From Mesorhizobium sp. L-2-11 (GTDB lineage Bacteria > Pseudomonadota > Alphaproteobacteria > Rhizobiales > Rhizobiaceae), in NCBI RefSeq assembly GCF_016756595.1, contig NZ_AP023260.1, positions 1-64,000 of the forward strand: a stretch of 64,000 nucleotides of DNA, written 5' to 3'. The notes below the pieces were generated by a model. That model saw only the letters and a list, made by a program, of their open reading frames with translations. It had not been told where the DNA came from and made no database searches. Both the position numbers and the translations under genes were made by a program. Numbering within the stretch: position 1 is the stretch's first letter; every line of letters begins with the position of its first letter. Of this stretch, positions 1-64,000 are shown in pieces.

Positions 1-1066
1 CGCCATCGCGTAGCGCCTGCTGCAGCTCCTCGCCGACTGCTACCGACGGCACGAAGATCATCGCCTTCTGGCCGCGGAGCTGAGGCAGTCTGAGCAGAGT
101 AGCGATTTCTGTTGCCCTCTGTTCGGTCGCACACCTCCAACGGGCCAGCGCGATATTGGGACGGTCTACGTCCCGGACGAAAACTACGGCATCGTCAACA
201 CCAAGCGATGCCAGGATGCGTTCCTGCATCTCCCTTCCTGCCGTCGCAGTAAATGCGAGCACGGGTGGCGATCCCAATTTCTCCCTGACCTCACGTAGGC
301 GGCCGTATTCAGTTCGGAAATCGCGACCCCATTGGTCGACGCAATGGGCTTCGTCGACGACCAGGAATGTTGGCCTCGTTTGCTTGAGGCGCTGTCGTTC
401 TTCCTCGCTGCGGACGAAAAACCGCTCGGGTGCGAGATACAGCAATTTGATCGCGGATTGGCCGAGCAATGAAAACCGCGTTTGCTTCTCTTCTGTATTC
501 AGATCGCTATTGATGAAGGTGGCCGGAATCTTTTTGGTGAGTAGGTCTGATACCTGCTCCACCATCAGGGTCTTCAGCGGACTGACAACCATGGTGAGAC
601 CGCGACGGAGAACCGCAGGAAGTTGGAAGCAGAGCGTCTTGCCGGATCCGGTTGGGCTGACGACGAGAACGGATTTGCCCGATAGGGCAGCCAGAACGAT
701 CGGCAATTGCCCCTCGCGGAATCGATCCAACCCGAAGAGACGGAGAGCCGGGCCGAAATTCGCGACCGCTTCGGAGTTCTGACCGTCAGTATCCAGCCAT
801 CTGGCCAGCCTGACCGCCCATCTTTCGATAACCCTGCGTGCTAAGCCGCCTGCAAGATTTGGATGATGAGATGCGTGGCACCCATCGCAGAGGGTGACGA
901 GATTCGAGAGTTCGTCACTTCCGCCCATTGACCGCGGCAGGAGATGGTGAACATCAGCCTCGGCGGACTTCACAGGTGTCGAGCAGGCCACGCAGCGGTA
1001 GTTATCGCGTTTGAGAACCAGGACGCGAGTGACCTGCCATGCGCCTGCGTTCGTCGATTGGTCCAT
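1..1066 (-). CDS. HNH endonuclease-RecQ family helicase fusion, 3' end outside window
   Basis: The visible N-terminal ~355 residues hold two domains. Residues ~20-70 form an HNH nuclease module: a CVAC pair, then DVHHLLPRSMGG with the His-His pair, then LCDGCHASHH. From ~residue 110 a RecQ-type superfamily 2 helicase follows: Walker A PTGSGKT, motif II DEAHCVDQWG, motif III AFTATAG. The product should unwind and possibly nick DNA in the cytoplasm. The chosen ATG overlaps the stop of the upstream acetyltransferase gene (TAATG), suggesting translational coupling. An in-frame ATG at 1138 is an alternative start. The gene is last in a minus-strand run that begins with the graspetide-like genes, and it continues beyond base 1. 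The domain calls are direct motif reads; the link to the peptide operon is inference. Confidence 0.85.
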   Translation of the reverse strand, partial: MDQSTNAGAWQVTRVLVLKRDNYRCVACSTPVKSAEADVHHLLPRSMGGSDELSNLVTLCDGCHASHHPNLAGGLARRVIERWAVRLARWLDTDGQNSEAVANFGPALRLFGLDRFREGQLPIVLAALSGKSVLVVSPTGSGKTLCFQLPAVLRRGLTMVVSPLKTLMVEQVSDLLTKKIPATFINSDLNTEEKQTRFSLLGQSAIKLLYLAPERFFVRSEEERQRLKQTRPTFLVVDEAHCVDQWGRDFRTEYGRLREVREKLGSPPVLAFTATAGREMQERILASLGVDDAVVFVRDVDRPNIALARWRCATEQRATEIATLLRLPQLRGQKAMIFVPSVAVGEELQQALRDG

Positions 1067-1626
1067 TATCCGGTCATACCCCATGCCCCGTGCGGGAGGT
1101 GCGAAATGGGCGGGACGGACCAAACCAATGCGCTCCATTCTTGGCCGTTTTCAACGGGAAAGGCGAAGTCCAGTGCAGGTTGACGAACGAGTCCAAGGCG
1201 CTTCATTACAGCCTGTGACCGGAGGTTGTGTGTACTGGTGTAAGACACGATGCCCGTAATCCCGGCAACCCCGACAGCATGAATGAGCGCAGCCCCAGCG
1301 CTTTCCGTGGCGTAACAGCTTCCCCAAGCTTTTCGCTTGAATCGCCAACCAACCTCGAAATGTGGGCCAAGTGGATGATCCCCAGCCATACGCGGCATTA
1401 CACCTGCATATCCAAGAAAAACACCGTCGAGGCTCTCCGCGGCCCATCGGCCGACACCATATTCGCGCTGAGCAACACAATAGCGGTCGAACTTCAGCTT
1501 GCTTTCTGCTTCGTCGACTGGTCCGCCAAGGTCGGCCATGACCTCAGGATCGGTGTGCATCTCCGCGAATGCAAAGCGATGATCATCTCGCCAATATTGG
1601 AGCCGTGGGTGAGCTGTCTCAATCAT
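1066..1626 (-). CDS. GNAT family N-acetyltransferase (RimJ/RimL-like)
   Basis: This 186-residue protein has the length and layout of a GNAT enzyme, which moves an acetyl group from acetyl-CoA to an amine. The C-terminal stretch with NLRSQAVMKRLGL matches the family's motif B region (a conserved Asn, then a helix near the CoA). FEVGWRFKRKAWGSCYATE is the usual beta4/CoA-binding stretch. The gene lies 67 bp downstream of the membrane-protein gene on the same strand and its stop overlaps the start of the HNH-RecQ gene. In microviridin-type graspetide operons a GNAT enzyme (MvdB) acetylates the peptide after ATP-grasp cyclisation. That role here is an inference from neighbourhood only; it could act on another substrate. 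Confidence 0.8.
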   Translation of the reverse strand: MIETAHPRLQYWRDDHRFAFAEMHTDPEVMADLGGPVDEAESKLKFDRYCVAQREYGVGRWAAESLDGVFLGYAGVMPRMAGDHPLGPHFEVGWRFKRKAWGSCYATESAGAALIHAVGVAGITGIVSYTSTHNLRSQAVMKRLGLVRQPALDFAFPVENGQEWSALVWSVPPISHLPHGAWGMTG

Positions 1627-1693
1627 GGTTCACCTGACCTGGCCGACCTGAAAGCCGGGCAGCCGATCAGAACAACTGATCTCGTTGCACCTC

Positions 1694-2308
1694 TCACAAG
1701 AATTCCAACCTAGGAATCTGGGCGATCTTTGGAGGGTCAGGCGACTTAGATGGAGCGACAAAGCTGAGGGCCATAGCGACTGCAAAGAGAATGATGCCGT
1801 TTCGGATGAGGTCGATTGCAGCAGACGCTTCGTTTGCCCGTATCATATTGAGAACTTCGAAGCTGGCGGCAGCATCGTTTAATGTCTCTCGAGCGCCCTC
1901 CCCTCCCGTCGCGACCGCATTCATAAATTTCGCGCCATAACCGAATCTAGGCTTGGGTCGCAGGCCTCTGAATCCAATAATGGCTCCATATAGGAAGAAC
2001 ACCATCGACAGGAATAAAAGCGTAAGCACGGCGATCTTGATCGGCGACACCGCCAAGCCGTCGACAATCGTTTTTGCCACCGCTCCACCCACAGTCAGCG
2101 CAATAGACAACGACGCTGTAAGTCTCGATAGTTTGTCATCCAGTTCCTTTGCGCGCGTCCATTCGGAATCGATATACTTCTTAATGTCATCGTCACTGAG
2201 CGACGTAATATCCGCGAATGATTCGTGTGCATCGAGTGATTGAAGTCGCTTGGCTATACGCCGATTGACGAATGGCGTCCTAAACGCGTCGAAAAGAGCT
2301 CTGATCAC
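1694..2308 (-). CDS. Membrane protein of unknown function in the graspetide-like operon
   Basis: This 204-residue protein starts with GTG, which overlaps the TGA stop of the ATP-grasp gene (GTGA), so the two are probably translationally coupled. Two closely spaced hydrophobic segments (~residues 65-85 and 91-113) are followed by a soluble stretch and a third hydrophobic segment near 168-188. The N-terminal ~60 residues are charged and helical. No enzymatic motif is visible. It might anchor or export the modified peptide, or confer self-protection, but nothing in the sequence decides this. I do not recognise a named family. Confidence 0.6.
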   Translation of the reverse strand: MIRALFDAFRTPFVNRRIAKRLQSLDAHESFADITSLSDDDIKKYIDSEWTRAKELDDKLSRLTASLSIALTVGGAVAKTIVDGLAVSPIKIAVLTLLFLSMVFFLYGAIIGFRGLRPKPRFGYGAKFMNAVATGGEGARETLNDAAASFEVLNMIRANEASAAIDLIRNGIILFAVAMALSFVAPSKSPDPPKIAQIPRLEFL

Positions 2309-2505
2309 GTCCGCACCTCCGAAGCCAGTTCCAGGGCGATGGTCTCCGAGATTCCGCGACCGTCACGATCCAACCAACCCCACTCGCCAGTCGGGTTGAT
2401 TTCTATGAACCAGTATCGCCCTGCGGAGAGAGCCAAATCGATCGCAGCATATCTCAGCCCCAATATGCTCATCAGAGCCCGACAACGTCGTTCGATTGTA
2501 AGCGG

Positions 2506-4155
2506 TCAGCCGATAACGTCAGGCCTAAAGTTCCAAGGCATGAGCATTTCGATTTCGGATGCCGGCCAGCCTTGAGCGATGCGGGTCAAGGTCTGCGAGA
2601 GCCAGTCGAGCGGATCGACGCTGTTCATTTTGCAGGTTTGCAGCAAGGTGGCTACCGTCGCCCAGGTTCGTCCACCGCCGTGGCTGCCGGCGAATAGACT
2701 ATTCTTTCGCGTGATCGTCTGGGGCCTGATTGCACGCTCGACGATATTGGAGTCGATTTCGATGCGACCGTCCATCAGAAAGCGTTCCAGCGCCTCCCGC
2801 CGGGTGAGCGCGTAGCGGATCGCCTCGGCGGTCTTGGATTTTCCGGAGACCTTGCCCAGTTCCGCTTCCCATAGATCGAAGAGGCTCGCGACAATGGCCA
2901 CGGACTTTTCCTGACGTAGCGCGGCGCGGCTTCCGGCATCCTTGCCGCGGACCTCGTCCTCGACCTTCCACAATTCGGTCATGGCGATGATCGAATCCGT
3001 CGCGGCCTGCGAGACCCCGCTGATGTGCAGGTCGTAGAATTTGCGCCGCAGGTGAGCCCAGCACCCGGCGAGCCGGATTGTTTCATTGCTGCCGGCTTTG
3101 GCCCGTGCCTTGACCAGGTTGGTATAGGCCGAGTAGCCATCCACTTGCAGGATACCGCTGAATCCGGCGAGGTGGCGCGCCACGCAATCCGCACCTCTGC
3201 TGTCTTCAAAACGATAGGCAACCATTGGCGGACTGGTTCCGCCATAGGGTCGGTCATCCCGTGCGTAGGCCCACAACCAGGCTTTCGTGGTTTTCCCGGA
3301 ACCAGGGGCAAGGGTGGGCAAGGTCGTCTCGTCGGCGAAGACCCTTTCGCCCTCCTTGATGCGCTCCAGTATGTAATCAGCAAGCATCTGCAGCTCGAAG
3401 CCCAGATGCCCCATCCACTGCGCCATCAACGACCGGCTGATCTCGACGCCGTCGCGCAGATAGATCGCCTCCTGCCGATAAAGCGGGAGGCCGTCGGCGT
3501 ATTTGGAGACGGCGATATAGGCGAGCAGCCGCTCCGTCGGCAGCCCGCTTTCGATGATGTGCGCCGGCGCCAGAGCCTGGACCACGCCGTCACGGCCCCG
3601 GAAGGCGTATTTGGGACGGCGCGTGACGATGACCTGGAACTTCGGCGGCACGACGTCCAGCCGCTCGGATCGATCCTCGCCGATCAGAACCTTTTCAAGC
3701 CCCTCGCAGTCGGCCGGGATTTCCGGCTCGACGACCTCCTCGATGCGTTCGAGGTGGGCAGCAAAGCCCTTGCGCGGACGCGGGGCGCGCTTCGGCTTGT
3801 TCCCGACCGCGCGGTCGAGTTCGCTCCGGATTTCCGAAAGGCCGGTCTCGACCTCTTCGAAGGCAAAGGAGGCCTGCTCGTCGTCGATGGCCAGGCGTAG
3901 CCGCTCGGAACGCGTGCCATGTTGCGTGCGCTGTAAAACTTTCAGGATTGACGTGAGATTGGCGATCCGCTCGCTGGCGCTTTTCTCGACAGCTTTCAGC
4001 CGGGCGACCTCCGCCTCAGATGCTGCGATCCGAGCGTCGGCGACTGCGATCCGGGCCTCGCTTGCAGCCTGCTCGCGAGCCATGGAAAGGATCATCGCCT
4101 TCAGCGCATCAACGTCGTCGGGAAGGGCAAGACCCGGTAGAACCATGGCAAGCAA
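2506..4155 (-). CDS. tnpC: IS66 transposase TnpC (copy A)
   Basis: This 549-residue protein is the DDE transposase of IS66. An N-terminal coiled coil (~residues 20-75, rich in Ala/Glu/Arg) precedes the zinc-finger-like and catalytic regions. Typical catalytic-core motifs are visible, such as VFADETTLP, LQVDGYSAYTNL, CWAHLRRKFYD and, near the C terminus, DSNIVERAIRP and FAGSHGGG. It is intact, and its stop lies close to the left terminus of the element. It acts with TnpA and TnpB encoded just upstream. Confidence 0.95.
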   Translation of the reverse strand: MLAMVLPGLALPDDVDALKAMILSMAREQAASEARIAVADARIAASEAEVARLKAVEKSASERIANLTSILKVLQRTQHGTRSERLRLAIDDEQASFAFEEVETGLSEIRSELDRAVGNKPKRAPRPRKGFAAHLERIEEVVEPEIPADCEGLEKVLIGEDRSERLDVVPPKFQVIVTRRPKYAFRGRDGVVQALAPAHIIESGLPTERLLAYIAVSKYADGLPLYRQEAIYLRDGVEISRSLMAQWMGHLGFELQMLADYILERIKEGERVFADETTLPTLAPGSGKTTKAWLWAYARDDRPYGGTSPPMVAYRFEDSRGADCVARHLAGFSGILQVDGYSAYTNLVKARAKAGSNETIRLAGCWAHLRRKFYDLHISGVSQAATDSIIAMTELWKVEDEVRGKDAGSRAALRQEKSVAIVASLFDLWEAELGKVSGKSKTAEAIRYALTRREALERFLMDGRIEIDSNIVERAIRPQTITRKNSLFAGSHGGGRTWATVATLLQTCKMNSVDPLDWLSQTLTRIAQGWPASEIEMLMPWNFRPDVIG

Positions 4156-4222
4156 CAGAGCACAAAAACAGCCGCTTTCCCAACCGTTCCAGCCGCATGA
4201 TTCATCTTGCCGCAGGCCGGTT

Positions 4223-4567
4223 TCAGCCCGTCGATAACGGCCGCCTGACCCTGGCCGGACGAATCTTTTTCCAGTCCAGTCCGGCCAGAAGCGCCATCAA
4301 CTGGGCGTGGTCGAGACGCATGCGCGCGGCCGATATCCCCGGCCAGCAGAAGCTGTGATCTTCCAGAGTCTTCGAATAAAGACAAACCCCGCTGCCGTCC
4401 CACCACACGATGCGAACCCGGTCCGCACGCTTCGAACGGAATACGTGAAGTGCCCCCGAGAATGGGTCCAGGCCGCCATCCCTGACCAGCGCCATCAAAG
4501 ATGCCGCGCCCTTGCGGAAGTCGACCGGCTGGCACGACACGTAAACCACCACACCGGAAGCGATCAT
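4223..4567 (-). CDS. tnpB: IS66 accessory protein TnpB (copy A)
   Basis: This 114-residue protein has the IS66 Orf2/TnpB signature: a VYVSCQPVDFRKG start region and LHVFRSKRADRVRIVWWDGSG in the middle. It is required with TnpA and TnpC for IS66 transposition, although its biochemical role is not well defined. It overlaps tnpA by 4 bp, so the two are probably translationally coupled. Confidence 0.93.
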   Translation of the reverse strand: MIASGVVVYVSCQPVDFRKGAASLMALVRDGGLDPFSGALHVFRSKRADRVRIVWWDGSGVCLYSKTLEDHSFCWPGISAARMRLDHAQLMALLAGLDWKKIRPARVRRPLSTG

Positions 4568-4971
4568 GCCTTACGAACCGCGCGGATGATCCTCGCCAGG
4601 CGATCGGGATCGACATCGCCGCCGGCGCGCACCACTGCGTCGCCAATGACGATTTCCACCGTGTCGCTGCCCACCGCTTCAAAGCGCGTGAACTTCGCCG
4701 GCTTGCTCGCTCCCTCCGTCAGTGGCGCAACCATGCCCGACGAAAGCGCCTTGCGGCGCCACGCATAGAGCTGCGAGGGGTCCAGCCCCTCGGAACGCGC
4801 AACCGCCGAGACATTGCCCCCTGGCGAGAACGCTTCGGCGACAAGCCGTGCCTTCTCTTCGTCCGACCGATGGCGCGGCTTGCGTCGGGACGGCACAGGC
4901 TCCGCCGTCAAAATCTCGAATGTTCGATGATGGCTCATACTGTCGCTCATAGGATTCTCCGCATGATTCAT
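4564..4971 (-). CDS. tnpA: IS66 accessory protein TnpA (copy A)
   Basis: This 135-residue first gene of IS66 contains a Hin/IS3 OrfA-like helix-turn-helix: KARLVAEAFSPGGNVSAVAR followed by GLDPSQLYAWRRK. It presumably binds the element ends. It is intact, and its stop overlaps the start of tnpB. Confidence 0.92.
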   Translation of the reverse strand: MNHAENPMSDSMSHHRTFEILTAEPVPSRRKPRHRSDEEKARLVAEAFSPGGNVSAVARSEGLDPSQLYAWRRKALSSGMVAPLTEGASKPAKFTRFEAVGSDTVEIVIGDAVVRAGGDVDPDRLARIIRAVRKA

Positions 4972-5804
4972 GCTGAAAATGAGCGATCAACCGCCTGCAC
5001 GCTACGTGGGGACGCCTACGCGCTTACGTTCGATTTCGGCTGGAAGTTGGTGCTCTTTGTAGATGAGTTCTGCCTTTGGCCGTAAACGCCAGTCACCCTC
5101 AACTCCACCTTCATCAGTTTCTACTGTGCTGCACCAAACGTGTTCGCCGATCAATGTCACCCGGAGATCCAGCTTCGGCGACAGGAGCGCCTGGCAGGTA
5201 ACAGGAACCGCTTGAAAGTCCATGTCGATGCAATCGGACCAATCGGTAAGGATGGTATATCCGAAATGTTGACGACTGCCCTCCGATAGAAGAACGGTAT
5301 CGACGCTCTTGATCGCCAATTTCTGTCCCAAGAGTCCAGGAACGTCGGCGGTTTTGTCATTTGTGACAAGCGATTCAGGCACGTCGAAACCGAGCTTGTA
5401 GGCCACCCGCAGCTGATACGGCTTTGATTCCGCGCGATACGTGGCGGCAGGATCATTGAACCAACGGGCTTCATCAAAAAGCATCAGCCCACGCATTGCT
5501 GCAGACCATTGGGAACGATCGAGTTGCTCCTCGACCGTCAGCACTCTCCCTGGCGTGTTTCGGAGAAACGTTGGCTGCCGCCACCATACCGATCTAAGTT
5601 TGGCCCCTACGTGCCATACATGGTCGGCATGGCGGCAAGTAAGGCGTGCCCTCAAAGGATCTATTTGAAGTCCGAGGTCCGGCAATTGTTCTCTGTTCAA
5701 CCGCAGAAATTGCACACCCCTCGCCGAAAGATGATGGCAGATGCGATCGGTGGAAAGATCCGCCAAGCTCGATAAGAGCAGTACATCCACCTCACTTGCC
5801 AAAC

Positions 5805-5993
5805 TTATTCCCCTTTTTGGTCTTCTCCGGTTTCGAGGTCGTTTTTCTTGGTTACGGCGCTGTTCCCATCCTGGAAAGCTACCAATCCCTTATGGTTGCG
5901 CCAGACCCCCGCCATAAAATCATAGGTGGCATCCTTCGGCTGTCCGTTTCCGTTTGCTTGGCATTTCTTCGCCTTGGCTTGCAAAATATGCAT
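5805..5993 (-). CDS. Small ORF, candidate graspetide precursor peptide
   Basis: This 62-residue peptide is encoded immediately upstream of the ATP-grasp ligase; only 2 nt separate its stop from the ligase TTG start. The C-terminal third is dense in the residues that graspetide ligases cross-link (Thr/Lys donors and Asp/Glu acceptors): TKKNDLETGEDQKGE. The first ~35 residues could be the leader. No signal peptide is evident. A precursor gene directly before the ligase is the usual arrangement for this RiPP class. The assignment is inferred from position and composition, not from a known precursor family. It may no longer be matured because the ligase gene is interrupted. Confidence 0.55.
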   Translation of the reverse strand: MHILQAKAKKCQANGNGQPKDATYDFMAGVWRNHKGLVAFQDGNSAVTKKNDLETGEDQKGE

Positions 5994-6190
5994 CAGAATC
6001 GTCCTTACTTTGGAAAGTCATTTTAAACACGGTAAAAGATCAAGTGCGGTATACGATAACCGAAACCGATGGACACACAAGTTCTTAAGGTCGGTCATTC
6101 AGCGACCTTCCTATCTGTACAAGATGGCTGCCGACGAAGCCGAATCAAGGCATTTCCCACCGAGCCTCGCCACGACCCATCCTGAATATA

Positions 6191-6233
6191 GGCCCAGTCG
6201 GCCCGAAGCTGCGATTTTGGCCAAGTGAAGAAC
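6191..6233 (+). repeat. Tn3-family left terminal inverted repeat
   Basis: The 43-bp repeat begins GGCCCAGTCGGCCCGAAGCT and ends CCAAGTGAAGAAC. The reverse complement of 10252-10294 matches it at 42 of 43 positions. Confidence 0.92.
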
Positions 6234-6312
6234 GTTGTGGGAACCCCGCGGTGGTAGTTGACGGCTGACCTGGCGAGGAATGACGGTCCGCTCCGGCAAA
6301 CGGAGTGGAACT

Positions 6313-9222
6313 ATGAGTTTTGGTCTTTCGAGTGGGGATCGGGTCGAGCGCTGGAGCCTGAACTCTTCCGACATTGCTTTTGTGAACGGCATTCCGGAGC
6401 TGGCGCGGCTGGGGTTTGCGGTTCAGCTTAGGTTCTTCGCCTCGCACGGCTTCTTTGTGCAGGATCACGCGGCGATTCCCCCTGATGGCGTTTTGTATCT
6501 GGCCGAGCAGCTCGACCTCCAAGCGGAAGCTGTAAACCACTATGATTTCTCCGGTCGGACCGCCCGCCGACATTGCGCGGAGATTCTGCGGCATCTCGGC
6601 TTTCGGCGTCTGAAGCGGGAAGATCGAGAGCAACTGACATCGTGGATCGCTGGTGAACTGTGCCCAACCGGGCAGTCGATTGGCGCCATGCTTGAGCATG
6701 TTTTCCTGTGGTGCCTGGACAGGCATATTTACGGACCTTCACGCAAGGAACTGGAGCGTCTGGTACGCTCGCAACGGCAGCACTATCTGGATAGCTGGCT
6801 GAGCGGAGTGCACGACCGGCTTTCAGCAAGCACGGTCGCTTTGCTGGAGGCTTCAATTGCCGAGCCGGATGGTCAGACCGGGTTCAATACGATGAAAGGC
6901 GACGCTGGCCAGGCGTCGCTCGACAACATCCTCAGCATGACGGCGAAGCTCGCCTTCATCCAGAAACTCAATCTGCCGCGGGACCTTCTCTCGGTGGCCG
7001 GAAAGGCTTGGGTAGAACAGGTTGTTCGTCGGGTCGGCGGCGAAAAGGCCTCGGAGATGCGCCGGCATGCACCTGCGCGGCAGATCGGACTGTATGCGGT
7101 TTATCTTTTTTCCCGCGAGGCGCAGCTGACGGATGCGATGGTCGATCTTCTGATCGAGACGGTCCACAAAATCGGCACACGCTCGAAACGCAAGGTCGTG
7201 GGTGATATCGCAAAGGATATTGAGCGGGTCTATGGAAAGGAACGGCTGCTGGTCGAGATCGCCAGCGCTTCGATCGAGGAGCCGTCCGGGCGCGTCTGCG
7301 ATGTGATTTTCCCTATTGTCGGCAAGGACAAGCTGGCGGCGATCGTCAAGGAGAGCCAGGCGAAAGGGGCGCTCGATCGGCGTATATATAAGGTGATGCG
7401 GTCATCCTGGGCCAATCATTACCGGCGCATGTTGCCTGACTTGCTCTCGGTTCTGGAATTCCGGTCGAACAACACGGTGTGGCGTCCGGTGCTTGCAGCG
7501 CTCGACTGGATTCGGAGCAAGATAGATGACGGTTGCCGGTTCGTACCGGCGAAGGACATTCCGATCGATGAGGTTGTTCCCGCCAGGTGGCGCAGTTCCG
7601 TCATCGATGACGATGGCCGAGTAAACCGGATCAGCTACGAGCTTTGTGTCCTCACCCAGTTGCGCGATCGCATTCGCTCCAAGGAGATCTGGGTCGTTGG
7701 CGCGGACCGTTACCGAAACCCGGATGACGATCTGCCCAAGGACTTCGGTATCCGGCGCGATGCCTACTATTCCGGCCTCGACCTGACGCCGGACGCGAGG
7801 GAATTTACCTCAGCCGTTCGTGCGGAGCTTGAGCGGGAGCTGTTGCTTCTGAACGAAACGATTCCACAAAATGACAAGGTCCGACTGCTGTGGCGCGGCG
7901 AAAACCGTATCTCGATCACGCCATTCAAACCTTCGCCAGAACCCAAGGGGCTCGATGCGATCAAAGGCGAGATCGGCGGGCGCTGGCCGATGACCGGGCT
8001 GCTCGACGTGCTGAAGGAGACTGCACTCGACACCGGTCTGTTGGAGGCCTTCGAAACATCAGCGTCGAGAGTTTCCCTGTCGAGGGGGATGCTGGATCGA
8101 CGGCTTCTGTTGTGCCTCTATGCTCTCGGCACGAATGCCGGGCTCAAGCGGGTCGCGGGAGCGACGCCAGATGTGAGCTACGAGGAATTGCTGCATGTTC
8201 ATCGTCGTTTCATCCATGTACCGGCTCTGAGAGAGGCCTGCGCACGGGTCGCGAACGCGACGCTGGCGATCCGCAACGCAGCCGTTTGGGGTGATGCAGG
8301 CACGGCCTGTGCATCCGATTCCACGAAGTTCGGCGCGTGGGACCGCAATCTCATGACGGAATGGCATGCCCGCTATGGTGGGCGCGGCGTCATGATCTAC
8401 TGGCACGTCGAGAAACGCGCGACCTGTGTCTATTCCCAGCTCAAGCGGTGCTCGTCTTCGGAAGTCGCTTCCATGATCGAAGGCGTTCTCCGCCATTGTA
8501 CCGATATGGAAATCCAGCGCCAGTATGTCGACAGCCATGGTCAGAGCGCCGTCGGCTTCGCGTTTTGCCGCCTTCTCGGGTTCGAGCTCGCGCCGCGCCT
8601 GAAAGCAATTGCCCGCCAGAAGCTGGCGGTCCCAGAAGCGACGATACGTGCGCGATTGCCGAACCTCCTGCCGATTCTTTCCGGAGCGATCAGTTGGGAT
8701 GAGATCGAGCAGCAGTATGACGAGATGGTCAAATACACCGCCGCGATGCAGACGAGAACGGCGGACCCGGAGGCGATCCTGCGCCGCTTTGCCCGTGCCG
8801 AAGTAATGCACCCGACCTACAAGGCGCTGAGCGAGCTCGGCCGAGCGGTCAAGACCATATTCCTGTGCCGCTATCTTCGGCAGGAGACGTTCCGCCGGGA
8901 AATCCACGAGGGGCTGAATGTCGTTGAGAACTGGAACAGTGCCAACGGTTTCGTGTTCTTCGGCAAGGGTGGCGAGATTGCCACCAACCGGCTCGACGAG
9001 CAGGAGATCTCCGCCCTCGCGCTGCATTTGCTGCAGGCGTCGCTTGTCTATGTGAACACCCGTATGCTTCAGACCGTTCTGGTGGAGCCGAAATGGGCGG
9101 GCCGGATGACGCCGGAAGATTATCGCGGCCTCACGCCGCTGATCTACAGTCACGTCAATCCTTACGGTCGATTTGACCTCGACCTGAATAGTCGGATTGA
9201 TTTTGGCCGGCTAGCGGCATGA
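6313..9222 (+). CDS. tnpA: Tn3-family transposase TnpA
   Basis: This 969-residue protein has typical Tn3-family length. The N-terminal part is the DUF4158-type DNA-binding region ([14 protein letters not shown] onward). The C-terminal catalytic domain shows the DDE arrangement: [17 protein letters not shown] and the Glu-containing stretch [12 protein letters not shown], followed by [10 protein letters not shown] and [10 protein letters not shown]. It catalyses replicative transposition by cointegrate formation. The start at 6313 has a GGAG element 7 nt upstream; an in-frame ATG at 6280 is less well spaced. The gene appears intact. Confidence 0.95.
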
Positions 9223-9235
9223 CCGAGGCAATCCC

Positions 9236-9364
9236 ACCCATCACATTTGGGTGCACCTCAGCGTGACGATCGAAAGTGACGTATGCTGCATGTCACAAAA
9301 GGGTGGATTCGTCAGCAATGTGACGATACAAGGAAGAAGCCACCCTAATGTGACGGATTCGCCC
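9236..9364 (+). promoter_or_regulatory. Putative res (resolution) site
   Basis: The tnpA-resolvase intergenic region holds several related half-sites: TCACATTTGGGTG near 9240, GTCACAAAAGGGTGG near 9291 and the inverted CCACCCTAATGTGAC near 9340, with extra GTGACG motifs between them. This arrangement of resolvase-binding sites just upstream of tnpR is typical of Tn3-family cointegrate resolution. Confidence 0.7.
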
Positions 9365-9366
9365 GT

Positions 9367-10236
9367 ATGACCCGCGTCGGATATGCCCGCGTCAGCACAA
9401 CGGACCAGGATCTCGATATCCAAGTCGCCAGGTTGAAGGCCGCTGGCTGTGAGATCGTTCGTTCGGAAACGGGATCGGGCGCATCACGAACCGGGCGCAC
9501 TGAGCTTGAGACGATCATGCAGTTCTTGCGCGACGGCGACGAGCTTGTCGTCTTGCGTCTCGATCGGCTCGGCCGCTCCACACGCGATGTTCTGAACCTG
9601 GTGCATGAACTCGAAGAAAGAGGAGCCTCGCTGCGGGTGCTTGAGCCGGAGGTCACAACGGCCGGAAGCATGGGAAGGATGGTGATCACCATCCTCGGCA
9701 TGGTCGCCGACATGGAACTGAAGTTCATCAAGGATCGCCAGCGCGCCGGGATCGCAGCGGCACGAGCCGACGGCGTCTACAAAGGCCGAAAGAAAAACGT
9801 CGATGATGACGAGATTCGACGCCGTGTTGCCGCCGGCGCCAGCAAGGCCAGCGTCGCGCGTGATCTGAAGGTCTCAAGAATGACCGTTTACCGGGCCCTC
9901 GACATTGTTCCGCAAAGGACAGCCTCACTCCCCGAAAAGCCGCCTGCCGCCAGTATCTCCTTGCACCTGATCATCGAGAACTTCAACAAACACGGTCGCG
10001 GCAGGAAGCCCGCTCGCGAACGGATCGAGGAAATGCTGGAGCGCGAATACGCCATGGTGAAAACCAGCAATTGCGACTACAGGCTGACGGTTGTCTACGA
10101 CCGCGATCCGGAAGGTTCTGATCTCGATAGTGAAATCCAGCATCTTTATTCCGAAATGTTCAATATCGCCGAGAGCCACCGTTGCTCAATCGAGGCTGAC
10201 ATCCATGAGATCGGCGGAGAGGGGCGAAGCTGGTAG
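9367..10236 (+). CDS. tnpR: Serine resolvase of the Tn3-family transposon
   Basis: The 289-residue protein begins with the serine-recombinase catalytic domain: RVGYARVSTTDQ holds the nucleophilic Ser, and LRLDRLGRSTRD holds the conserved Arg residues. An E-helix follows, then a helix-turn-helix at ~150-178 (GASKASVARDLKVSRMTVYR). Residues ~185-289 form a further domain not found in the usual ~185-residue resolvases, including LHLIIENFNKHGRGRK and TVVYDRDPEGSDL. It should resolve transposition cointegrates at the res-like site just upstream. The function of the tail is unknown. Confidence 0.93.
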   Translation: MTRVGYARVSTTDQDLDIQVARLKAAGCEIVRSETGSGASRTGRTELETIMQFLRDGDELVVLRLDRLGRSTRDVLNLVHELEERGASLRVLEPEVTTAGSMGRMVITILGMVADMELKFIKDRQRAGIAAARADGVYKGRKKNVDDDEIRRRVAAGASKASVARDLKVSRMTVYRALDIVPQRTASLPEKPPAASISLHLIIENFNKHGRGRKPARERIEEMLEREYAMVKTSNCDYRLTVVYDRDPEGSDLDSEIQHLYSEMFNIAESHRCSIEADIHEIGGEGRSW

Positions 10237-10251
10237 GGACGTTCGTTTTTT

Positions 10252-10294
10252 GTTCTTCACTTGGCCAAAATCGCAGCTTCGGGCCGACAGGGCC
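10252..10294 (-). repeat. Tn3-family right terminal inverted repeat
   Basis: This is the partner of the repeat at 6191-6233; on the minus strand it begins GGCCCTGTCGGCCCGAAGCT. The single mismatch is at position 6. Confidence 0.92.
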
Positions 10295-10335
10295 TAGACG
10301 ACATCCGCAACTCCCCCAAGTCCGCCGAGAGCACT

Positions 10336-10746
10336 ATGAAGCAGCAGCGACCTTTTGTCGTCGAGATCAAACAGAAGCGTGGGGTCGTGAAGCGGCCGCA
10401 GTCGATCTGGGGCGGCATCGACCTGGCCGCAATCGCGAACGACATAGCGGAAGCCAAGACTGAAGGTCCGGTCGCTGAAGCGGCAATTTCCCCTGGCGAA
10501 GATGTTCGGTCTCAGCCCATGGCGGCCGCCGGTGAGGCAGTATCAGACGCCATGGACATGATCATGTCCGACGTGTCGCCTCCTGAGCCAACGACGGTCG
10601 AGGAAGCGCCGGTTCCGGAGGCATCCACTGGACACCGGCGGGCCGGCAAGAAGATGCGGTGGCAAAAAGATGTTCCTTTGCCACGAGGGGAACGATGGAA
10701 GCGGCGCCTGCCATGGGTGTTCCGCCAGAGCCGGGCTCAGCGCTAG
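10336..10746 (+). CDS. Hypothetical protein
   Basis: This 136-residue protein is chosen to start at MKQQRPFVVEIKQKRG; a longer in-frame ORF would begin inside the transposon terminal repeat. The N terminus contains KRPQSIWGGIDLAAIANDI, the middle is acidic and proline-rich, and the C terminus is strongly basic (RRAGKKMRWQ, WKRRLPWVFRQ). This suggests a flexible nucleic-acid-binding protein. I do not recognise a family. It lies just outside the Tn3 right end. Confidence 0.5.
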   Translation: MKQQRPFVVEIKQKRGVVKRPQSIWGGIDLAAIANDIAEAKTEGPVAEAAISPGEDVRSQPMAAAGEAVSDAMDMIMSDVSPPEPTTVEEAPVPEASTGHRRAGKKMRWQKDVPLPRGERWKRRLPWVFRQSRAQR

Positions 10747-10770
10747 ATCAATTGCGCCAGGAAGCGGCGC

Positions 10771-11175
10771 TCAGCCGGCGAAGTGACCTATGCTGCGAAG
10801 CCTCGCTAGCAGCATGATGGCTGTTCCGCGGTGGTCAACCCTCGCCTTTTCGCTCAGTGGCGACGCATCCCAGGCAGCCAATTCTGCCACCAAAAGGGCG
10901 GTGTCCTGGCTAACGGATGCGCATCTAAGCTGTCCGTTCTTCTCCATCACGATTATTGCCGTGCCGGTCACGCCATATCCAATCGCAGCCATCCGCTGAA
11001 CGCAGACATCGTCATCGACACGGACATCGAACAGGACCGATCCTGCGGTTTTTTCCGCCGCGTCAGCCACACGGTCACAGAACGGCCGATGCAGGCCCTC
11101 AAGTGACTGCTCAAATAGCGCCAGTTCAACATGCTCCGCCACCATGGCTGCGAAAGTGCGCGCCGGCTGGCGCAA
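10771..11175 (-). CDS. Hypothetical protein
   Basis: This 134-residue ORF is convergent with the previous gene. It has a predicted alpha/beta composition with VLFDVRVDDDVCVQ and GTAIIVMEKNGQLRCASVS. No family, signal peptide or membrane segment is recognised. Its length and regular composition make it more plausible than the overlapping plus-strand ORFs. Confidence 0.45.
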   Translation of the reverse strand: MRQPARTFAAMVAEHVELALFEQSLEGLHRPFCDRVADAAEKTAGSVLFDVRVDDDVCVQRMAAIGYGVTGTAIIVMEKNGQLRCASVSQDTALLVAELAAWDASPLSEKARVDHRGTAIMLLARLRSIGHFAG

Positions 11176-11635
11176 TCGGCAATAGGCCAGGACTGACTAT
11201 CCACACATCAGCGGCCCTCCCGATGCCTACATCGCAACTGCGCTGTTGGCCCGGCGCTATTCGCTTGTTCATGTCACTGGCCCTGGCATCGTCTAGCTGC
11301 GGTGGTGGTCATGACGCCTACACAAGGTTCACGCGGTAGGCCCTCCGCAAGAACCGATCTGTCGACCGACGTTCCCCACTGCCTTTTATGCGACTTTTGA
11401 GAGAACAAACATAGAACGAACTCGCGATGGCCTCGCCCCCATTCTGCCCCGTCGTGTTCGCCATGGGTAAGTTGCGCCACAGGCCGTTGTTGATATTAGG
11501 TGTGCCGATGTTGGCTTTTATGAATTTGCAAGCAAAGGACCGGCACGGTCGCAGAGCAGTCAGCCTGGACCTATGGGTGCGGAAGGGAATTCGTGCATTG
11601 CTCGATATCACAACGGGAACTCCGAGGACCGGCCT
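11176..11635. other. Non-coding or unassigned stretch
   Basis: About 460 bp with only short overlapping ORFs on both strands and no recognisable product. It probably contains the promoter of the downstream DUF4209-type genes. Confidence 0.5.
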
Positions 11636-12910
11636 ATGATCGACGGCTTGGTCGTTCCGGCGGAGATAGAGGACGTCATCCGTCGGTTCGACGAGAGCCA
11701 GGCCGCCTTCAATCAGTACGATGTAGAGGCAGCTTTGCGGAAGGCGCGCGAAGCATTGAAGGAACTCGACGAGGCGCAGCAATTAGGAGTCTGGGCTGAA
11801 CGTCTGGCATTTGGTCTCAGCGCGGATCAATCGACGCAAAGTCCTTGGAAGACCTACTTCGGGCCGATCGGGTCAGGAGTCTCACCAGACGGAAAGACCG
11901 TCTACTTTCCCGACATCGCGGACACCCCACCAGCCGTGGTCCTTCATTGGGCCGAACGTGCTCGCAGCACCACTCACCCGGTCCTGCAATCTCGCTACGC
12001 CGATCTGGCATGGGACATGGCATCGCTTATTGGAAAGATGCGCCGCGATCCGGAGATGGCGCGTATTGCTATCGATGCCTACCTCATCGCTGTTGCTCCA
12101 GAGTTCATGCCTGAGCGGCATCATCAATTCGAAGCGACCCTCAGGGCATTTGATTTGTCCGGGCTCATTAACGATGCCGACCGGCGCGACCTAGCCAAGC
12201 GTACGTTGATGGACCTGCATCGTATAGCGGTAAAGGACAAGCAAGGCCATTGGTGGCACGCATTCGAACGCTTGATGCTGGACAAAAACAGCGGCGTCAC
12301 GGATGAAGAGAAACAAGAGCTAGTCAACGACTTTGAAGCGCTTCTTTCCTATTATTCCGACGCGACGGCACCCGATCACTTCAACCCACACTTCACCCGG
12401 GAGATCGCCAACTACCTGATCAAGCACTACGCCCGTCACAACCGGCCAGATGACGTGAAACGTCTCCATGAGGTGGTTGCGCGCACGTTTGAGCATTTCG
12501 CATCGCTCGGGGACGCGATGCACGCATCATTCATGCTGCAGACCGCAGTCGATTCATACCGCAATGCGGGGAAGTCGGAGGAGAGCAGCCGCGCCCGGAT
12601 TCTGATGCAGAAAAAGATCGGCGAGGCCCGATCGGAAATGGTGCCAATCGAAGGCCAGATGGAGATCGCCAAGGACGATGTAGAGAAGTTCGTCGCGGCC
12701 GTCGTGGTCGATGATCTCGGGCGAACATTTGCCAAGATCGCTACCGAATTCCTTCCGCAACGCAGCGACCTAGAGAAGCGGGTCAAGGCCTCTCTGGAGC
12801 ATGCACCACTGATGGCGCATATCAAACAGACGATCTTGGCAGACGACCACGTGGCAGCGGTAGTCGGCTCTGTCGGCGAAGACCCGATTGGCCGACTGTT
12901 CAAGAAATGA
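11636..12910 (+). CDS. N-terminal part of a DUF4209-type protein (DUF7380-like region)
   Basis: This 424-residue helical protein starts at [14 protein letters not shown]. It resembles the long N-terminal region (DUF7380-like) that precedes DUF4209 in single-chain proteins of ~600 residues. It ends in GRLFKK, and its stop overlaps the ATG of the next gene (ATGA), which encodes the DUF4209-like C-terminal part. Either one ancestral gene was split by a frameshift or the two halves are made as coupled subunits. Such proteins are common in accessory islands and have no established biochemical function. The family call rests on architecture and the downstream motif. Confidence 0.6.
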
Positions 12911-13428
12911 AATTCTCGTTCGCGTTCTCTGCACCGTGGTTGCAGGAGACGTTTGATCGGATGCTAGGGAAGCATGACGTGTTCCCCGAGCACATTGCTG
13001 GATGGGCAAATCGGGACGGTCTATTCGACGATCTTTCCTTGCTGCTGGACGGCGTAAGGGCATGGCTTGCAGGTGACTTGGTGAAAGCGATCCACCTACT
13101 CGTCCCACAAATCGAGCACGCGCTGAGGAGCATAGTGGGGCGGCTTGGAAAGCCGGTGACCAAGGCCCATCCCAAGGTGGCCGGTGTGAGCGTTGCCATA
13201 GGTATGGGGGATATTCTCTATTCAGACGAGATCGCTGATGCGCTCGGTCCCGACCTCACCCTTTATTTCCTAGCCCTCTATGCCGACCCCAGGGGGCTTA
13301 ACCTTCGCAACGAAGTTGCCCACGGCCTTCTTGGGCCAAGCGAGATTACCGACCATCTCGGGAGGCTGCTCATTCACTCGCTCTTCGTGCTCGGAGTGTG
13401 GAAGGAATTGGCAGCGAGGCGACGCTAG
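12907..13428 (+). CDS. DUF4209-like C-terminal domain protein
   Basis: This 173-residue protein contains [14 protein letters not shown], the RNxxAHG motif of DUF4209/HEPN-like helical domains. It begins [20 protein letters not shown] domains with this motif are often RNases in conflict systems, but DUF4209 activity has not been demonstrated to my knowledge. The 4-bp ATGA overlap with the preceding gene suggests coupled translation. Confidence 0.65.
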
Positions 13429-13431
13429 CCT

Positions 13432-13794
13432 GTGAATCGGCGTGCAAGTTTTGGAAGCCGTTTGACACTTGACGGGGCCATTCAAGCGGCGCTCCTCCGG
13501 GCCGCGTTCCCTCATGAGTTGAATTTCGCACATAGTGAAACGGCGAAGCACAGCACAAAAATCGGCAATCTGATACTGAACATGCTCGAGCATCACCGTG
13601 AGAGCCAGGGCGAAGCGTGTCTGGAGTTCCTGCTGGTGCTTGCGACCAAGCCTTTGCTTCTAGCGGAGCGAGATATAGCTCGGATCGCTTCCCATCCCCG
13701 TGAGGAGCTTCAGGGACTGATCTCTGTCATGATCCCCTATGCGCCTGGAGAGTCGGCCGAGGTGGACGAGGGCCCAGAAATACTGCCGGCTTAA
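13432..13794 (+). CDS. Hypothetical protein
   Basis: This 120-residue ORF with a GTG start begins 3 nt after the DUF4209-like gene, consistent with one operon. It is mostly helical (HSTKIGNLILNMLEHH and FLLVLATKPLLLAERD) with an acidic tail. No recognised family. Confidence is limited because the start is non-ATG. Confidence 0.45.
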   Translation: MNRRASFGSRLTLDGAIQAALLRAAFPHELNFAHSETAKHSTKIGNLILNMLEHHRESQGEACLEFLLVLATKPLLLAERDIARIASHPREELQGLISVMIPYAPGESAEVDEGPEILPA

Positions 13795-13863
13795 GCGCAA
13801 TTGGCAACGCTGTTAGACGCCGCGGATCTTTCCCGTCATATCCCCCGTCGACAAGGGCGGTTA

Positions 13864-16374
13864 TCAGATCTCGATCTCGACCTCAGCGGCCACAGGCACC
13901 TCCACCGGCGTAGCGATCGGAGTATAGAGATCCACATCTTCAGCGGCACGCAATGTCGCGACGAGGCTGTATCGGATTTCTGTGTCGGCGCGACCCTTGC
14001 CTGGGTTCTCTCGCCACCAGCCGCCAGTCGGAAACACAGCTATGGCGTTGCGCTGTGACAACTCCACAGCGGATCCTTCCCAAACGTCGGCGTGAAGGGA
14101 CCCTCGATTGCGCAGCACAGGACCAATGGCCCAGCCTGTATCTGAAGCACGCTTCGGAGGCCTGGGACCTGCGTCGGCCGTGACGCGACGAACGAACACA
14201 TCCACGCGTTCGTCGCCAGGCTTCAACGCAAACCTCAAGCCGTGAGACGCATACGTATGTCGACGCGATTGTCCACGCTCGCCCGGATTGGGTTCGATGA
14301 AGTAGCTCAATGTCGCCCGAAGCTGCACGCGTCGTTCGGCCAAGGCCTCTAGCTGGGCGACCGGCCAGCGGAATTCGTGCAGCACCATGTCTTTCGTTTC
14401 GACATCACTGCCCACCTTTCGGAAAGGCTGCATCGTGCGCTCGACAACCATCGTGACATCGTTCCGGAGGCTGCCAAGAGCTCGAACGAGCGAGGGCACC
14501 CCAAAACCGTAGCGCCGCAAAAGGGCTGTCTTGTTGATTGCGCCGAGATGACGACGCATCGCCGGGGTCCATTCGGCAGAATGCACGACCAGCGCCCGCA
14601 CGGTCTCGGGCCACAGCGCCGGACGCTCGGCGAGAATCTGAGCTCCCATGCGGGCTGCCAACGCCGCCGCCGCACTCGTTTCGCCGGTTGTCGTGAAAGC
14701 CCTGTCCTCCGGAACCCGGTACGTCGTAAGAAGCGCCAGATCATCGACGTGATCCCCAAGACCGGTTCCCGGATCTACGCCAAGGTTCCCGCCTTCAAAA
14801 ACGACATCCGGCTTGAGTGGCCACTCGCGATTCCAGCTGACCGATGTCCGGCTGCGTGGCATGAGATCGCCGACGGAGGCCATCGCGGTCCAACCCTGAT
14901 AGGCGGGATCGACGATGGTATCTTTTTCCGTGAAGGCCCCAACCGTGAGCGCATTCCATGCCTGAGCAGGGTTTTCTATCGGCGTGGTATCGTTACGATC
15001 GAGATAGTCGTCGCGATGAAAATTGTCCCTTATGTTGCCGGCAGAGACCGCGATAAATCGTGGTGCGTTGTCGGCCCCGAAAGCCAGCGCATCGATTGCA
15101 GCCGACCAGGACGATGGCCGTCCGCGCCAATGGTCGCCTTCACTGGTGAGAGCGAGACAAATGCTACGGGGCCGCCGCGGCGCCGCGATCTCCGCTCGCG
15201 CGATGGACTGCGCGGTAATGGCCCCATAGAGATCGGGATCGTTTGCGCCACGGTCGCGCAGAACCTTCACGGATTCGAGTCGATGCGACAGTGGCACCGG
15301 TCCCGCGCCAGCCAGCAAATCGACGAGATCACCATAAAGCGCAATGCCGGACAATTGCGTACCATGGCCTCCGTGCCCTTGATTGCTGATGTCCTCGACT
15401 GACCAGTCCGGATCAAAAGCTTGTTGGTCTTGTTCTGCCAGGGCAGGCCGGATGAGCGGATGCCGGCGCGTTGAGCCAGAATCCAGAAGGCATACCGCCG
15501 GGGCATCGGCTGCGGGAGCAATAATCCGGTCGACGGTCTCGGCGACCCAAGCGCGCTGTTCTGCTCCATCCATCTCGGTGAAGAACGAGGGCGTATCCCG
15601 AGCCATTCGAAGTTCGGCGATTGAATCGGTATGCGCGACGATCCGCCCGAGCGTTTCGGCCGTCGACGACACGACCAGCACCTCCCTTTCGGGGAAGGTC
15701 AAAGCGTGCTCACGGACCGGTAGATCGAGGCGGCGCGCCGCCGCTTCGAACGTTTGTCGTGTCCCGAGACGTAGCCAAATCTCCCACCAAGCAACGACCC
15801 CGGGATCCGGAAAGAACGCCGGATCATCCGTATAGAGCGATCGCGCGACGGCGAGACGGGCTGTTTCCAGTGATGCAATCAGGAGTTCGTTGCGTGGTCC
15901 GGTGTTGGTCTCGACGACCTGGCCATCGACGACGGAGCGCTTTATGCGGTCTTCGTCGCGATATTGTGCAACCTTCTTGAGGTAGTATTCCCGTTGTTTT
16001 TCTGGGACGAAAACCGTTGCAGCAACTGCCTCGCCGCGGCCCTCAATCGGTCTGACGTTCACAAGCTCGATTGGAAACTTCCCTTGTCGATTTTCGAGCT
16101 TGTCGACGATGGCGGCTTGAGACGCAGGCAGCTCGAACTCAAGATAAAATCCGGGTGTTCCGCCAGCAAGCGTTAGATCCCGTGCCTTCAACTGTGCTTC
16201 GGCGTTGGCCACCGCTTGTGTGAGCACACGCGTCAATTGTTCGGCATGTCGAGCACGGTCTCGCGCTGGTGGTTTTGACTTGTCGCCGCCACCGCCATGG
16301 GAAGTATAATCCTGGATTTCGCCATGGTCTGGAAGGTAGACATGCGGAAGCGGTCGAGGTGCTTCATTGGCCAT
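13864..16374 (-). CDS. Subtilisin-like (S8) serine protease
   Basis: This 836-residue protein carries the S8 catalytic triad: Asp in CLLDSGSTRRHP (~298), His in GHGGHGTQLSGI (~337) and Ser in TTGETSAAAALAARM (~567). The oxyanion Asn lies in FIAVSAGNIRDN. About 290 residues precede the protease domain and ~240 follow it. There is no signal peptide, so it should act in the cytoplasm. It lies 6 bp downstream of a AAA+ ATPase gene in the same operon. Paired AAA+ ATPase and cytoplasmic subtilase genes recur in accessory islands and are suspected conflict or defence modules; that role is an inference here. The gene appears intact. Confidence 0.88.
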   Translation of the reverse strand: MANEAPRPLPHVYLPDHGEIQDYTSHGGGGDKSKPPARDRARHAEQLTRVLTQAVANAEAQLKARDLTLAGGTPGFYLEFELPASQAAIVDKLENRQGKFPIELVNVRPIEGRGEAVAATVFVPEKQREYYLKKVAQYRDEDRIKRSVVDGQVVETNTGPRNELLIASLETARLAVARSLYTDDPAFFPDPGVVAWWEIWLRLGTRQTFEAAARRLDLPVREHALTFPEREVLVVSSTAETLGRIVAHTDSIAELRMARDTPSFFTEMDGAEQRAWVAETVDRIIAPAADAPAVCLLDSGSTRRHPLIRPALAEQDQQAFDPDWSVEDISNQGHGGHGTQLSGIALYGDLVDLLAGAGPVPLSHRLESVKVLRDRGANDPDLYGAITAQSIARAEIAAPRRPRSICLALTSEGDHWRGRPSSWSAAIDALAFGADNAPRFIAVSAGNIRDNFHRDDYLDRNDTTPIENPAQAWNALTVGAFTEKDTIVDPAYQGWTAMASVGDLMPRSRTSVSWNREWPLKPDVVFEGGNLGVDPGTGLGDHVDDLALLTTYRVPEDRAFTTTGETSAAAALAARMGAQILAERPALWPETVRALVVHSAEWTPAMRRHLGAINKTALLRRYGFGVPSLVRALGSLRNDVTMVVERTMQPFRKVGSDVETKDMVLHEFRWPVAQLEALAERRVQLRATLSYFIEPNPGERGQSRRHTYASHGLRFALKPGDERVDVFVRRVTADAGPRPPKRASDTGWAIGPVLRNRGSLHADVWEGSAVELSQRNAIAVFPTGGWWRENPGKGRADTEIRYSLVATLRAAEDVDLYTPIATPVEVPVAAEVEIEI

Positions 16375-16380
16375 CGATGA

Positions 16381-17391
16381 CTACAGCGTCGCCCCCTTGC
16401 GCTCGGCAATCGCGGTCACCAGATCGTCAAGCGTGATCCGCTGGCGATCATCAAGAACCGCCAGTTTCGCCGCGTCGGCCGCTGCTCGCGACATCTCGGC
16501 TTGGCTGAGGCCCGCGCCCTCGGTTGCCGCGGCTGTCCAATCCAGCCCCTTCGTATCGAAGCTCGAGAGCCGAGCCCGCATAATCTTCTCCGCCACTTCG
16601 TACGTCGGAAGAGCGTATTCGATGACGTCATCAAAGCGACGGAAGAGCGCAGGATCGAGCAATTCAGGATGATTGGTCGCCGCGACGACAAGCCCATCGC
16701 TTTCATCCTCTTCGAGAAACTGAAGAAATGAGTTCAATACCCTGCGGATTTCCCCGACATCGTTCCGCTCAGCACGCTTCGCGCCAATGGCGTCGAACTC
16801 GTCAAAGAAATAAACGCCTTTCCTCTCAGCCATCGCCGTGAATACGAGCCGCAGTTTCGATGCGGTTTCACCCATGAATTTGGTCATCAGCCCATCGAGT
16901 TGAACGGTGAAGAGCGGGATATGCAGTTCACCCGCAAGCGCGGCCGCCGTCATCGTCTTACCTGAGCCGGGCGGACCAATCAGGAGAAGCTTCCTCCGCG
17001 GCGTCAAACCATGCCCACGAAGCTTGTGCTGCTGCCGTTGCTCCCGAATGACCCTCTTCAAACGATCGTCGAGCCCGGAGGGCAACACCATGCTTGAAAT
17101 CCGGATGTCTGTGTAACGAACGGTTACCAGGCCCGCGAGATCGCCACGCGGCTGAGCCAGTGGTACGGGTACGTTCTTACGCGCGCGGTCACGGTTTTTT
17201 CCCATTCGGGCTTCGTCAACGAGTTCGCGCAATTGCACTGCAACGTTCCCATGACCTCTGCGAGCTTCATTCGCGGCAGCTTGAAGCGCGATCGTAAGGA
17301 ACTGCTCGTCATCTCCCTCGACGTGGCTTTTCAAAAGCGCAATGAGCTGCTGAGCGGTGGTCACGCGATCACCAGGTGGCGAGGCAGACAT
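16381..17391 (-). CDS. AAA+ ATPase paired with the subtilisin-like protease
   Basis: This 336-residue protein has Walker A GPPGSGKT (~139-146), Walker B VYFFDEFDA (~192-200), sensor-1 VVAATNHPELLD and the second-region Arg motif FRRFDDVIEY, all typical of a classic AAA ATPase of the FtsH/spastin type. The ~100 N-terminal residues are helical and may recognise substrate. It is the first gene of a two-gene operon with the subtilase and could unfold or present substrates, or sense a trigger. The operon faces away from the DUF4209-type genes. Confidence 0.88.
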   Translation of the reverse strand: MSASPPGDRVTTAQQLIALLKSHVEGDDEQFLTIALQAAANEARRGHGNVAVQLRELVDEARMGKNRDRARKNVPVPLAQPRGDLAGLVTVRYTDIRISSMVLPSGLDDRLKRVIREQRQQHKLRGHGLTPRRKLLLIGPPGSGKTMTAAALAGELHIPLFTVQLDGLMTKFMGETASKLRLVFTAMAERKGVYFFDEFDAIGAKRAERNDVGEIRRVLNSFLQFLEEDESDGLVVAATNHPELLDPALFRRFDDVIEYALPTYEVAEKIMRARLSSFDTKGLDWTAAATEGAGLSQAEMSRAAADAAKLAVLDDRQRITLDDLVTAIAERKGATL

Positions 17392-17656
17392 TGCCTAGCT
17401 TTTGCAAACAACCAAAGTGGCGCCATAGCGATCTCCTCGCGAACTCTCATCGGCTGAACCCAGAGATAGACGCCTGTCCCCAAAATCAGGTTAACTCTAT
17501 TGAAGGGTACAAACCGAATCAATTTCGACATAGCCACAGTTCCCAAGGTTTACATCGCAGCCTTCGCGAAATCAGCGGGCGACGCCTCATCTGCTGACAT
17601 GGAATGGTGGCTTTGTTACATCACACCCAACCAAGATAGCGATTGCGGCCGGTAAC

Positions 17657-18775
17657 TCACACAATCCCCCACGCCCGGAACCGCCCCCTGCCCGTCATTT
17701 CACGAAGACTGAGCTCTCGAACGAGATTGAGCGCGCCCTGCTTCGAGACCTTCAGCGTCTTTTGGATCAAGCCGGTGGAGACGAGTGGACGAGAGAGCAC
17801 CATCTCGACCAGGTCGGGCAGCTTTGAGTTCGCACGTCTCTCGTGCAGCCGCCGCTCCATCTGGCTTTTCGCCAGGACCAGCCTGTCGTGCTCCTTCAGG
17901 CCGGTCAGGGCCGCTTCGTGGATCGCGTCGACGGCGGCCAGCAGGCGATCAACGCGATTGCGCGCCCGCCTCCGCTCCCGCGGGATGCTTTTGGCGCCGT
18001 GGTGCAGGCAGGCAAGATGGCTAGCAGCGAGACCCTCCTGCCGCAGCAGCGCGCCGACCAGCAGCGGGCCGACCCAGGTGCCATGCTGCAGCACCTCAAT
18101 ATCCGACCAAGCTTCGAGCAGGACCGCGGCGCGCAGGACGGCCGGCAGATCGCGTGTCCTGCCCATCACATCTTGCCATTCGGCGAGGCGTGCATCCTCA
18201 TCCCAGTCGAGATCGTAGATCAGATCTGGCCGCTCTTCCGAGCGCGGCGTCTTCGCCGGCACGTACGCACCGCTCAGGATTTTCGATGAGCGTGCCAGGA
18301 CAGCATCGATCTCGGCAAATTCCTCAGCCAACACATCATCCTCAGCGTCATCCCAAATCTCGGCCTCATCAGCGCTTGTTGGAGCCCCCTGCCCTACCGG
18401 GCCGACACCAGCCTCCGCCGGTACTGCACGCACGCGACCGGTCAACTCACGCAGGCCCGCATGGCCAAGCGCCCAGTCGGGCGCCTGCGCAAAAACCTGC
18501 CGCCGAGCGCGTAGCACCGCGTGCGCGCGGGCGAGTTCGTGAGTTGGCGTGCGGACATCCATATGGGCATCGTGCAGGACGAGGTCTTCGAGGTGGACGA
18601 GTTCGCCCTCGAGCCAGAGCGCCGCGGCCGCGTCGGCGAAGTGCTGGCGCTCGACAAAGCCGTCGCGGACCGGCGAGCGGGCCAGGCGCTCGTCGAGGCG
18701 GGCCAAAGCCTCGGTCGCGCGGGCAACCGGGCCGATTAGGCTTTCCAGAGGCAGTTTGTCGAGCGCGTAAGCCAT
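17657..18775 (-). CDS. RHE_PE00001 family protein (DUF1612, HTH C terminus)
   Basis: This 372-residue protein matches a family common on rhizobial plasmids. The N terminus has LDERLARSPVRDGFVERQHF and ALWLEGELVHLEDLVLHD. The middle is acidic, followed by DUF1612-type WVGPLLVGALLRQEGL and HLACLHHG. The C-terminal ~60 residues hold a winged-helix-like region (STGLIQKTLKVSKQGALNLV). It is presumably a DNA-binding regulator or domesticated recombination-related protein; the function is not established. A perfect 13-bp inverted repeat lies ~85 bp upstream and may be its operator. Confidence 0.8.
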   Translation of the reverse strand: MAYALDKLPLESLIGPVARATEALARLDERLARSPVRDGFVERQHFADAAAALWLEGELVHLEDLVLHDAHMDVRTPTHELARAHAVLRARRQVFAQAPDWALGHAGLRELTGRVRAVPAEAGVGPVGQGAPTSADEAEIWDDAEDDVLAEEFAEIDAVLARSSKILSGAYVPAKTPRSEERPDLIYDLDWDEDARLAEWQDVMGRTRDLPAVLRAAVLLEAWSDIEVLQHGTWVGPLLVGALLRQEGLAASHLACLHHGAKSIPRERRRARNRVDRLLAAVDAIHEAALTGLKEHDRLVLAKSQMERRLHERRANSKLPDLVEMVLSRPLVSTGLIQKTLKVSKQGALNLVRELSLREMTGRGRFRAWGIV

Positions 18776-18857
18776 TGTTTTTATGATGGCTGATTCGCGA
18801 CAGTCAAGCTATCTGGCAGTTAAGTTGACTCACGGGGGATTATCTCTGGGCGCAAAA

Positions 18858-18890
18858 TCACTATCGATAATCACCTTTTATCGATAGTGA
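18858..18890. repeat. Perfect 13-bp inverted repeat upstream of the DUF1612 gene
   Basis: The arms are TCACTATCGATAA (18858-18870) and TTATCGATAGTGA (18878-18890) with a 7-nt loop. There is no T-run after it, so it is more like a protein-binding operator than a terminator. It lies in the divergent region between the DUF1612 gene and the toxin-antitoxin pair. Confidence 0.75.
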
Positions 18891-19024
18891 TGGATTTGGC
18901 GGCGCAGAGGCGCTAGACTCGCACGAGATCACAGCCGCGACGGCGGCAGAGAAGCCCGGAAGACGCCTTCATGAAGACTGCCCCTGCCCTGCTGCCGCCC
19001 GGCCTGCCGCAGCGCCAGCCGACG

Positions 19025-19456
19025 TCACGCCGTGCGCGAGGTGCTGGTGTGCGCCTGGCCTGTCGCAATGGCGATAAACCGGCGCTTGACCGCGGCGAAC
19101 AACGACGGCGGCAGCGGCCCGTAATAGCCGCTCTCCGTCTCCAGCGGCCGGATGTCGGGCCCCGGCCAGGCGAACCGGTTGCTTTCCGTCAAAACGATCC
19201 ACGACCGCTCACCGTCAAGCCGCAAGCGCAGCTTAACCGCAGCCGGGATCTCAATGGCATCATCGGGATCGGACGGCGGCGAATGGGTGATCGGCAGGAC
19301 GCGGACGACCGGCGAGCCGTCCTCCTGCATGGCGACCAGCGCCAGCACCAGGCAGGGCCGGTCCTTGTCGCCTTCCTCGCGGCCTTCGCGGTGCTGCCAA
19401 TGCCAGAGATAGGAATAACGGAAGACGTGGCCGACCTTGATTTCAGCCGGCAGCAT
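19025..19456 (-). CDS. PemK/MazF-like toxin
   Basis: This 143-residue protein is encoded directly after a Phd-type antitoxin and overlaps it by 14 bp. KVGHVFRYSYLWHWQHREG, then DKDRPCLVLALV and VRVLPITHSPP, fit the PemK-like plasmid-maintenance toxin fold. PemK/MazF toxins are mRNA-cleaving endoribonucleases. The protein is somewhat longer than classical MazF (~110 residues) and its C terminus is divergent. With the antitoxin it should stabilise the plasmid. Confidence 0.75.
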   Translation of the reverse strand: MLPAEIKVGHVFRYSYLWHWQHREGREEGDKDRPCLVLALVAMQEDGSPVVRVLPITHSPPSDPDDAIEIPAAVKLRLRLDGERSWIVLTESNRFAWPGPDIRPLETESGYYGPLPPSLFAAVKRRFIAIATGQAHTSTSRTA

Positions 19457-19766
19457 TTTTTGCCGTCAGGCCTTTTGCCCCGGAGGGTTTTGACCCAGCG
19501 GGTTTTGACCCGAACAGCTCGTCGTTGAGATGGTCGAGACCCGGCTCCATTTCCGAAGCTTCGACCGCAGCGATTTCGTCCGCGCTGAGCTCCGCTGTCA
19601 GCTCGACCCGCCGGTCGCGCTTCGACAGCCGGACAAAATCCTCGTAGGCCAGCAGCACGGTGCGCGGGCGGCCATTCTTGGTGATGATGACCGGATCGCG
19701 GACCGCGGCATCCTGATAGGCGCCAAAGTTTTTCGAGACGGCGGCGGCGGTGACGGTGGTGGTCAT
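19443..19766 (-). CDS. Phd/YefM-type antitoxin
   Basis: This 107-residue protein begins MTTTVTAAAVSKNFGAYQD, the N-terminal Phd/YefM DNA-binding fold, with ITKNGRPRTVLLAYEDFVRL completing it. The C-terminal tail (LDHLNDELFG and on) is the likely toxin-neutralising segment. The start is supported by AAGGAG 8 nt upstream; a much longer in-frame ORF upstream has no support. The antitoxin-first order is normal and allows autoregulation of the operon. Confidence 0.85.
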   Translation of the reverse strand: MTTTVTAAAVSKNFGAYQDAAVRDPVIITKNGRPRTVLLAYEDFVRLSKRDRRVELTAELSADEIAAVEASEMEPGLDHLNDELFGSKPAGSKPSGAKGLTAKNAAG

Positions 19767-19819
19767 GGCCAAAACTCCTTTGTTCCGGAATATACGGGCT
19801 TTACGGGCTTTCCGCAAGG

Positions 19820-21022
19820 ATGGGACGCCAGCCAGATGGAAACGCGCCAGTGACAGGGCAGCTTGCCAAGACCCAGAATGCTGAAATCGTCGCGCGGCGG
19901 GCCGAAGCCCTCGACGCGCTCGATTCCGTGTTGCCCTTCGACCGCCGCGATTTTCTGGCCGGGGTTTTGACCGACGACGACGTCGCCACCCTGCGCCATC
20001 TCGCCAAGGAAGGCATTGGCGCAAACTCTCTGCGGGCGCTGGCCTCCGACCTCGGCTATCTCGAGGCGTGGTCTTTTGCCGCGACCGGACAGCCGCTGCC
20101 CTGGCCGGCGCCCGAAACGCTGCTGATCAAATTCGTCGCGCACCACCTGTGGGATTTTGCGAAACGCGAGACAGATCCGGTGCACGGCATGCCGGCCGAC
20201 GTCGCGGCGACGATGAAATCCCAAGGCCTGTTGCGCACCGACGGCCCACATGCGCCATCCACCGTGCGCCGGCGCCTGTCGAGCTGGTCGACGCTAACCA
20301 AATGGCGCGGGCTGACAGGAAAATTCAACGCACCAGGTCTGCAGAGCGCCATAAAATTGGCGGTGCGCGCCAGCGCCCGTCCGCGCGGCCGCAAGAGCAA
20401 GAAGGCCGTGACCGCCGACATTTTGACCGCCCTGCTCAACACCTGCGCCGGGGACCGTCTCGTCGACGTGCGCGACCGTGCCCTGCTCATCACCGCCTTT
20501 GCCTCCGGCGGCCGCCGCCGCAGCGAAATTGCTTCGCTCAGGGTCGAGCAGATCGTCGGGGAAGAGCCGGTGCCGGCCGATCCCAAGAATCCCGACGGCG
20601 AAAAACTCCCGTGCCGGTCGATCCGGCTCGGCCGGACAAAAACGACGCAGGCCGACAGCGAGGCCTTCGTGCTGCTGGTCGGCCGGCCGGTGACGGTGCT
20701 GCAATCGTGGCTCGAACGCGCCGGGATCACCGAGGGCGCCGTCTTCCGCGGCATCGACCGTTGGGGCAATCTCGAAAAACGCGCGCTGACGCCGCAGGCG
20801 GTCAACCTGATCCTGAAGCGCCGCGTCGCCGAGGCCGGATTCGACCCGGCGGCGTTTTCCGCCCATGGCCTGCGCTCCGGCTATCTCACCGAAACCGCCC
20901 GTCGCGGCATTCCGTTGCCCGAAGCCATGCAGCAGTCGCAACACCGCTCTGTCCAGCAGGCATCCAACTACTACAATGATGCCGAGCGGACACTGGGGCG
21001 TGCGGCGAGAATCATCGTTTAG
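19820..21022 (+). CDS. Tyrosine-type site-specific integrase
   Basis: This 400-residue protein has a SAM-like N-terminal DNA-binding domain and a catalytic domain with the expected residues: Arg-I in [13 protein letters not shown], Lys/His region GRTKTTQ, HxxR in HGLRSGYL, the second His in QSQHRSVQ, and Tyr in SNYYND. It is divergent from the toxin-antitoxin operon and resembles integrases that carry out plasmid or island recombination. No att site could be assigned. The reading frame is intact. Confidence 0.88.
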
Positions 21023-21023
21023 A

Positions 21024-21135
21024 GACCCAGGCCGCCGACCCACCGCCAGTTCAGCCGCTCGGCGGCAAAGCCGATCATATCGCTGAAAACATCAGCGTCA
21101 GGGGTCTTCACCGCGAGGCTGCGCAGGTTCATCAT
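21024..21135 (-). pseudogene. IS256-family transposase N-terminal remnant
   Basis: A short frame reading [19 protein letters not shown] then GFAAERL resembles the start of IS256/mutator-type transposases (usually followed by a MELEVG-type stretch). Here it diverges after ~25 residues and stops. It overlaps no other gene and is a decayed fragment. Confidence 0.5.
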
Positions 21136-21239
21136 GTCATTGGCGGTTCCTTCGAAGCCGACCCTGCCGAACATTGATGACCAGGCGCATGCGGGCACTT
21201 CGCCTACTCGTTCAGCGCCAACATAATATGGAACCAGCG

Positions 21240-21890
21240 ATGAAGCTTCGCCTCACTATCGCTTTTACGCTCGGCTTTCTGATTGGGGGTTTCGTGGTGC
21301 TCGCCGTCACCAGCTCCACGTGGCTGACACAAGCCCTCACTTACAACTTTAGCTGGGATCGAGGGCGCGAATGGTTCGGTGCTCTCAGTGGCTGGGCTGC
21401 CGCAGCGGGCGCGCTCGTTGCTGCTTGGCTGACCGTACCGCACCTGAAAAGGCAGGCTGACTTCATTTGGGGCGACGCGCCCCCGACACTCGACGTAATC
21501 GAACATCTCGCCGAAGACAACACTCTCGTCGTCCGCCTCGTGAACTGGAACCGGCGCGCGATATTCATTGAAGACATTTATGCCTACACCAAGAAGCGCC
21601 CGACGAATCTCGACGAACAAGTAGCCGTCTGGCAGATCGGGGATGAGAATGGAGCGCGCGACGGTGGTTTCCCCTTTCAGATCGATGGGTGGGAAGATCG
21701 CAACAAGCGTCCGAGCTTTGTCCGTGTCGACTTGATTCTCCTTAAGCAAATCCCCGGTACCGAAGATGGCTGGACTACCGATGAACGCGTCCCGTTCCCC
21801 AAAGATGCGACCATCACAGCAAAGGTCCGGATGCTTGGCAACGTCCACCGCAATTTCGAACTTCAGGCGGATGCGTTCCCACGTAACTAG
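21240..21890 (+). CDS. Membrane-anchored hypothetical protein
   Basis: This ~217-residue protein begins [20 protein letters not shown]. It has one N-terminal membrane segment and a second at ~45-65 ([18 protein letters not shown]), followed by a ~140-residue beta-rich soluble domain. The start is chosen at the ATG just before the membrane segment; upstream ATGs at 21174 and 21228 are possible. It converges on the repC 3' end. No family recognised. Confidence 0.55.
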
Positions 21891-21905
21891 ATGCGCATGC
21901 GGGCC

Positions 21906-23111
21906 TCATCCCGTCATCCTCACGGTCGCACCGTTGGCCTTGAGCGCCGCCATCAGCATCGGCCCGACCGAAAACTCCCCTGCCCTCGCCTTATCGGTCA
22001 GCACGCGCAGATAGCCGCCCGCCGAATTGATGTGCTGCGCCCGCTGCAGAATGCATGCAATGACCACTGCGGCGATCTCCTGACCCATGACATGGCAGGC
22101 ATCCTCATACGCTGACGGCGAAACGCCCAGATATCCCCGCACCTGGGCGGCGGTTATCATGAGATCGCGCCAGTTGCCGATCCCCTCAACGGCGTAGTCC
22201 GCAATTTCGGGGCAGGCCTTCAGCACCATCCCCAGCGGATAGGTTTTTGGGGGCTCCGCGGTCCTCGTTAGTGGCTCGACCGGCGCCCCGCTTTCTTCCG
22301 AAGCAGGTTCAAATTCAAAAATAGAGTCGGTATTTGAATCAGATTGCTGCCGCTCGTTTTGAGAGTCATTGCCGCTCGGAACCGTGGGTTCCATATGGAT
22401 TTTCAGCAGCTTACCCACTTCCTCATGCAGCGCGGCCAGATCGGCCACGATGGGTTCAAGGTCGGCAACGAATGCACGGCGCGGAATTGTCTCCACAACG
22501 GCTCGGAAACGCCTCCACAGGCCTCCCCAATCGCCCGGCACGTCTTCCTCAACGGCCGCCTCGACCAGCTTGTGGATGTCCCGGCGGTGCAGCGTAATGC
22601 GTTCCCTCATAAGCCTGAGCGCCCTGTTGTCGGCGCGAACACGCTCAGCCGCCGCCTCAAACTCACAAGCACGGGCCAGCAACGGCGCCAGGGAGAAGCC
22701 GAATGCTTCCTCGATCTCGCCTCCCCTACCCTTGCGTGCATAACGCTTGCCGTTCGGGCTGTCCCGACGGATGATCAGCCCGCAGTCCACAAGGGCCGCC
22801 AGGTGCCGTCTGACTGTCGGCTCGGGCATCCCATGAGCTCTAAGAGACAGCTGTGCATTCGAGGGAAAGACGATAAGGCCGTTTTCCTCGCTCAGCTCAC
22901 TGTCAGGATAGAATGACAGCAAGGCATTCAGGACGGCCAGGGCGCGATCGCCGATGCCGACGATGCTTTTGCCCTCGCAGAGGTTGCGGTAGATTTGCCA
23001 CTTGTCGACGACCCTGCCCTTGGGGATCTCACGTGACTCGTTTTGCGCTGCCAACATGGCAAGCGACATCGGCCGCCGCCCAAAGGGCGTCGTTGCAATA
23101 CCCGTCTCCAT
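21906..23111 (-). CDS. repC: Replication initiator RepC of the repABC replicon
   Basis: This 401-residue protein starts METGIATTPFGRRPMSLAML, the canonical RepC N terminus, with GGAAG upstream. An N-terminal winged-helix domain (residues ~60-110, MPEPTVRRHLAALVDCGLII) and a C-terminal domain with NSAGGYLRVLTDKA complete the family pattern. RepC is the initiator, and in this plasmid class the origin lies within its own coding sequence. Expression is normally limited by the antisense RNA between repB and repC, for which a strong candidate is present. A longer in-frame ORF to 23180 would overlap the antisense promoter and is rejected. Confidence 0.96.
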   Translation of the reverse strand: METGIATTPFGRRPMSLAMLAAQNESREIPKGRVVDKWQIYRNLCEGKSIVGIGDRALAVLNALLSFYPDSELSEENGLIVFPSNAQLSLRAHGMPEPTVRRHLAALVDCGLIIRRDSPNGKRYARKGRGGEIEEAFGFSLAPLLARACEFEAAAERVRADNRALRLMRERITLHRRDIHKLVEAAVEEDVPGDWGGLWRRFRAVVETIPRRAFVADLEPIVADLAALHEEVGKLLKIHMEPTVPSGNDSQNERQQSDSNTDSIFEFEPASEESGAPVEPLTRTAEPPKTYPLGMVLKACPEIADYAVEGIGNWRDLMITAAQVRGYLGVSPSAYEDACHVMGQEIAAVVIACILQRAQHINSAGGYLRVLTDKARAGEFSVGPMLMAALKANGATVRMTG

Positions 23112-23173
23112 TTCTTCCTTCCGCCTTCTAATTAGGCAAAAGAAATCCGCTCGCCGAATCGACGCTAAGACTC

Positions 23174-23202
23174 TTGACACTGATTCGCGGAAATGAGATT
23201 CT
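23174..23202 (+). promoter_or_regulatory. Promoter of the repABC antisense RNA
   Basis: TTGACA at 23174-23179 and GATTCT at 23197-23202 are separated by 17 nt. They face opposite to repC and lie in the repB-repC intergenic region, the usual place for the incompatibility RNA promoter. Confidence 0.75.
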
Positions 23203-23208
23203 CGGATT

Positions 23209-23262
23209 GTCTAGATACGAGAAGGGCTTCCGCTACGGTGACGTTCGGGGGCCTTTTTCTTT
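23209..23262 (+). ncRNA. Counter-transcribed RNA controlling repC (inc-alpha type)
   Basis: The RNA is predicted to start about 7 nt after the -10 element. It ends in a hairpin with arms AAGGGCTTCCG (23222-23232) and CGGGGGCCTTT (23246-23256), fully paired if G-U is allowed, followed by a T-rich run. In repABC plasmids such an RNA pairs with the repC leader, favours premature termination or blocks translation, and sets copy number and incompatibility. The call is from position, promoter and terminator structure. Confidence 0.75.
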
Positions 23263-23269
23263 TGCGGTT

Positions 23270-24256
23270 TCAGTCTCCTGTTGTTGTCTTCTCCGAATCC
23301 CTGAACGCCCGGTAGAGCTGCTCAAGATTTTCCGAGATCCATCCACCGAAACGCGGCCCGTCCTTGGCCCTCAATGCCAATGAGAACGCCTTTCCAGTAC
23401 CTTTTGCGACAACCGTGACCGACTTGTCGGGAGGGGCCCAGATTTTGGCCTTGGCATCCCCTCCACCCTTTTTGGGCTTCTTCGAACCGCTCAGGAAATT
23501 AAGAAGAAGATTGAATCTCTCGTCGGATTGCGCTGTGCCAAACCCGCTAGAGTTGACAAACTCCACTACCTTTGCAGCGTTCGCCGGCACCCGAACGAGT
23601 TTTTTGAGATCTTCCCAACGATCGCGCCCGACACCCTTGGCGGCTCCGACGGCGTCGAGAACCGCATCAGGAACCGTCTCGGCAACCGACAGCATCCGCG
23701 ACAACAACGTGTCGTCCACGGTCAGCGCAGCCTTGAGGGTATCCTTTGTCATTCCGCTGTCCGCCAGCTTCTTGGCGAACAAGGCTTTCTCGATAAATGA
23801 CAAGTCCGCCCGTGCCGTGTTCTCCTGTCCCTGGGTGATTACATGAGCAATATCGGCCATTGGCTTGACCACGGCTCGGACACTGATCCCCAAGTCGCGC
23901 GCGACTTTTGCCCGCCGATGCCCGAAAACAATCATATAGCGGCCGGAGATCTCGGGATGCGGCCGCACAAGAATGGGTGACGCTTGCCCAGACGTCCGGA
24001 TTGCCTCTCGCAGCTCGCGATACTCTTCGTCACTTTCCTCAATGCGGTCGGAAACAAATGACGCGGTGACCAACGCGGGATCGAGGCTCACAACTGTCTC
24101 GCCGTCGAGCAACCGCATGGAATTCTCGGCCATTTCGTCGAGAGACTGCATCATTGAGCGCGAAGCCCCGCGCTTCGCATATTCGGCCCTGCCTTCCGAG
24201 TCCCTGGCGGGTGCTATCGAGGCAGTGACGCTTGCGAGCAGGTTTTTCCGAGCCAT
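23270..24256 (-). CDS. repB: Plasmid partition protein RepB (ParB family)
   Basis: The 328-residue protein begins MARKNLLASVT. It has the ParB-type box (SPILVRPHP, then YMIVFGHRRAKVARDLG), the helix-turn-helix region around EKALFAKKLADSGMTKDTL, and the GRDRWEDLKKLV segment found in RepB proteins. It binds parS and works with RepA in partition and in autorepression of the operon. It is the second gene of repABC, intact, and separated from repA by ~80 bp that contain a parS-like site. Confidence 0.96.
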   Translation of the reverse strand: MARKNLLASVTASIAPARDSEGRAEYAKRGASRSMMQSLDEMAENSMRLLDGETVVSLDPALVTASFVSDRIEESDEEYRELREAIRTSGQASPILVRPHPEISGRYMIVFGHRRAKVARDLGISVRAVVKPMADIAHVITQGQENTARADLSFIEKALFAKKLADSGMTKDTLKAALTVDDTLLSRMLSVAETVPDAVLDAVGAAKGVGRDRWEDLKKLVRVPANAAKVVEFVNSSGFGTAQSDERFNLLLNFLSGSKKPKKGGGDAKAKIWAPPDKSVTVVAKGTGKAFSLALRAKDGPRFGGWISENLEQLYRAFRDSEKTTTGD

Positions 24257-24312
24257 CAGCTATCTCCGGAATCCAAGCGCAATTCATTGAATTCGCGTGC
24301 GAAACCCTTGAT

Positions 24313-24328
24313 CTGCACGGCTGTCAAT
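24313..24328. promoter_or_regulatory. parS-like site, copy 1
   Basis: CTGCACGGCTGTCAAT is a near-palindrome centred on GC, similar to the repABC centromere pattern GTT-N4-GC-N4-AAC. It lies between repA and repB. The first 15 bases recur at 25798-25812 upstream of repA. Confidence 0.65.
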
Positions 24329-24335
24329 TTCTCCG

Positions 24336-25541
24336 TCATCTGCGCCCCCACGCCTTGTGGATGAGGCCCGTGATCTCGGAATTTACGGCATTAAGGCTTT
24401 CCATCGCGCGCTCGTATGTCGTACGAATGAACTGCGACTTTTCGACCTCATAGAGGGTCTGCTTTGTTATCCCCGCATCCGAGATTGCCGTCGATTTCAG
24501 CATCTGGTTCGTGAGCAGGTGGCGCGCGAACATTGCCTGCATGAAGCCCACCATTTGTGCCTGTGGGCCATCAGTCGGCTCGTAGCGCGTGACCAAATAT
24601 CGGAACCACTTAAGCTTGACGGCTGCCCCTGCGGCCTTGATCGACTGCAATATACTCCCGAGCATCAGCAGGAACTGAGACATCGACATTATGTCTAGCA
24701 TCTGCGGATGAACGGTGATCAGGACCGAAGTCGAGGCCGTCAGGGCCGTCAGCGTGAGGTAACCGAGCTGTGGCGGGCAATCGATGACGACCACATCGTA
24801 ACGATCGTCCACCTCCCTGAGAGCCGTCGTTATGCGTGTGAAGAACATTCGGCCTTCTGGCGAGTTCTTGTTCGAAGCGGCCAGCGGAGTTTCATACTCG
24901 TATTCCTGCAGCTCAAGGTTTGCGGGCACGATATCAAGTCCCGGAAAATTCGTCTGCTGGATGATTTCGGAGATCGGCTTGCGTTCTCCGTCATACCTCA
25001 AAGCCTCATACAGTGACGGGTTCTTGTCGAGCTCGGGCTGGATGCCGTGCAACGCCGAAAGCGATGCCTGTGGATCGAGATCGATGGCGAGCACCCGATG
25101 CCCAGTGAGCGCGAGGTACTGCGCCAGATGCGCCGCAGTCGTTGTCTTGCCCGAGCCACCCTTGAAATTCACGACGGCTAAGACCTGCATCGGCTCCCCG
25201 GCCCGTCGGTACGGCACATAGCGCTTGAAGTCAGCCCGTCCGTGTTTGTCTAGGTACTGCCGAAGTTCCAGCATCTGGTCGGCAGTATATGTCCGCCTGC
25301 CTGAAGGCGTCGTCGCCGGGATCGGCCCCTTGCCCTCCAAATGCAGCTTCTTGATGTGGTTCTGGGTGACCCCGAGATATTCCGCGACCTCGGCGAGCGT
25401 GAATTGCCGTAGCCCTTTTGTGGCGTCGGGCGGATACTGCTCGAAGCGAAGCAAATTCAGTTTGTCCGAGATAAGCTCCCCCTGTTTGAGGATCATCTCG
25501 TCAAAATCGAACTCGAGATCGTGGTCAGGTAGCAAATTCAT
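24336..25541 (-). CDS. repA: Plasmid partition ATPase RepA (ParA family)
   Basis: This 401-residue protein is chosen to start at MNLLPDHDLEFDFD. It has an N-terminal DNA-binding region (TLAEVAEYLGVTQNHIKKL) and a deviant Walker A motif NFKGGSGKTTTAAHL, with DLDPQAS and VVIDCPPQLGYLT. RepA is the partition motor and also represses its own operon. It is first in the repABC order. An upstream in-frame start at 25583 exists but has no ribosome-binding site. Confidence 0.96.
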   Translation of the reverse strand: MNLLPDHDLEFDFDEMILKQGELISDKLNLLRFEQYPPDATKGLRQFTLAEVAEYLGVTQNHIKKLHLEGKGPIPATTPSGRRTYTADQMLELRQYLDKHGRADFKRYVPYRRAGEPMQVLAVVNFKGGSGKTTTAAHLAQYLALTGHRVLAIDLDPQASLSALHGIQPELDKNPSLYEALRYDGERKPISEIIQQTNFPGLDIVPANLELQEYEYETPLAASNKNSPEGRMFFTRITTALREVDDRYDVVVIDCPPQLGYLTLTALTASTSVLITVHPQMLDIMSMSQFLLMLGSILQSIKAAGAAVKLKWFRYLVTRYEPTDGPQAQMVGFMQAMFARHLLTNQMLKSTAISDAGITKQTLYEVEKSQFIRTTYERAMESLNAVNSEITGLIHKAWGRR

Positions 25542-25885
25542 ATTTTCCGGAATCCAGAATAACGCTTTTCTCACGCAAATCACTTTGCAAGCGTGAATAA
25601 TGCCTGATTCTTTTGCTCCGGCAACAAGTTTTCCGTTAACGAAAGGTTAACGGCATTCCGGTCCAAAAAAACAATGGGCGAACCATGCGAGTGAGCGCCT
25701 GAGTCACCGACCAGTCCGAACAAACTGGCAGCGGCTCTCCTGGCAAGGACCCTGCAGGGCGCGCTATCATTTTGGTTTGCAATGATAAAAGCTGATCCTG
25801 CACGGCTGTCAAAAAATCAACTTGGGTTCAAGCTCTCGACGGCCCTCATCGGGGCCGCTCTTGTTAACTGCTTGCCTCTGCAAGA
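25542..25885. other. repA upstream control region
   Basis: No gene is seen. The region contains a short inverted repeat TATCATT/AATGATA around 25764-25786 and a parS-like site at 25798-25813. These are suitable as operator and promoter elements for the autoregulated repABC operon. Confidence 0.6.
25798..25813. promoter_or_regulatory. parS-like site, copy 2
   Basis: CTGCACGGCTGTCAAA shares 15 of 16 bases with the copy at 24313-24328 and lies upstream of repA. The recurrence at two positions of the operon supports a RepB-binding centromere function. Confidence 0.65.
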
Positions 25886-25997
25886 CTAGGCGGTTCCCTG
25901 TGCGGCGCCCGGCTGCAGGGCGGTGAGATACTCAGCGACGACCTGCGCCTTGGCAGCGGCCGTGATGATGGCCCTCTTGTCATTCTTAAGTAAGCGG

Positions 25998-27647
25998 TCA
26001 GCCGATAACGTCAGGCCTAAAGTTCCAAGGCATGAGCATTTCGATTTCGGATGCCGGCCAGCCTTGAGCGATGCGGGTCAAGGTCTGCGAGAGCCAGTCG
26101 AGCGGATCGACGCTGTTCATTTTGCAGGTTTGCAGCAAGGTGGCTACCGTCGCCCAGGTTCGTCCACCGCCGTGGCTGCCGGCGAATAGACTATTCTTTC
26201 GCGTGATCGTCTGGGGCCTGATTGCACGCTCGACGATATTGGAGTCGATTTCGATGCGACCGTCCATCAGAAAGCGTTCCAGCGCCTCCCGCCGGGTGAG
26301 CGCGTAGCGGATCGCCTCGGCGGTCTTGGATTTTCCGGAGACCTTGCCCAGTTCCGCTTCCCATAGATCGAAGAGGCTCGCGACAATGGCCACGGACTTT
26401 TCCTGACGTAGCGCGGCGCGGCTTCCGGCATCCTTGCCGCGGACCTCGTCCTCGACCTTCCACAATTCGGTCATGGCGATGATCGAATCCGTCGCGGCCT
26501 GCGAGACCCCGCTGATGTGCAGGTCGTAGAATTTGCGCCGCAGGTGAGCCCAGCACCCGGCGAGCCGGATTGTTTCATTGCTGCCGGCTTTGGCCCGTGC
26601 CTTGACCAGGTTGGTATAGGCCGAGTAGCCATCCACTTGCAGGATACCGCTGAATCCGGCGAGGTGGCGCGCCACGCAATCCGCACCTCTGCTGTCTTCA
26701 AAACGATAGGCAACCATTGGCGGACTGGTTCCGCCATAGGGTCGGTCATCCCGTGCGTAGGCCCACAACCAGGCTTTCGTGGTTTTCCCGGAACCAGGGG
26801 CAAGGGTGGGCAAGGTCGTCTCGTCGGCGAAGACCCTTTCGCCCTCCTTGATGCGCTCCAGTATGTAATCAGCAAGCATCTGCAGCTCGAAGCCCAGATG
26901 CCCCATCCACTGCGCCATCAACGACCGGCTGATCTCGACGCCGTCGCGCAGATAGATCGCCTCCTGCCGATAAAGCGGGAGGCCGTCGGCGTATTTGGAG
27001 ACGGCGATATAGGCGAGCAGCCGCTCCGTCGGCAGCCCGCTTTCGATGATGTGCGCCGGCGCCAGAGCCTGGACCACGCCGTCACGGCCCCGGAAGGCGT
27101 ATTTGGGACGGCGCGTGACGATGACCTGGAACTTCGGCGGCACGACGTCCAGCCGCTCGGATCGATCCTCGCCGATCAGAACCTTTTCAAGCCCCTCGCA
27201 GTCGGCCGGGATTTCCGGCTCGACGACCTCCTCGATGCGTTCGAGGTGGGCAGCAAAGCCCTTGCGCGGACGCGGGGCGCGCTTCGGCTTGTTCCCGACC
27301 GCGCGGTCGAGTTCGCTCCGGATTTCCGAAAGGCCGGTCTCGACCTCTTCGAAGGCAAAGGAGGCCTGCTCGTCGTCGATGGCCAGGCGTAGCCGCTCGG
27401 AACGCGTGCCATGTTGCGTGCGCTGTAAAACTTTCAGGATTGACGTGAGATTGGCGATCCGCTCGCTGGCGCTTTTCTCGACAGCTTTCAGCCGGGCGAC
27501 CTCCGCCTCAGATGCTGCGATCCGAGCGTCGGCGACTGCGATCCGGGCCTCGCTTGCAGCCTGCTCGCGAGCCATGGAAAGGATCATCGCCTTCAGCGCA
27601 TCAACGTCGTCGGGAAGGGCAAGACCCGGTAGAACCATGGCAAGCAA
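25998..27647 (-). CDS. tnpC: IS66 transposase TnpC (copy B)
   Basis: This 549-residue protein is the same as the TnpC of copy A (2506-4155) over its whole length, including the coiled coil and the DDE-domain motifs VFADETTLP and LQVDGYSAYTNL. It is intact. Confidence 0.95.
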   Translation of the reverse strand: MLAMVLPGLALPDDVDALKAMILSMAREQAASEARIAVADARIAASEAEVARLKAVEKSASERIANLTSILKVLQRTQHGTRSERLRLAIDDEQASFAFEEVETGLSEIRSELDRAVGNKPKRAPRPRKGFAAHLERIEEVVEPEIPADCEGLEKVLIGEDRSERLDVVPPKFQVIVTRRPKYAFRGRDGVVQALAPAHIIESGLPTERLLAYIAVSKYADGLPLYRQEAIYLRDGVEISRSLMAQWMGHLGFELQMLADYILERIKEGERVFADETTLPTLAPGSGKTTKAWLWAYARDDRPYGGTSPPMVAYRFEDSRGADCVARHLAGFSGILQVDGYSAYTNLVKARAKAGSNETIRLAGCWAHLRRKFYDLHISGVSQAATDSIIAMTELWKVEDEVRGKDAGSRAALRQEKSVAIVASLFDLWEAELGKVSGKSKTAEAIRYALTRREALERFLMDGRIEIDSNIVERAIRPQTITRKNSLFAGSHGGGRTWATVATLLQTCKMNSVDPLDWLSQTLTRIAQGWPASEIEMLMPWNFRPDVIG

Positions 27648-27714
27648 CAGAGCACAAAAACAGCCGCTTTCCCAACCGTTCCAGCCGCATGATTCATCTT
27701 GCCGCAGGCCGGTT

Positions 27715-28059
27715 TCAGCCCGTCGATAACGGCCGCCTGACCCTGGCCGGACGAATCTTTTTCCAGTCCAGTCCGGCCAGAAGCGCCATCAACTGGGCGT
27801 GGTCGAGACGCATGCGCGCGGCCGATATCCCCGGCCAGCAGAAGCTGTGATCTTCCAGAGTCTTCGAATAAAGACAAACCCCGCTGCCGTCCCACCACAC
27901 GATGCGAACCCGGTCCGCACGCTTCGAACGGAATACGTGAAGTGCCCCCGAGAATGGGTCCAGGCCGCCATCCCTGACCAGCGCCATCAAAGATGCCGCG
28001 CCCTTGCGGAAGTCGACCGGCTGGCACGACACGTAAACCACCACACCGGAAGCGATCAT
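27715..28059 (-). CDS. tnpB: IS66 accessory protein TnpB (copy B)
   Basis: This 114-residue protein equals TnpB of copy A, with the VYVSCQPVDFRKG and RSKRADRVRIVWWDG motifs, and overlaps tnpA by 4 bp. Confidence 0.93.
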   Translation of the reverse strand: MIASGVVVYVSCQPVDFRKGAASLMALVRDGGLDPFSGALHVFRSKRADRVRIVWWDGSGVCLYSKTLEDHSFCWPGISAARMRLDHAQLMALLAGLDWKKIRPARVRRPLSTG

Positions 28060-28463
28060 GCCTTACGAACCGCGCGGATGATCCTCGCCAGGCGATCGGG
28101 ATCGACATCGCCGCCGGCGCGCACCACTGCGTCGCCAATGACGATTTCCACCGTGTCGCTGCCCACCGCTTCAAAGCGCGTGAACTTCGCCGGCTTGCTC
28201 GCTCCCTCCGTCAGTGGCGCAACCATGCCCGACGAAAGCGCCTTGCGGCGCCACGCATAGAGCTGCGAGGGGTCCAGCCCCTCGGAACGCGCAACCGCCG
28301 AGACATTGCCCCCTGGCGAGAACGCTTCGGCGACAAGCCGTGCCTTCTCTTCGTCCGACCGATGGCGCGGCTTGCGTCGGGACGGCACAGGCTCCGCCGT
28401 CAAAATCTCGAATGTTCGATGATGGCTCATACTGTCGCTCATAGGATTCTCCGCATGATTCAT
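28056..28463 (-). CDS. tnpA: IS66 accessory protein TnpA (copy B)
   Basis: This 135-residue protein equals TnpA of copy A, with its helix-turn-helix region including GLDPSQLYAWRRK. Confidence 0.92.
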   Translation of the reverse strand: MNHAENPMSDSMSHHRTFEILTAEPVPSRRKPRHRSDEEKARLVAEAFSPGGNVSAVARSEGLDPSQLYAWRRKALSSGMVAPLTEGASKPAKFTRFEAVGSDTVEIVIGDAVVRAGGDVDPDRLARIIRAVRKA

Positions 28464-28775
28464 GCTGAAAATGAGCGATCAACCGCCTGCACGCTACGTG
28501 GGGACGCCTACGCGCTTACATTCTTAAGGACAGCGAGCCAGTTCGCCAGATAGGCGGCTGTGTTGTCACGCGGATCATGCGCCACGCCCAGGTCGGCACA
28601 CAGGAACGATGCTGCGAGCTCGGCAACATATCCTGACAGTCAAGCCTGACGATCGTGGCTATCGCGGAATCGGAGTGTCAGGCCTCAGCGTTTTTGATCC
28701 TCGCGGGCTGGGCGGCAGCCAAGGTGAAAAAGGCCATGGCTACGCGTCGGTGGCGGCCCTAAGGCGACGTGGCGC

Positions 28776-29564
28776 TCAGCTCGGCGGCTGTTGCGCGTGC
28801 ATCCAGTCAGCGGCAGCCTGCGCTTTGCTTGCGGCGGTGAAGATCGCCCGCGCATCGTCCTTCAGCACTTTGAGCCAGGATGCCACATAGGCTGCGTGGT
28901 CAGGACGGGGATGATGCGCCAGGCCCAGATCGGCCAGGATATAGGCTGCAGCAAGTTCGGCGGTCAGTTCTTCGACTGCCAAGGCCTCGCGGGTGAAGCG
29001 TTTGGCGAAGTCTCGATCGAGCCGATGCTTAGAGCCTGTGGCATGCGCGGCCTCGTGGAGATAAGTCCCGACGTGAGCGACAGGATCGCGGAAGACATTG
29101 AAGTCCGGCAAAAAGATGTGGTCGAGATCGATGCGGTAGTATGCGGCATCGGCGCCAAAGGTAACGGGGATGCCGAGCGCACTGATGAAGGCATCGGCAT
29201 GCGGGATTCGTTCAGAGTCAGGCAGGATTGGAGCAGCGGAAGGCGTGAAGCCCTCGACCTGGGAGCTGTTGAAGACCGAGAAGGCGCGCGCGAAGAGACG
29301 TCGCTGGGGGTGCTCATCGTCGCCGACGGCATCATCGTCACCGTGGGCTGCAAATTCCTTCCAGAGCACGACGGTCGTTGCGCGTTCGCCCTTGCGGACC
29401 TGGGCGTCAAGCGCCTGCCATTGCCGGTATGTGCCCCAGGTGCCGCTTCCAAAGCCGTGAGCCTGAGCTGCGATCCAAAGAGCGAGCGTATTGACGCCGC
29501 GATAGGCCTTTCCGGAAGAGATGTTGGTTGGGCGAGCAATCGAGCTTCCATCGTGGTGCCAGGG
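28776..29564 (-). pseudogene. ardC: ardC-b, C-terminal ~90% (interrupted by element gin1)
   Basis: Reading starts at PWHHDGSSIARPTNISSGK and covers the ArdC N-domain (YRQWQALDAQVRKGERATTV), the zincin motif LHEAAHATGSKHRLDRD (HExxH) and the C-terminal HPRPDHAAYVASWLKVLKDD. The first 32 codons are missing here but lie at 42202-42297. CCAGGG (29559-29564) is repeated at 42202-42207. Removing 29565-42201 and one copy of the repeat restores a 292-residue ORF in frame. ArdC proteins protect incoming plasmid DNA from restriction; this copy cannot be made full-length while gin1 is present. Confidence 0.9.
29559..29564. repeat. gin1 insertion-site repeat, left copy (CCAGGG)
   Basis: This 6-bp sequence, coding for Pro-Trp of ardC-b on the minus strand, is repeated at 42202-42207 on the other side of element gin1. 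It is the likely crossover core. Confidence 0.8.
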
Positions 29565-29653
29565 ATAGATCGCGTCACTGAACTGTCCTGATAGTCTTGT
29601 ATGAGAGGGTAGCGCAGACGCCTTTGAGTGACCGTCAGCGTGCCTTCAGCGTT

Positions 29654-29714
29654 GCGCCGGGAGATCCGCGCAGGGCGGAGGCGTAGCCGAAGCCCGGAGC
29701 GGATTTCCCGGCGC
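29654..29714. repeat. Leader hairpin upstream of ginA1
   Basis: The arms GCGCCGGGAGATCCGC (29654-29669) and GCGGATTTCCCGGCGC (29699-29714) pair with one mismatch, 89 bp inside the element end and 31 bp before ginA1. A hairpin of unrelated sequence occupies the same place in gin2. Confidence 0.75.
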
Positions 29715-29745
29715 GGCGCCGATCCAGGCCTATTGGAGGCGTGAT

Positions 29746-30891
29746 ATGGTCGTGATCATTCGGGCTGCTCCTGGTTATCCGCCAATCCCGCCCGGCTTCC
29801 CCCTCCTCCTCTCCAATCAAATGACAATCGTGGAGCCTGCGTTCAGGTTCTTGCTCGAACAGGCGGAGTTGCGCGCGCATTCGCCGGAAACGATCCGTAC
29901 CTACGGCGAACATCTCTACGAATGGTTCGATACGCTCGAGCAATCGGAGCTGACTTGGGATCAGGTGAACGAGGGCACAATCCTCGGCTTTCGTAACCGT
30001 ATGCTGGAGGGAGTAAGTCCGCATACCGGTCGTCCATATGCACGCTCCACGATCAATGACCGCGTAGGATCAGTGTGCAGGTTTTATGCCTGGGCGCATC
30101 GCCGCAATCTGATCGAGGAACTGCCCTTCACGTTCAGGGATGCTCCCGCCGTGCGGAAAGGCCGCCAGGGCTTACTCGCGCACATTGCGGGGCGTCCCGG
30201 AGCGCAAAATGCGTTGATCGTAGCGGAATACGAAACACTTCCTCGTCCGTTGCGCGTCAGCGACCTGCACCGGCTGTTAGCCGCGCTCGACATGCCGTAC
30301 CGGTTGATCGCCGAGTGGGCGGTCACGACCGGCATGCGTCGCATGGAACTGTGTGCACTGACGGTGCGCCAGGTGCCGCGGAGTGACCGATTACACATGG
30401 ATGAGCATCCACTGGTCGGTGTCCCGCTGACAATTACCAAAGGCGGGCGGAAGCGCACCGTCTATCCGCCGCTCCGGCTAATCGATCGCTCCAACTGGTA
30501 CATCGGTGAAGATCGAGCAGCACTGATCAAGCATCTGTGCCGAAAATGTCCCGACTATAAGCCGCCGGACACCCTGTTCCTCAACCGACGAGGCGGTCCG
30601 ATCACGAAATCACGGTTGTCGGCCGCTCTTGCGCAGGGCTTCGGGGCGGCGGGGCTGGACGGGTCGGTGCACTGGCTGCGACACACGTTCGCCATGGTGA
30701 TGCTGGTCCGCCTTCAGGCCGCATCGCTGCGCGATCCGGAGATCAATCCGTTGAAGGTCCTCCAGGTGTTGCTGGGCCACGCCTCGGTTGAAACGACGGC
30801 CATTTATCTACGCTGCGTCGACATCCATGGGGACGAGGTCGCTGAGGCCATCGAGTATCTCTACGGTCAGGCGGTTGACGATGCGGGTTGA
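29746..30891 (+). CDS. ginA: Tyrosine recombinase GinA (element gin1)
   Basis: This 381-residue protein has a full tyrosine-recombinase catalytic set: Arg-I in TTGMRRMELCAL, Lys in ITKGGRKRTVYPP, HxxR in HWLRHTFAMVM, and His and Tyr in LLGHASVETTAIYLR. The N-terminal ~120 residues are the SAM-like core-binding domain. GGAGG lies 7 nt before the ATG. It resembles TnpA of Tn554-type transposons and GinA of GInt islands. It is first in a four-gene operon whose genes overlap or nearly abut. It should act with GinB, GinC and GinD to integrate and excise the element. Confidence 0.9.
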   Translation: MVVIIRAAPGYPPIPPGFPLLLSNQMTIVEPAFRFLLEQAELRAHSPETIRTYGEHLYEWFDTLEQSELTWDQVNEGTILGFRNRMLEGVSPHTGRPYARSTINDRVGSVCRFYAWAHRRNLIEELPFTFRDAPAVRKGRQGLLAHIAGRPGAQNALIVAEYETLPRPLRVSDLHRLLAALDMPYRLIAEWAVTTGMRRMELCALTVRQVPRSDRLHMDEHPLVGVPLTITKGGRKRTVYPPLRLIDRSNWYIGEDRAALIKHLCRKCPDYKPPDTLFLNRRGGPITKSRLSAALAQGFGAAGLDGSVHWLRHTFAMVMLVRLQAASLRDPEINPLKVLQVLLGHASVETTAIYLRCVDIHGDEVAEAIEYLYGQAVDDAG

Positions 30892-32647
30892 TCGCCGCCG
30901 CATCGACCGTCGGCTCGCGGACACTTATGAAGAGGTGCCTGCAATCGGATCCGGCGCCATCGTGCTGTTCCGGTATGCCAGCGGAGAAGCGACACAGAGC
31001 TTCGATCTTAGCGAGTTGGGGCTTTCCCGGCCGCTTGCCTCAGCCTACGCCGAGGCGTTCCGGCGTCATCACGCATCGGCGTCGCCGGGAACGCGCAAAC
31101 AATGCTGGATCGCCCTGAAGACCTTCGCGCGCTTCCTTGCAACGCATGATAGCGTCGTCGAGCTTCCCGATCTAACGACCGATCTGTTCGGCGGATACAT
31201 CCTATGGCTGGATGCCTTGCCGTCCCGATCGGAAAAACCATGTGCGCCGGGCCTGCGCTATAACCGTTATCAGCCGATCAAGGCGCTAACCGAGTGGATC
31301 GCGCGCCAATATCCGAAACAGTTGCCCGTTCGACCTTCCTTCCCGTTCAACCCGTTCCCTGGGCGACATGACGTCTCACCAAATCGGCATCGCCTGTCCG
31401 GGCCGCAGCTCAAAGCAATCCTGCGGGCCTGCTACGAAGAAATCGACGCGGCGTGGTCACTGTTCGAGGCGGGTAAGAGAGTTTTAGCGACGCCAGATGG
31501 CCACGAGGATCCAGACAGCCTTCCGCACACATTGCGTCTTATGAACACCTTTGGTGGCGGGGTCATGCCACCCAGGCGAGCCGTGCCCGATCATCTTGGG
31601 CGCAGGTTGCATCTATGCGGTGGTCACGATCAGCTTGAGAAACATCTCCATGCCACGTCGGACTGCCTCGCTGCATTCTACATCGCCCTGGTTATCCAAA
31701 CGGCCGGAAATGCCGATGCGCTGCGGCTGATCGATCGCGACTGTATCGAGCCGCACCCATTGGTGGAGCATCGCGTCACCATCGACTGGCGGAAGGGCCG
31801 CGCCGGTCACCGACTGAAACGGGCGCAGCGCCGCTCGTTCGATCGCCGACGCCCGTATGCGGCGCCGAATCTCATCGAGAAGCTGCTTGCGATGACCGCG
31901 CCGCTCGCAGCCCACGCGCCAGCCAGGGAAGGCGACCACCTGTTCCTCATGCGAAGCCCGTCGCACGGGATCGGCGTCATCCAGCGAACGACGCTGTACA
32001 CCGCTATCGCGCGGCTCGTAGGTCGCGCCAATGCGCGCGTCGATGCGTGGAACGCCGCGCATCCAGACCAGCCGCGTATCATGCTTCCTCCCTTCAATCC
32101 CATGATGTTCCGCGGCAGCGTCGCCATCGAGCACTATCGGGCGTCGGGCGGCGACGTCCGGGTCGCGCAAAATGTGCTCAACCACAGCGATGCCAGCCTG
32201 ACGGACCGGTATATTCGCAGCGATCAGGCGAGGAGAATCCAACACGAGACGATCGCGCGGCTGCAGGGTCTGATGCTGGCCTGGATCCAGTCAGTGCCCA
32301 CCGACCCCTCGCCGGCGGCGATCGAGAATGAGCCAGCGGAAGCGTTCGGCCATCGTTGCCTCAAGCCGTTCACAGAGCCAGACCGGCGGTGCCCCAGCTT
32401 CGGCGGCTGTCTTGCATGCCCCGGCCTGATCGTTCCGATAGACGCCGCGCATCTTGCCCGGGTGCTCTCGGCAATCGAGCAACTCCACAATGCGCGTGCA
32501 CAGGTCGATCCTCGACGATGGGCGATGCTATACAAGCCGAGCCATGATCTGCTGGTCAGCGAGATCTTGCCCGACTTCCCGGCAGAACTTCATGTGCCGG
32601 CGCGCGCGATGATGGCGGGACTGCCGCCGTTACCGGCGCTGGAGTGA
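30881..32647 (+). CDS. ginB: Large tyrosine recombinase GinB (element gin1)
   Basis: This 588-residue protein has an ATG that overlaps the end of ginA1 by 11 bp. The C-terminal recombinase domain keeps a Lys hairpin (RKGRAGHRLKRAQRRSF), an Arg-II region MFRGSVAIEHY, and His/Tyr in VLNHSDASLTDRYI. The usual Arg-I motif is replaced by TAGNADALRLIDRDC, so it may be catalytically impaired or rely on partners. A conserved Cys group near the C terminus (CPSFGGCLACPG) may bind zinc. It is similar to Tn554 TnpB in size. It works with the other Gin recombinases. Confidence 0.86.
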   Translation: MRVDRRRIDRRLADTYEEVPAIGSGAIVLFRYASGEATQSFDLSELGLSRPLASAYAEAFRRHHASASPGTRKQCWIALKTFARFLATHDSVVELPDLTTDLFGGYILWLDALPSRSEKPCAPGLRYNRYQPIKALTEWIARQYPKQLPVRPSFPFNPFPGRHDVSPNRHRLSGPQLKAILRACYEEIDAAWSLFEAGKRVLATPDGHEDPDSLPHTLRLMNTFGGGVMPPRRAVPDHLGRRLHLCGGHDQLEKHLHATSDCLAAFYIALVIQTAGNADALRLIDRDCIEPHPLVEHRVTIDWRKGRAGHRLKRAQRRSFDRRRPYAAPNLIEKLLAMTAPLAAHAPAREGDHLFLMRSPSHGIGVIQRTTLYTAIARLVGRANARVDAWNAAHPDQPRIMLPPFNPMMFRGSVAIEHYRASGGDVRVAQNVLNHSDASLTDRYIRSDQARRIQHETIARLQGLMLAWIQSVPTDPSPAAIENEPAEAFGHRCLKPFTEPDRRCPSFGGCLACPGLIVPIDAAHLARVLSAIEQLHNARAQVDPRRWAMLYKPSHDLLVSEILPDFPAELHVPARAMMAGLPPLPALE

Positions 32648-32648
32648 T

Positions 32649-34512
32649 ATGATGACCAGCGTCGCGACCGTCTCTCTGGTTCCGGGGAAGTCCGGAATGA
32701 TGGTCTCATCGACTTCGCAGTGGGACGACGATATCTGGCGCTTCGACATATCGACGCCGGGCGTTACTGACTGTGCGCGCACGATCTCCTGGTCGTTCGA
32801 CCTGCCGGACGGCACACGGTTCTCAGATCCCGCCTGGGCGGCTCTTAGGGAAACCGTCAAACGCTTCCTGTGGTCGTTGCGGATCGACCCCCCGGCGGGC
32901 AAGCGCCGTCTCGCGCCGGGTTCACTGATCAGCGTGTTTACCCAGGTCCGCGTCCTGGTCTGCTGGATGGCGGGAGAAGGCCTAACGCGCTTCGCCAAGT
33001 TCGATGCGAACGCCGCGGCCGGGTTCTTGGACGCACTGAAGGCGCGTCCGGGTCGCCGCGACCAGAAGCTGTCTGTCGGAACGCGTGCTGGATATCTGGT
33101 GACGATCGGGCGGCTCTATGCCCAGCGGGAGAAGCTCGAGGACCGGGTGCCGGACGATCTGGTCCACTTCTTGGACGAGCATCGCCCACGCAATCGCCGG
33201 ATCGATCGTGCGCAACGGGTGCTTCCATACACGCCGGACGCAGTCGCCACAGCGCTGATCGGCGGCGCGCTGCGGTTGATCGGCAAGCCCGCCGAAGAGG
33301 TGCTCGCGCTGCGCGACCTTGCGGCGAAGGCTTATCGCGAGAGGAGACTGTCTGCCCGGCCAATCCCAGCAAGGGAAGCAGCGCCGTCGGTTGGGCTCGT
33401 TCGCGTTCTCCATACTGGAGGGAGAGAATGCGCCCTGGCACCGGCCGATCTACGGGTTCAATGAGATCAACGCTCTGATAGGGCGCATCTACGACGCTTG
33501 CTTCGTCGTGATCGCCTGGCTGGTTGGCGCTCGCGTGTCGGAGATACTTGGGCTCGAGGTGGGATGTATCGAACACCATCGCAGTCCCGATGGCGGAGAG
33601 ATCAGCTATCTGCATGGGCGCGTATACAAGATGGCGACCGGAGATGGTGGTCGCCCTCATCGCTGGATAGCCCCGGAGCCCGTAGTCCGCGCCATCGAAA
33701 TACTCGAACGATTATCGGCGCCGGTCCGCAAGCAGGTGGGAAGCAACCGCCTGTGGTTGCTGACGCGCGATCCGATCCTGCTCCAGCAGCCAAGCGGCAT
33801 TCCGAACACCGGCAGCGTCGCGATGCGCTTGAACGGGGCGTTCCGCGATCTGGTCAACCTGCCCCTGCACAAAGGCAAACCCTGGCGCCTCAATACCCAT
33901 CAGGGCCGCAAGACGTTCGCCCGGTTCATCGGCAAGCGCGACCGGACCGGGCTGCACGCCCTTCAGGAACATCTGGGCCATATCAGCCGCATCATGACCG
34001 ACCACGCCTATGTGGGGACTGACTTCGAACTCGCCGAACTGATCGGCGAGGAGACGATGAAGGAAACCCGAGCGGCGCTCGAGGATCTCCTAACCGCCAG
34101 AGCGCTCGCTGGGCATGCGGGGCGCATGATCGTTCAGCGATCGCGGTTCCGGGGGCGCACAAGGGACGGCGAGCTTCGTGACTATGTGGACTTCATCCTT
34201 CGCGACTCCGGCATGGTGCTTGGTGTATGCGACTGGGGTTACTGCCTGTATCGGCGCGAATACTCGGCGTGCCATGGTGATGATCATGGCCCAAACGAAC
34301 TATGGCGCAGCCAGAGTGTCTGCGTGAACTGCGCCAACTTCGCGGTGAGCCAGCGGCATCGACCCGTCTGGGAAGATCGACGGCGTCGCAATGCCGCGCT
34401 GCTGGAGCACCCCGACTTGGACGGGGAAAGCCGGGAACTCGCTGAGCAACGAATAATCGAATGCGACGCGATCCTGAGCGAAATGGATGGAGACCTCCGC
34501 GGTGACGGCTGA
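32649..34512 (+). pseudogene. ginC: Large tyrosine recombinase GinC (element gin1), frameshifted
   Basis: Two overlapping frames (32649-33464 and 33319-34512) align end to end with the intact ginC genes of gin2 and gin3. The total span is one nucleotide over a whole number of codons; removing one base near 33340-33360 gives ~620 residues. The 3' frame keeps Arg-I (GARVSEILGLEVG), THQGRKTFARF, LGHISRIMTDHAY and the C-terminal Cys motif CDWGYCLY...CVNCANF. It is probably inactive unless recoding or a sequencing error is involved. The start lies 1 nt after the ginB1 stop. Confidence 0.82.
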
Positions 34513-34966
34513 GCGCGATGGACGATCGCCGCAACAGAAGCGTCGTGCCGGTACTGCGGCCCGGCTCCGCGCAGCGTTGGAACGGCTCATCGCCGCCCAG
34601 CCGCAAAACGGCGCGAAGCTGTCCGTCGCGGGACTCGCACGAGAGGCCGGCGTCGGGCGCAATGCAATCTACGTCAATCATCGCGATGTCGTTGCGGAGT
34701 TGCTTCTGGCGGCTTCGCATCGGATCGACGCTACAATGGCATCGAAAGAAGCGCCGGAAACCGATTGGCGCGCCGTCGCTACCGGCTTGAGAGAGCAGGT
34801 TCGCGGTCTGGCAACCGAGAATGCGAGGTTGCTTCGGCGCGCGCAGGACGCCGAACAGGCAACTGCGCGCGCCGAGAAAAGGGCAGCGAAGCTCGATGCG
34901 GACCTGCGGACGCTGCGGTCTCCCGTGCATCTGAACGGGATGAAGCCGAACACCGGCAACCGCTGA
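34487..34966 (+). CDS. ginD: GinD, small HTH/coiled-coil accessory protein (element gin1)
   Basis: The 159-residue protein overlaps ginC1 by 26 bp. Residues ~40-75 form a TetR-like helix-turn-helix (LSVAGLAREAGVGRNAIYVN, then HRDVV), followed by a coiled coil (LREQVRGLATENARLLRRAQ). It corresponds in position and architecture to GinD of GInts and to TnpC of Tn554. It probably helps assemble the recombination complex. Its TGA stop abuts the stop of the convergent ardC-c. Confidence 0.85.
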   Translation: METSAVTAERDGRSPQQKRRAGTAARLRAALERLIAAQPQNGAKLSVAGLAREAGVGRNAIYVNHRDVVAELLLAASHRIDATMASKEAPETDWRAVATGLREQVRGLATENARLLRRAQDAEQATARAEKRAAKLDADLRTLRSPVHLNGMKPNTGNR

Positions 34967-35263
34967 TCAAGCGGCCTGCTCATGCCGACTGGGTTGCTGC
35001 GCGTGCATCCAATCGGCCGCTTGTTGCGCCCAACTCGCGGCCGTGAAGATGGCGCGGGAATCGTCCTTCAACACCTTTATCCACGACGCAACATAGGCCG
35101 CATGATCGGGGCGCGGATGGTGGGCGATCCCGAGATCGACAAGGACAAACCCGCTGAGAATCTCGACGCAGCATTCCTCCGCAGCATAGGCGGCCGAACC
35201 GAACCGGCCCGAGAGATCGCGGTCAAGCCGGTGCTTCGACCCCGAGGCGTGGCCGGTCTCGTG
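34967..35263 (-). pseudogene. ardC: ardC-c, C-terminal third (interrupted by gin2)
   Basis: It reads HETGHASGSKHRLDRDLSG, then HPRPDHAAYVASWIKVLKDD, ending HEQAA. It begins exactly at the His-Glu codons of the HExxH zinc motif; a TAA triplet and non-ardC sequence precede it. The N-terminal 202 codons lie at 41534-42139. Removing gin2 plus one CTCGTG copy yields an uninterrupted 298-residue protein. The gene converges on ginD1, the same layout as ginD2/ardC-d. Confidence 0.9.
35258..35263. repeat. gin2 insertion-site repeat, left copy (CTCGTG)
   Basis: This 6-bp core (CACGAG on the coding strand, the His-Glu codons) is repeated at 41534-41539 on the other side of gin2. Confidence 0.85.
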
Positions 35264-35343
35264 TTAGGTCACATCTCCATGGCGTCCTTTCTGTCATCTC
35301 CCTGATGGGGAATCAGGACAGTTTCTACGTATGAGACGCTGCT

Positions 35344-35393
35344 CCGCCTTTCGCGGGGAGCGGGCCCGAGGGCCTGCTCCCCGCGAAAGGCGG
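35344..35393. repeat. Leader hairpin upstream of ginA2
   Basis: Perfect 18-bp arms CCGCCTTTCGCGGGGAGC (35344-35361) and GCTCCCCGCGAAAGGCGG (35376-35393) enclose an inner GGCCC/GGGCC stem. It lies ~80 bp from the element end and ~20 bp before the proposed ginA2 start. It matches the position, but not the sequence, of the gin1 hairpin. Confidence 0.88.
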
Positions 35394-35414
35394 GTCGCCC
35401 GAATTGGAGAGCCT

Positions 35415-36557
35415 TTGGCCGAGCTATTGTTCACTTCCGATGAGTTTGCACCGAACGGTATGTCAGTCCCTGGCGTGCCGATGCTCCTCGACCGAGAGAT
35501 GCGTCTGGTCGAACCGGCTTGTGCCTGGTTGCTGCACATTGCGCTCGTAAGAGGACGAACACGCAGCCGGCAGACATGGCGCACTTATGGTGAAGCCCTT
35601 TACGACTGGTGGCAGACCCTCGAAGCGAATGAGTGGATATGGGATGAGGTCGGCGTCGCGGAAATCGCTGCGTACCGAGATCGGATGCTCTTTCGACCCA
35701 GCGATCACACCGGACGGGCCTATGCCCGCAGCACCGTCAATGGTCGCCTCAGAACATTGGCTTTGTTCTATCGATGGTGTGTTGCTGCGGGTCTCACTGA
35801 TACTGCACCGTTCAACACGAGCGAACTTGCGCTGTCGCGACGTCAGCCGCAGGGATTCCTCACTCATGTTGATGCCACCGGCGGGCGACAGCTCGCCAAT
35901 GAACTGACTATCCGGCAAACCTCGGCGCTGCCAAAACCGCTGTCGCCGGTCGCGTTGCGACGCGTGATGGCTGGCCTGGGGTCTCGCGACCGTTTGATAA
36001 TCGAATGGGCTGTCACAACCGGCATGCGCCGGATGGAGGTAGCCGGATTGAGACTGCGGTCACTTCCACGATCCAGTCTGGATGCTCTGGTCGTCGTCAG
36101 AATCGAAGCCACGAAAGGGGGCAAAACGCGGACGGTTTATCCGCCATTGTCCCTGATCGATCGCACGCTCGCCTATGCGCGCGAAGAGCGAGCGGTCATC
36201 GTTCGACGAGCCAAATTGCGGCACGCCGACTACGCGGAACCAGATGCTGTCTTCCTGACGGAAGCCGGTCGCGGAATCAGTGCTCGCCGTGTCGGTGCAA
36301 TGTTCGCCGCCGCGGCCGGGACAGCAGGTGTGACGGCAAGCTTCCATGCGCTGCGACATACCTTTGCGACAGCGATGCTCCGGTTCTTGCAACGGCGGGC
36401 GCAAGACGAGCCGGAGCTCAATCCACTTCTCACCCTCCAGGTGGTGTTAGGACATGCCGATCTTTCTACGACGGCAATCTATCTGCGCGTGCTGGCGACA
36501 GATCTGACACTGGTGGAATCCTCTGTCGACGAACTTTACGGGGCTCTTCTACAATGA
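35415..36557 (+). CDS. ginA: Tyrosine recombinase GinA (element gin2)
   Basis: The catalytic residues are complete: TTGMRRMEVAGL, ATKGGKTRTVYPP, HALRHTFATAM and VLGHADLSTTAIYLR. I place the start at TTG 35415 (GGAG just upstream), giving 380 residues, against 381 for GinA1. A longer ORF from ATG 35331 would translate through the leader hairpin and is unlikely. The stop overlaps ginB2 (ATGA). It is the first recombinase of the gin2 integration module. Confidence 0.88.
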   Translation: MAELLFTSDEFAPNGMSVPGVPMLLDREMRLVEPACAWLLHIALVRGRTRSRQTWRTYGEALYDWWQTLEANEWIWDEVGVAEIAAYRDRMLFRPSDHTGRAYARSTVNGRLRTLALFYRWCVAAGLTDTAPFNTSELALSRRQPQGFLTHVDATGGRQLANELTIRQTSALPKPLSPVALRRVMAGLGSRDRLIIEWAVTTGMRRMEVAGLRLRSLPRSSLDALVVVRIEATKGGKTRTVYPPLSLIDRTLAYAREERAVIVRRAKLRHADYAEPDAVFLTEAGRGISARRVGAMFAAAAGTAGVTASFHALRHTFATAMLRFLQRRAQDEPELNPLLTLQVVLGHADLSTTAIYLRVLATDLTLVESSVDELYGALLQ

Positions 36558-38341
36558 AGCGGCAACGCAAAGATTATCGGCTCGATCCATCGCCTATACC
36601 GCTCGCTGGCGAGCCTACTTCGCTGGTGGTCAACTTCCTTGATCCCAACGGTCGACTGGAAAAAAGCTTCGACTTCTCGATCTATGGAATGACACCAAGA
36701 GTCGCTGCCGAAATCGCGCTTGCCTTCCGCAACCACCATGCCGGTCACAGTCCGGCCACGCGCGAGGGAGCGTTCCATGCGCTTCGCCGTTGGTTTGTGT
36801 TCCTTGGTGAGCAAAATCCCGCCATCACATCGATGCGGGATGTCGATACAACAACGCTACGAGCTTTTATTGCGTGGCTCGATACCAAACCGTGGACCAA
36901 GAGTTCTCGCCATGGCACCTGGTCCGTGCTCAAACAGATGGTTCGCTGGCTGAAGCGCAATCGGCCTGAGCTCGTCGCCACCGATCTGGAAATCCCGTTC
37001 AACGCCTTTCCTCGCAAGAATGCAGAGACGCGTCCCCGCGAGGCGCTGAGCCGGTCTGAGATGGAAGCGATCCTCTCCGCGGCTCGCAAAGACATAGAAG
37101 CAATCTGGTCGACCTTCCAGGCTGGGAAAACCCTGCTCTCCCAGGTCGACCGCGAGGCTATCGCGCGGGAACGGGATCTCAGTCGGCTCGACCTTGATGA
37201 TCTCGGTGTGATGCTCGCTGTCATCGTCGAGCATTACGGCGGGTTGGTTCCTCCCCAGAACGTGACGCTGGAGCGCGGTGCTGGTCGATGGCGGCTTCAC
37301 TTCGCCTCGCTTAAGCATGGCGGGAACCAGAAGCTCGCGAGCTATCTTCACACCCTGCCCGAAACGCTGATTCCATACATGATCGCCATCGGGGCGCAGA
37401 GCTACGCGAACCCCGAGGCCCTCCGAGAACTTCGACGGGACTGCATGAGCGATCATCTGCTTTTAGATGGCCGGGAAGTCATGACGTGGTCGAAGGGCCG
37501 CTCAAACCGAGTGCAGCGGCGAAGCTTCCTGCGTGACAAAAGTTTGTCGGTGCCTCACCTCATCGATCAGGTAGTGGAAATGACGGCGTTATTGATGCCC
37601 CATGTTCCGGCGCATGATCGCGAGCGGCTCTTTCTGGTCGCGAGCATAAACGGCACGCGTGCGATCAAGCTGATCCCCGACTACTTGATGAGTAAGCACG
37701 TCAGATTGTTCGCCCAACGTCACGGCCTTGTTGACGAAAAAGGCGCGCCGCTCGCGCTCACCCTGGCCGCGCTGCGAACTACGGGGCTCACTCTCGCGCA
37801 TGAAACGCTCGGGCACGATATCCTGAAGACCCAGATCCTCGCCAATCACGCCACGCCGGATACAACGCAGCGCTATATCGATCGGCCGATCGTGCGAAAG
37901 GCCCAGGAGCGCATTATCGGTGATCTGCAATTACGCTTCGTCGAAGCCATTCGCAGCCCCCACGATGAGGCTGATGACGAACGTGATGCCGACGTAGCGA
38001 CAGTCCAGGCCGAATATGCCACGGCTGCCGGCTTCATCTGCAAGGATCCACTCGCGGGCGTCGGGGAAGGCCAGAAAACTGGCCGTCTATGCACGGCCTG
38101 GCTGGGCTGCTTCACCTGCCCGAACGCGGTGATTCCTCTCGATCCTGGTGTTCTAATCCGGTTGCTGTCGACGCGAGATGCCCTTGTCGCGGCACGTCAA
38201 GCGCTGGCTCCGGACCGCTGGCGGCTCCTCTACGCGCCGAAACTGGAAATCCTCGAGCACGACATCCTGCCGCGCTTCTCGCCGGAGCTTCACTTGGCCG
38301 CGTCCATGGAAGCGGCACCAGCTCTGCCGGTGATCGAATGA
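36554..38341 (+). CDS. ginB: Large tyrosine recombinase GinB (element gin2)
   Basis: This 595-residue protein starts at the ATG overlapping the ginA2 stop. Recombinase-domain features are WSKGRSNRVQRRSF, AALRTTGLTLAHETLG, LANHATPDTTQRYID with the Tyr, and a C-terminal Cys group CTAWLGCFTCPNAVIP. As in GinB1 the Arg-I motif is not recognisable (QSYANPEALRELRRDC). The longer in-frame ORF from 36005 overlaps ginA2 and is a shadow. Its stop overlaps the ginC2 start. Confidence 0.86.
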   Translation: MKRQRKDYRLDPSPIPLAGEPTSLVVNFLDPNGRLEKSFDFSIYGMTPRVAAEIALAFRNHHAGHSPATREGAFHALRRWFVFLGEQNPAITSMRDVDTTTLRAFIAWLDTKPWTKSSRHGTWSVLKQMVRWLKRNRPELVATDLEIPFNAFPRKNAETRPREALSRSEMEAILSAARKDIEAIWSTFQAGKTLLSQVDREAIARERDLSRLDLDDLGVMLAVIVEHYGGLVPPQNVTLERGAGRWRLHFASLKHGGNQKLASYLHTLPETLIPYMIAIGAQSYANPEALRELRRDCMSDHLLLDGREVMTWSKGRSNRVQRRSFLRDKSLSVPHLIDQVVEMTALLMPHVPAHDRERLFLVASINGTRAIKLIPDYLMSKHVRLFAQRHGLVDEKGAPLALTLAALRTTGLTLAHETLGHDILKTQILANHATPDTTQRYIDRPIVRKAQERIIGDLQLRFVEAIRSPHDEADDERDADVATVQAEYATAAGFICKDPLAGVGEGQKTGRLCTAWLGCFTCPNAVIPLDPGVLIRLLSTRDALVAARQALAPDRWRLLYAPKLEILEHDILPRFSPELHLAASMEAAPALPVIE

Positions 38342-40158
38342 AGGCGCGACGTGCTCGAAAACCTGTTCTCGCCGAGTGGTCCGAAGCACCGCTCTCGCAA
38401 TGGAGCCGGTTCGGCGATGATGAATGGTTGCTCGACATCCGGACCGCCGGCCGGCGCGCCGACCAGAACAAAATGAGCTGGACGATCGCCTTGCCGGAGG
38501 GAGCTGTCATCAGTGAAGACGCGTGGCGTGCTCTCCATGAAACCGCGAAGCAGTTCTTATGGTCGATGACCGTGAATCCACCAGCCGGTCGCAAGCGGCT
38601 GTCACCAACGTCGGTGCATGGCAAAGCCATCACCCTGAAAACCATGATCCGGTGGATGGTGCTCGACGGACTGGAGACGTTCAGCAGCATTGATGCCGCG
38701 GCCGTGGAGCGGCTGCGAGCCTGGCTGCTGACACGAGTGGGATACCGGGGAAAGCCCATCACGGCGAACACCATCGTCAACTACATGGTGGTGCTGAAGG
38801 ATCTCTATCGACAGCGAACCAAGCTTGATGATGCCCCGTTGATCGATCCTCTGCCGCAGGAGACGACCTATGAGGCGGCAGGCCTGACGCCCGCGACGCG
38901 CGGTGCGATCCCGTTCATTCCCGATGCCATTGCGATCTCCTTGCTGAATACCGCTCTGCAATGGGTGGAGGACCATGGTCCAACGATCGTGAAAGCAGAG
39001 ACGATCCGACGCGAGGCACGGGCGTTCGGACTGACCCAAGGGGCAAAAAGGCAAGCTTCCTACCATGTACGCAAGGCATTGCGGCGTGCCGATCTGAAAG
39101 GCCCTGCGGGCGAAGCACTGTCCGGCGCGTATGCGGTCCGCCACGCTGCCACGCATCTCGCGGAGGCCTGCTATATCATCATTGCCGGCTTCGTCGGCAT
39201 GCGCGTGAGCGAAATCCTCTCGACCGAGGTCGGTGCCATCGAGTTCCACCCCATCGGGGATACCGGCGTCGATCAAGCCTACATTGTCGCGCGGTTGTTC
39301 AAGACCGTCGACCAGCATGGCGGACGACTGGAGCGCTGGATTGCTCCTGACCCCGTGGTGAAGGCGGTCAGCCTACTTGAGCAGCTGAGTGCACCGTTGC
39401 GTAAAGCGTCCGGAAGGCGAGAACTCTTCCTCGTCAAAAATACCCAGTACGGCGAGATCGTCCCGGTCACCCAGATGCATATCGGCTGGCGGATCAACGA
39501 TTTTGCCCGACATGTTGGCGTGCCCATGCACGAGGGAAAGCCTTGGGCATTCAGCAGCCACCAGTTCCGCAAGACGTTTGCGCGCTTTATCGCGCGAAAG
39601 GACCGGTCGCAACTTCTTGGCCTTGCGGGGCATTACAAACACGCATCGGTCGCGATGACCGCGCGTGGTTATGTCGGCAGCGACTTCGATCTCCGGCAAC
39701 TCGTCGATCATGAAAACCGGGCGGAAACAGCCACGGCATTGGAACGAATGCTGGTCAGCGATCGACTTGCCGGGCGCATGGGCGAGCGCATTGTCGCGGG
39801 CAACGCCCGGTTCCGGGGACGCGCCGGCGAGCAGGTCCGTCAGGATTACATCGAGTTTGTCCTCGCCGAAACGGACCTGCGCATCCACGCCTGCGATTAC
39901 GGCTGGTGTGTGTTCCAGCAGGAGACCAGTCGTTGTGGAGGTGAAATAGCACCCAGCGAGGCCGGCCGGAGTCCATCTGTCTGCCTGGGCTGCGCGAACA
40001 TGGTGATCGAGCCGCAGCATGCGCCTTATTGGCAGGACCGTCGGACGAGGAACCAGGTGTTGCTCCCTGCCGCCAACGAAATGACGGTCGCGGTTCTCAC
40101 CGAGGCAATCGAACAATGCGACAATGTCCTGATCAGGATCGGAGAACATGATGGATGA
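38338..40158 (+). CDS. ginC: Large tyrosine recombinase GinC (element gin2)
   Basis: This 606-residue protein has a start that overlaps the ginB2 stop (ATGA). Catalytic motifs are GMRVSEILSTEVG with Arg-I, SSHQFRKTFARFIAR with Arg-II, LAGHYKHASVAMTARGYVG with His and Tyr. The C-terminal Cys-rich module CDYGWCVFQQ...CLGCANMVIEPQH resembles a zinc finger and is shared by all three GinC proteins here. Longer upstream ORF sequence is a ginB2 shadow. Intact. Confidence 0.87.
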   Translation: MKARRARKPVLAEWSEAPLSQWSRFGDDEWLLDIRTAGRRADQNKMSWTIALPEGAVISEDAWRALHETAKQFLWSMTVNPPAGRKRLSPTSVHGKAITLKTMIRWMVLDGLETFSSIDAAAVERLRAWLLTRVGYRGKPITANTIVNYMVVLKDLYRQRTKLDDAPLIDPLPQETTYEAAGLTPATRGAIPFIPDAIAISLLNTALQWVEDHGPTIVKAETIRREARAFGLTQGAKRQASYHVRKALRRADLKGPAGEALSGAYAVRHAATHLAEACYIIIAGFVGMRVSEILSTEVGAIEFHPIGDTGVDQAYIVARLFKTVDQHGGRLERWIAPDPVVKAVSLLEQLSAPLRKASGRRELFLVKNTQYGEIVPVTQMHIGWRINDFARHVGVPMHEGKPWAFSSHQFRKTFARFIARKDRSQLLGLAGHYKHASVAMTARGYVGSDFDLRQLVDHENRAETATALERMLVSDRLAGRMGERIVAGNARFRGRAGEQVRQDYIEFVLAETDLRIHACDYGWCVFQQETSRCGGEIAPSEAGRSPSVCLGCANMVIEPQHAPYWQDRRTRNQVLLPAANEMTVAVLTEAIEQCDNVLIRIGEHDG

Positions 40159-40597
40159 CCCACGCTCGCCTTCCGCCTTGTCTGCGGCGCGCGCTTATCG
40201 TGCGGCGCTGGCTCGACTGGTTCGTGGCGAGGGCCGCCATCCGGATCATCAGGGGCGCATCGTGAGGATCAGTCCCGCTTCGGTCGCGCGTGAAGCGGGG
40301 AAAAGCCGAAATCCGCTCTACACGACACATCGCGACATCCTCGATGAGATCGAGGCCGCCGTACAGGCACCAGGTCCTTCCAAAGACCTCGCGGCCCGGG
40401 TGACGGAAATGGAGGTTGAGATTGCACAGCTCCGTTCCGAAGCCCGCCGGCACAGCGAAGAAAAGCGGAAGCTGGCGAGCGAAAATCTAGCACTCCTTCA
40501 CCGGGCGAGGACGGCGGAGGACAAACTGGCATCCTCGCAGCGGCGGGCGCCATTGGCGCCTGCCGCTGCGTTGCCTGTCAGGCCGCTACCGCGCTGA
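40148..40597 (+). CDS. ginD: GinD, small HTH/coiled-coil accessory protein (element gin2)
   Basis: The 149-residue protein overlaps ginC2 by 11 bp. The helix-turn-helix region ISPASVAREAGKSRNPLYTT is followed by a coiled coil (LAARVTEMEVEIAQLRSEAR). It is the fourth gene of the gin operon and its 3' end overlaps the convergent ardC-d by 20 bp. It probably binds DNA as an accessory factor. Confidence 0.83.
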   Translation: MMDDPRSPSALSAARAYRAALARLVRGEGRHPDHQGRIVRISPASVAREAGKSRNPLYTTHRDILDEIEAAVQAPGPSKDLAARVTEMEVEIAQLRSEARRHSEEKRKLASENLALLHRARTAEDKLASSQRRAPLAPAAALPVRPLPR

Positions 40598-41474
40598 TCT
40601 GCTGGCAGGGCTGTTGCGCATGCATCCAGTCGACAGCGGCCTGAGCCTTGCTTGAGGCCGTGAAGATGGCGGAGGTATCGGCGCGAAGGACCTTCAACCA
40701 ACTGGAGATATAGGCGGCGTGATCCGGCCTTGGCCGTGCCGATATCGATAGATCGGCGAGAACCATGGCTGCTCCAGCGTCAGCAATTATCTCCTCCATG
40801 GCATAGGCTTCGGAGCCGAACCGTCCGGATAGATCGCGGTCGAGTCTGTGTTTTACTCCTGACGCGTGAAGACCTTCATGGAAAAGCACGCTGTAATGAG
40901 ACGCGACGTCGCGGAATGAGCTGAAAACTGGCATATGCACCCGATCAGCCGAAGGCAAATAGTAGGCTTCGTTGCCTCCATATACGGTGCTGATCCCAAG
41001 GTTCGCATAGAAAGCATCAGCGTGTGCGATACGTTCTTCTTCCGAGCGGGCAACCGCCGGTTCTGGCTCATAACCATCGACCTGGGCGCAGTTGAACACC
41101 GAATAGCCGCGGGCGAATAGACGCCGACGCTCACCATCATTGGAATCATCATCCTCATAAGTCTTGCCGCCGATCTGCCCCCAGAAGACGACGGTTGTGG
41201 ATCTCTCACCTTTGCGCACCTGGGCACCAAGGGCCTGCCATTGGCGATACGTTCCCCAGAGGCCGGCAGGATATCCAGCGCTATGCGCCGCGACCCACAA
41301 GGCAAGTGTGTTCACGCCACGGTAGGCCTTGCCGGATGCAATATTGGTCGGCCGGGCAGTGGCTGTTCCATCATGATGCCAGGGCATCACATACTCGCCA
41401 GCACCGGCTTCGATGGCAGCGATAATCTCTTCAGTGATGCGGGCATAAACATCTGCTCGGTTCAGAGAAGCCAT
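40578..41474 (-). CDS. ardC: ardC-d, intact ArdC-type antirestriction protein
   Basis: This 298-residue protein starts MASLNRADVYARITEEI, with GGGAGG upstream. The N-terminal ssDNA-binding ArdC domain has YVMPWHHDGTATARPTNIAS and YRQWQALGAQVRKGERSTTV. The zincin motif is LFHEGLHASGVKHRLDRDL (HExxH), and the C-terminal part is RPRPDHAAYISSWLKVLRAD. ArdC proteins protect plasmid DNA on entry by blocking restriction. It is the cargo gene of gin2. Its His-Glu codons are CATGAA rather than the CACGAG used as a target in ardC-a and ardC-c, while its Pro-Trp codons keep CCCTGG. Confidence 0.92.
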   Translation of the reverse strand: MASLNRADVYARITEEIIAAIEAGAGEYVMPWHHDGTATARPTNIASGKAYRGVNTLALWVAAHSAGYPAGLWGTYRQWQALGAQVRKGERSTTVVFWGQIGGKTYEDDDSNDGERRRLFARGYSVFNCAQVDGYEPEPAVARSEEERIAHADAFYANLGISTVYGGNEAYYLPSADRVHMPVFSSFRDVASHYSVLFHEGLHASGVKHRLDRDLSGRFGSEAYAMEEIIADAGAAMVLADLSISARPRPDHAAYISSWLKVLRADTSAIFTASSKAQAAVDWMHAQQPCQQISAVAA

Positions 41475-41533
41475 CGTCATGCCCTCCCTGCTGCAGGTGC
41501 TGAAGCAAGAAGGACACTTGCGATGAAACCTAA

Positions 41534-41539
41534 CTCGTG
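41534..41539. repeat. gin2 insertion-site repeat, right copy (CTCGTG)
   Basis: This is the second copy of the 6-bp core present at 35258-35263. Excision between them would restore ardC-c in frame. Confidence 0.85.
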
Positions 41540-42139
41540 CAACCACACCCCATAGAACGATGCGGCATCGCGGAAGGAAACGAAGTCCGGCATGAACACC
41601 GTATCGGAAGACGGAAGATAGTAAGCATCCGATCCGCCGAAGACGGTCTTGATGCCGAGATTGGTGATGAACGCCTCCGCGTGTGCGAGACGCTCGTTCT
41701 CCGGCAGCGTGTCCGTCGGCGGACGCTCGTATCCGTCTACCTGAGCGACGTTGAACACCGAAAATGCCCGGGCGAACATCCGGCGCCGGCCACCTTCCTC
41801 ATCGTCGTCATCGTCATCAGCCGGCTCGGAGGAAGCGATCTGCTTCCACAGAACGACGGTGGTCGAACGCTCGGCCTTGCGGACCTGCGCGCCGGCGGCC
41901 TGCCATTGCCTGTAGGTTCCCCACAGACCGTCGCCATAACCGGCGGCCACGGCTGCTACCCAAAGCGCCACCGTATTTATGCCGCGGTAGCGCCTGCCAG
42001 AGGATATATTGGTTGGCCGTGCAGCGCCCGTGCCGTTGTGGAACCACGGCGCGTGCCATTCGCCTGCACCTTGCTCGATGGCCGCGATGATCTCCGCCGT
42101 GACGCGGGTGTACACGTCTGCCCGATCTTGATCCGCCAT
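41534..42139 (-). pseudogene. ardC: ardC-c, N-terminal two thirds (interrupted by gin2)
   Basis: It begins MADQDRADVYTRVTAEI with GGGAGG 8 nt upstream and continues for 202 codons to FYGVWLHE, stopping at the His-Glu of the zinc motif. The ORF then runs on into the gin2 terminus (LGFIASVLL) for a few codons. Together with 34967-35257 it forms a complete ArdC. The truncated protein lacks the second zinc-binding His and the C-terminal domain. Confidence 0.9.
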
Positions 42140-42201
42140 GATCAGGCCCTCCCTGCGCAGGAGGTGTCAGCGCTCAAGAATACATTTGCAAAATGACCTA
42201 A

Positions 42202-42207
42202 CCAGGG
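42202..42207. repeat. gin1 insertion-site repeat, right copy (CCAGGG)
   Basis: This is the second copy of the 6-bp core at 29559-29564. Confidence 0.8.
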
Positions 42208-42297
42208 CATGACATACTCACCGGCGCCGGCTTCGATAGCCGCAACAATCTCGGCTGTTATGCGGGCGTAAACGTCCGCGCGATCGAGAGAAGCCAT
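42202..42297 (-). pseudogene. ardC: ardC-b, first 32 codons (interrupted by gin1)
   Basis: It reads MASLDRADVYARITAEIVAA to YVMPW and stops at the CCCTGG (Pro-Trp) codons where gin1 begins. A ribosome-binding GGGAGG precedes it. The remainder is at 28776-29558. Confidence 0.88.
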
Positions 42298-42356
42298 GGT
42301 CAGGCCCTCCCAGCGACAGGCATCGCGGCAAGGAGGACACTTGCGATGAAACCTAA

Positions 42357-42953
42357 CTCGTGCAGCAAAGTCGAGTAAAGGTGAACCTCGCTGTCGAAAC
42401 GCCCGCGGTCCGGCATAAGGATGTCGTCGATGCTGGGCCGGTAGCAAGCTTTGGTGCCACCGTAGTTGACGCTTGCGCCGGTGTTCTGGACGAAGCTCTC
42501 GACGGTCTCGATGTGCGGAACCGGATTGCCCGGCAACTCCTCGACCGGGCTGAAGAACCTGTTCGGCATGTTCTCGATCTGCTCAATATTGAAGACGGGG
42601 TAGCCCTTCAGATACGGAATCTCGCGGTCTTCGTCGCCTTCGTGATCCTTCGGAGTGAACGTGCCGTACTTGACGACAAGGGTTCCTTTTTCGCCCTTGC
42701 GGACCTGACCGCCGAAGTCCTGGGCCTGCCGGTAGGTCATCCAGGTGTTTTCCTCGTAGCCGAACGTCTGGCCCGCGACCCACAGCATGATGACGTTGAT
42801 TCCGCGGTAGGCTTCGCCGGTAGCGCGCCGCGGAATGATCGCGCTGCGGCGGGCATTGCCGCGCCAGGGGCGGATCCACGGCTTGGTACCGGCTCCAAGC
42901 TGCTCGACAATGGTGTCCGTGATGCGCTGGTAGGTGTCCTTGATGCTCTGCAT
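42357..42953 (-). pseudogene. ardC: ardC-a, N-terminal half (interrupted at the zinc motif)
   Basis: It starts MQSIKDTYQRITDTIVEQLG, with GGAGA 6 nt upstream, and runs 199 codons to YSTLLHE, ending at CACGAG. Beyond this point the sequence is the terminus TTAGGTTTCATCGCAAG of an outer gin-like shell. It belongs to a different ArdC subtype from copies b, c and d and is probably the plasmid's original gene. The C-terminal remnant is at 25886-28630. Confidence 0.87.
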
Positions 42954-43177
42954 GACCGTCTCCATCCGTTGGTTGACGGCAAAGACCGAAGATAGCCGAA
43001 ACGAGCCCATGCACCCGTAGGGCCGCAACGGAGAGGAGGACCGCGCCAGCGGTTGCATGGGGGAGGGGCTGTCGTAGCTTGTCCGTCAAATCACCCAACG
43101 GATGGAGACGGCCGGCCGCATCGAACGCGCCGGCGGTCAACTACGGTCGCTGAGCAACTTGCCGCCTGCGGACGCTG

Positions 43178-44230
43178 TCACCGTTCGCGGTCATCGCTAT
43201 CGCGCTCACGCGCTCGCTGCGCCGCGATATCCGTCTCGATGGCCAGGTCGGCAGGCGGCGTGCCTTGCAGGGTCGCTTCGGCTCTTTCGGCCTGCACGGG
43301 CGCCTCGATGGCCTGTGGCTCACGGCCAAGGCGGGAAAAGTCGGATCGGGCGGTGAAGGTGATTTCCGCTTCATCATCGGGCAGTCGCTCCGGGAGGTCC
43401 GCGCGATCGACGGCGATGATCCGTTCGTCCGAGACGATGCTGGCGACACGGTCGTCGTGCCCGAGCACCTGGCCGGTCACTTCTTCGCCTGGGCGGGCTG
43501 TGCGGACGTTGTGTTCAAAGGGTACCTCGCCGCGCACCTCGAGGTCGGACAGCGCGGCCCGAAGGGCTTGGCGGCGGTTCGGATCAACCGCGTCCTCAAG
43601 CACATATTTCATGGCCGCGCTTGACGGGTCGTTCGTGGTTTCGCTCGACGCCTCGATCATGCGCGGCTTGGTGATGACGGTGAAATCGACCTCATGACCG
43701 TAGTGACGGCCAAGCTCGGCAATGAACGCCTCCTGGGTGCGTCCGTTGCCCTCGCGAAAGGGATGTACATAATTGAGCTCGGCCATGACCTGGCCCGCAC
43801 GCTCGGCGAACTGATCTGGCGTCGAGCCTCGCAAAACGTCGGGATCACGGATAGGCTTCAACGCCTCGTCGAGCCCCATGTCGATGCGCGAGCCGTGCAG
43901 GAACGCAGTGCCGCCTTTGGAGAGGCCACCGATCGGCTCCACACGCTGCCCGTCCACGATCGGGCTTTCGTTGCGGGTGTGCCCGGCCCATTCGTAGACG
44001 TCCTGAAAGATGTGGCTGTGGATGGCTTTCAGGTGCGTCTTGTCGAATTGCCCTTGCGGGCCGTCGCCTTCGGCAATTTCCGCCATGCGGAAAGCCGTGG
44101 CGCGGTATTCTTCGATGCGGAGTTCGGAATGAGTCTCGATGCCGAACCTGTTGCGCAGCACATCAGCACGATCAGGATCGTCCGACGTGTTCGGGTAGAA
44201 ATAGGAACCTTTGGCAGGGCTCTCGGACAT
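43178..44230 (-). CDS. fic: Fic-domain toxin (VbhT-like)
   Basis: This 350-residue protein has the Fic signature HPFREGNGRT (~156-165), which catalyses AMP transfer to target proteins, and the flap region upstream (EPIGGLSKGGTAF). The ~150 C-terminal residues contain a KfrB/OB-like stretch (RPGEEVTGQVLGHDDRVASI) and a disordered tail. The start is set at MSESPAKGSYFYPNT. It lies just downstream of a VbhA-like antitoxin gene, with an intrinsic terminator between them. VbhT toxins target DNA gyrase and topoisomerase IV; that target is assumed from the family. Confidence 0.88.
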   Translation of the reverse strand: MSESPAKGSYFYPNTSDDPDRADVLRNRFGIETHSELRIEEYRATAFRMAEIAEGDGPQGQFDKTHLKAIHSHIFQDVYEWAGHTRNESPIVDGQRVEPIGGLSKGGTAFLHGSRIDMGLDEALKPIRDPDVLRGSTPDQFAERAGQVMAELNYVHPFREGNGRTQEAFIAELGRHYGHEVDFTVITKPRMIEASSETTNDPSSAAMKYVLEDAVDPNRRQALRAALSDLEVRGEVPFEHNVRTARPGEEVTGQVLGHDDRVASIVSDERIIAVDRADLPERLPDDEAEITFTARSDFSRLGREPQAIEAPVQAERAEATLQGTPPADLAIETDIAAQRARERDSDDRER

Positions 44231-44242
44231 CGGCGGGGCCAA

Positions 44243-44269
44243 CAAAAAACCGCCTGCGTAGGGCAGGCG
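44243..44269 (-). terminator. Intrinsic terminator between antitoxin and fic toxin genes
   Basis: On the minus strand CCGCCTG-N7-CAGGCGG is followed directly by TTTTTT. It lies after the antitoxin stop and 13 bp before the fic start, so much antitoxin transcription should end before the toxin gene. Confidence 0.85.
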
Positions 44270-44299
44270 GCCTTTCGCCTTTGACAGTTGGTGTTTCGG

Positions 44300-44506
44300 C
44301 TATGCCCGTTTCGCCGGCCGCACGACACGCAGGCGATACTCTTCCCGGGTGATATCGCCGGCGACGTAGGCCGCCGTCGCTTCCTCCAGTACCGGATCGT
44401 GCGTGTAGCCCTGCCGGATATTGGCCGCGCGTGCCTGATCTGTCGCCTTCCGGCGCTTTGCAACGGCTTCCGGCGAGCGGTCCGGACGGGTCGAATGGAT
44501 ATTCAT
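44300..44506 (-). CDS. vbhA: VbhA-like antitoxin
   Basis: This 68-residue protein starts MNIHSTRPDRSPEAVAK, with GGAG 8 nt upstream. The inhibitory helix region ATDQARAANIRQGYTHDP aligns with VbhA, where the (S/T)xxxEG motif blocks the Fic ATP site. Here the Glu position appears as Gln (NIRQG). The second half (ATAAYVAGDITREEYRLRV) matches the antitoxin C-terminal helix. It neutralises the adjacent Fic protein. A longer in-frame ORF upstream would encode an unsupported hydrophobic extension. Confidence 0.8.
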   Translation of the reverse strand: MNIHSTRPDRSPEAVAKRRKATDQARAANIRQGYTHDPVLEEATAAYVAGDITREEYRLRVVRPAKRA

Positions 44507-44625
44507 CAACAGATCTCCAATAGCGACAAACATTAGCAGAAAAACCGCTGAAAATCGAGCGGTTTGCGGCATTTATCGGCCTTGTGAGGAATGCGCCCGG
44601 CTCGAGGCCGGGCGCTTCACGTCAA

Positions 44626-44958
44626 TCAATCGCGGGGATCCCATTCGATTATCGCCTGCAGGGTGGGATCGTCCTGGCCGGGGTAGCGGCCGAGATTGGC
44701 GTTGAAGCCGAGACGCTTGATCGACAAAGTGTAGTAGGGCTTTTTCGCCTCGCTGGTCTTCTTCCAGATGCCGCCGACCTCGATGTCATAGCCGCGGGGA
44801 GACTTGGCATAGACGCGGTGCGTCGGGGCTTTCTCGTTGCTCGAGTCGAACGGGACAACGTGGATGTCCAGGTCGCGATCGATGGTGGAGATTAGGCCGT
44901 TGCCCTTGGCGGCGTCCAGGTCGTCGGTGTCGAACTGGATGAAGTTGGTGGTGGTCAT
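44626..44958 (-). CDS. DUF736 family protein
   Basis: The 110-residue protein starts MTTTNFIQFDTDDLDAAKG, with GAGGAG upstream. AKSPRGYDIEVGGIWKKTSE and YYTLSIKRLGFNANLG are typical of DUF736, small proteins encoded on conjugative plasmids and integrative elements near ardC and parB genes. Function unknown. It seems a separate transcription unit upstream of the antitoxin. Confidence 0.88.
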   Translation of the reverse strand: MTTTNFIQFDTDDLDAAKGNGLISTIDRDLDIHVVPFDSSNEKAPTHRVYAKSPRGYDIEVGGIWKKTSEAKKPYYTLSIKRLGFNANLGRYPGQDDPTLQAIIEWDPRD

Positions 44959-44973
44959 GTCAGTCACTCCTCT

Positions 44974-45177
44974 TTGGTGGTTGCGACGATTGTTCACGGG
45001 CACGGCGGAAAGCGGTGCGCACCGCAGGCCGAAGCGGTAGCGGAGGAAGCCGGAGGCCGGAAAAATTTGCTGCGCGAGGAAGCCGCAGGCGGGGAAATTT
45101 TTGCGGAGTCCGGATTTGCGCAAACCGCGTCGACGTGCGAACGAGCGTCAAAAGCAACCGCCATGGAGGGGTGAGGG
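44974..45177. other. GC-rich region with short direct repeats
   Basis: No credible long ORF. The region contains repeated GAAGCCG-type and AAAATTTGC/AAATTTTTGCG segments around 45045-45115, suggestive of iterons or protein-binding sites upstream of DUF736. A tiny ORF (45178-45231, plus strand, 17 codons) with a good ribosome-binding site follows; its significance is unknown. Confidence 0.4.
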
Positions 45178-45354
45178 ATGAACATCATTGGCTATATCCC
45201 CCGGCTCGCTGACGACCTGAAGCGGCAATAGGTGGCCTCATTTTATTCATCTTTCGCGGCGACGCAACGCATTCATGCCGTTCGCCGCAAGATTCGAGAA
45301 GCAAATTGCTTCATTGCCACTGAAAGGTCGTGTAGCCGATTTGGGTATGAGAGT

Positions 45355-45873
45355 TCAAGGCGCCGGAGACTTCTTGGCGCGCCGATAGAGATGCGGACTC
45401 TCGATCTCGGCCGACCAGATGCCAAGCCTTCTGTCTCGGGCGCTGTTCTCGGCCTCGCCATACTCGACCAGGTTGATCGCATGGGACGACGGCAGATATC
45501 GAAGCATGGATTCGGCAAGGCCGGCGCCGACCATTGCCAGGCCAATGTCGGTTTCATCGTAGAAGCACTGTCCGACCAGGCGCCGATAGCGGTCGCGGTC
45601 GATGATCCGGCAACGGACGTGTTTCCCGTCGATCATTCGCCGAAGAAAGGCCCGACCTGCAAGGCCGCATTGCCAGACCTCCCCGTCGCGAAGGCCTGTC
45701 TGGTCGAGTTCGCAAGCGTCGATCGCCGCGATCCGAATGCGCTGCTGGCGCACGCTGATCGTGTCTCCGTCGATCACGCGGGCCGTGCCGGACCAGCTGG
45801 CCGGATCGGCATCGGCCGCGCCGACGCTGATGCAAACAACGGCCGCGAGAATATAACGCACGAGATACTTCAA
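45355..45873 (-). CDS. Secreted thermonuclease-like (SNase) protein
   Basis: This 172-residue protein starts with TTG, overlapping the repC2 stop, with GGAG upstream. An N-terminal signal segment (LVRYILAAVVCISVGAADA) is followed by the SNase fold: ARVIDGDTISVRQQRIRIAA, CELDQTG and RDRYRRLVGQC, and a C-terminal YGEAENSARDRRLGIW. Staphylococcal-nuclease homologues hydrolyse DNA/RNA in the periplasm or outside. They are frequent on conjugative plasmids. The longer ORF to 46137 overlaps repC and is rejected. Confidence 0.85.
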   Translation of the reverse strand: MKYLVRYILAAVVCISVGAADADPASWSGTARVIDGDTISVRQQRIRIAAIDACELDQTGLRDGEVWQCGLAGRAFLRRMIDGKHVRCRIIDRDRYRRLVGQCFYDETDIGLAMVGAGLAESMLRYLPSSHAINLVEYGEAENSARDRRLGIWSAEIESPHLYRRAKKSPAP

Positions 45874-47138
45874 TTCACCGTCTCCATAAGATTGCGGGCC
45901 GCAAGCCCGAAAACTGAGCGGGCAAGATGAAGCTCGCCGGCGGCGGCGCGATCCGTCATCGCCCGTAAATAGCCGCCCGGCGACGAAACTTCCTGCCGGT
46001 CGAATTTCTGCAACGTCACCGCAATTGCAACGGCCGCCTGCTGTTCGCCCATTTGGGCGACAGCGCAGCGCCGTGCATCGTCGGAAATGCCGGCAATACA
46101 GCACATTTGGGGCACGAGCCGCGCCAAATCGGCCCAAGTCCGGGGCAGGGCAAACCCGTAAGTTCTCAACGCCGGTATCGCCCGTAAAACGTCCTGCAAC
46201 GCCATAACAACATGCGGCAGGCGCTTCGGCTGGTTGACTTGGTATGAACCTCGCCCCAGGCTTGTTTCATAAGCCCATTGGCTGGCGGAGCCAGCCTCTA
46301 ACAGATTGGGTTGTTCGGCGGTAGCCGAACGCCGATTCTCATTACTATTTGCAATGGGATCAGGGGTTGTAGTCTGTTTGTGCATGTCGTTTTCGGCATA
46401 CATGCATGTCGACTCTTCCGCTTCAGACGCGACTTGCGGGCGACGTGGAAGTTGCAAGACCCGTTCGATGAACCACTCGACAAGCGCCGTTGCGCGGCGC
46501 AACACGCCGCTCGAGGCTTTTGCGGCTGTGCCGACCAGGGCAACGACCCGTTCAAGACGCGCCTCTTGCCGTGCTCGGGCGCGCTCTGAAAGGTCGGTAA
46601 CCGTCGCCAAAGCGCACCGGAGATTGCGCAGTGCGCCACGATATCGTCGCAACGCCGCGCGGGCGGTCGCCTTCTCCGCCTTCGCCTGTCGCACCAGATC
46701 GTCGAGTTCGCGGTAGCGGACGATAAGAATACGCAGGTCGATACCGCAACCATCGACAATCGAGCCGCTGGCACTGCGCACCGGATAGCGCTTGTAGTTG
46801 CCACTATCCTGCATGGTGACAAGGCCGGTGTCGAAGAGGCTCGACAGCATGCGGCTCACCCGGCCGGCCGAACGATTGATTTCGAAGGCGAGCTGCTGGT
46901 TGGACTTGAAGATGATCGGCCTCCCGGCTTTCTCGAAGGCCTCGCCCGGCGCAGTGTTGATCAGCGTGACCAGAAGATGGCTTTCGGTCGCGTTGATCAA
47001 GCCTGTGCAGGGCAGGTTGTGCGCGAGCACGGCGAGCTGACCGCGCGTCACCACTCCGATCTCGGCGGACTGTGCCCGTCGCCGATATTCGGCGCGTTGC
47101 GGTGTCATTCGGCGGCCGATCGGCCGCTTCAGTGGCAT
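45870..47138 (-). CDS. repC: Second, stand-alone RepC-type replication initiator
   Basis: This 422-residue protein starts MPLKRPIGRRMTPQRAEYRR, with GGGAG 6 nt upstream. The winged-helix N-terminal domain has FEINRSAGRVSRMLSSLFDT and the C terminus has SSPGGYLRAMTDRAAAGEL, matching RepC. It is divergent from the repABC RepC and has no repA/repB next to it, which fits solo repC replicons. A candidate antisense RNA lies just upstream. Its presence suggests the window derives from fusion of two replicons or carries a remnant of a second one. Confidence 0.85.
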   Translation of the reverse strand: MPLKRPIGRRMTPQRAEYRRRAQSAEIGVVTRGQLAVLAHNLPCTGLINATESHLLVTLINTAPGEAFEKAGRPIIFKSNQQLAFEINRSAGRVSRMLSSLFDTGLVTMQDSGNYKRYPVRSASGSIVDGCGIDLRILIVRYRELDDLVRQAKAEKATARAALRRYRGALRNLRCALATVTDLSERARARQEARLERVVALVGTAAKASSGVLRRATALVEWFIERVLQLPRRPQVASEAEESTCMYAENDMHKQTTTPDPIANSNENRRSATAEQPNLLEAGSASQWAYETSLGRGSYQVNQPKRLPHVVMALQDVLRAIPALRTYGFALPRTWADLARLVPQMCCIAGISDDARRCAVAQMGEQQAAVAIAVTLQKFDRQEVSSPGGYLRAMTDRAAAGELHLARSVFGLAARNLMETVN

Positions 47139-47244
47139 AGGTTCTCCCACTCTCGTCTCCTTTGTCGTGGAGACCAGACAAAACAATCCCGTTCACCGAA
47201 ACAGTGTTTTTCAGGTTGACAGAGGAAGGGAGGTTTGCGACAAA

Positions 47245-47312
47245 GATTTTGGCTAAATTGATTATTCGCAAACCGCTTCCGGGATTCGTTTCGGGGCGGT
47301 TTTCTTTTTCTG
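47245..47312 (+). ncRNA. Candidate antisense RNA upstream of the second repC
   Basis: A TTGACA -35 element at 47216-47221 faces away from repC, with a weak GACAAA -10 at 47239-47244. A terminator follows: AAACCGC (47270-47276) pairs with GCGGTTT (47296-47302) before a T-rich run. The layout copies the ctRNA of repABC plasmids. The -10 element is poor, so the transcript start is uncertain. Confidence 0.5.
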
Positions 47313-47606
47313 GTCGGTTCGTCTTCTCCGTCGTAGGTGCTAGTTCGCGTGACTCGGAATCATGATTCCGGGTGATTTGCAGAACCATAACTCGAATATC
47401 CATTTTGGCGCAACAATTGTGCTACCACCGGTAGCAAACAAAACCACTCTCCCACGGCTTTCAGGCACTTCATAGCTCGACACTCTCCGGCGCGCGCTTT
47501 ATCTGCTTTACCTTCTTGGATATATGAACGGCAGCAAAGCCGGCCTGGTTTCCGAGCCGGTTTTTCTGCGGGCGGGAAGGGGAGTTTGAGGGGAGGGGGC
47601 CTCCCC

Positions 47607-47816
47607 TCAATGCGGATCGGGGTTGGTCGATCCGGCCCCGATCGCATCAGCGGCCGTCGATGAACGTTCCCGGAAGGCCGAAGGCTTCAAGCGCCACGGT
47701 AAGCGCGTCCTGAATGTCTGCCCAATCGACATGTGCGGGTTCTCGACACAGGCATTGATGAGCTTGAGCAGGCAGGCGCGGTAAACCGATCGCGCCCGAG
47801 AAAGCGCGACCGGCAA
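47607..47816 (-). pseudogene. Small hypothetical protein remnant
   Basis: A 69-codon frame (RARSVYRACLLKLINACVEN) appears to continue in another frame as DIQDALTVALEAFGLPGTFI. This suggests a single-base frameshift in a small protein gene downstream of the ParB-like gene. No family recognised. Confidence 0.35.
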
Positions 47817-47827
47817 GCGGCTGATGA

Positions 47828-49445
47828 TTATTCAGCCGCTACGGGATGAGGTGTTTCTTCATCGAAATCGGCGTCGTCGCGCTTTGTGTCGGCAGCAGGA
47901 ATAGAAATCCTCACAGGCTCCGGAAGCCAACCGCTATCAACGACCATCCGCTCTGCAATGCCGACGGCTTCCAACTTCTTGCCCGCCGCCTTAACGGCAA
48001 GCGCGGCCTGATCACCCTTCTCCTCCCGAATGACGGCCTCGATGCTTTGGCGGTTGATATGCGAGAAATTGCTGTCGCCGGTCGGCTCGAACCATTTCGT
48101 CATGTTCACCGCAAGAGCCTGTCCAAGCTGGTCTGCGTGCTCGAATGCGCCTTTCCGGTCATAGCAGTGAAGCTTCCGCACCGCGTTGACGGAATGAGCC
48201 GCCGCAAAAGCCAGAAGCGACAACAGTTCGTCGCGGTTCTGTTGCAAGCACCATTCCCACAGATCGGCAGGGTTGCCGGGGATATGATCGCCCCATGTCT
48301 CGCGAAGGCCTTCAAACTCCGCCACGGCTCGGCAGGCGTCGCGCCGCTTCATGCTGGTTTCGATATGCTCATGTGTCAGCCTGATTTGCAGCGCGCTATC
48401 TACGTTCGAGCAGTAATCATAGACCACACTCAACAGCATCGCGTGAACCACGGCCGCCAAGGCTATATCGTGATTGTTCGCGAGTTCGACCCGTAGCGCC
48501 GCCGTCTTTTGAGCGGTCAGGTCCTCGACGAGCGCCGCCGAATGCGTCACCTTCGGCTGTCCCACTTCCTGTGGTTTTTCAACGCCGTTGCCGCCCTTGT
48601 CGTCGCCATCGGCCTCGTCATCCCGGCCATCCTCGGGGCAGCACAAGACCACGCTCGATCCGCACATCGCCGTAGTTCGTCAGCGTGACGATCGCGCCAC
48701 TGATCTCTAAAACTTCCGGCGCATAGACTTCTGTGCGATCCTGCAACGCGGTGATCCGCTTGTCGATTTCCTCGATCTTCGCGTCAGCCCCTTCATCGAC
48801 GGCCTCGGCCTCGATCAACTCCGCCAGCTCGTCATATTCTGCGGTGAGCTGGTCAAGTTCGGCTTGTTCGGCCTCGGACAACGGCACCTGTTCGGGATAG
48901 CGCCGCCCGTAGGTCTGGAAGGTGTCATAAGATACATCGGGCATGATCTCGACCCATTTCCAGCCTTCCGCCTTCACGGCCTTGGCTGCGCTTTCAAGCT
49001 TGGCTGCTACAAGGGCATCCAGCTTCACGACATCGACCGCAAAACCGCCTTCCTTGTCATCAAACAGGTCGCGCTTGACGGTTCCGCCTGCCGCCTCGTA
49101 GGCGTCCAGCCCGCCAAGGAATTTGAGCCGCTTGTCGCTGGCCCGAACGCCCTCGCCAGCAAGTGCGGAACGAATGTTTGATGCGTAGCGGTTCCACGTT
49201 GGCAGTTCATTCCATACCCGTTCCTGCGCCTCGTGATCGTCGCTGATCGTGAAGGCCGAAAGCTGGTCAAAGGTCATATCCTCGTTGCGGTGAGCCTCCA
49301 GGAGGCGCGGTGACACGCGACCAAGGGCAAGGCGGCGGCGCACAATCGTTTCGGTCGTGCCGAACCGTGCGGCAATATCGGGGACCGACTTGCCTTCGTC
49401 CGCCAGATCGCGGAACGCCTCGTACTGGTCGACCGGATGAAGCGG
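47828..49445 (-). pseudogene. ParB-like plasmid protein, 5'-truncated by gin3 and frameshifted
   Basis: The upstream part reads HPVDQYEAFRDLADEGKSV and ARFGTTETIVRRRLALGRVS (the ParB helix-turn-helix) and SYDTFQTYGRRYPEQVPLS. It then shifts frame near 48640 at a CCCC run; the reading continues in the next frame as EDGRDDEADGDDKGG through FAAAHSVNAVRKLHCYDRKG to the end. This is the long ParB/RepB-family protein common on alphaproteobacterial conjugative plasmids. The 5' end is cut at 49445, exactly where a gin-element terminus (TTAGGTCAGG) begins. It is doubly inactivated. Confidence 0.85.
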
Positions 49446-49495
49446 TTAGGTCAGGTGTCAACTGTCCTTCGTGGCATTTTCTCGCGGATATTCCG

Positions 49496-49981
49496 TCAGT
49501 TTTCGGCGGTATCGTCACGCAACGCTGTCCTTTTATGGCGCGGGTCGATCGGCACCGCGCGCAGCGCGGTGTCGCGCTCGGCGATCAGCCGAGCATTGTG
49601 ACGTCGATGGCGGTCCGCCGCCGCTTCGGCTGCGAGGGCGCGCTGCAACAGCAGCGCGTTTTCGCTGATCAACTGCCGTTGCTCCTGCTTCATAATGCGG
49701 ATCAGCCCGTGCAACTCGTCAAGCTTGTCCTGCCAGGTCGTTATGGGCTTCACTGGATCGCCAATGATCGCGTGAAGGTCATCGATGATGGCGCGGTGGT
49801 TGGTGTAGATCGCGTTGCGGGCCACGCCGGCCTCGCGCGCGAGCGCGGCGACTGTGAGCGTGTAACCATGCTTATGGAGCGGGTGGATCGGGCAGCCCTT
49901 GCGAAGACGGTCGAGCGCGTCGTTGAGCCGGGTCTCGGTCTTCCGCAGACGCTGCTTATGATGGCTGTGTTTCGTCGGCAT
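49496..49981 (-). CDS. ginD: GinD, HTH/coiled-coil accessory protein (element gin3)
   Basis: The 161-residue protein starts MPTKHSHHKQRLRK, overlapping ginC3 by 26 bp exactly as in gin1. The HTH region LTVAALAREAGVARNAIYTN is followed by a coiled coil (WQDKLDELHGLIRIMKQEQR). A longer in-frame ORF to 50044 is a ginC shadow. It lies next to the element end. Confidence 0.82.
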   Translation of the reverse strand: MPTKHSHHKQRLRKTETRLNDALDRLRKGCPIHPLHKHGYTLTVAALAREAGVARNAIYTNHRAIIDDLHAIIGDPVKPITTWQDKLDELHGLIRIMKQEQRQLISENALLLQRALAAEAAADRHRRHNARLIAERDTALRAVPIDPRHKRTALRDDTAEN

Positions 49982-51827
49982 GGGATATTCCCTCGTCGAG
50001 CTGGGCAAGGATGCGGTCGCATTCCGCGATTCTGACCTCGGCAAGTGCCCTGCTACCGGCGTCGAGCGCCGGCTGTTCGAGCAGTGCTACATTCCGGGTT
50101 CGCCGTGCTTCCCACACTGGCCGGTGTTTGGGCGTGACCGCAAAGTTGGCGCAGGTCGAGCAGGTCGTCTCGGTCCTCAGCACTGGATTGGGGCCGGCTT
50201 CGCCGCCGAAGCAGGCGGAGGTCTCCGGGCGATAGACGCAGTAGCCCCAGTCGCACACGCCAAGCCGCAGGTCAGTCTCTGCCATGAGGAAGTCGACATA
50301 GGCCTGGACGTCGCCGTTCCGGGTGCGGCCGCGGAACCGGGAGCGATGGGCGATACTGCGACCGGCCTTGCCGCCGAGTGCCGAAGCGGTGAGCATCTCC
50401 TCCAGCGCTGCGCGAGTCTCTTCCTGCGCATGCCGATCGATCAGCTCGTCGAGCTGGAAGTCAGTGCCGACGTAGCCGCGGTCAGTCATTACCCGCGTTA
50501 CATGGCCAAGATGGGCCTGGAGTGCAGCAAGCCCGGTGCGGTCGCGCTTGCCGACGAACCGCGCGAACGTCTTGCGACCCTGATGCGTATTGAGATGCCA
50601 GGCTCCCTCATCGTGCAGCGGCAGATCGATAAACGGTGCAAACAGCATGTTGAGCCGGCGGATGATGGTATTGGCGATCGGCAGGTCGATTTCGACCGCG
50701 GGACCGATCAGCCCCGTGCTCGACGTGATCAGGAACAGCTCGCTTCGCCCCGAGCGGTGACGAAGCGGCTCGGAGAGCTGCTCCATCACCGCGACTGCCC
50801 GCGCGACGGGTTCCGGCGCGACCCAGCGATGGGCATCCCCTTGATGGCCGCGCGTGGTCTTGTAGATGCGCCCGGCAAGATAGGCGAACCGCTCGTCGCC
50901 CGTGGCGGAGGCGTGACGTTCGATGCAGCCCACACGTAGCCCGAGGATTTCGGAGACGCGTGCGCCGACCAAGTAGGCGATGGTCACGAAGCAGGCGTCG
51001 TACAGGCGGTCGACGAGCTGGCGCACCGTCTTGGTGCTGGTCACCGGCGCCGGCTGCCAAGGTCCATCTTCCTCGGGAAGTGTCTGGAACCGGAACGAGG
51101 CAATCGTATCGGTGACTCGAAAGCCCGCCTTGGTGGGCGTAAGGCCCGAGGCGAGCGCGGTATCATAGGCGCCCTGTGCCTGCGCATAGAGCGCAAGCAC
51201 ATCGTCGGCCGCAGGACCGATGAGCCGCAGCGCGGAGCTGATGAGCGGCACCGCGATCGCATCAGGCGTATAGGGCAGCCAGCCCCTATGCTGCTTCTTG
51301 AACATGCCGGTCATGCCTGGGAACGGATCGCCGATCGCTAGTTGCCGATAGCGGGCACCCTGCAGGTAAAGCAGGATCACGAGGCGGCGGTAATGGTCGA
51401 GGGTGGCGGCAGCGATCAGCTCCCCGTTGGGGTTGCGGCGCTCGGCCATTGCCGCAAGGAACCGCTCGCTCGCCTCACGGTCAAGCTCGGTGAACCGACG
51501 GTAGCCTTGGCTCTCCATCCAACGGATCAACAGGCGCAGTCCCTTGAACAGCGATGCGAGCGTGCCGTCATGCAGGTGCTGCCGCCCCGGCGGCGGGTCA
51601 ACCTTGGCGCTCCACAGCAGCGTCTTTGCTGCTTCGCGCCAGCCCGTGAAGCCGGGATCGGTGAACCGACCGGTTCCGATGGCGAAGCTCCAGTCGAGCG
51701 AGAAGTCGCTGCGGTTGCTGCCGGGCCTGATGCCGTCCAGATGCCAGATGTCGTCGCAAAAGCGCGAGCGCGACGATATCGGGATTTCGGGCGCGAACGC
51801 CGTCGCAAGGGTCGGTGCGGCGATCAT
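49956..51827 (-). CDS. ginC: Large tyrosine recombinase GinC (element gin3)
   Basis: This 623-residue protein has an intact recombinase core: GARVSEILGLRVGCIE, NTHQGRKTFARFVGK, LGHVTRVMTDRGYVG. The C-terminal Cys-rich module is CDWGYCVYRPETSAC then CSTCANFAVTPKHRPVW. It is the best reference for the frameshifted ginC1. Its start overlaps the ginB3 stop by 4 bp. Its partners GinA and GinB are missing or truncated, so the element should not move by itself. Confidence 0.87.
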   Translation of the reverse strand: MIAAPTLATAFAPEIPISSRSRFCDDIWHLDGIRPGSNRSDFSLDWSFAIGTGRFTDPGFTGWREAAKTLLWSAKVDPPPGRQHLHDGTLASLFKGLRLLIRWMESQGYRRFTELDREASERFLAAMAERRNPNGELIAAATLDHYRRLVILLYLQGARYRQLAIGDPFPGMTGMFKKQHRGWLPYTPDAIAVPLISSALRLIGPAADDVLALYAQAQGAYDTALASGLTPTKAGFRVTDTIASFRFQTLPEEDGPWQPAPVTSTKTVRQLVDRLYDACFVTIAYLVGARVSEILGLRVGCIERHASATGDERFAYLAGRIYKTTRGHQGDAHRWVAPEPVARAVAVMEQLSEPLRHRSGRSELFLITSSTGLIGPAVEIDLPIANTIIRRLNMLFAPFIDLPLHDEGAWHLNTHQGRKTFARFVGKRDRTGLAALQAHLGHVTRVMTDRGYVGTDFQLDELIDRHAQEETRAALEEMLTASALGGKAGRSIAHRSRFRGRTRNGDVQAYVDFLMAETDLRLGVCDWGYCVYRPETSACFGGEAGPNPVLRTETTCSTCANFAVTPKHRPVWEARRTRNVALLEQPALDAGSRALAEVRIAECDRILAQLDEGISHADETQPS

Positions 51828-52746
51828 TCGAGCACCGGCAGCACCGGCAATGTCGCCATGATCGCGCGCGCCGGCTCGTACAGTTCGTCGGGGAAGTCGG
51901 GCAGGATATCCCCTGTCAGGATGCGATGGCTCTCGGCGTAGATCAGCGCCCAGCGTGCCGGATCAAGCCGTAGCCGCGCTGCCTCCAGCGCTTCGATCGC
52001 CTGGAGGATACGCGCCAGATGTTCGGTATCGAGCGGGATCACCAGCCCAGGACAGCGCAGGCAGGCACCAAGCTGGGAACACAGCTTGCCCGGCCTGTCG
52101 CCGGCAAGCAAGTTGAGGCAGTCATGGCCGAACGGAACGCTGGCCGGCAGCGGTGCCGGTATGGTTTCGGAAGGAGAAGTCTCGCCCATAACCCATCCGA
52201 TCATCAGGGCCTGCGCACGAGCGATGGTCTGGGCCTGAGTGCGTTCCGCCTCGGGACCGCGCACATAACGCTCGGTCGTGTCGATGCGCGCATGGTTGAG
52301 CAGCGCCTGGGCCGCGATCAGATCGCCCTGGCTCGCCGTATAGACTCGCGTCGCAGCACTGCCCCGTAGGAACGCCGCCGCGAAGTCGGGCAGTGGCTCG
52401 CGTCGCCGCTCGGGCGCGGCGCGGTTCCAGATCGCGATCCGGGCATTGGCGCGGTCGATGAACCGCTTGACCCCCTTGTGAAGCGTGCCCATCGGGATCA
52501 CAGCAACCGCACCCGTCTTCTCGCTCTTCAGGAGGAACAGCATGTCGCGCTCCTGGGGACGCGTATGGGCAGCTAGCGGCGCGGTCATCACGATCAGCCG
52601 ATCGACCAGATGGGGCGCCGCATAGGGCCGCCTGCGATCGAACGAACGGCGCTGCGCCCGCTTCACCTTCGCGCCGGCGCGCGGCTTGCCCCAGTCGATC
52701 ATCACCCGATGCTCGTCGAGCGGATGCGGGCTCTGGCAGTCGCGCC
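51824..52746 (-). pseudogene. ginB: GinB (element gin3), C-terminal half, cut by IS6-family copy 1
   Basis: Reading begins at the IS junction with DCQSPHPLDEHRVMIDW, aligning with GinB1 (DCIEPHPLVEHRVTIDW), and continues through KRAQRRSFDRRRPYAAP, LLNHARIDTTERYV and the Cys group CSQLGACLRCPGLVIP. The N-terminal half is absent. Confidence 0.85.
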
Positions 52747-53553
52747 GGCATCGTCAACTTAACGAAGCTTGGATACCGATGTGCGATGACGGGCTATGAC
52801 AGAGCGTGACCCACTCTACCGCCGCCACCGCTTTCCCGCCGAGATCATCGCCCATGCTGTCTGGCTCTATTTCCGTTTTCCTCTCAGTTTGCGAATGGTC
52901 GAGGACTTGCTGGCGGCACGAGGGATTATTGTCTCGCATCAGACAGTCCGGCTTTGGGCAGAGAAATTCGGGCGGACCTTTGCCAGCGAGATCCGCCGCC
53001 GCTCAGCGGGTCGGCTGGGTGACAAGTGGCATCTCGACGAGGCCGTCGTTTCGATCCGCGGCAAGAAGCACTGGCTCTGGCGCGCCGTCGATCAGGACGG
53101 TTTCGTCCTGGAGGTTCTGGTGCAAAGTCGTCGCAATGCCAAGGCGGCCAAGCGTCTGATGCGCAAGCTGTTGAAGGGCCAAGGCCGCGCGCCGCGCGTG
53201 ATGATCACCGACAAGCTTCGGTCTTACGACGCTGCAAAGCGAGAGATCATGCCGGGGGTCGAACACCGTTCGCATAAAGGCTTGAACAATCGGGCGGAGA
53301 ACTCCCATCAGCCAGTCCGGCGACGGGAACGGATCATGAAACGCTACAAGTCACAACGCCATTTGCAGCGCTTCGTCTCAATTCATGATCCGATTGCCAA
53401 CCTGTTTCACATCCCCCGCCACGAAATCTCCTCCAGCCATCATCGCGAACTGCGTTCAGAGGCAATGAACCTGTGGGCAAAAATCGCGCGGGCTTGAACC
53501 GCCGTGGGGCAAGCGGGCTACGACCGCCTCGCGCTCTTTAAGTTTACGATGCC
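52747..53553 (+). mobile_element. IS6-family insertion sequence, copy 1
   Basis: This 807-bp element has terminal repeats GGCATCGTCAACTTAACGA and, at the other end inverted, GGCATCGTAAACTTAAAGA. It carries one transposase gene. The flanking 8-mers (GTCGCGCC and CTTACGGC) differ, so this copy marks a deletion or recombination junction rather than a simple insertion. Confidence 0.93.
52796..53497 (+). CDS. IS6-family transposase (copy 1)
   Basis: This 233-residue DDE transposase has an N-terminal helix-turn-helix (GIIVSHQTVRLWAEKFG), first Asp in WHLDEAVVSIRGKKHWLWRA, second Asp in MITDKLRSYDAAKRE, and Glu in LNNRAENSHQPVRRRERIMK. IS6 elements transpose replicatively and promote cointegrates and adjacent deletions, consistent with the broken genes around all three copies. 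Confidence 0.95.
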   Translation: MTERDPLYRRHRFPAEIIAHAVWLYFRFPLSLRMVEDLLAARGIIVSHQTVRLWAEKFGRTFASEIRRRSAGRLGDKWHLDEAVVSIRGKKHWLWRAVDQDGFVLEVLVQSRRNAKAAKRLMRKLLKGQGRAPRVMITDKLRSYDAAKREIMPGVEHRSHKGLNNRAENSHQPVRRRERIMKRYKSQRHLQRFVSIHDPIANLFHIPRHEISSSHHRELRSEAMNLWAKIARA

Positions 53554-53840
53554 CTTACGGCCGCCCTAAAGCCGACCTTGCCGTGACAACATAGGAGTGG
53601 CGTTTGCACCAATCGCGGAGATTCCGAGAAAGACGCGACATCGCGGAAGCTTGGCGGCGCGGACTTCGCTCCAAAATTGTCCGAGAAGCGATTGAGGAAT
53701 TGCTTGAACGTCGGATGGGCACGCGTCAGGGCTCCGACACGAGGGTCGTGAGCCGGCGCTATCGCCGCGATCTCGCATTCGACCGCCTGGTCGAGCGGCA
53801 CGTTTGGCAGGACGAACACCGGCGTCCATTCGACGGTCAT
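53554..53840 (-). pseudogene. Hypothetical protein, N-terminal fragment cut by IS6-family copy 1
   Basis: It starts MTVEWTPVFVLPNVPLDQAV and continues IAAIAPAHDPRVGALTRAHP. It looks like a real coding N terminus of a hypothetical protein often seen in accessory islands; it loses its C terminus at the IS. It is divergent from the OLD-nuclease fragment, suggesting both came from one defence-type locus. Confidence 0.5.
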
Positions 53841-53951
53841 ATGCTATCCCTCATTTTAGAGGCAGGTGCGTGCTCCGAAGACCGGATATGGCATGTCTAA
53901 ACCTGTCACATAGCAAGGAAATATTTTATAAGCACTTGTGGGGGAAGAATC

Positions 53952-54666
53952 GTGCAAATCGCAAAACTAGAGATCGAGAATTTTCGCGGTATCCGTGAAG
54001 GCGTCGTCCGCTTTTCACCTCATACCGTCCTCGTTGGTTCAAATAACTGCGGGAAGACTACAGTCGTCGAGGCATTGGCTCTCCTGTTCGGCCGAGACCG
54101 AATGGTCCGCCAACTGACCGAGCATGACTTCTACGGCAGCAATCCCCAGCCAGCGGACCGCATTCGCCTTGTCGCGACGGTGATCGGCTTTGATGGCAAC
54201 GATCCGGCTCAGCATATGGACTGGTTTCGGAACGATCGGGGGATCGTCAAATGGTGGAATCCGGTAGATGGCGCGGTGATGCCCGCGCGCGAAGACCAAT
54301 CGTGGAAGCTCGCTTGCCAGGTCGCTTTCGCCGCTCGATTTCACAGGCCGTCACTCGAGGTGGAGACACTCCGGTACTTCCATGATGACGATGCGGTGGG
54401 CGATGTCTTTGCCGATGAGAGCGCCACCGCCTTTTCCGCTCGTCTGATCCGCGACATCGGGTTCTTCCTCGTGCCGGCCGCTCGTACATGGGACCGGACG
54501 GTGTCGTTCGGGTCGGAGTTGTTTCGCAGGGTCATCGCGGCTGGCGAAGGCCAGCCCTCAGAGTCCGTCCTTAGCGAGCGGGACAGATTGCGCGCGCCGG
54601 AAGCCCGACTTGAGGAGGACGAGCGCCTGGCGCCCATCGTCAGCCGCCTGAATCAGGAACTGCGCG
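53952..54666 (+). pseudogene. OLD-family ATP-dependent endonuclease, truncated
   Basis: About 238 residues with a GTG start: KLEIENFRGIREGVVRFSPH then VLVGSNNCGKTTVVEALALL, the ABC-type Walker A region of OLD/GajA-like nucleases. The sequence stays in frame until IS6-family copy 2 at 54667, so the signature motif, Walker B and Toprim nuclease domain are missing. Full-length relatives degrade DNA and include Gabija-type defence proteins. Non-functional here. Confidence 0.8.
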
Positions 54667-55473
54667 GGCATCGTAAACTTAAAGAGCGCGAGGCGGTCGT
54701 AGCCCGCTTGCCCCACGGCGGTTCAAGCCCGCGCGATTTTTGCCCACAGGTTCATTGCCTCTGAACGCAGTTCGCGATGATGGCTGGAGGAGATTTCGTG
54801 GCGGGGGATGTGAAACAGGTTGGCAATCGGATCATGAATTGAGACGAAGCGCTGCAAATGGCGTTGTGACTTGTAGCGTTTCATGATCCGTTCCCGTCGC
54901 CGGACTGGCTGATGGGAGTTCTCCGCCCGATTGTTCAAGCCTTTATGCGAACGGTGTTCGACCCCCGGCATGATCTCTCGCTTTGCAGCGTCGTAAGACC
55001 GAAGCTTGTCGGTGATCATCACGCGCGGCGCGCGGCCTTGGCCCTTCAACAGCTTGCGCATCAGACGCTTGGCCGCCTTGGCATTGCGACGACTTTGCAC
55101 CAGAACCTCCAGGACGAAACCGTCCTGATCGACGGCGCGCCAGAGCCAGTGCTTCTTGCCGCGGATCGAAACGACGGCCTCGTCGAGATGCCACTTGTCA
55201 CCCAGCCGACCCGCTGAGCGGCGGCGGATCTCGCTGGCAAAGGTCCGCCCGAATTTCTCTGCCCAAAGCCGGACTGTCTGATGCGAGACAATAATCCCTC
55301 GTGCCGCCAGCAAGTCCTCGACCATTCGCAAACTGAGAGGAAAACGGAAATAGAGCCAGACAGCATGGGCGATGATCTCGGCGGGAAAGCGGTGGCGGCG
55401 GTAGAGTGGGTCACGCTCTGTCATAGCCCGTCATCGCACATCGGTATCCAAGCTTCGTTAAGTTGACGATGCC
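54667..55473 (-). mobile_element. IS6-family insertion sequence, copy 2
   Basis: 807 bp, with ORFs and ends identical to copy 1 but inverted. The flanking 8-mers (ACTGCGCG and CAACGCAT) differ. It truncates the OLD-family gene. Confidence 0.93.
54723..55424 (-). CDS. IS6-family transposase (copy 2)
   Basis: 233 residues, identical to the copy 1 transposase; catalytic motifs WHLDEAVVSI, MITDKLRSYD and NNRAENSHQ are intact. Confidence 0.95.
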   Translation of the reverse strand: MTERDPLYRRHRFPAEIIAHAVWLYFRFPLSLRMVEDLLAARGIIVSHQTVRLWAEKFGRTFASEIRRRSAGRLGDKWHLDEAVVSIRGKKHWLWRAVDQDGFVLEVLVQSRRNAKAAKRLMRKLLKGQGRAPRVMITDKLRSYDAAKREIMPGVEHRSHKGLNNRAENSHQPVRRRERIMKRYKSQRHLQRFVSIHDPIANLFHIPRHEISSSHHRELRSEAMNLWAKIARA

Positions 55474-55659
55474 CAACGCATCCAGCCTGAAGCACCTTGT
55501 ATCCCATTGACGGTCGCCTCCGTTCCCCTGCCGGGAAACGATGATCGACACCGCAAGGAACACGAACCTCGTGAGGCCGCCCGCGGGCAGTTTCGGCCAA
55601 AACGCCCGGTCCGCGACTTCCTGTTCGGCTGTAGATGGCGTAAGCGGAGCGTAGTCTGG

Positions 55660-56114
55660 CCAAGACCACTTGGATCGGCGCCTTCAAGCCGAGTGACTTC
55701 GTGTCGACGTCCTCGCCTTCCTCGATCGCCTTGAGAAACTTCCGCACATCGTTCCTGATGGTCTCCCCGAAGTCGATGGCGACGTCGGCTGCCAGTAATA
55801 GCGAAAAGCGAACGATGTTGTTGCGATGTTTTTTGATAGTCTTGGAATCATCTTTTCCCCGGCCGCCACGCGTGCCGACAGGTCGAGGAAGGCGCGGGCC
55901 TTAAACAGGATAAGGAAGGAGGCTCTCGTCGACGGTCGATACGCCGCGCTGCGGCGATGGCGGCGTAGTAGTGGTCGTCGTCGAGCAGAATGGCGGACAA
56001 ACTTGCGGCATCATCTTCCGCGACGATCCTTGTGACCACCGCCGGCTCCGGAAGCGTGATCCCTTTTGGCCTCCGGGTGAACAGCTCCAGCATGCGCTTC
56101 GATTGCCGCAACAA
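55660..56114 (-). pseudogene. AbiEii/AbiGii-like nucleotidyltransferase toxin, decayed C-terminal part
   Basis: Segments in different frames can be strung together: EPAVVTRIVAEDDAASLSAI, LLDDDHYYAAIAAARR, LFKARAFLDLSARVAAGEK, then KTIKKHRNNIVRFSLLLAAD and TIRNDVRKFLKAIEEGED. The KARAxLDL and KHRNDxxRx patterns are typical of the C-terminal region of AbiEii-type toxin proteins. At least two frameshifts separate the segments and the N terminus is absent. The 180 bp between it and IS6-family copy 2 hold no recognisable gene. Confidence 0.6.
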
Positions 56115-56167
56115 TCACGCGTGCCCGATCATGGCCGGATGCGACATTTGCCCATTTTATCGCGTGA

Positions 56168-56183
56168 TGTCGGACATAGGACA
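56168..56183. promoter_or_regulatory. NifA-type upstream activator sequence
   Basis: TGT-N10-ACA, the NifA-binding consensus, lies 63 bp upstream of a sigma-54 promoter motif and ~130 bp before the phasin gene. Confidence 0.65.
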
Positions 56184-56245
56184 CAGCTGCATTCGGACAC
56201 AGCTGCATTCGAGACATCGTGTTGTTCCGAAACGATTTCCCCTTT

Positions 56246-56261
56246 TGGCACGGCATATGCA
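56246..56261 (+). promoter_or_regulatory. Sigma-54 (RpoN) promoter of the phasin gene
   Basis: TGGCACGGCATATGCA has the -24 GG and -12 GC separated by exactly 10 bp, the RpoN consensus spacing. The -12 element is ATGCA instead of TTGCA. It lies 50 bp upstream of the phasin ATG. Confidence 0.75.
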
Positions 56262-56311
56262 TGTTCATTGTGTGCAGGTAACAAACCACCACCAACCAAA
56301 AGGATCCGGAA

Positions 56312-56776
56312 ATGTCCAAGATCACAGACAAGTCTGGCCAAACCGCTGAAACCGACGAATTCCAGCCATTCGACCCCAGCAAGGCCACCGATCAGTTTCG
56401 CGCGGCCGCCGAAAAGGGCGTCGAGCAATCGAAAGAAGCGCTTGCCAAATTCCAGCTCGGCGCCGATGAGGCTAAGAAAGTGCTTAAGTCGACCTTTGAA
56501 ACCGCTAGGTCAGTCGGCAACGAGGTGTCGCTGGCGACGATCGCCGCGCTGCGCGCCAATGTCGACGCCGACTTTTCGCATCTTCAAGCTCTAGCCGGCG
56601 CGAACTCGCTGTCCGAGGTAATTGAGCTGCAGACCACATTTCTACGCAAGCGCGTCGAAATGGGGCTCGAGCAGGCTAAGGATTTTCAAGCGCTCACTAC
56701 CAAGGCGGTGACCGATATCTCCAAACCGGTCAAGGAGATCTTCGAGAAGACACTTTGGGACCTCAAGGCCGCCTGA
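56312..56776 (+). CDS. phaP: Phasin family protein
   Basis: This 154-residue helical protein fits the phasin family: FQPFDPSKATDQFRAAAEKG, TFETARSVGNEVSLATIAAL, AGANSLSEVIELQTTFLRKR and a C-terminal AVTDISKPVKEIFEKTLWDL. Phasins coat polyhydroxyalkanoate granules and control their size. The gene lies behind a sigma-54 promoter with a NifA-type site, so it is probably induced under microaerobic, nitrogen-fixing conditions in the nodule, when rhizobia can store PHB. It is intact although surrounded by IS debris. Confidence 0.88.
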   Translation: MSKITDKSGQTAETDEFQPFDPSKATDQFRAAAEKGVEQSKEALAKFQLGADEAKKVLKSTFETARSVGNEVSLATIAALRANVDADFSHLQALAGANSLSEVIELQTTFLRKRVEMGLEQAKDFQALTTKAVTDISKPVKEIFEKTLWDLKAA

Positions 56777-56881
56777 TACCTCAAGCGCTGAAAATACCTG
56801 GGCGTCAGGCCGGTCTGACCTCCATATTGGGGGCGATGCCCAAGTCCAGTGGAGATGGTTCAAATTGCGGAGAACCAGCCC

Positions 56882-57013
56882 ATGGCGTATCAAGAACGTC
56901 CCGAACGTGAACGCGACTTCCACAACAAGCGCTTCGGCGCTGTGGAAGAACGCAGGCAGGATTCGTTCTACTTCGCGGCCCAGCCTGCAACGGATGCCTA
57001 CTGGCAGCTGCTG
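56882..57013 (+). pseudogene. N-terminal fragment, possibly a SAM-dependent methyltransferase
   Basis: It starts MAYQERPERERDFHNKRFGA and continues EERRQDSFYFAAQPATDAYW until IS6-family copy 3. The HNxxF...R..Q..FY.A...A...Y pattern resembles the start of class I methyltransferases with this layout, but the fragment is too short for certainty. Confidence 0.4.
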
Positions 57014-57820
57014 GGCATCGTAAACTTAAAGAGCGCGAGGCGGTCGTAGCCCGCTTGCCCCACGGCGGTTCAAGCCCGCGCGATTTTTGCCCACAGGTTC
57101 ATTGCCTCTGAACGCAGTTCGCGATGATGGCTGGAGGAGATTTCGTGGCGGGGGATGTGAAACAGGTTGGCAATCGGATCATGAATTGAGACGAAGCGCT
57201 GCAAATGGCGTTGTGACTTGTAGCGTTTCATGATCCGTTCCCGTCGCCGGACTGGCTGATGGGAGTTCTCCGCCCGATTGTTCAAGCCTTTATGCGAACG
57301 GTGTTCGACCCCCGGCATGATCTCTCGCTTTGCAGCGTCGTAAGACCGAAGCTTGTCGGTGATCATCACGCGCGGCGCGCGGCCTTGGCCCTTCAACAGC
57401 TTGCGCATCAGACGCTTGGCCGCCTTGGCATTGCGACGACTTTGCACCAGAACCTCCAGGACGAAACCGTCCTGATCGACGGCGCGCCAGAGCCAGTGCT
57501 TCTTGCCGCGGATCGAAACGACGGCCTCGTCGAGATGCCACTTGTCACCCAGCCGACCCGCTGAGCGGCGGCGGATCTCGCTGGCAAAGGTCCGCCCGAA
57601 TTTCTCTGCCCAAAGCCGGACTGTCTGATGCGAGACAATAATCCCTCGTGCCGCCAGCAAGTCCTCGACCATTCGCAAACTGAGAGGAAAACGGAAATAG
57701 AGCCAGACAGCATGGGCGATGATCTCGGCGGGAAAGCGGTGGCGGCGGTAGAGTGGGTCACGCTCTGTCATAGCCCGTCATCGCACATCGGTATCCAAGC
57801 TTCGTTAAGTTGACGATGCC
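57014..57820 (-). mobile_element. IS6-family insertion sequence, copy 3
   Basis: 807 bp, same orientation and sequence class as copy 2. The flanking 8-mers (AGCTGCTG and CTGACGCA) differ. It truncates both the methyltransferase-like fragment and an IS110-type transposase. Confidence 0.93.
57070..57771 (-). CDS. IS6-family transposase (copy 3)
   Basis: 233 residues, identical to copies 1 and 2, with intact DDE motifs. Confidence 0.95.
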   Translation of the reverse strand: MTERDPLYRRHRFPAEIIAHAVWLYFRFPLSLRMVEDLLAARGIIVSHQTVRLWAEKFGRTFASEIRRRSAGRLGDKWHLDEAVVSIRGKKHWLWRAVDQDGFVLEVLVQSRRNAKAAKRLMRKLLKGQGRAPRVMITDKLRSYDAAKREIMPGVEHRSHKGLNNRAENSHQPVRRRERIMKRYKSQRHLQRFVSIHDPIANLFHIPRHEISSSHHRELRSEAMNLWAKIARA

Positions 57821-57980
57821 CTGACGCACTATCGGAGGATATCTCTCCGACATATCGAACCTCGCCGGTACGCCCGCTCTCGGCGAGAGCAACAGCATGT
57901 CGATCCTTTGCAACATCCAATCCTACGAAAACTTCGCTATACTCTTCCACGGTTTGGCCTGCTGCCGATTTTTCGGACAC
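57821..57980 (-). pseudogene. IS110-family transposase, N-terminal fragment
   Basis: It starts MSEKSAAGQTVEEYSEVFVG and contains VGLDVAKDRHAVALAESG, the first RuvC-like Asp motif of IS110 DEDD transposases. It is cut after ~50 codons by IS6-family copy 3. Confidence 0.75.
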
Positions 57981-57984
57981 CAGG

Positions 57985-58260
57985 TTAAGCTAGCATAGCT
58001 TGCTCCTCGAACTCGACGGGGCTCAGATAGCCCAGTGTCGAGTGCCTGCGCCGCGGGTTGTAGAAGCGCTCGATGTAATCGAACACATCCGCCCTGGCGT
58101 CATCTCTCGTCCTGTAGACCTTGCGGGCTGTGCGCTCGGTTTTCAGCGACGAGAAGAAGCTCTCCATCGCGGCATTGTCCCACACGTTGCCCGACCTGCT
58201 CATCGAACATGTGATGCCGTTATCGGCCATCAGGCGCTGGAACTGCTCGCTCGTATATTG
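57985..58260 (-). pseudogene. IS3-family transposase OrfB, C-terminal part
   Basis: It continues the reading YTSEQFQRLMADNGITCSMS, SGNVWDNAAMESFFSSLKTE (catalytic Glu) and FYNPRRRHSTLGYLSPVEFE. With 59721-60308 it forms a 286-residue OrfB after removal of IS30 and one TTG duplicate. Confidence 0.88.
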
Positions 58261-59720
58261 GGCGGATTCAAGCGGTCGTCGCAACACCTAAACGAAGGAG
58301 GTTGCGATGGGCATCCAAAAGCGACGATCACACCGTTCTGGACGAGCGCCGTTGCCGTCACCGGGACGTCCGCCAGTGGCGGAGAGATCTGAACTCCAGC
58401 GATTCTGGTTGGGGATCGCGCAAGGAATGACAAGCGAAGATGCTGCGCTGGCTGCTGGTATGTCGCAGCCTGTTGGAACCAGATTGTTCCGACAGGCGGG
58501 TGGCATGGCACCAGCGATGTTCAGATCTTCGAGCAAGCCGCCGTCCGGGCGGTACCTCTCGTTTGTGGAACGTGAGGAGATCGCACTACTTCGCGTTCAA
58601 GGCCTTTCGAGACGCGAGATCGGTCGCCAACTTGGCCGATCCGCCTCAACCATCTCCCGCGAGCTACGACGCAATGCCGCGACGCGCAGCGGTGGCCTGG
58701 AGTATCGTGCATCGACAGCCCAATGGCATGCCGAGCGATCGGCCCGTCGACCCAAACCGACCAAGCTTGCGCTCAACACGACCTTGCGCACTTATGTTGA
58801 GCAGAGACTGGCCGGCGTCGTCATGACTCCGAGCGGCGCTCCCGTTCCGGGTCCCGCCGTTTCGTGGAAGGGCCGCCGGCATGGCCCGCGAAAGAATCGG
58901 CGGTGGGCCACGGCCTGGAGCCCGGAACAGATTGCCCGACGCTTGCCGATCGACTTCCCGGACGACGAGACGATGCGCATCAGCCACGAAGCCATCTATC
59001 AGGCCCTTTTTGTTCAGGGCCGGGGAGCGCTACGCCGCGAACTGTCGGCCTGCTTGAGAACGGGGCGCGTGTTGCGGGTCCCCAGGGCGCGCGTACGCGG
59101 GCGAGGCAAGAGCTTTGTCTCGCCGGAGATCATGATCAGTCAACGCCCCGCCGAAGCGGTCGATCGCGCGGTGCCGGGTCACTGGGAGGGAGACCTCATC
59201 CTTGGTCTTGGCAGCTCGGCGATCGGCACGCTGGTTGAGCGTACGACGCGCTTCACGATGTTGCTGCATCTTCCCCGACTTGCGGGGCATGGCGAAGCTC
59301 CGCGCATGAAGAATGGCCCTGCTCTCGCGGGACACGGAGCTGAAGCCGTGCGTGACGCGATTACGCGCACCATCATCACCTTGCCCGAAGAGTTGCGGCG
59401 TTCGCTGACCTGGGATCAGGGAGCCGAAATGGCTCAGCATGATCGTCTCAAGATCGACGCGGGTGTCCAAGTCTACTTCTGCGATCCGCAAAGCCCATGG
59501 CAGCGTGGCACCAACGAGAACACCAATGGACTGCTGCGTCAGTACTTCCCGAAAGGCACCGACCTGAGCGTCCACAGCGCCGACGAGATCGCCGCCGTGG
59601 CCGTGGCCCTCAATGCCCGACCGAGAAAAACTCTGGGATGGAAAACACCCGCAGAAGCGCTTGACGAGTTGCTGTCGCGAGTGAACACAATCGGTGTTGC
59701 GACGACCGCTTGAATCCGCC
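58261..59720 (+). mobile_element. IS30-family insertion sequence
   Basis: This 1460-bp element has matching terminal repeats beginning GGCGGATTCAAGCGGTCGTC at both ends and a 3-bp duplication TTG (58258-58260 and 59721-59723). It is inserted in the orfB of IS3. Confidence 0.93.
58307..59713 (+). CDS. IS30-family transposase
   Basis: This 468-residue protein has an N-terminal HTH (FVEREEIALLRVQGLSRREI then GRQLGRSASTISRELRRN). The catalytic DDE domain has GHWEGDLILG, LTWDQGAEMAQHDRL and WQRGTNENTNGLLRQYFPKG with the Glu. It is longer than classical IS30 Tpase (~380) owing to an extra N-terminal region and an internal insertion. Intact. Confidence 0.95.
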   Translation: MGIQKRRSHRSGRAPLPSPGRPPVAERSELQRFWLGIAQGMTSEDAALAAGMSQPVGTRLFRQAGGMAPAMFRSSSKPPSGRYLSFVEREEIALLRVQGLSRREIGRQLGRSASTISRELRRNAATRSGGLEYRASTAQWHAERSARRPKPTKLALNTTLRTYVEQRLAGVVMTPSGAPVPGPAVSWKGRRHGPRKNRRWATAWSPEQIARRLPIDFPDDETMRISHEAIYQALFVQGRGALRRELSACLRTGRVLRVPRARVRGRGKSFVSPEIMISQRPAEAVDRAVPGHWEGDLILGLGSSAIGTLVERTTRFTMLLHLPRLAGHGEAPRMKNGPALAGHGAEAVRDAITRTIITLPEELRRSLTWDQGAEMAQHDRLKIDAGVQVYFCDPQSPWQRGTNENTNGLLRQYFPKGTDLSVHSADEIAAVAVALNARPRKTLGWKTPAEALDELLSRVNTIGVATTA

Positions 59721-60308
59721 TTGCGATCCTTGGTCGGAATGATGCAGCAGGCTGTCCGGTTTGCCTCGGCGCCAGATCGCCATGATGAGGGCGTCGGTGA
59801 CGAGCTGCGCCGTCATCTCGGCCTTCATCGCCCAGCCGACGACACGGCGAGAGAATAGATCGACCACGGCGGCAACGTAGAGCCAACCTTCTGCGGTCCA
59901 GATGTAAGTGAAGTCGGCAATCCATTTCTGGTTCGGAGCCGATGCCTCGAAGGCGCGGTCAAGGAGGTTGTCCGACACTGCCGCTCGCTCGCCCGTATCC
60001 TTCGGCAGCCCACGTCGGCGTGGACGTGCACGCAGGCCGTTCTCCCGCATCAGCCGTTCGATGCGATGCAGGCCGCAAGATAGGCCTTCCGCCAATAAGT
60101 CGTGCCAGACGCGGCGGGCGCCATAGGTGCGGTCGCTGCTCTTGAAGCTTCGGTCGATCTGGGCAACGAGCACCTCGTCGTGCCGGGAGCGAGCGCTGGG
60201 GCTGCGGTTGAGCCAGGCATGGAAGCCTGAGCGGGATACGTCCAGCGCGGCGCACAGCCATGCCACCGGCCAGACGGTCCGGTGCCTCGCGATGAAAGCG
60301 AACCTCAT
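59721..60308 (-). pseudogene. IS3-family transposase OrfB, N-terminal part
   Basis: It starts MRFAFIARHRTVWPVAWLCA and holds the first two catalytic Asp residues (WIADFTYIWTAEGWLYVAAV and LLHHSDQGSQ). It is interrupted after 196 codons by IS30. Its start overlaps the orfA stop (ATGA). Confidence 0.88.
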
Positions 60309-60601
60309 GTCACTTCCCTCGCGAAGTAGGCTGCGGCCTTTTTTAGGATGTCGCGCTCCGCCTTCAGCTTCGCGACTTCCTTGCGCAGCCGGTCAATCTC
60401 GAGCTGCTCCGGCTTCATCTGCCCGTGGCCGGGAAAGGCGTGCTGCGGATCGGTCGACAGCTCGCGCACCCATTTGCGCAGCACATTCTCGTGGACATCG
60501 AGGTCGCGGGCAGCCTGGGCCACCGCAACGCCCCGATCCTTGATCAATCTCACCGCCTCAAGCTTGAACTCGCGGCTGAACTTCCTTCTTTGCATTCCCA
60601 C
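60305..60601 (-). CDS. IS3-family OrfA (HTH protein)
   Basis: The 98-residue protein has a helix-turn-helix (FSREFKLEAVRLIKDRGVAV, then AARDLDVHENVLRKWVREL) and a C-terminal leucine zipper (EIDRLRKEVAKLKAERDILK) typical of IS3 OrfA. It binds the IS ends and regulates transposition. It is intact, but its OrfB partner is disrupted. Confidence 0.92.
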   Translation of the reverse strand: MGMQRRKFSREFKLEAVRLIKDRGVAVAQAARDLDVHENVLRKWVRELSTDPQHAFPGHGQMKPEQLEIDRLRKEVAKLKAERDILKKAAAYFAREVT

Positions 60602-60774
60602 TCTCCAGTTCCGTCAAACACCTTATCTCGGTGTCTCCGAAACCGGCAGCAGGCCAGTTCGTCCTCCTGGCATGAGGATAGGCTCGACGAGCAACCCTCG
60701 TTTCAACACCGCCAGTGTAGGGCGAACCACCTCACAGCCGGCAACCAGAAAGGACATAAGGTCTTACCTTCAAG

Positions 60775-61602
60775 GTGGGACGGGTCTGCGTGGTGGCCGA
60801 TCGCGGCATGATCTCGGCGGCGAGCATCGCGGCGCTGGAGGCGCGGAAGTTGGAATACATCCTCGGCGCCCGCGAACGCTCCAGCGTCATCGTGCGCGAT
60901 CTGGTGATGAACGACGAGCAGCCGTTTACGCCGCTCTTGGTCGAGCGGGTCAAGGGCGAGACCCAGCTGTTCGTCAAACAGGTCAAGCTCTCCGGCCAGC
61001 GCTACATCGTCTGCCGCAACGAAGCCGAGGCCGAAAAGGACAAGGCCGATCGCCAGGCGATCGTGGAGGGACTGCAAAAGCAGCTGAAGAAAGGCGACAA
61101 GGCGCTGATCGGCAACAAGGCCTATCGACGCTATTTGAAGTCAGTCACCAGAGACGCCTTCGAGATCGATCTCGGCAAGCTGGCCCAAGAGGCCCGCTAT
61201 GACGGGATCTTCGTCTTAAGGACCAACGCCAGGATCACGCCCCTGCAAGCGGTCCTTCGCTACCGCGACCTTCTGCAGGTGGAGGTTCTGTTCCGCCGGG
61301 CTAAGGCGCTGATGCGCACCCGGCCAATCTATCACAGCTCGGATGAGGCGATCCGCGGTCACGTGTTCTGCTCGTTCCTGGCTCTGCTGCTGCAGAAGGA
61401 ATTGGCGGATCTTTGCGCCGCCAAAGGCTTCAGCGTCGAATGGGGCGATCTGCTGCGCGACCTGGACCGGCTGCAGGAGGCCACGATCGAGAAGGATGGC
61501 AAGCGCATCACCACCCGAACCCACGTGAAAGGCCAAGTCGGGTCCGTCTTCCAGGCCGCCGGCGTCGCCCTGCCGCAAAATATCCGCGAACAGGCCGCTT
61601 GA
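60775..61602 (+). pseudogene. IS1634-type transposase, C-terminal fragment
   Basis: 275 codons: VCVVADRGMISAASIAALEA with the catalytic Asp, KLEYILGARERSS, then FVLRTNARITPLQAVLRYRD, VEVLFRRAKALMRTRPIYHS and DEAIRGHVFCSFLALLLQKE, matching IS4-superfamily (IS1634) transposases. The N-terminal half is missing next to the IS3 right end, so this is a truncated relic. Confidence 0.8.
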
Positions 61603-61914
61603 GCGGCGGCCCAAACCCGCAAAATGTAGTGCAAACACCCGTTCTCGCGCCTGCAACGCATTGAACTCACAACGCTTTTAGAATCTCACTGTTGAAGTAG
61701 GGTTTGATCCTCACGAAGGTTGCCGATCGGAACGAACGTGGCTTTTCAGTCCTTTATTTCAGACCGCTGAAGGCCCCTATCAACGCCTTATCAACGATCA
61801 GTTCCGCCGGTGAGCTGTGCGAGCGGATGGAGATATCGACGTAGTCCGCTAGCATAGAGACGCTCCGCAGTCCGCGAAGCAGCGAACGAGGCGCGATCCG
61901 CGCGGTCTCGTGTG
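61603..61914. other. Unassigned intergenic stretch
   Basis: About 310 bp between the IS1634 relic and the transposase-like gene. No convincing ORF, RNA or repeat was seen. Confidence 0.5.
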
Positions 61915-63039
61915 TCAACAACCACGGAATCGGTTTTGGAAGCTGTTTGACAGATCACCTGACATTGTCGGCTGCTCAGTTGGTCGTGGGACGCGTACCG
62001 CGAGCCATCGGTCCATCATCTCAGCCGGCGGAGTCCCGTAGTTGCGATAGCCGTCGAGACAGCGCTTGGCGTTGTATTTTTCGAGCCAGAGCCTAAGCTC
62101 CGTCTGCATGCAATCCATGTCTAAACGATCCACCGCCGCACGGCGACCGCAAAAGAACTCGCCGGATACGATCCGGCCGAAACGCTCGGCGAAGCCGTGA
62201 AGATGCCCCGGGGGCAGTCGAGTGGCATGGTATTTGATCTCAGCCGTCGCGAAAGTGGGCGCATAATCGCCGCATGGCAACGCAGCGCTGGCGATCACCT
62301 CCCTCACTACGAGCTCACGCACTCCATAGAATGGTACGACGAAGTTTTGCATCAACTCGGTGAGCGCTTGCTCATGCCAGCCGACCTTAAGCGCTGCAAA
62401 GGCATAGGCGCAGTAGATATCGACGACGAAACACAGAAAGATCTTGCCTTCGTTACGGAGGCGACTAACAGGCAGAATGTTGGCGCAGAGCACCTCCCCG
62501 GGCGCCTGAGTTTCACTGTGACGCTCACGAAAGCTGGGGTTGATGGCTTCGACGAAAGCGGACTGCTCGGCCGTGAGTCTGAGCGATCGTTTAGTAGCGA
62601 GCGCTTCAAGCGTCAACCACCGCTGCCGACGGCAGCCGAGGCCGCGCTCTCTCAAGAGTTTCTGCACCGTGACCGCCGACAGGCGCAGTCCCTCGCTATG
62701 CAGCAGATATTGTAGGCGATTGCAACCATATGCCGGATGTTGCAAGGCGAGCGCCGCAACCCGCCTTGCCGTCTGCCGTGGCGTCTTCTGAGGGTGATTG
62801 CGGGGAATCGGCGACCGGTCCTGCAATCCAATTAAGCCTTGCTCCCGAAAGCGGCGGCGCCACGCGTAGAAGCTCGTGCGGTCGATGCCGCCGCGACGAC
62901 ACGCCTCCGCGACGTTGCCTAGCGTCGTCGCCAACTCAAGGATACCGAGCCGCTCACGCGCGAGGGCCATTGAGCCCTCCTCTGGCCGCTCTTTCGCAAC
63001 GGCTGATATACTCCGACGTTTAGCTTTGGCTCTTGCCAC
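61915..63039 (-). CDS. Transposase/integrase-like protein lacking most DDE residues
   Basis: This 374-residue protein has the IS481-like architecture: an N-terminal HTH (GNVAEACRRGGIDRTSFYAW), the RNHPQKTP linker, a second HTH (HPAYGCNRLQYLLHSEGLRL) and an integrase-like core. At the first catalytic position the usual Asp stretch reads VLCANILPVSRL. At the second, the expected DNG reads VVREVIASAALPC. Only a Glu-containing FAERFGR segment survives. The C-terminal YNAKRCLDGYRNYGTPPAEM is normal. The intact reading frame with lost catalytic residues suggests either a recent dead transposase or a domesticated DNA-binding protein. It lies between IS relics and a radical SAM gene. Confidence 0.7.
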   Translation of the reverse strand: MARAKAKRRSISAVAKERPEEGSMALARERLGILELATTLGNVAEACRRGGIDRTSFYAWRRRFREQGLIGLQDRSPIPRNHPQKTPRQTARRVAALALQHPAYGCNRLQYLLHSEGLRLSAVTVQKLLRERGLGCRRQRWLTLEALATKRSLRLTAEQSAFVEAINPSFRERHSETQAPGEVLCANILPVSRLRNEGKIFLCFVVDIYCAYAFAALKVGWHEQALTELMQNFVVPFYGVRELVVREVIASAALPCGDYAPTFATAEIKYHATRLPPGHLHGFAERFGRIVSGEFFCGRRAAVDRLDMDCMQTELRLWLEKYNAKRCLDGYRNYGTPPAEMMDRWLAVRVPRPTEQPTMSGDLSNSFQNRFRGC

Positions 63040-63093
63040 GGTGCCCTCCGATCGTAAGTTGCCTCCGTGGGGCGTGTTGAAGCAAATCCAACG

Positions 63094-64000
63094 CTAGACC
63101 TGCGTACGGCCATCGAGCCGCCGCTTATGAAACCGATGATAAAAGGTGATCTTGTCACCGAAGCCCTCCCGCATGCCGCAGGCCACCACGCGGCGGCCGC
63201 TAACATGGTGCTTGGGGCACGAGCCCAAGCACGTTGGCAGCATAAGGCAGCCACCGCACCCCTCGCTGTGGAATGGGTTGAAGCGCTCATATGGCATCTC
63301 AGCCGTCGTCACGTCCCGCAGTGTTCTATCCATATCGTCCGGCAGAATGCGCGCGAATGTCGACTGGGATGTGCCCACAGCAGGGATGCACTTGCCGAGG
63401 TTGCCGTGTGGATCAATCGTGAACGAATTGCGCACAACCGCGGTGCAAGGGTAGCGCTTGGGCCGCGGCATACCGAACACCATATATCCCTCCGCCTCGA
63501 GGAAGCGACGAAACACCAACTCCTTCTCGGCGAACTCAGTGTTGGTGAAACAGTCGTGCGGCACGCAATCCACCAGACCTCGGCTGGTGTTGATGAAACC
63601 AAGACGGAAATCGATGCGGTGATCGACCACACCGTGGCTCTTGAAGAGACGCACGACATATTTGGCCTCTTCAATGTTATCCCGATCCACGTTGATGCGC
63701 ATGGTGAGGGACCCAGTGGCATCAACGATGTCCTGCACGTGCTCGGCCAAGAACCGATAATGGGCCTCCGCCTTCGCTATTGGCACCTGTCGCCGCCCAG
63801 AATAGGTTTCGGGCGTGCCGTCAAGGGAAATCTGCAGCGCCTTTATGCTGAGTTCGGGCAGGGCGGCTACCCTTTCCGGCGTCAGCAGGACGCCGTTGGT
63901 CAGCATCTCAGCATAGTAGTCGATGCCGCGCTCGGCACAGATCGCCTTGAATGCCCGCGTCATGAAAGTGATTGCGGCATAACCGATAAGCGGCTCGCCG
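63094..64000 (-). CDS. Radical SAM/SPASM enzyme, 5' end outside window
   Basis: The visible ~300 residues begin GEPLIGYAAITF (the GGEP-type motif) and include AEMLTNGVLLTPERVAALPE and IKALQISLDGTPETYSGRRQ. The C-terminal SPASM-type Cys clusters are IDPHGNLGKCIPAVG and GCGGCLMLPTCLGSCPKHH. The radical SAM CxxxCxxC motif must lie beyond base 64000. SPASM enzymes mature ribosomal peptides or activate enzymes through auxiliary iron-sulfur clusters. No precursor peptide gene is visible downstream in the window; the substrate is unknown. Confidence 0.87.
   Translation of the reverse strand, partial: GEPLIGYAAITFMTRAFKAICAERGIDYYAEMLTNGVLLTPERVAALPELSIKALQISLDGTPETYSGRRQVPIAKAEAHYRFLAEHVQDIVDATGSLTMRINVDRDNIEEAKYVVRLFKSHGVVDHRIDFRLGFINTSRGLVDCVPHDCFTNTEFAEKELVFRRFLEAEGYMVFGMPRPKRYPCTAVVRNSFTIDPHGNLGKCIPAVGTSQSTFARILPDDMDRTLRDVTTAEMPYERFNPFHSEGCGGCLMLPTCLGSCPKHHVSGRRVVACGMREGFGDKITFYHRFHKRRLDGRTQV

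Follow-up and report, generated by a model that had tools for sequence, protein, structure and literature searches.

GInts are described, in the available text of PMC5385486, as elements with a ginABCD operon at one end, in which three genes for recombinase-type proteins accompany a small fourth gene. According to the same text, they insert site-specifically, are bounded by short imperfect repeats with a 6-nt core, carry their cargo behind ginD, and may be present in more than one copy per genome. A related question, the mode of movement, has been addressed for the strand-biased circularizing integrative elements (SEs), for which movement by copying is proposed in the accessible part of PMC10214605. 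The gene ardC belongs to another field: its product aids the survival of conjugative plasmids that meet restriction on entering a new host, as stated in the portion of PMC7213743 consulted.

The window analysed here, a stretch of 64 kb of Mesorhizobium sp. L-2-11 DNA, had been credited in an initial annotation with four ardC genes and two gin modules, and all of these are present. One module, gin2 (ginABCD plus an ardC gene, ardC-d), occupies 35264..41533 on the plus strand, as first proposed, with the 6-bp core CTCGTG on both its left (35258..35263, His-Glu codons on the minus strand) and its right (41534..41539). It is 6.3 kb long and, by sequence comparison, is one of four copies in the genome. 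Its gene order and sizes fit the GInt layout of three recombinase-type proteins and a small fourth: GinA (35331..36557, plus strand) has a phage integrase domain above the Pfam cut-off, GinB (36554..38341, plus) and GinC (38338..40158, plus) give weak integrase SAM-like matches below the cut-off, and the family search gave no match for GinD (40148..40597, plus). The insertion is site-specific, with imperfect direct repeats and the 6-nt core, and the cargo, the intact ardC-d (40578..41480, minus), comes after ginD. Both the ArdcN and the zincin-like metallopeptidase domains are found above the cut-off in ardC-d, as in the ardC of a further element, gin4. The final 60 bp of gin2 have a GC content of 53% as compared with 60% for the entire element, without a defined AT-rich end of 0.2-0.4 kb. 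GInt-like elements without ardC were also found (gin3 and others: L027-L031, L036, L037, L039-L043).

The gene split by gin2 is ardC-c, the ardC carried by gin1, of which the N-terminal half lies at 41534..42139 and the C-terminal half at 34967..35263 (both minus). gin1, with gin2 inside, extends over 29565..42195 (plus); it had been given as ending at 42201, and, although the element stands, 42196..42201 is the right copy of its core CCAGGG, the left copy of which (29559..29564) represents Pro-Trp codons on the minus strand. Its ginABCD operon (29746..34966, plus) contains a ginC split over two frames (about 32649-34512), so gin1 may not move alone. Removal of gin2 with one 6-bp copy restores, as claimed, a 298-residue ardC-c in frame. 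Alignment with intact homologues, a check named beforehand, gave 89-94% identity for both halves: the intact ardC genes of the gin1-type elements L038, L033 and L019 are 92, 90 and 89% identical to the N-terminal half and 94, 90 and 90% to the C-terminal half. Hence gin2 sits within the ardC of gin1, and an ardC brought in as cargo is indeed used as a target.

The three further copies of gin2 in this genome, one of which is interrupted by an IS, show 0 base differences from it, and each copy lies in a different ardC gene, at the His-Glu codons of HExxH. In copy L010, the 432 bp of element at the left end are identical and the mismatches are confined to the flanking ardC. A right-end pattern search of 146 genomes of the genus gave 14 matches in 7 genomes, and the reversed control pattern gave 0. 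Altogether, 18 gin2-type right ends were located in Mesorhizobium-like and sphingomonad DNA (two bacterial orders), a count that leaves out the gin2-like L063 (GinA 61.5%), with ends not located; 17 of them lie at the His-Glu codons of an ardC. The sole exception, L024, is in a non-ardC gene of genome G075, which has four gin2-type copies in all. Since CAYGAR occurs 117 times in the 64-kb window, both strands counted, the placement of 17 of 18 right ends on one codon pair of one gene family is, judged from the sequences, not due to chance, even allowing for kinship among some targets. Several targets are closely related (the N-terminal halves of the 10 targets for which both halves were read have mutual identities of 34-93%), so the 17 insertions are not 17 independent events. 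The element copies are without base difference within each of two multi-copy genomes.

At its right end, gin2 has an in-frame adaptor (41478..41533, minus) of 18 codons followed by the stop codon TGA, and the first ATG of ardC-d overlaps this stop of the truncated ardC-c N-terminal half. In 20 of 21 right ends, such an adaptor runs in frame from the core to a stop beside the ATG of the carried ardC, with an open length of 17, 18, 19 or 36 codons, and it is present on ardC targets and on other targets alike. The exception is pMLa (L018), in which the adaptor is frameshifted, so that target and carried ardC would be fused. As read from these sequences, the adaptor joining a truncated target to the start of the carried ardC is newly described here. 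It is predicted that ardC-d is translated by reinitiation behind the truncated target; transcription and reinitiation would proceed from the target gene, and the carried ArdC would make up for the broken one.

The 6-bp footprint bears on how gin2 moves. In L024, the GAGATG on the ginA side is native, the empty sites in two other genomes reading through GAGATG, and the opposite side carries CTCGTG, which is of the ardC type and foreign to the host site. Comparison with the two empty sites shows the kind of 6-bp footprint known from SEs, with the 6 bp of attB at the intA/ginA end and the 6 bp of the donor at the other, and the remaining gin2-type copies agree with it. In G075, the right core of L023 (CTCATG) is the left core of L025; likewise, the right core of L017 (TTCATG) is the left core of L020, the element of which is identical. 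For the right core of L025 (TTCATG), the donor is absent from its own genome. Both gin2 cores in the window are CTCGTG, so the footprint is unreadable there. The footprints elsewhere suggest that gin2 likely spreads by copying itself, and circular copies would bring along the left 6 bp of the donor, as in the published SE mode. Identical multi-copy elements with different 6-bp scars constitute natural genealogies, and gin2, at its size, is small enough for an experimental test.

The reading favoured here, with considerable confidence, is that gin2 is a 6.3-kb GInt-type element lodged in four different ardC genes of the genome, always at the His-Glu codons of HExxH, that it likely copies itself, and that its ardC-d is predicted to be reinitiated behind the truncated target. 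An element addressed to the catalytic codons of ardC and carrying another ardC would couple its own spread to the transfer of plasmids, with a possible renewal of antirestriction genes along the way. No transfer genes of their own were seen in the gin elements. With ardC a frequent plasmid gene, insertion at its most conserved codons probably keeps the elements on travelling DNA.

Another, somewhat unlikely, explanation is that the elements simply recognize short sequences within conserved genes of plasmids, the ardC cargo and the ardC target being functionally unlinked and the adaptor merely preventing fused proteins. Three of the five gin1-type loci (L019, L033 and L038) speak for it, being in another gene and keeping the same adaptor; the remaining two (the window and L016) are in ardC. 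The gene hit in the three was considered as a DUF932 gene, an assignment dropped since its N-terminal half is without a Pfam match. L024, likewise in a non-ardC gene, and pCAR3, which carries arsenic genes besides ardC, point in the same direction. Insertion is not exclusive to ardC, three of five gin1-type loci and one of the four G075 copies being outside it. However, the absence of any functional tie sits poorly with gin2-type right ends being at one ardC codon pair in two bacterial orders (17 of 18), and with three gin families, each with an ardC, that are all found in ardC.

That ginABCD elements carry ardC and insert into ardC, as first suggested, is real and recurrent. In a tree of ArdC sequences (31 chosen rows and some 208 columns, flagged with a warning that long branches meet), a branch with support of 100/99 separates 15 carried ArdCs from 16 that are targets or intact, and 15 of the 17 targets group with the non-carried ArdCs, L067 not being placed in the tree. 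Of the 17 gin2-type insertions at ardC, no other than that of the window was found in a carried ardC, so the proposal of a self-propagating landing pad is not supported in the form given. The ardC of each element carries an altered version of its own core: CATGAA then GGN for gin2 (6/6 lineages), CCGTGG or CCTTGG for gin1 (4/4) and ACCGCC for gin4. Self-immunity based on this alteration is kept as an idea only, weakened by the finding that CATGAA is also the core at real insertions and that, in the best 120 of 6564 ArdC homologues, HEGLH (27) and PWFH (41) are not rare. Other conserved spots in ArdC are used by gin1, at Pro-Trp codons, and by gin4, at the Val-Ala codons of the EELVA motif, so that one lineage can insert into the ardC carried by another, as happened in the nest of gin2 in gin1. 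Genes brought by the elements can be hit in turn, which likely accounts for the nesting.

The outermost gene, ardC-a, has a more complex history. Its N-terminal part, through His-Glu (42357..42953), is 97.5% identical to an intact Aminobacter plasmid homologue and, in agreement with the initial annotation, is split at 42356/42357, at His-Glu, by the right end and adaptor of a lost gin2-type element (42298..42356). The part behind the Val-Ala site (28526..28614) adjoins the 3' end of gin4 (28615..28775), and an IS with three ORFs (25984..28525), presumably of the IS66 type to judge by these ORFs, separates it from the last part with the stop codon (25886..25983); all of these are on the minus strand. 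Instead of the single outer shell that had been envisaged, ardC-a was therefore hit twice, at His-Glu by a gin2-type element and at Val-Ala by gin4 (28615). Between the two sites, ardC-a lacks about 29 residues, and most of both outer elements is likewise missing from the window. An ardC hit by a gin2-type element and gin4 together is clean in pLA1, mosaic in contig C2 and collapsed in the window. No ginD relative was found by tblastn beside gin4 in C2.

The gene interrupted by gin1, ardC-b, can be joined in frame as claimed (292 residues with one Pro-Trp copy, 294 with both), but it is not a single gene. Its first 32 codons (42202..42297, minus) come from a pMLa-type gin2 relative and its downstream part (28776..29564, minus) from the ardC of gin4, being 99.8% identical to the intact gene on C2. 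Positions 28615-29564 share 99.8% identity with the ardC of gin4 on C2 and just 68% (over 320 bp) with the pMLa element. For 42202-42362, in contrast, identity with the gin2-type right end of pMLa reaches 98%, and its first 75 bp match the ardC of gin4 at only 79%. Identities of this kind identify ardC-b as a chimera, with the flanks of gin1 derived from two different ardC genes. The chimera would be explained by recombination between elements, which likely exchanged their flanks and joined ardC genes to one another; insertion at a conserved codon pair emerges as a route for in-frame swapping of gene halves. An unlikely alternative is ordinary crossing-over between two carried ardC genes, with gin1 inserting later: the carried ardC genes are direct repeats in the doubly hit ardC of C2 and pLA1, where deletion would give the observed fusion, but the switch of source falls within about 9 bp of the gin1 site although the gene is about 880 bp long, a coincidence that speaks for exchange at gin1 itself.

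Plain Russian dolls, with an outer element in ardC-a, gin1 in ardC-b and gin2 in ardC-c and no exchange, would account for the clean insertion of gin2 in ardC-c and for the in-frame join of ardC-b, but are highly improbable given that gin1 has the ardC of gin4 on its left and a pMLa-type gin2 end on its right, and that the gin4 end at 28615 uses a different codon of ardC-a, with 29 residues missing between the sites. Equally improbable is a misassembly at the identical 6.3-kb repeats that would have created the mosaic flanks and the multiple copies. Assemblers can join exact repeats of this length wrongly, and the structure is judged here from the assembly alone, but in both the window and C2 the two outermost pieces of ardC come from a single gene and share a contig, which one wrong join would not yield, the same double insertion is present in the finished plasmid pLA1, and the 6-bp cores differ at each site in the G075 and NZP2037-type copies.

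A broader proposal, made tentatively, is that ArdC is a shared currency of self-copying recombinase elements. Three lineages would use different conserved codon pairs (Pro-Trp, His-Glu and Val-Ala), each delivering, from one cargo lineage, an ardC open to insertion by the others; gin1 and gin2 insertions would leave a translational adaptor, serial insertion and fusion would provide plasmids with antirestriction operons that are stacked and shuffled, and the ancestry of the copies would be recorded in the 6-bp scars.

No report of GInts in ardC was found in the open-licence PMC literature, a scope outside which subscription journals mostly fall; the words 'ardC', 'antirestriction' and 'Mesorhizobium' do not occur in the main text of PMC5385486, nor does 'ardc' in PMC10214605. 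In their description in the available text of PMC10214605, RIT (recombinase in trio) elements resemble gin4 in having three recombinase-like genes in a row, whereas gin4 carries an ardC and sits in one. The Tn554 family, likened by description only from the same partial source, shares with the gin elements a tyrosine-recombinase transposon nature, a target preference and a 6-bp footprint, but has three proteins, without a GinC counterpart. The SEs are like gin2 in having the native 6 bp at one end and donor-derived 6 bp at the other; in what is available of PMC10214605, SE and GInt proteins are set apart by sequence and GInt movement is marked as not tested. The closest match is with the GInts of PMC5385486, which, as far as its available text goes, share with gin2 the gene layout, site-specificity, 6-nt core, cargo position and possibility of multiple copies. 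The targets named there are an ABC transporter gene, ssb and a nucleotide reductase gene, whereas that of gin2 is the active-site codons of ardC, and the cargo is 2.5-70 kb there as against one ardC in gin2. Unlike the GInts in that text, gin2 has up to four identical copies per genome and an in-frame adaptor at its right end. In kind, gin2 is a known element, a GInt, and as a variant it stands apart by having ardC both as target and as cargo.

The genome from which the window derives comprises 7.4 Mb in five contigs (the window lies on C4, of 171,753 bp) and has Mesorhizobium as its nearest named relatives in a plasmid search; in it, GinA of gin2 (35264-41533; ginABCD plus a carried ardC, ardC-d) occurs three times whole and once split into two pieces. 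The copies at L009 and L012 show 0 differences from the window gin2 over 6,270 bp, and the copy at L010 shows 0 over the 432 bp to the left and 5,843 bp to the right of an interrupting IS. Each of these four copies occupies a different ardC gene, and the core, the 6 bp flanking the element, is CTCGTG at all of them (CAC GAG on the coding strand, the His-Glu of HExxH); the ginA-side core of L009 is the synonymous variant CTCATG. The corresponding pair in R388 ArdC is H201-E202, and the part of PMC7213743 concerned gives H201, H205, and E229 as the metal-binding residues.

A search with GinB, own genome included, gave matches in 10/146 genomes of the genus, 8/394 of the family, and 2/397 of the order, the top three candidates per genome being scored for the family and the order. 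Another genome, G075, has four gin2-type copies that do not differ at any of 6,253 bp, and the elements of L017, on a plasmid of M. loti NZP2037, and of L020, in another genome, are identical to each other over 6,269 bp. Gin2-type elements probably move by copying, and they putatively hitch-hike on plasmids, to which they might bring some benefit. Among 146 genus genomes, the pattern of the right end, the carried-ardC side, occurs 14 times, spread over 7 of them, and its reversed control does not occur.

Eighteen gin2-type right ends were read, one per insertion: those of the window gin2, the window outer (the remnant of a lost element in ardC-a, at 42356/42357), L009, L010, L012, L017, L018, L020-L026, L067, and, from plasmids of sphingomonads, L060-L062; this count is without L063, another gin2-like element whose ends were not located. 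All but L024 (17/18) lie at the His-Glu of an ardC. Both target halves were read for 13 of these 17: ten, plus the three sphingomonad ones, of which L061 is in pieces and the other two are whole; pairwise identity among the N-halves of the ten targets is 34-93%. The element of L062, on pCAR3, carries arsenic-resistance genes besides its ardC.

Gin1 (29565-42195 in the window), whose ginC aligns to intact relatives across two frames, has five loci of its type: two at ardC Pro-Trp codons (the window and L016, the latter read from the left side only) and three at ...KVPG of another gene (L019, L033, and L038, with L032 on the same plasmid as L019 and counted with it). In C2 (L011), three recombinase-like genes, only the first of which receives a Pfam integrase call, run into an intact ardC; this gin4 element, of a third ardC-carrying family, sits in an ardC at the Val-Ala of EELVA, which by analogy with R388 would lie two residues past the third metal-binding residue, and the Novosphingobium plasmid pLA1 has a relative at that same position.

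Several further features were observed. The IS at L010 is another copy of a near-identical pair in the window (2498-5038 and 25984-28525), presumably of the IS66 type. A second, partial GinB-like frame of 309 codons (37% identity) lies at 51827-52753 on the minus strand. Another family, gin3, has copies at ~88.6-98.4k of C2 (L030) and ~32.0-41.9k of C3 (L031), 93.7% identical over 9.8 kb; no ardC was found beside either. One chromosomal gin2 copy adjoins genes for an MmeI-type methyltransferase, a helicase, and T5orf172 (L079, 7096-14249), possibly a restriction cluster. The longest contigs of P0015-P0017, which hold ardC-d homologues, are 6301-6329 bases, about one element, as expected if assembly collapsed repeated copies.

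At 20 of 21 right ends (the window gin2, gin1, and outer ends plus 18 relatives), the target frame stays open past the core for 17, 18, 19, or 36 codons, and the stop of this adaptor overlaps the first ATG of the carried ardC or lies two bases ahead of it. The same adaptor follows non-ardC targets: in L019, ...KVPG is followed by LGHFATVFLSADTSCAGRA and then a stop. The adaptor would serve reinitiation at the carried ardC, which may be transcribed from the target gene's promoter. The sole exception is L018, where the target frame continues into the carried ardC; in L018/L066 (pMLa), an adaptor frameshift fuses the truncated target in frame with it, a natural ArdC-ArdC fusion. In an N-domain tree of 31 rows, for which the tool warned of long branches meeting, 15 carried ArdCs (gin1, gin2, gin4, and sphingomonad) are split from 16 target or intact ones by a 100/99 branch. 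Except for ardC-c, the ardC of gin1 that gin2 splits, the ten targets have at most 49% identity to any of the best 120 of ardC-d's 6564 homologues.

A single ardC bears both a gin2-type element at His-Glu and a gin4 at Val-Ala in three places. In pLA1 the double insertion is clean, both C-terminal pieces matching the gene as it stands uninterrupted in pF2 and pCAR3. The C2 gene resembles that of L025 in its N-half (87% identity) and far C-terminal piece (59/67 residues), whereas the 33 residues between the elements match L010's type at 32 positions and L025's at 14, so this inner piece came from another ardC. In the window, ardC-a matches one intact gene in its N-part (97.5%) and far C-part (100% over 36 residues), and the 29 residues between the two sites are missing; the space is taken up by the ardC of gin4 as far as Pro-Trp, by gin1 (itself holding gin2), and by 32 codons from a carried ardC of the pMLa type. 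The join of this chimera and the gin1 site are no more than about 9 bp apart. Gin1 may have come in later, its site lying near the join by chance; the closeness of the two favours an exchange in which two copies of gin1, or its sites, took part.

The one-copy footprint is seen at L024, whose cores are GAGATG on the ginA side and CTCGTG on the other. Its target gene is unbroken in G047 (L069) and G011 (L070), where the flanks abut exactly, with GAGATG in place at L069; the ginA side therefore keeps the host's 6 bp, and the opposite side bears 6 foreign ones. L022 and L023, which lie in the genome of L024, have this foreign CTCGTG as their left core; likewise, the right core of L023 (CTCATG) is the left core of L025, and that of L017 (TTCATG) the left core of L020. 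This footprint matches the native/donor 6-bp rule of SEs (PMC10214605); the right core of L025 has no donor in its own genome and is left unexplained by it. In kind, the elements are GInts; an ardC address, an ardC cargo, and an adaptor set them apart as a variant, of which our search of open-licence literature found no report.
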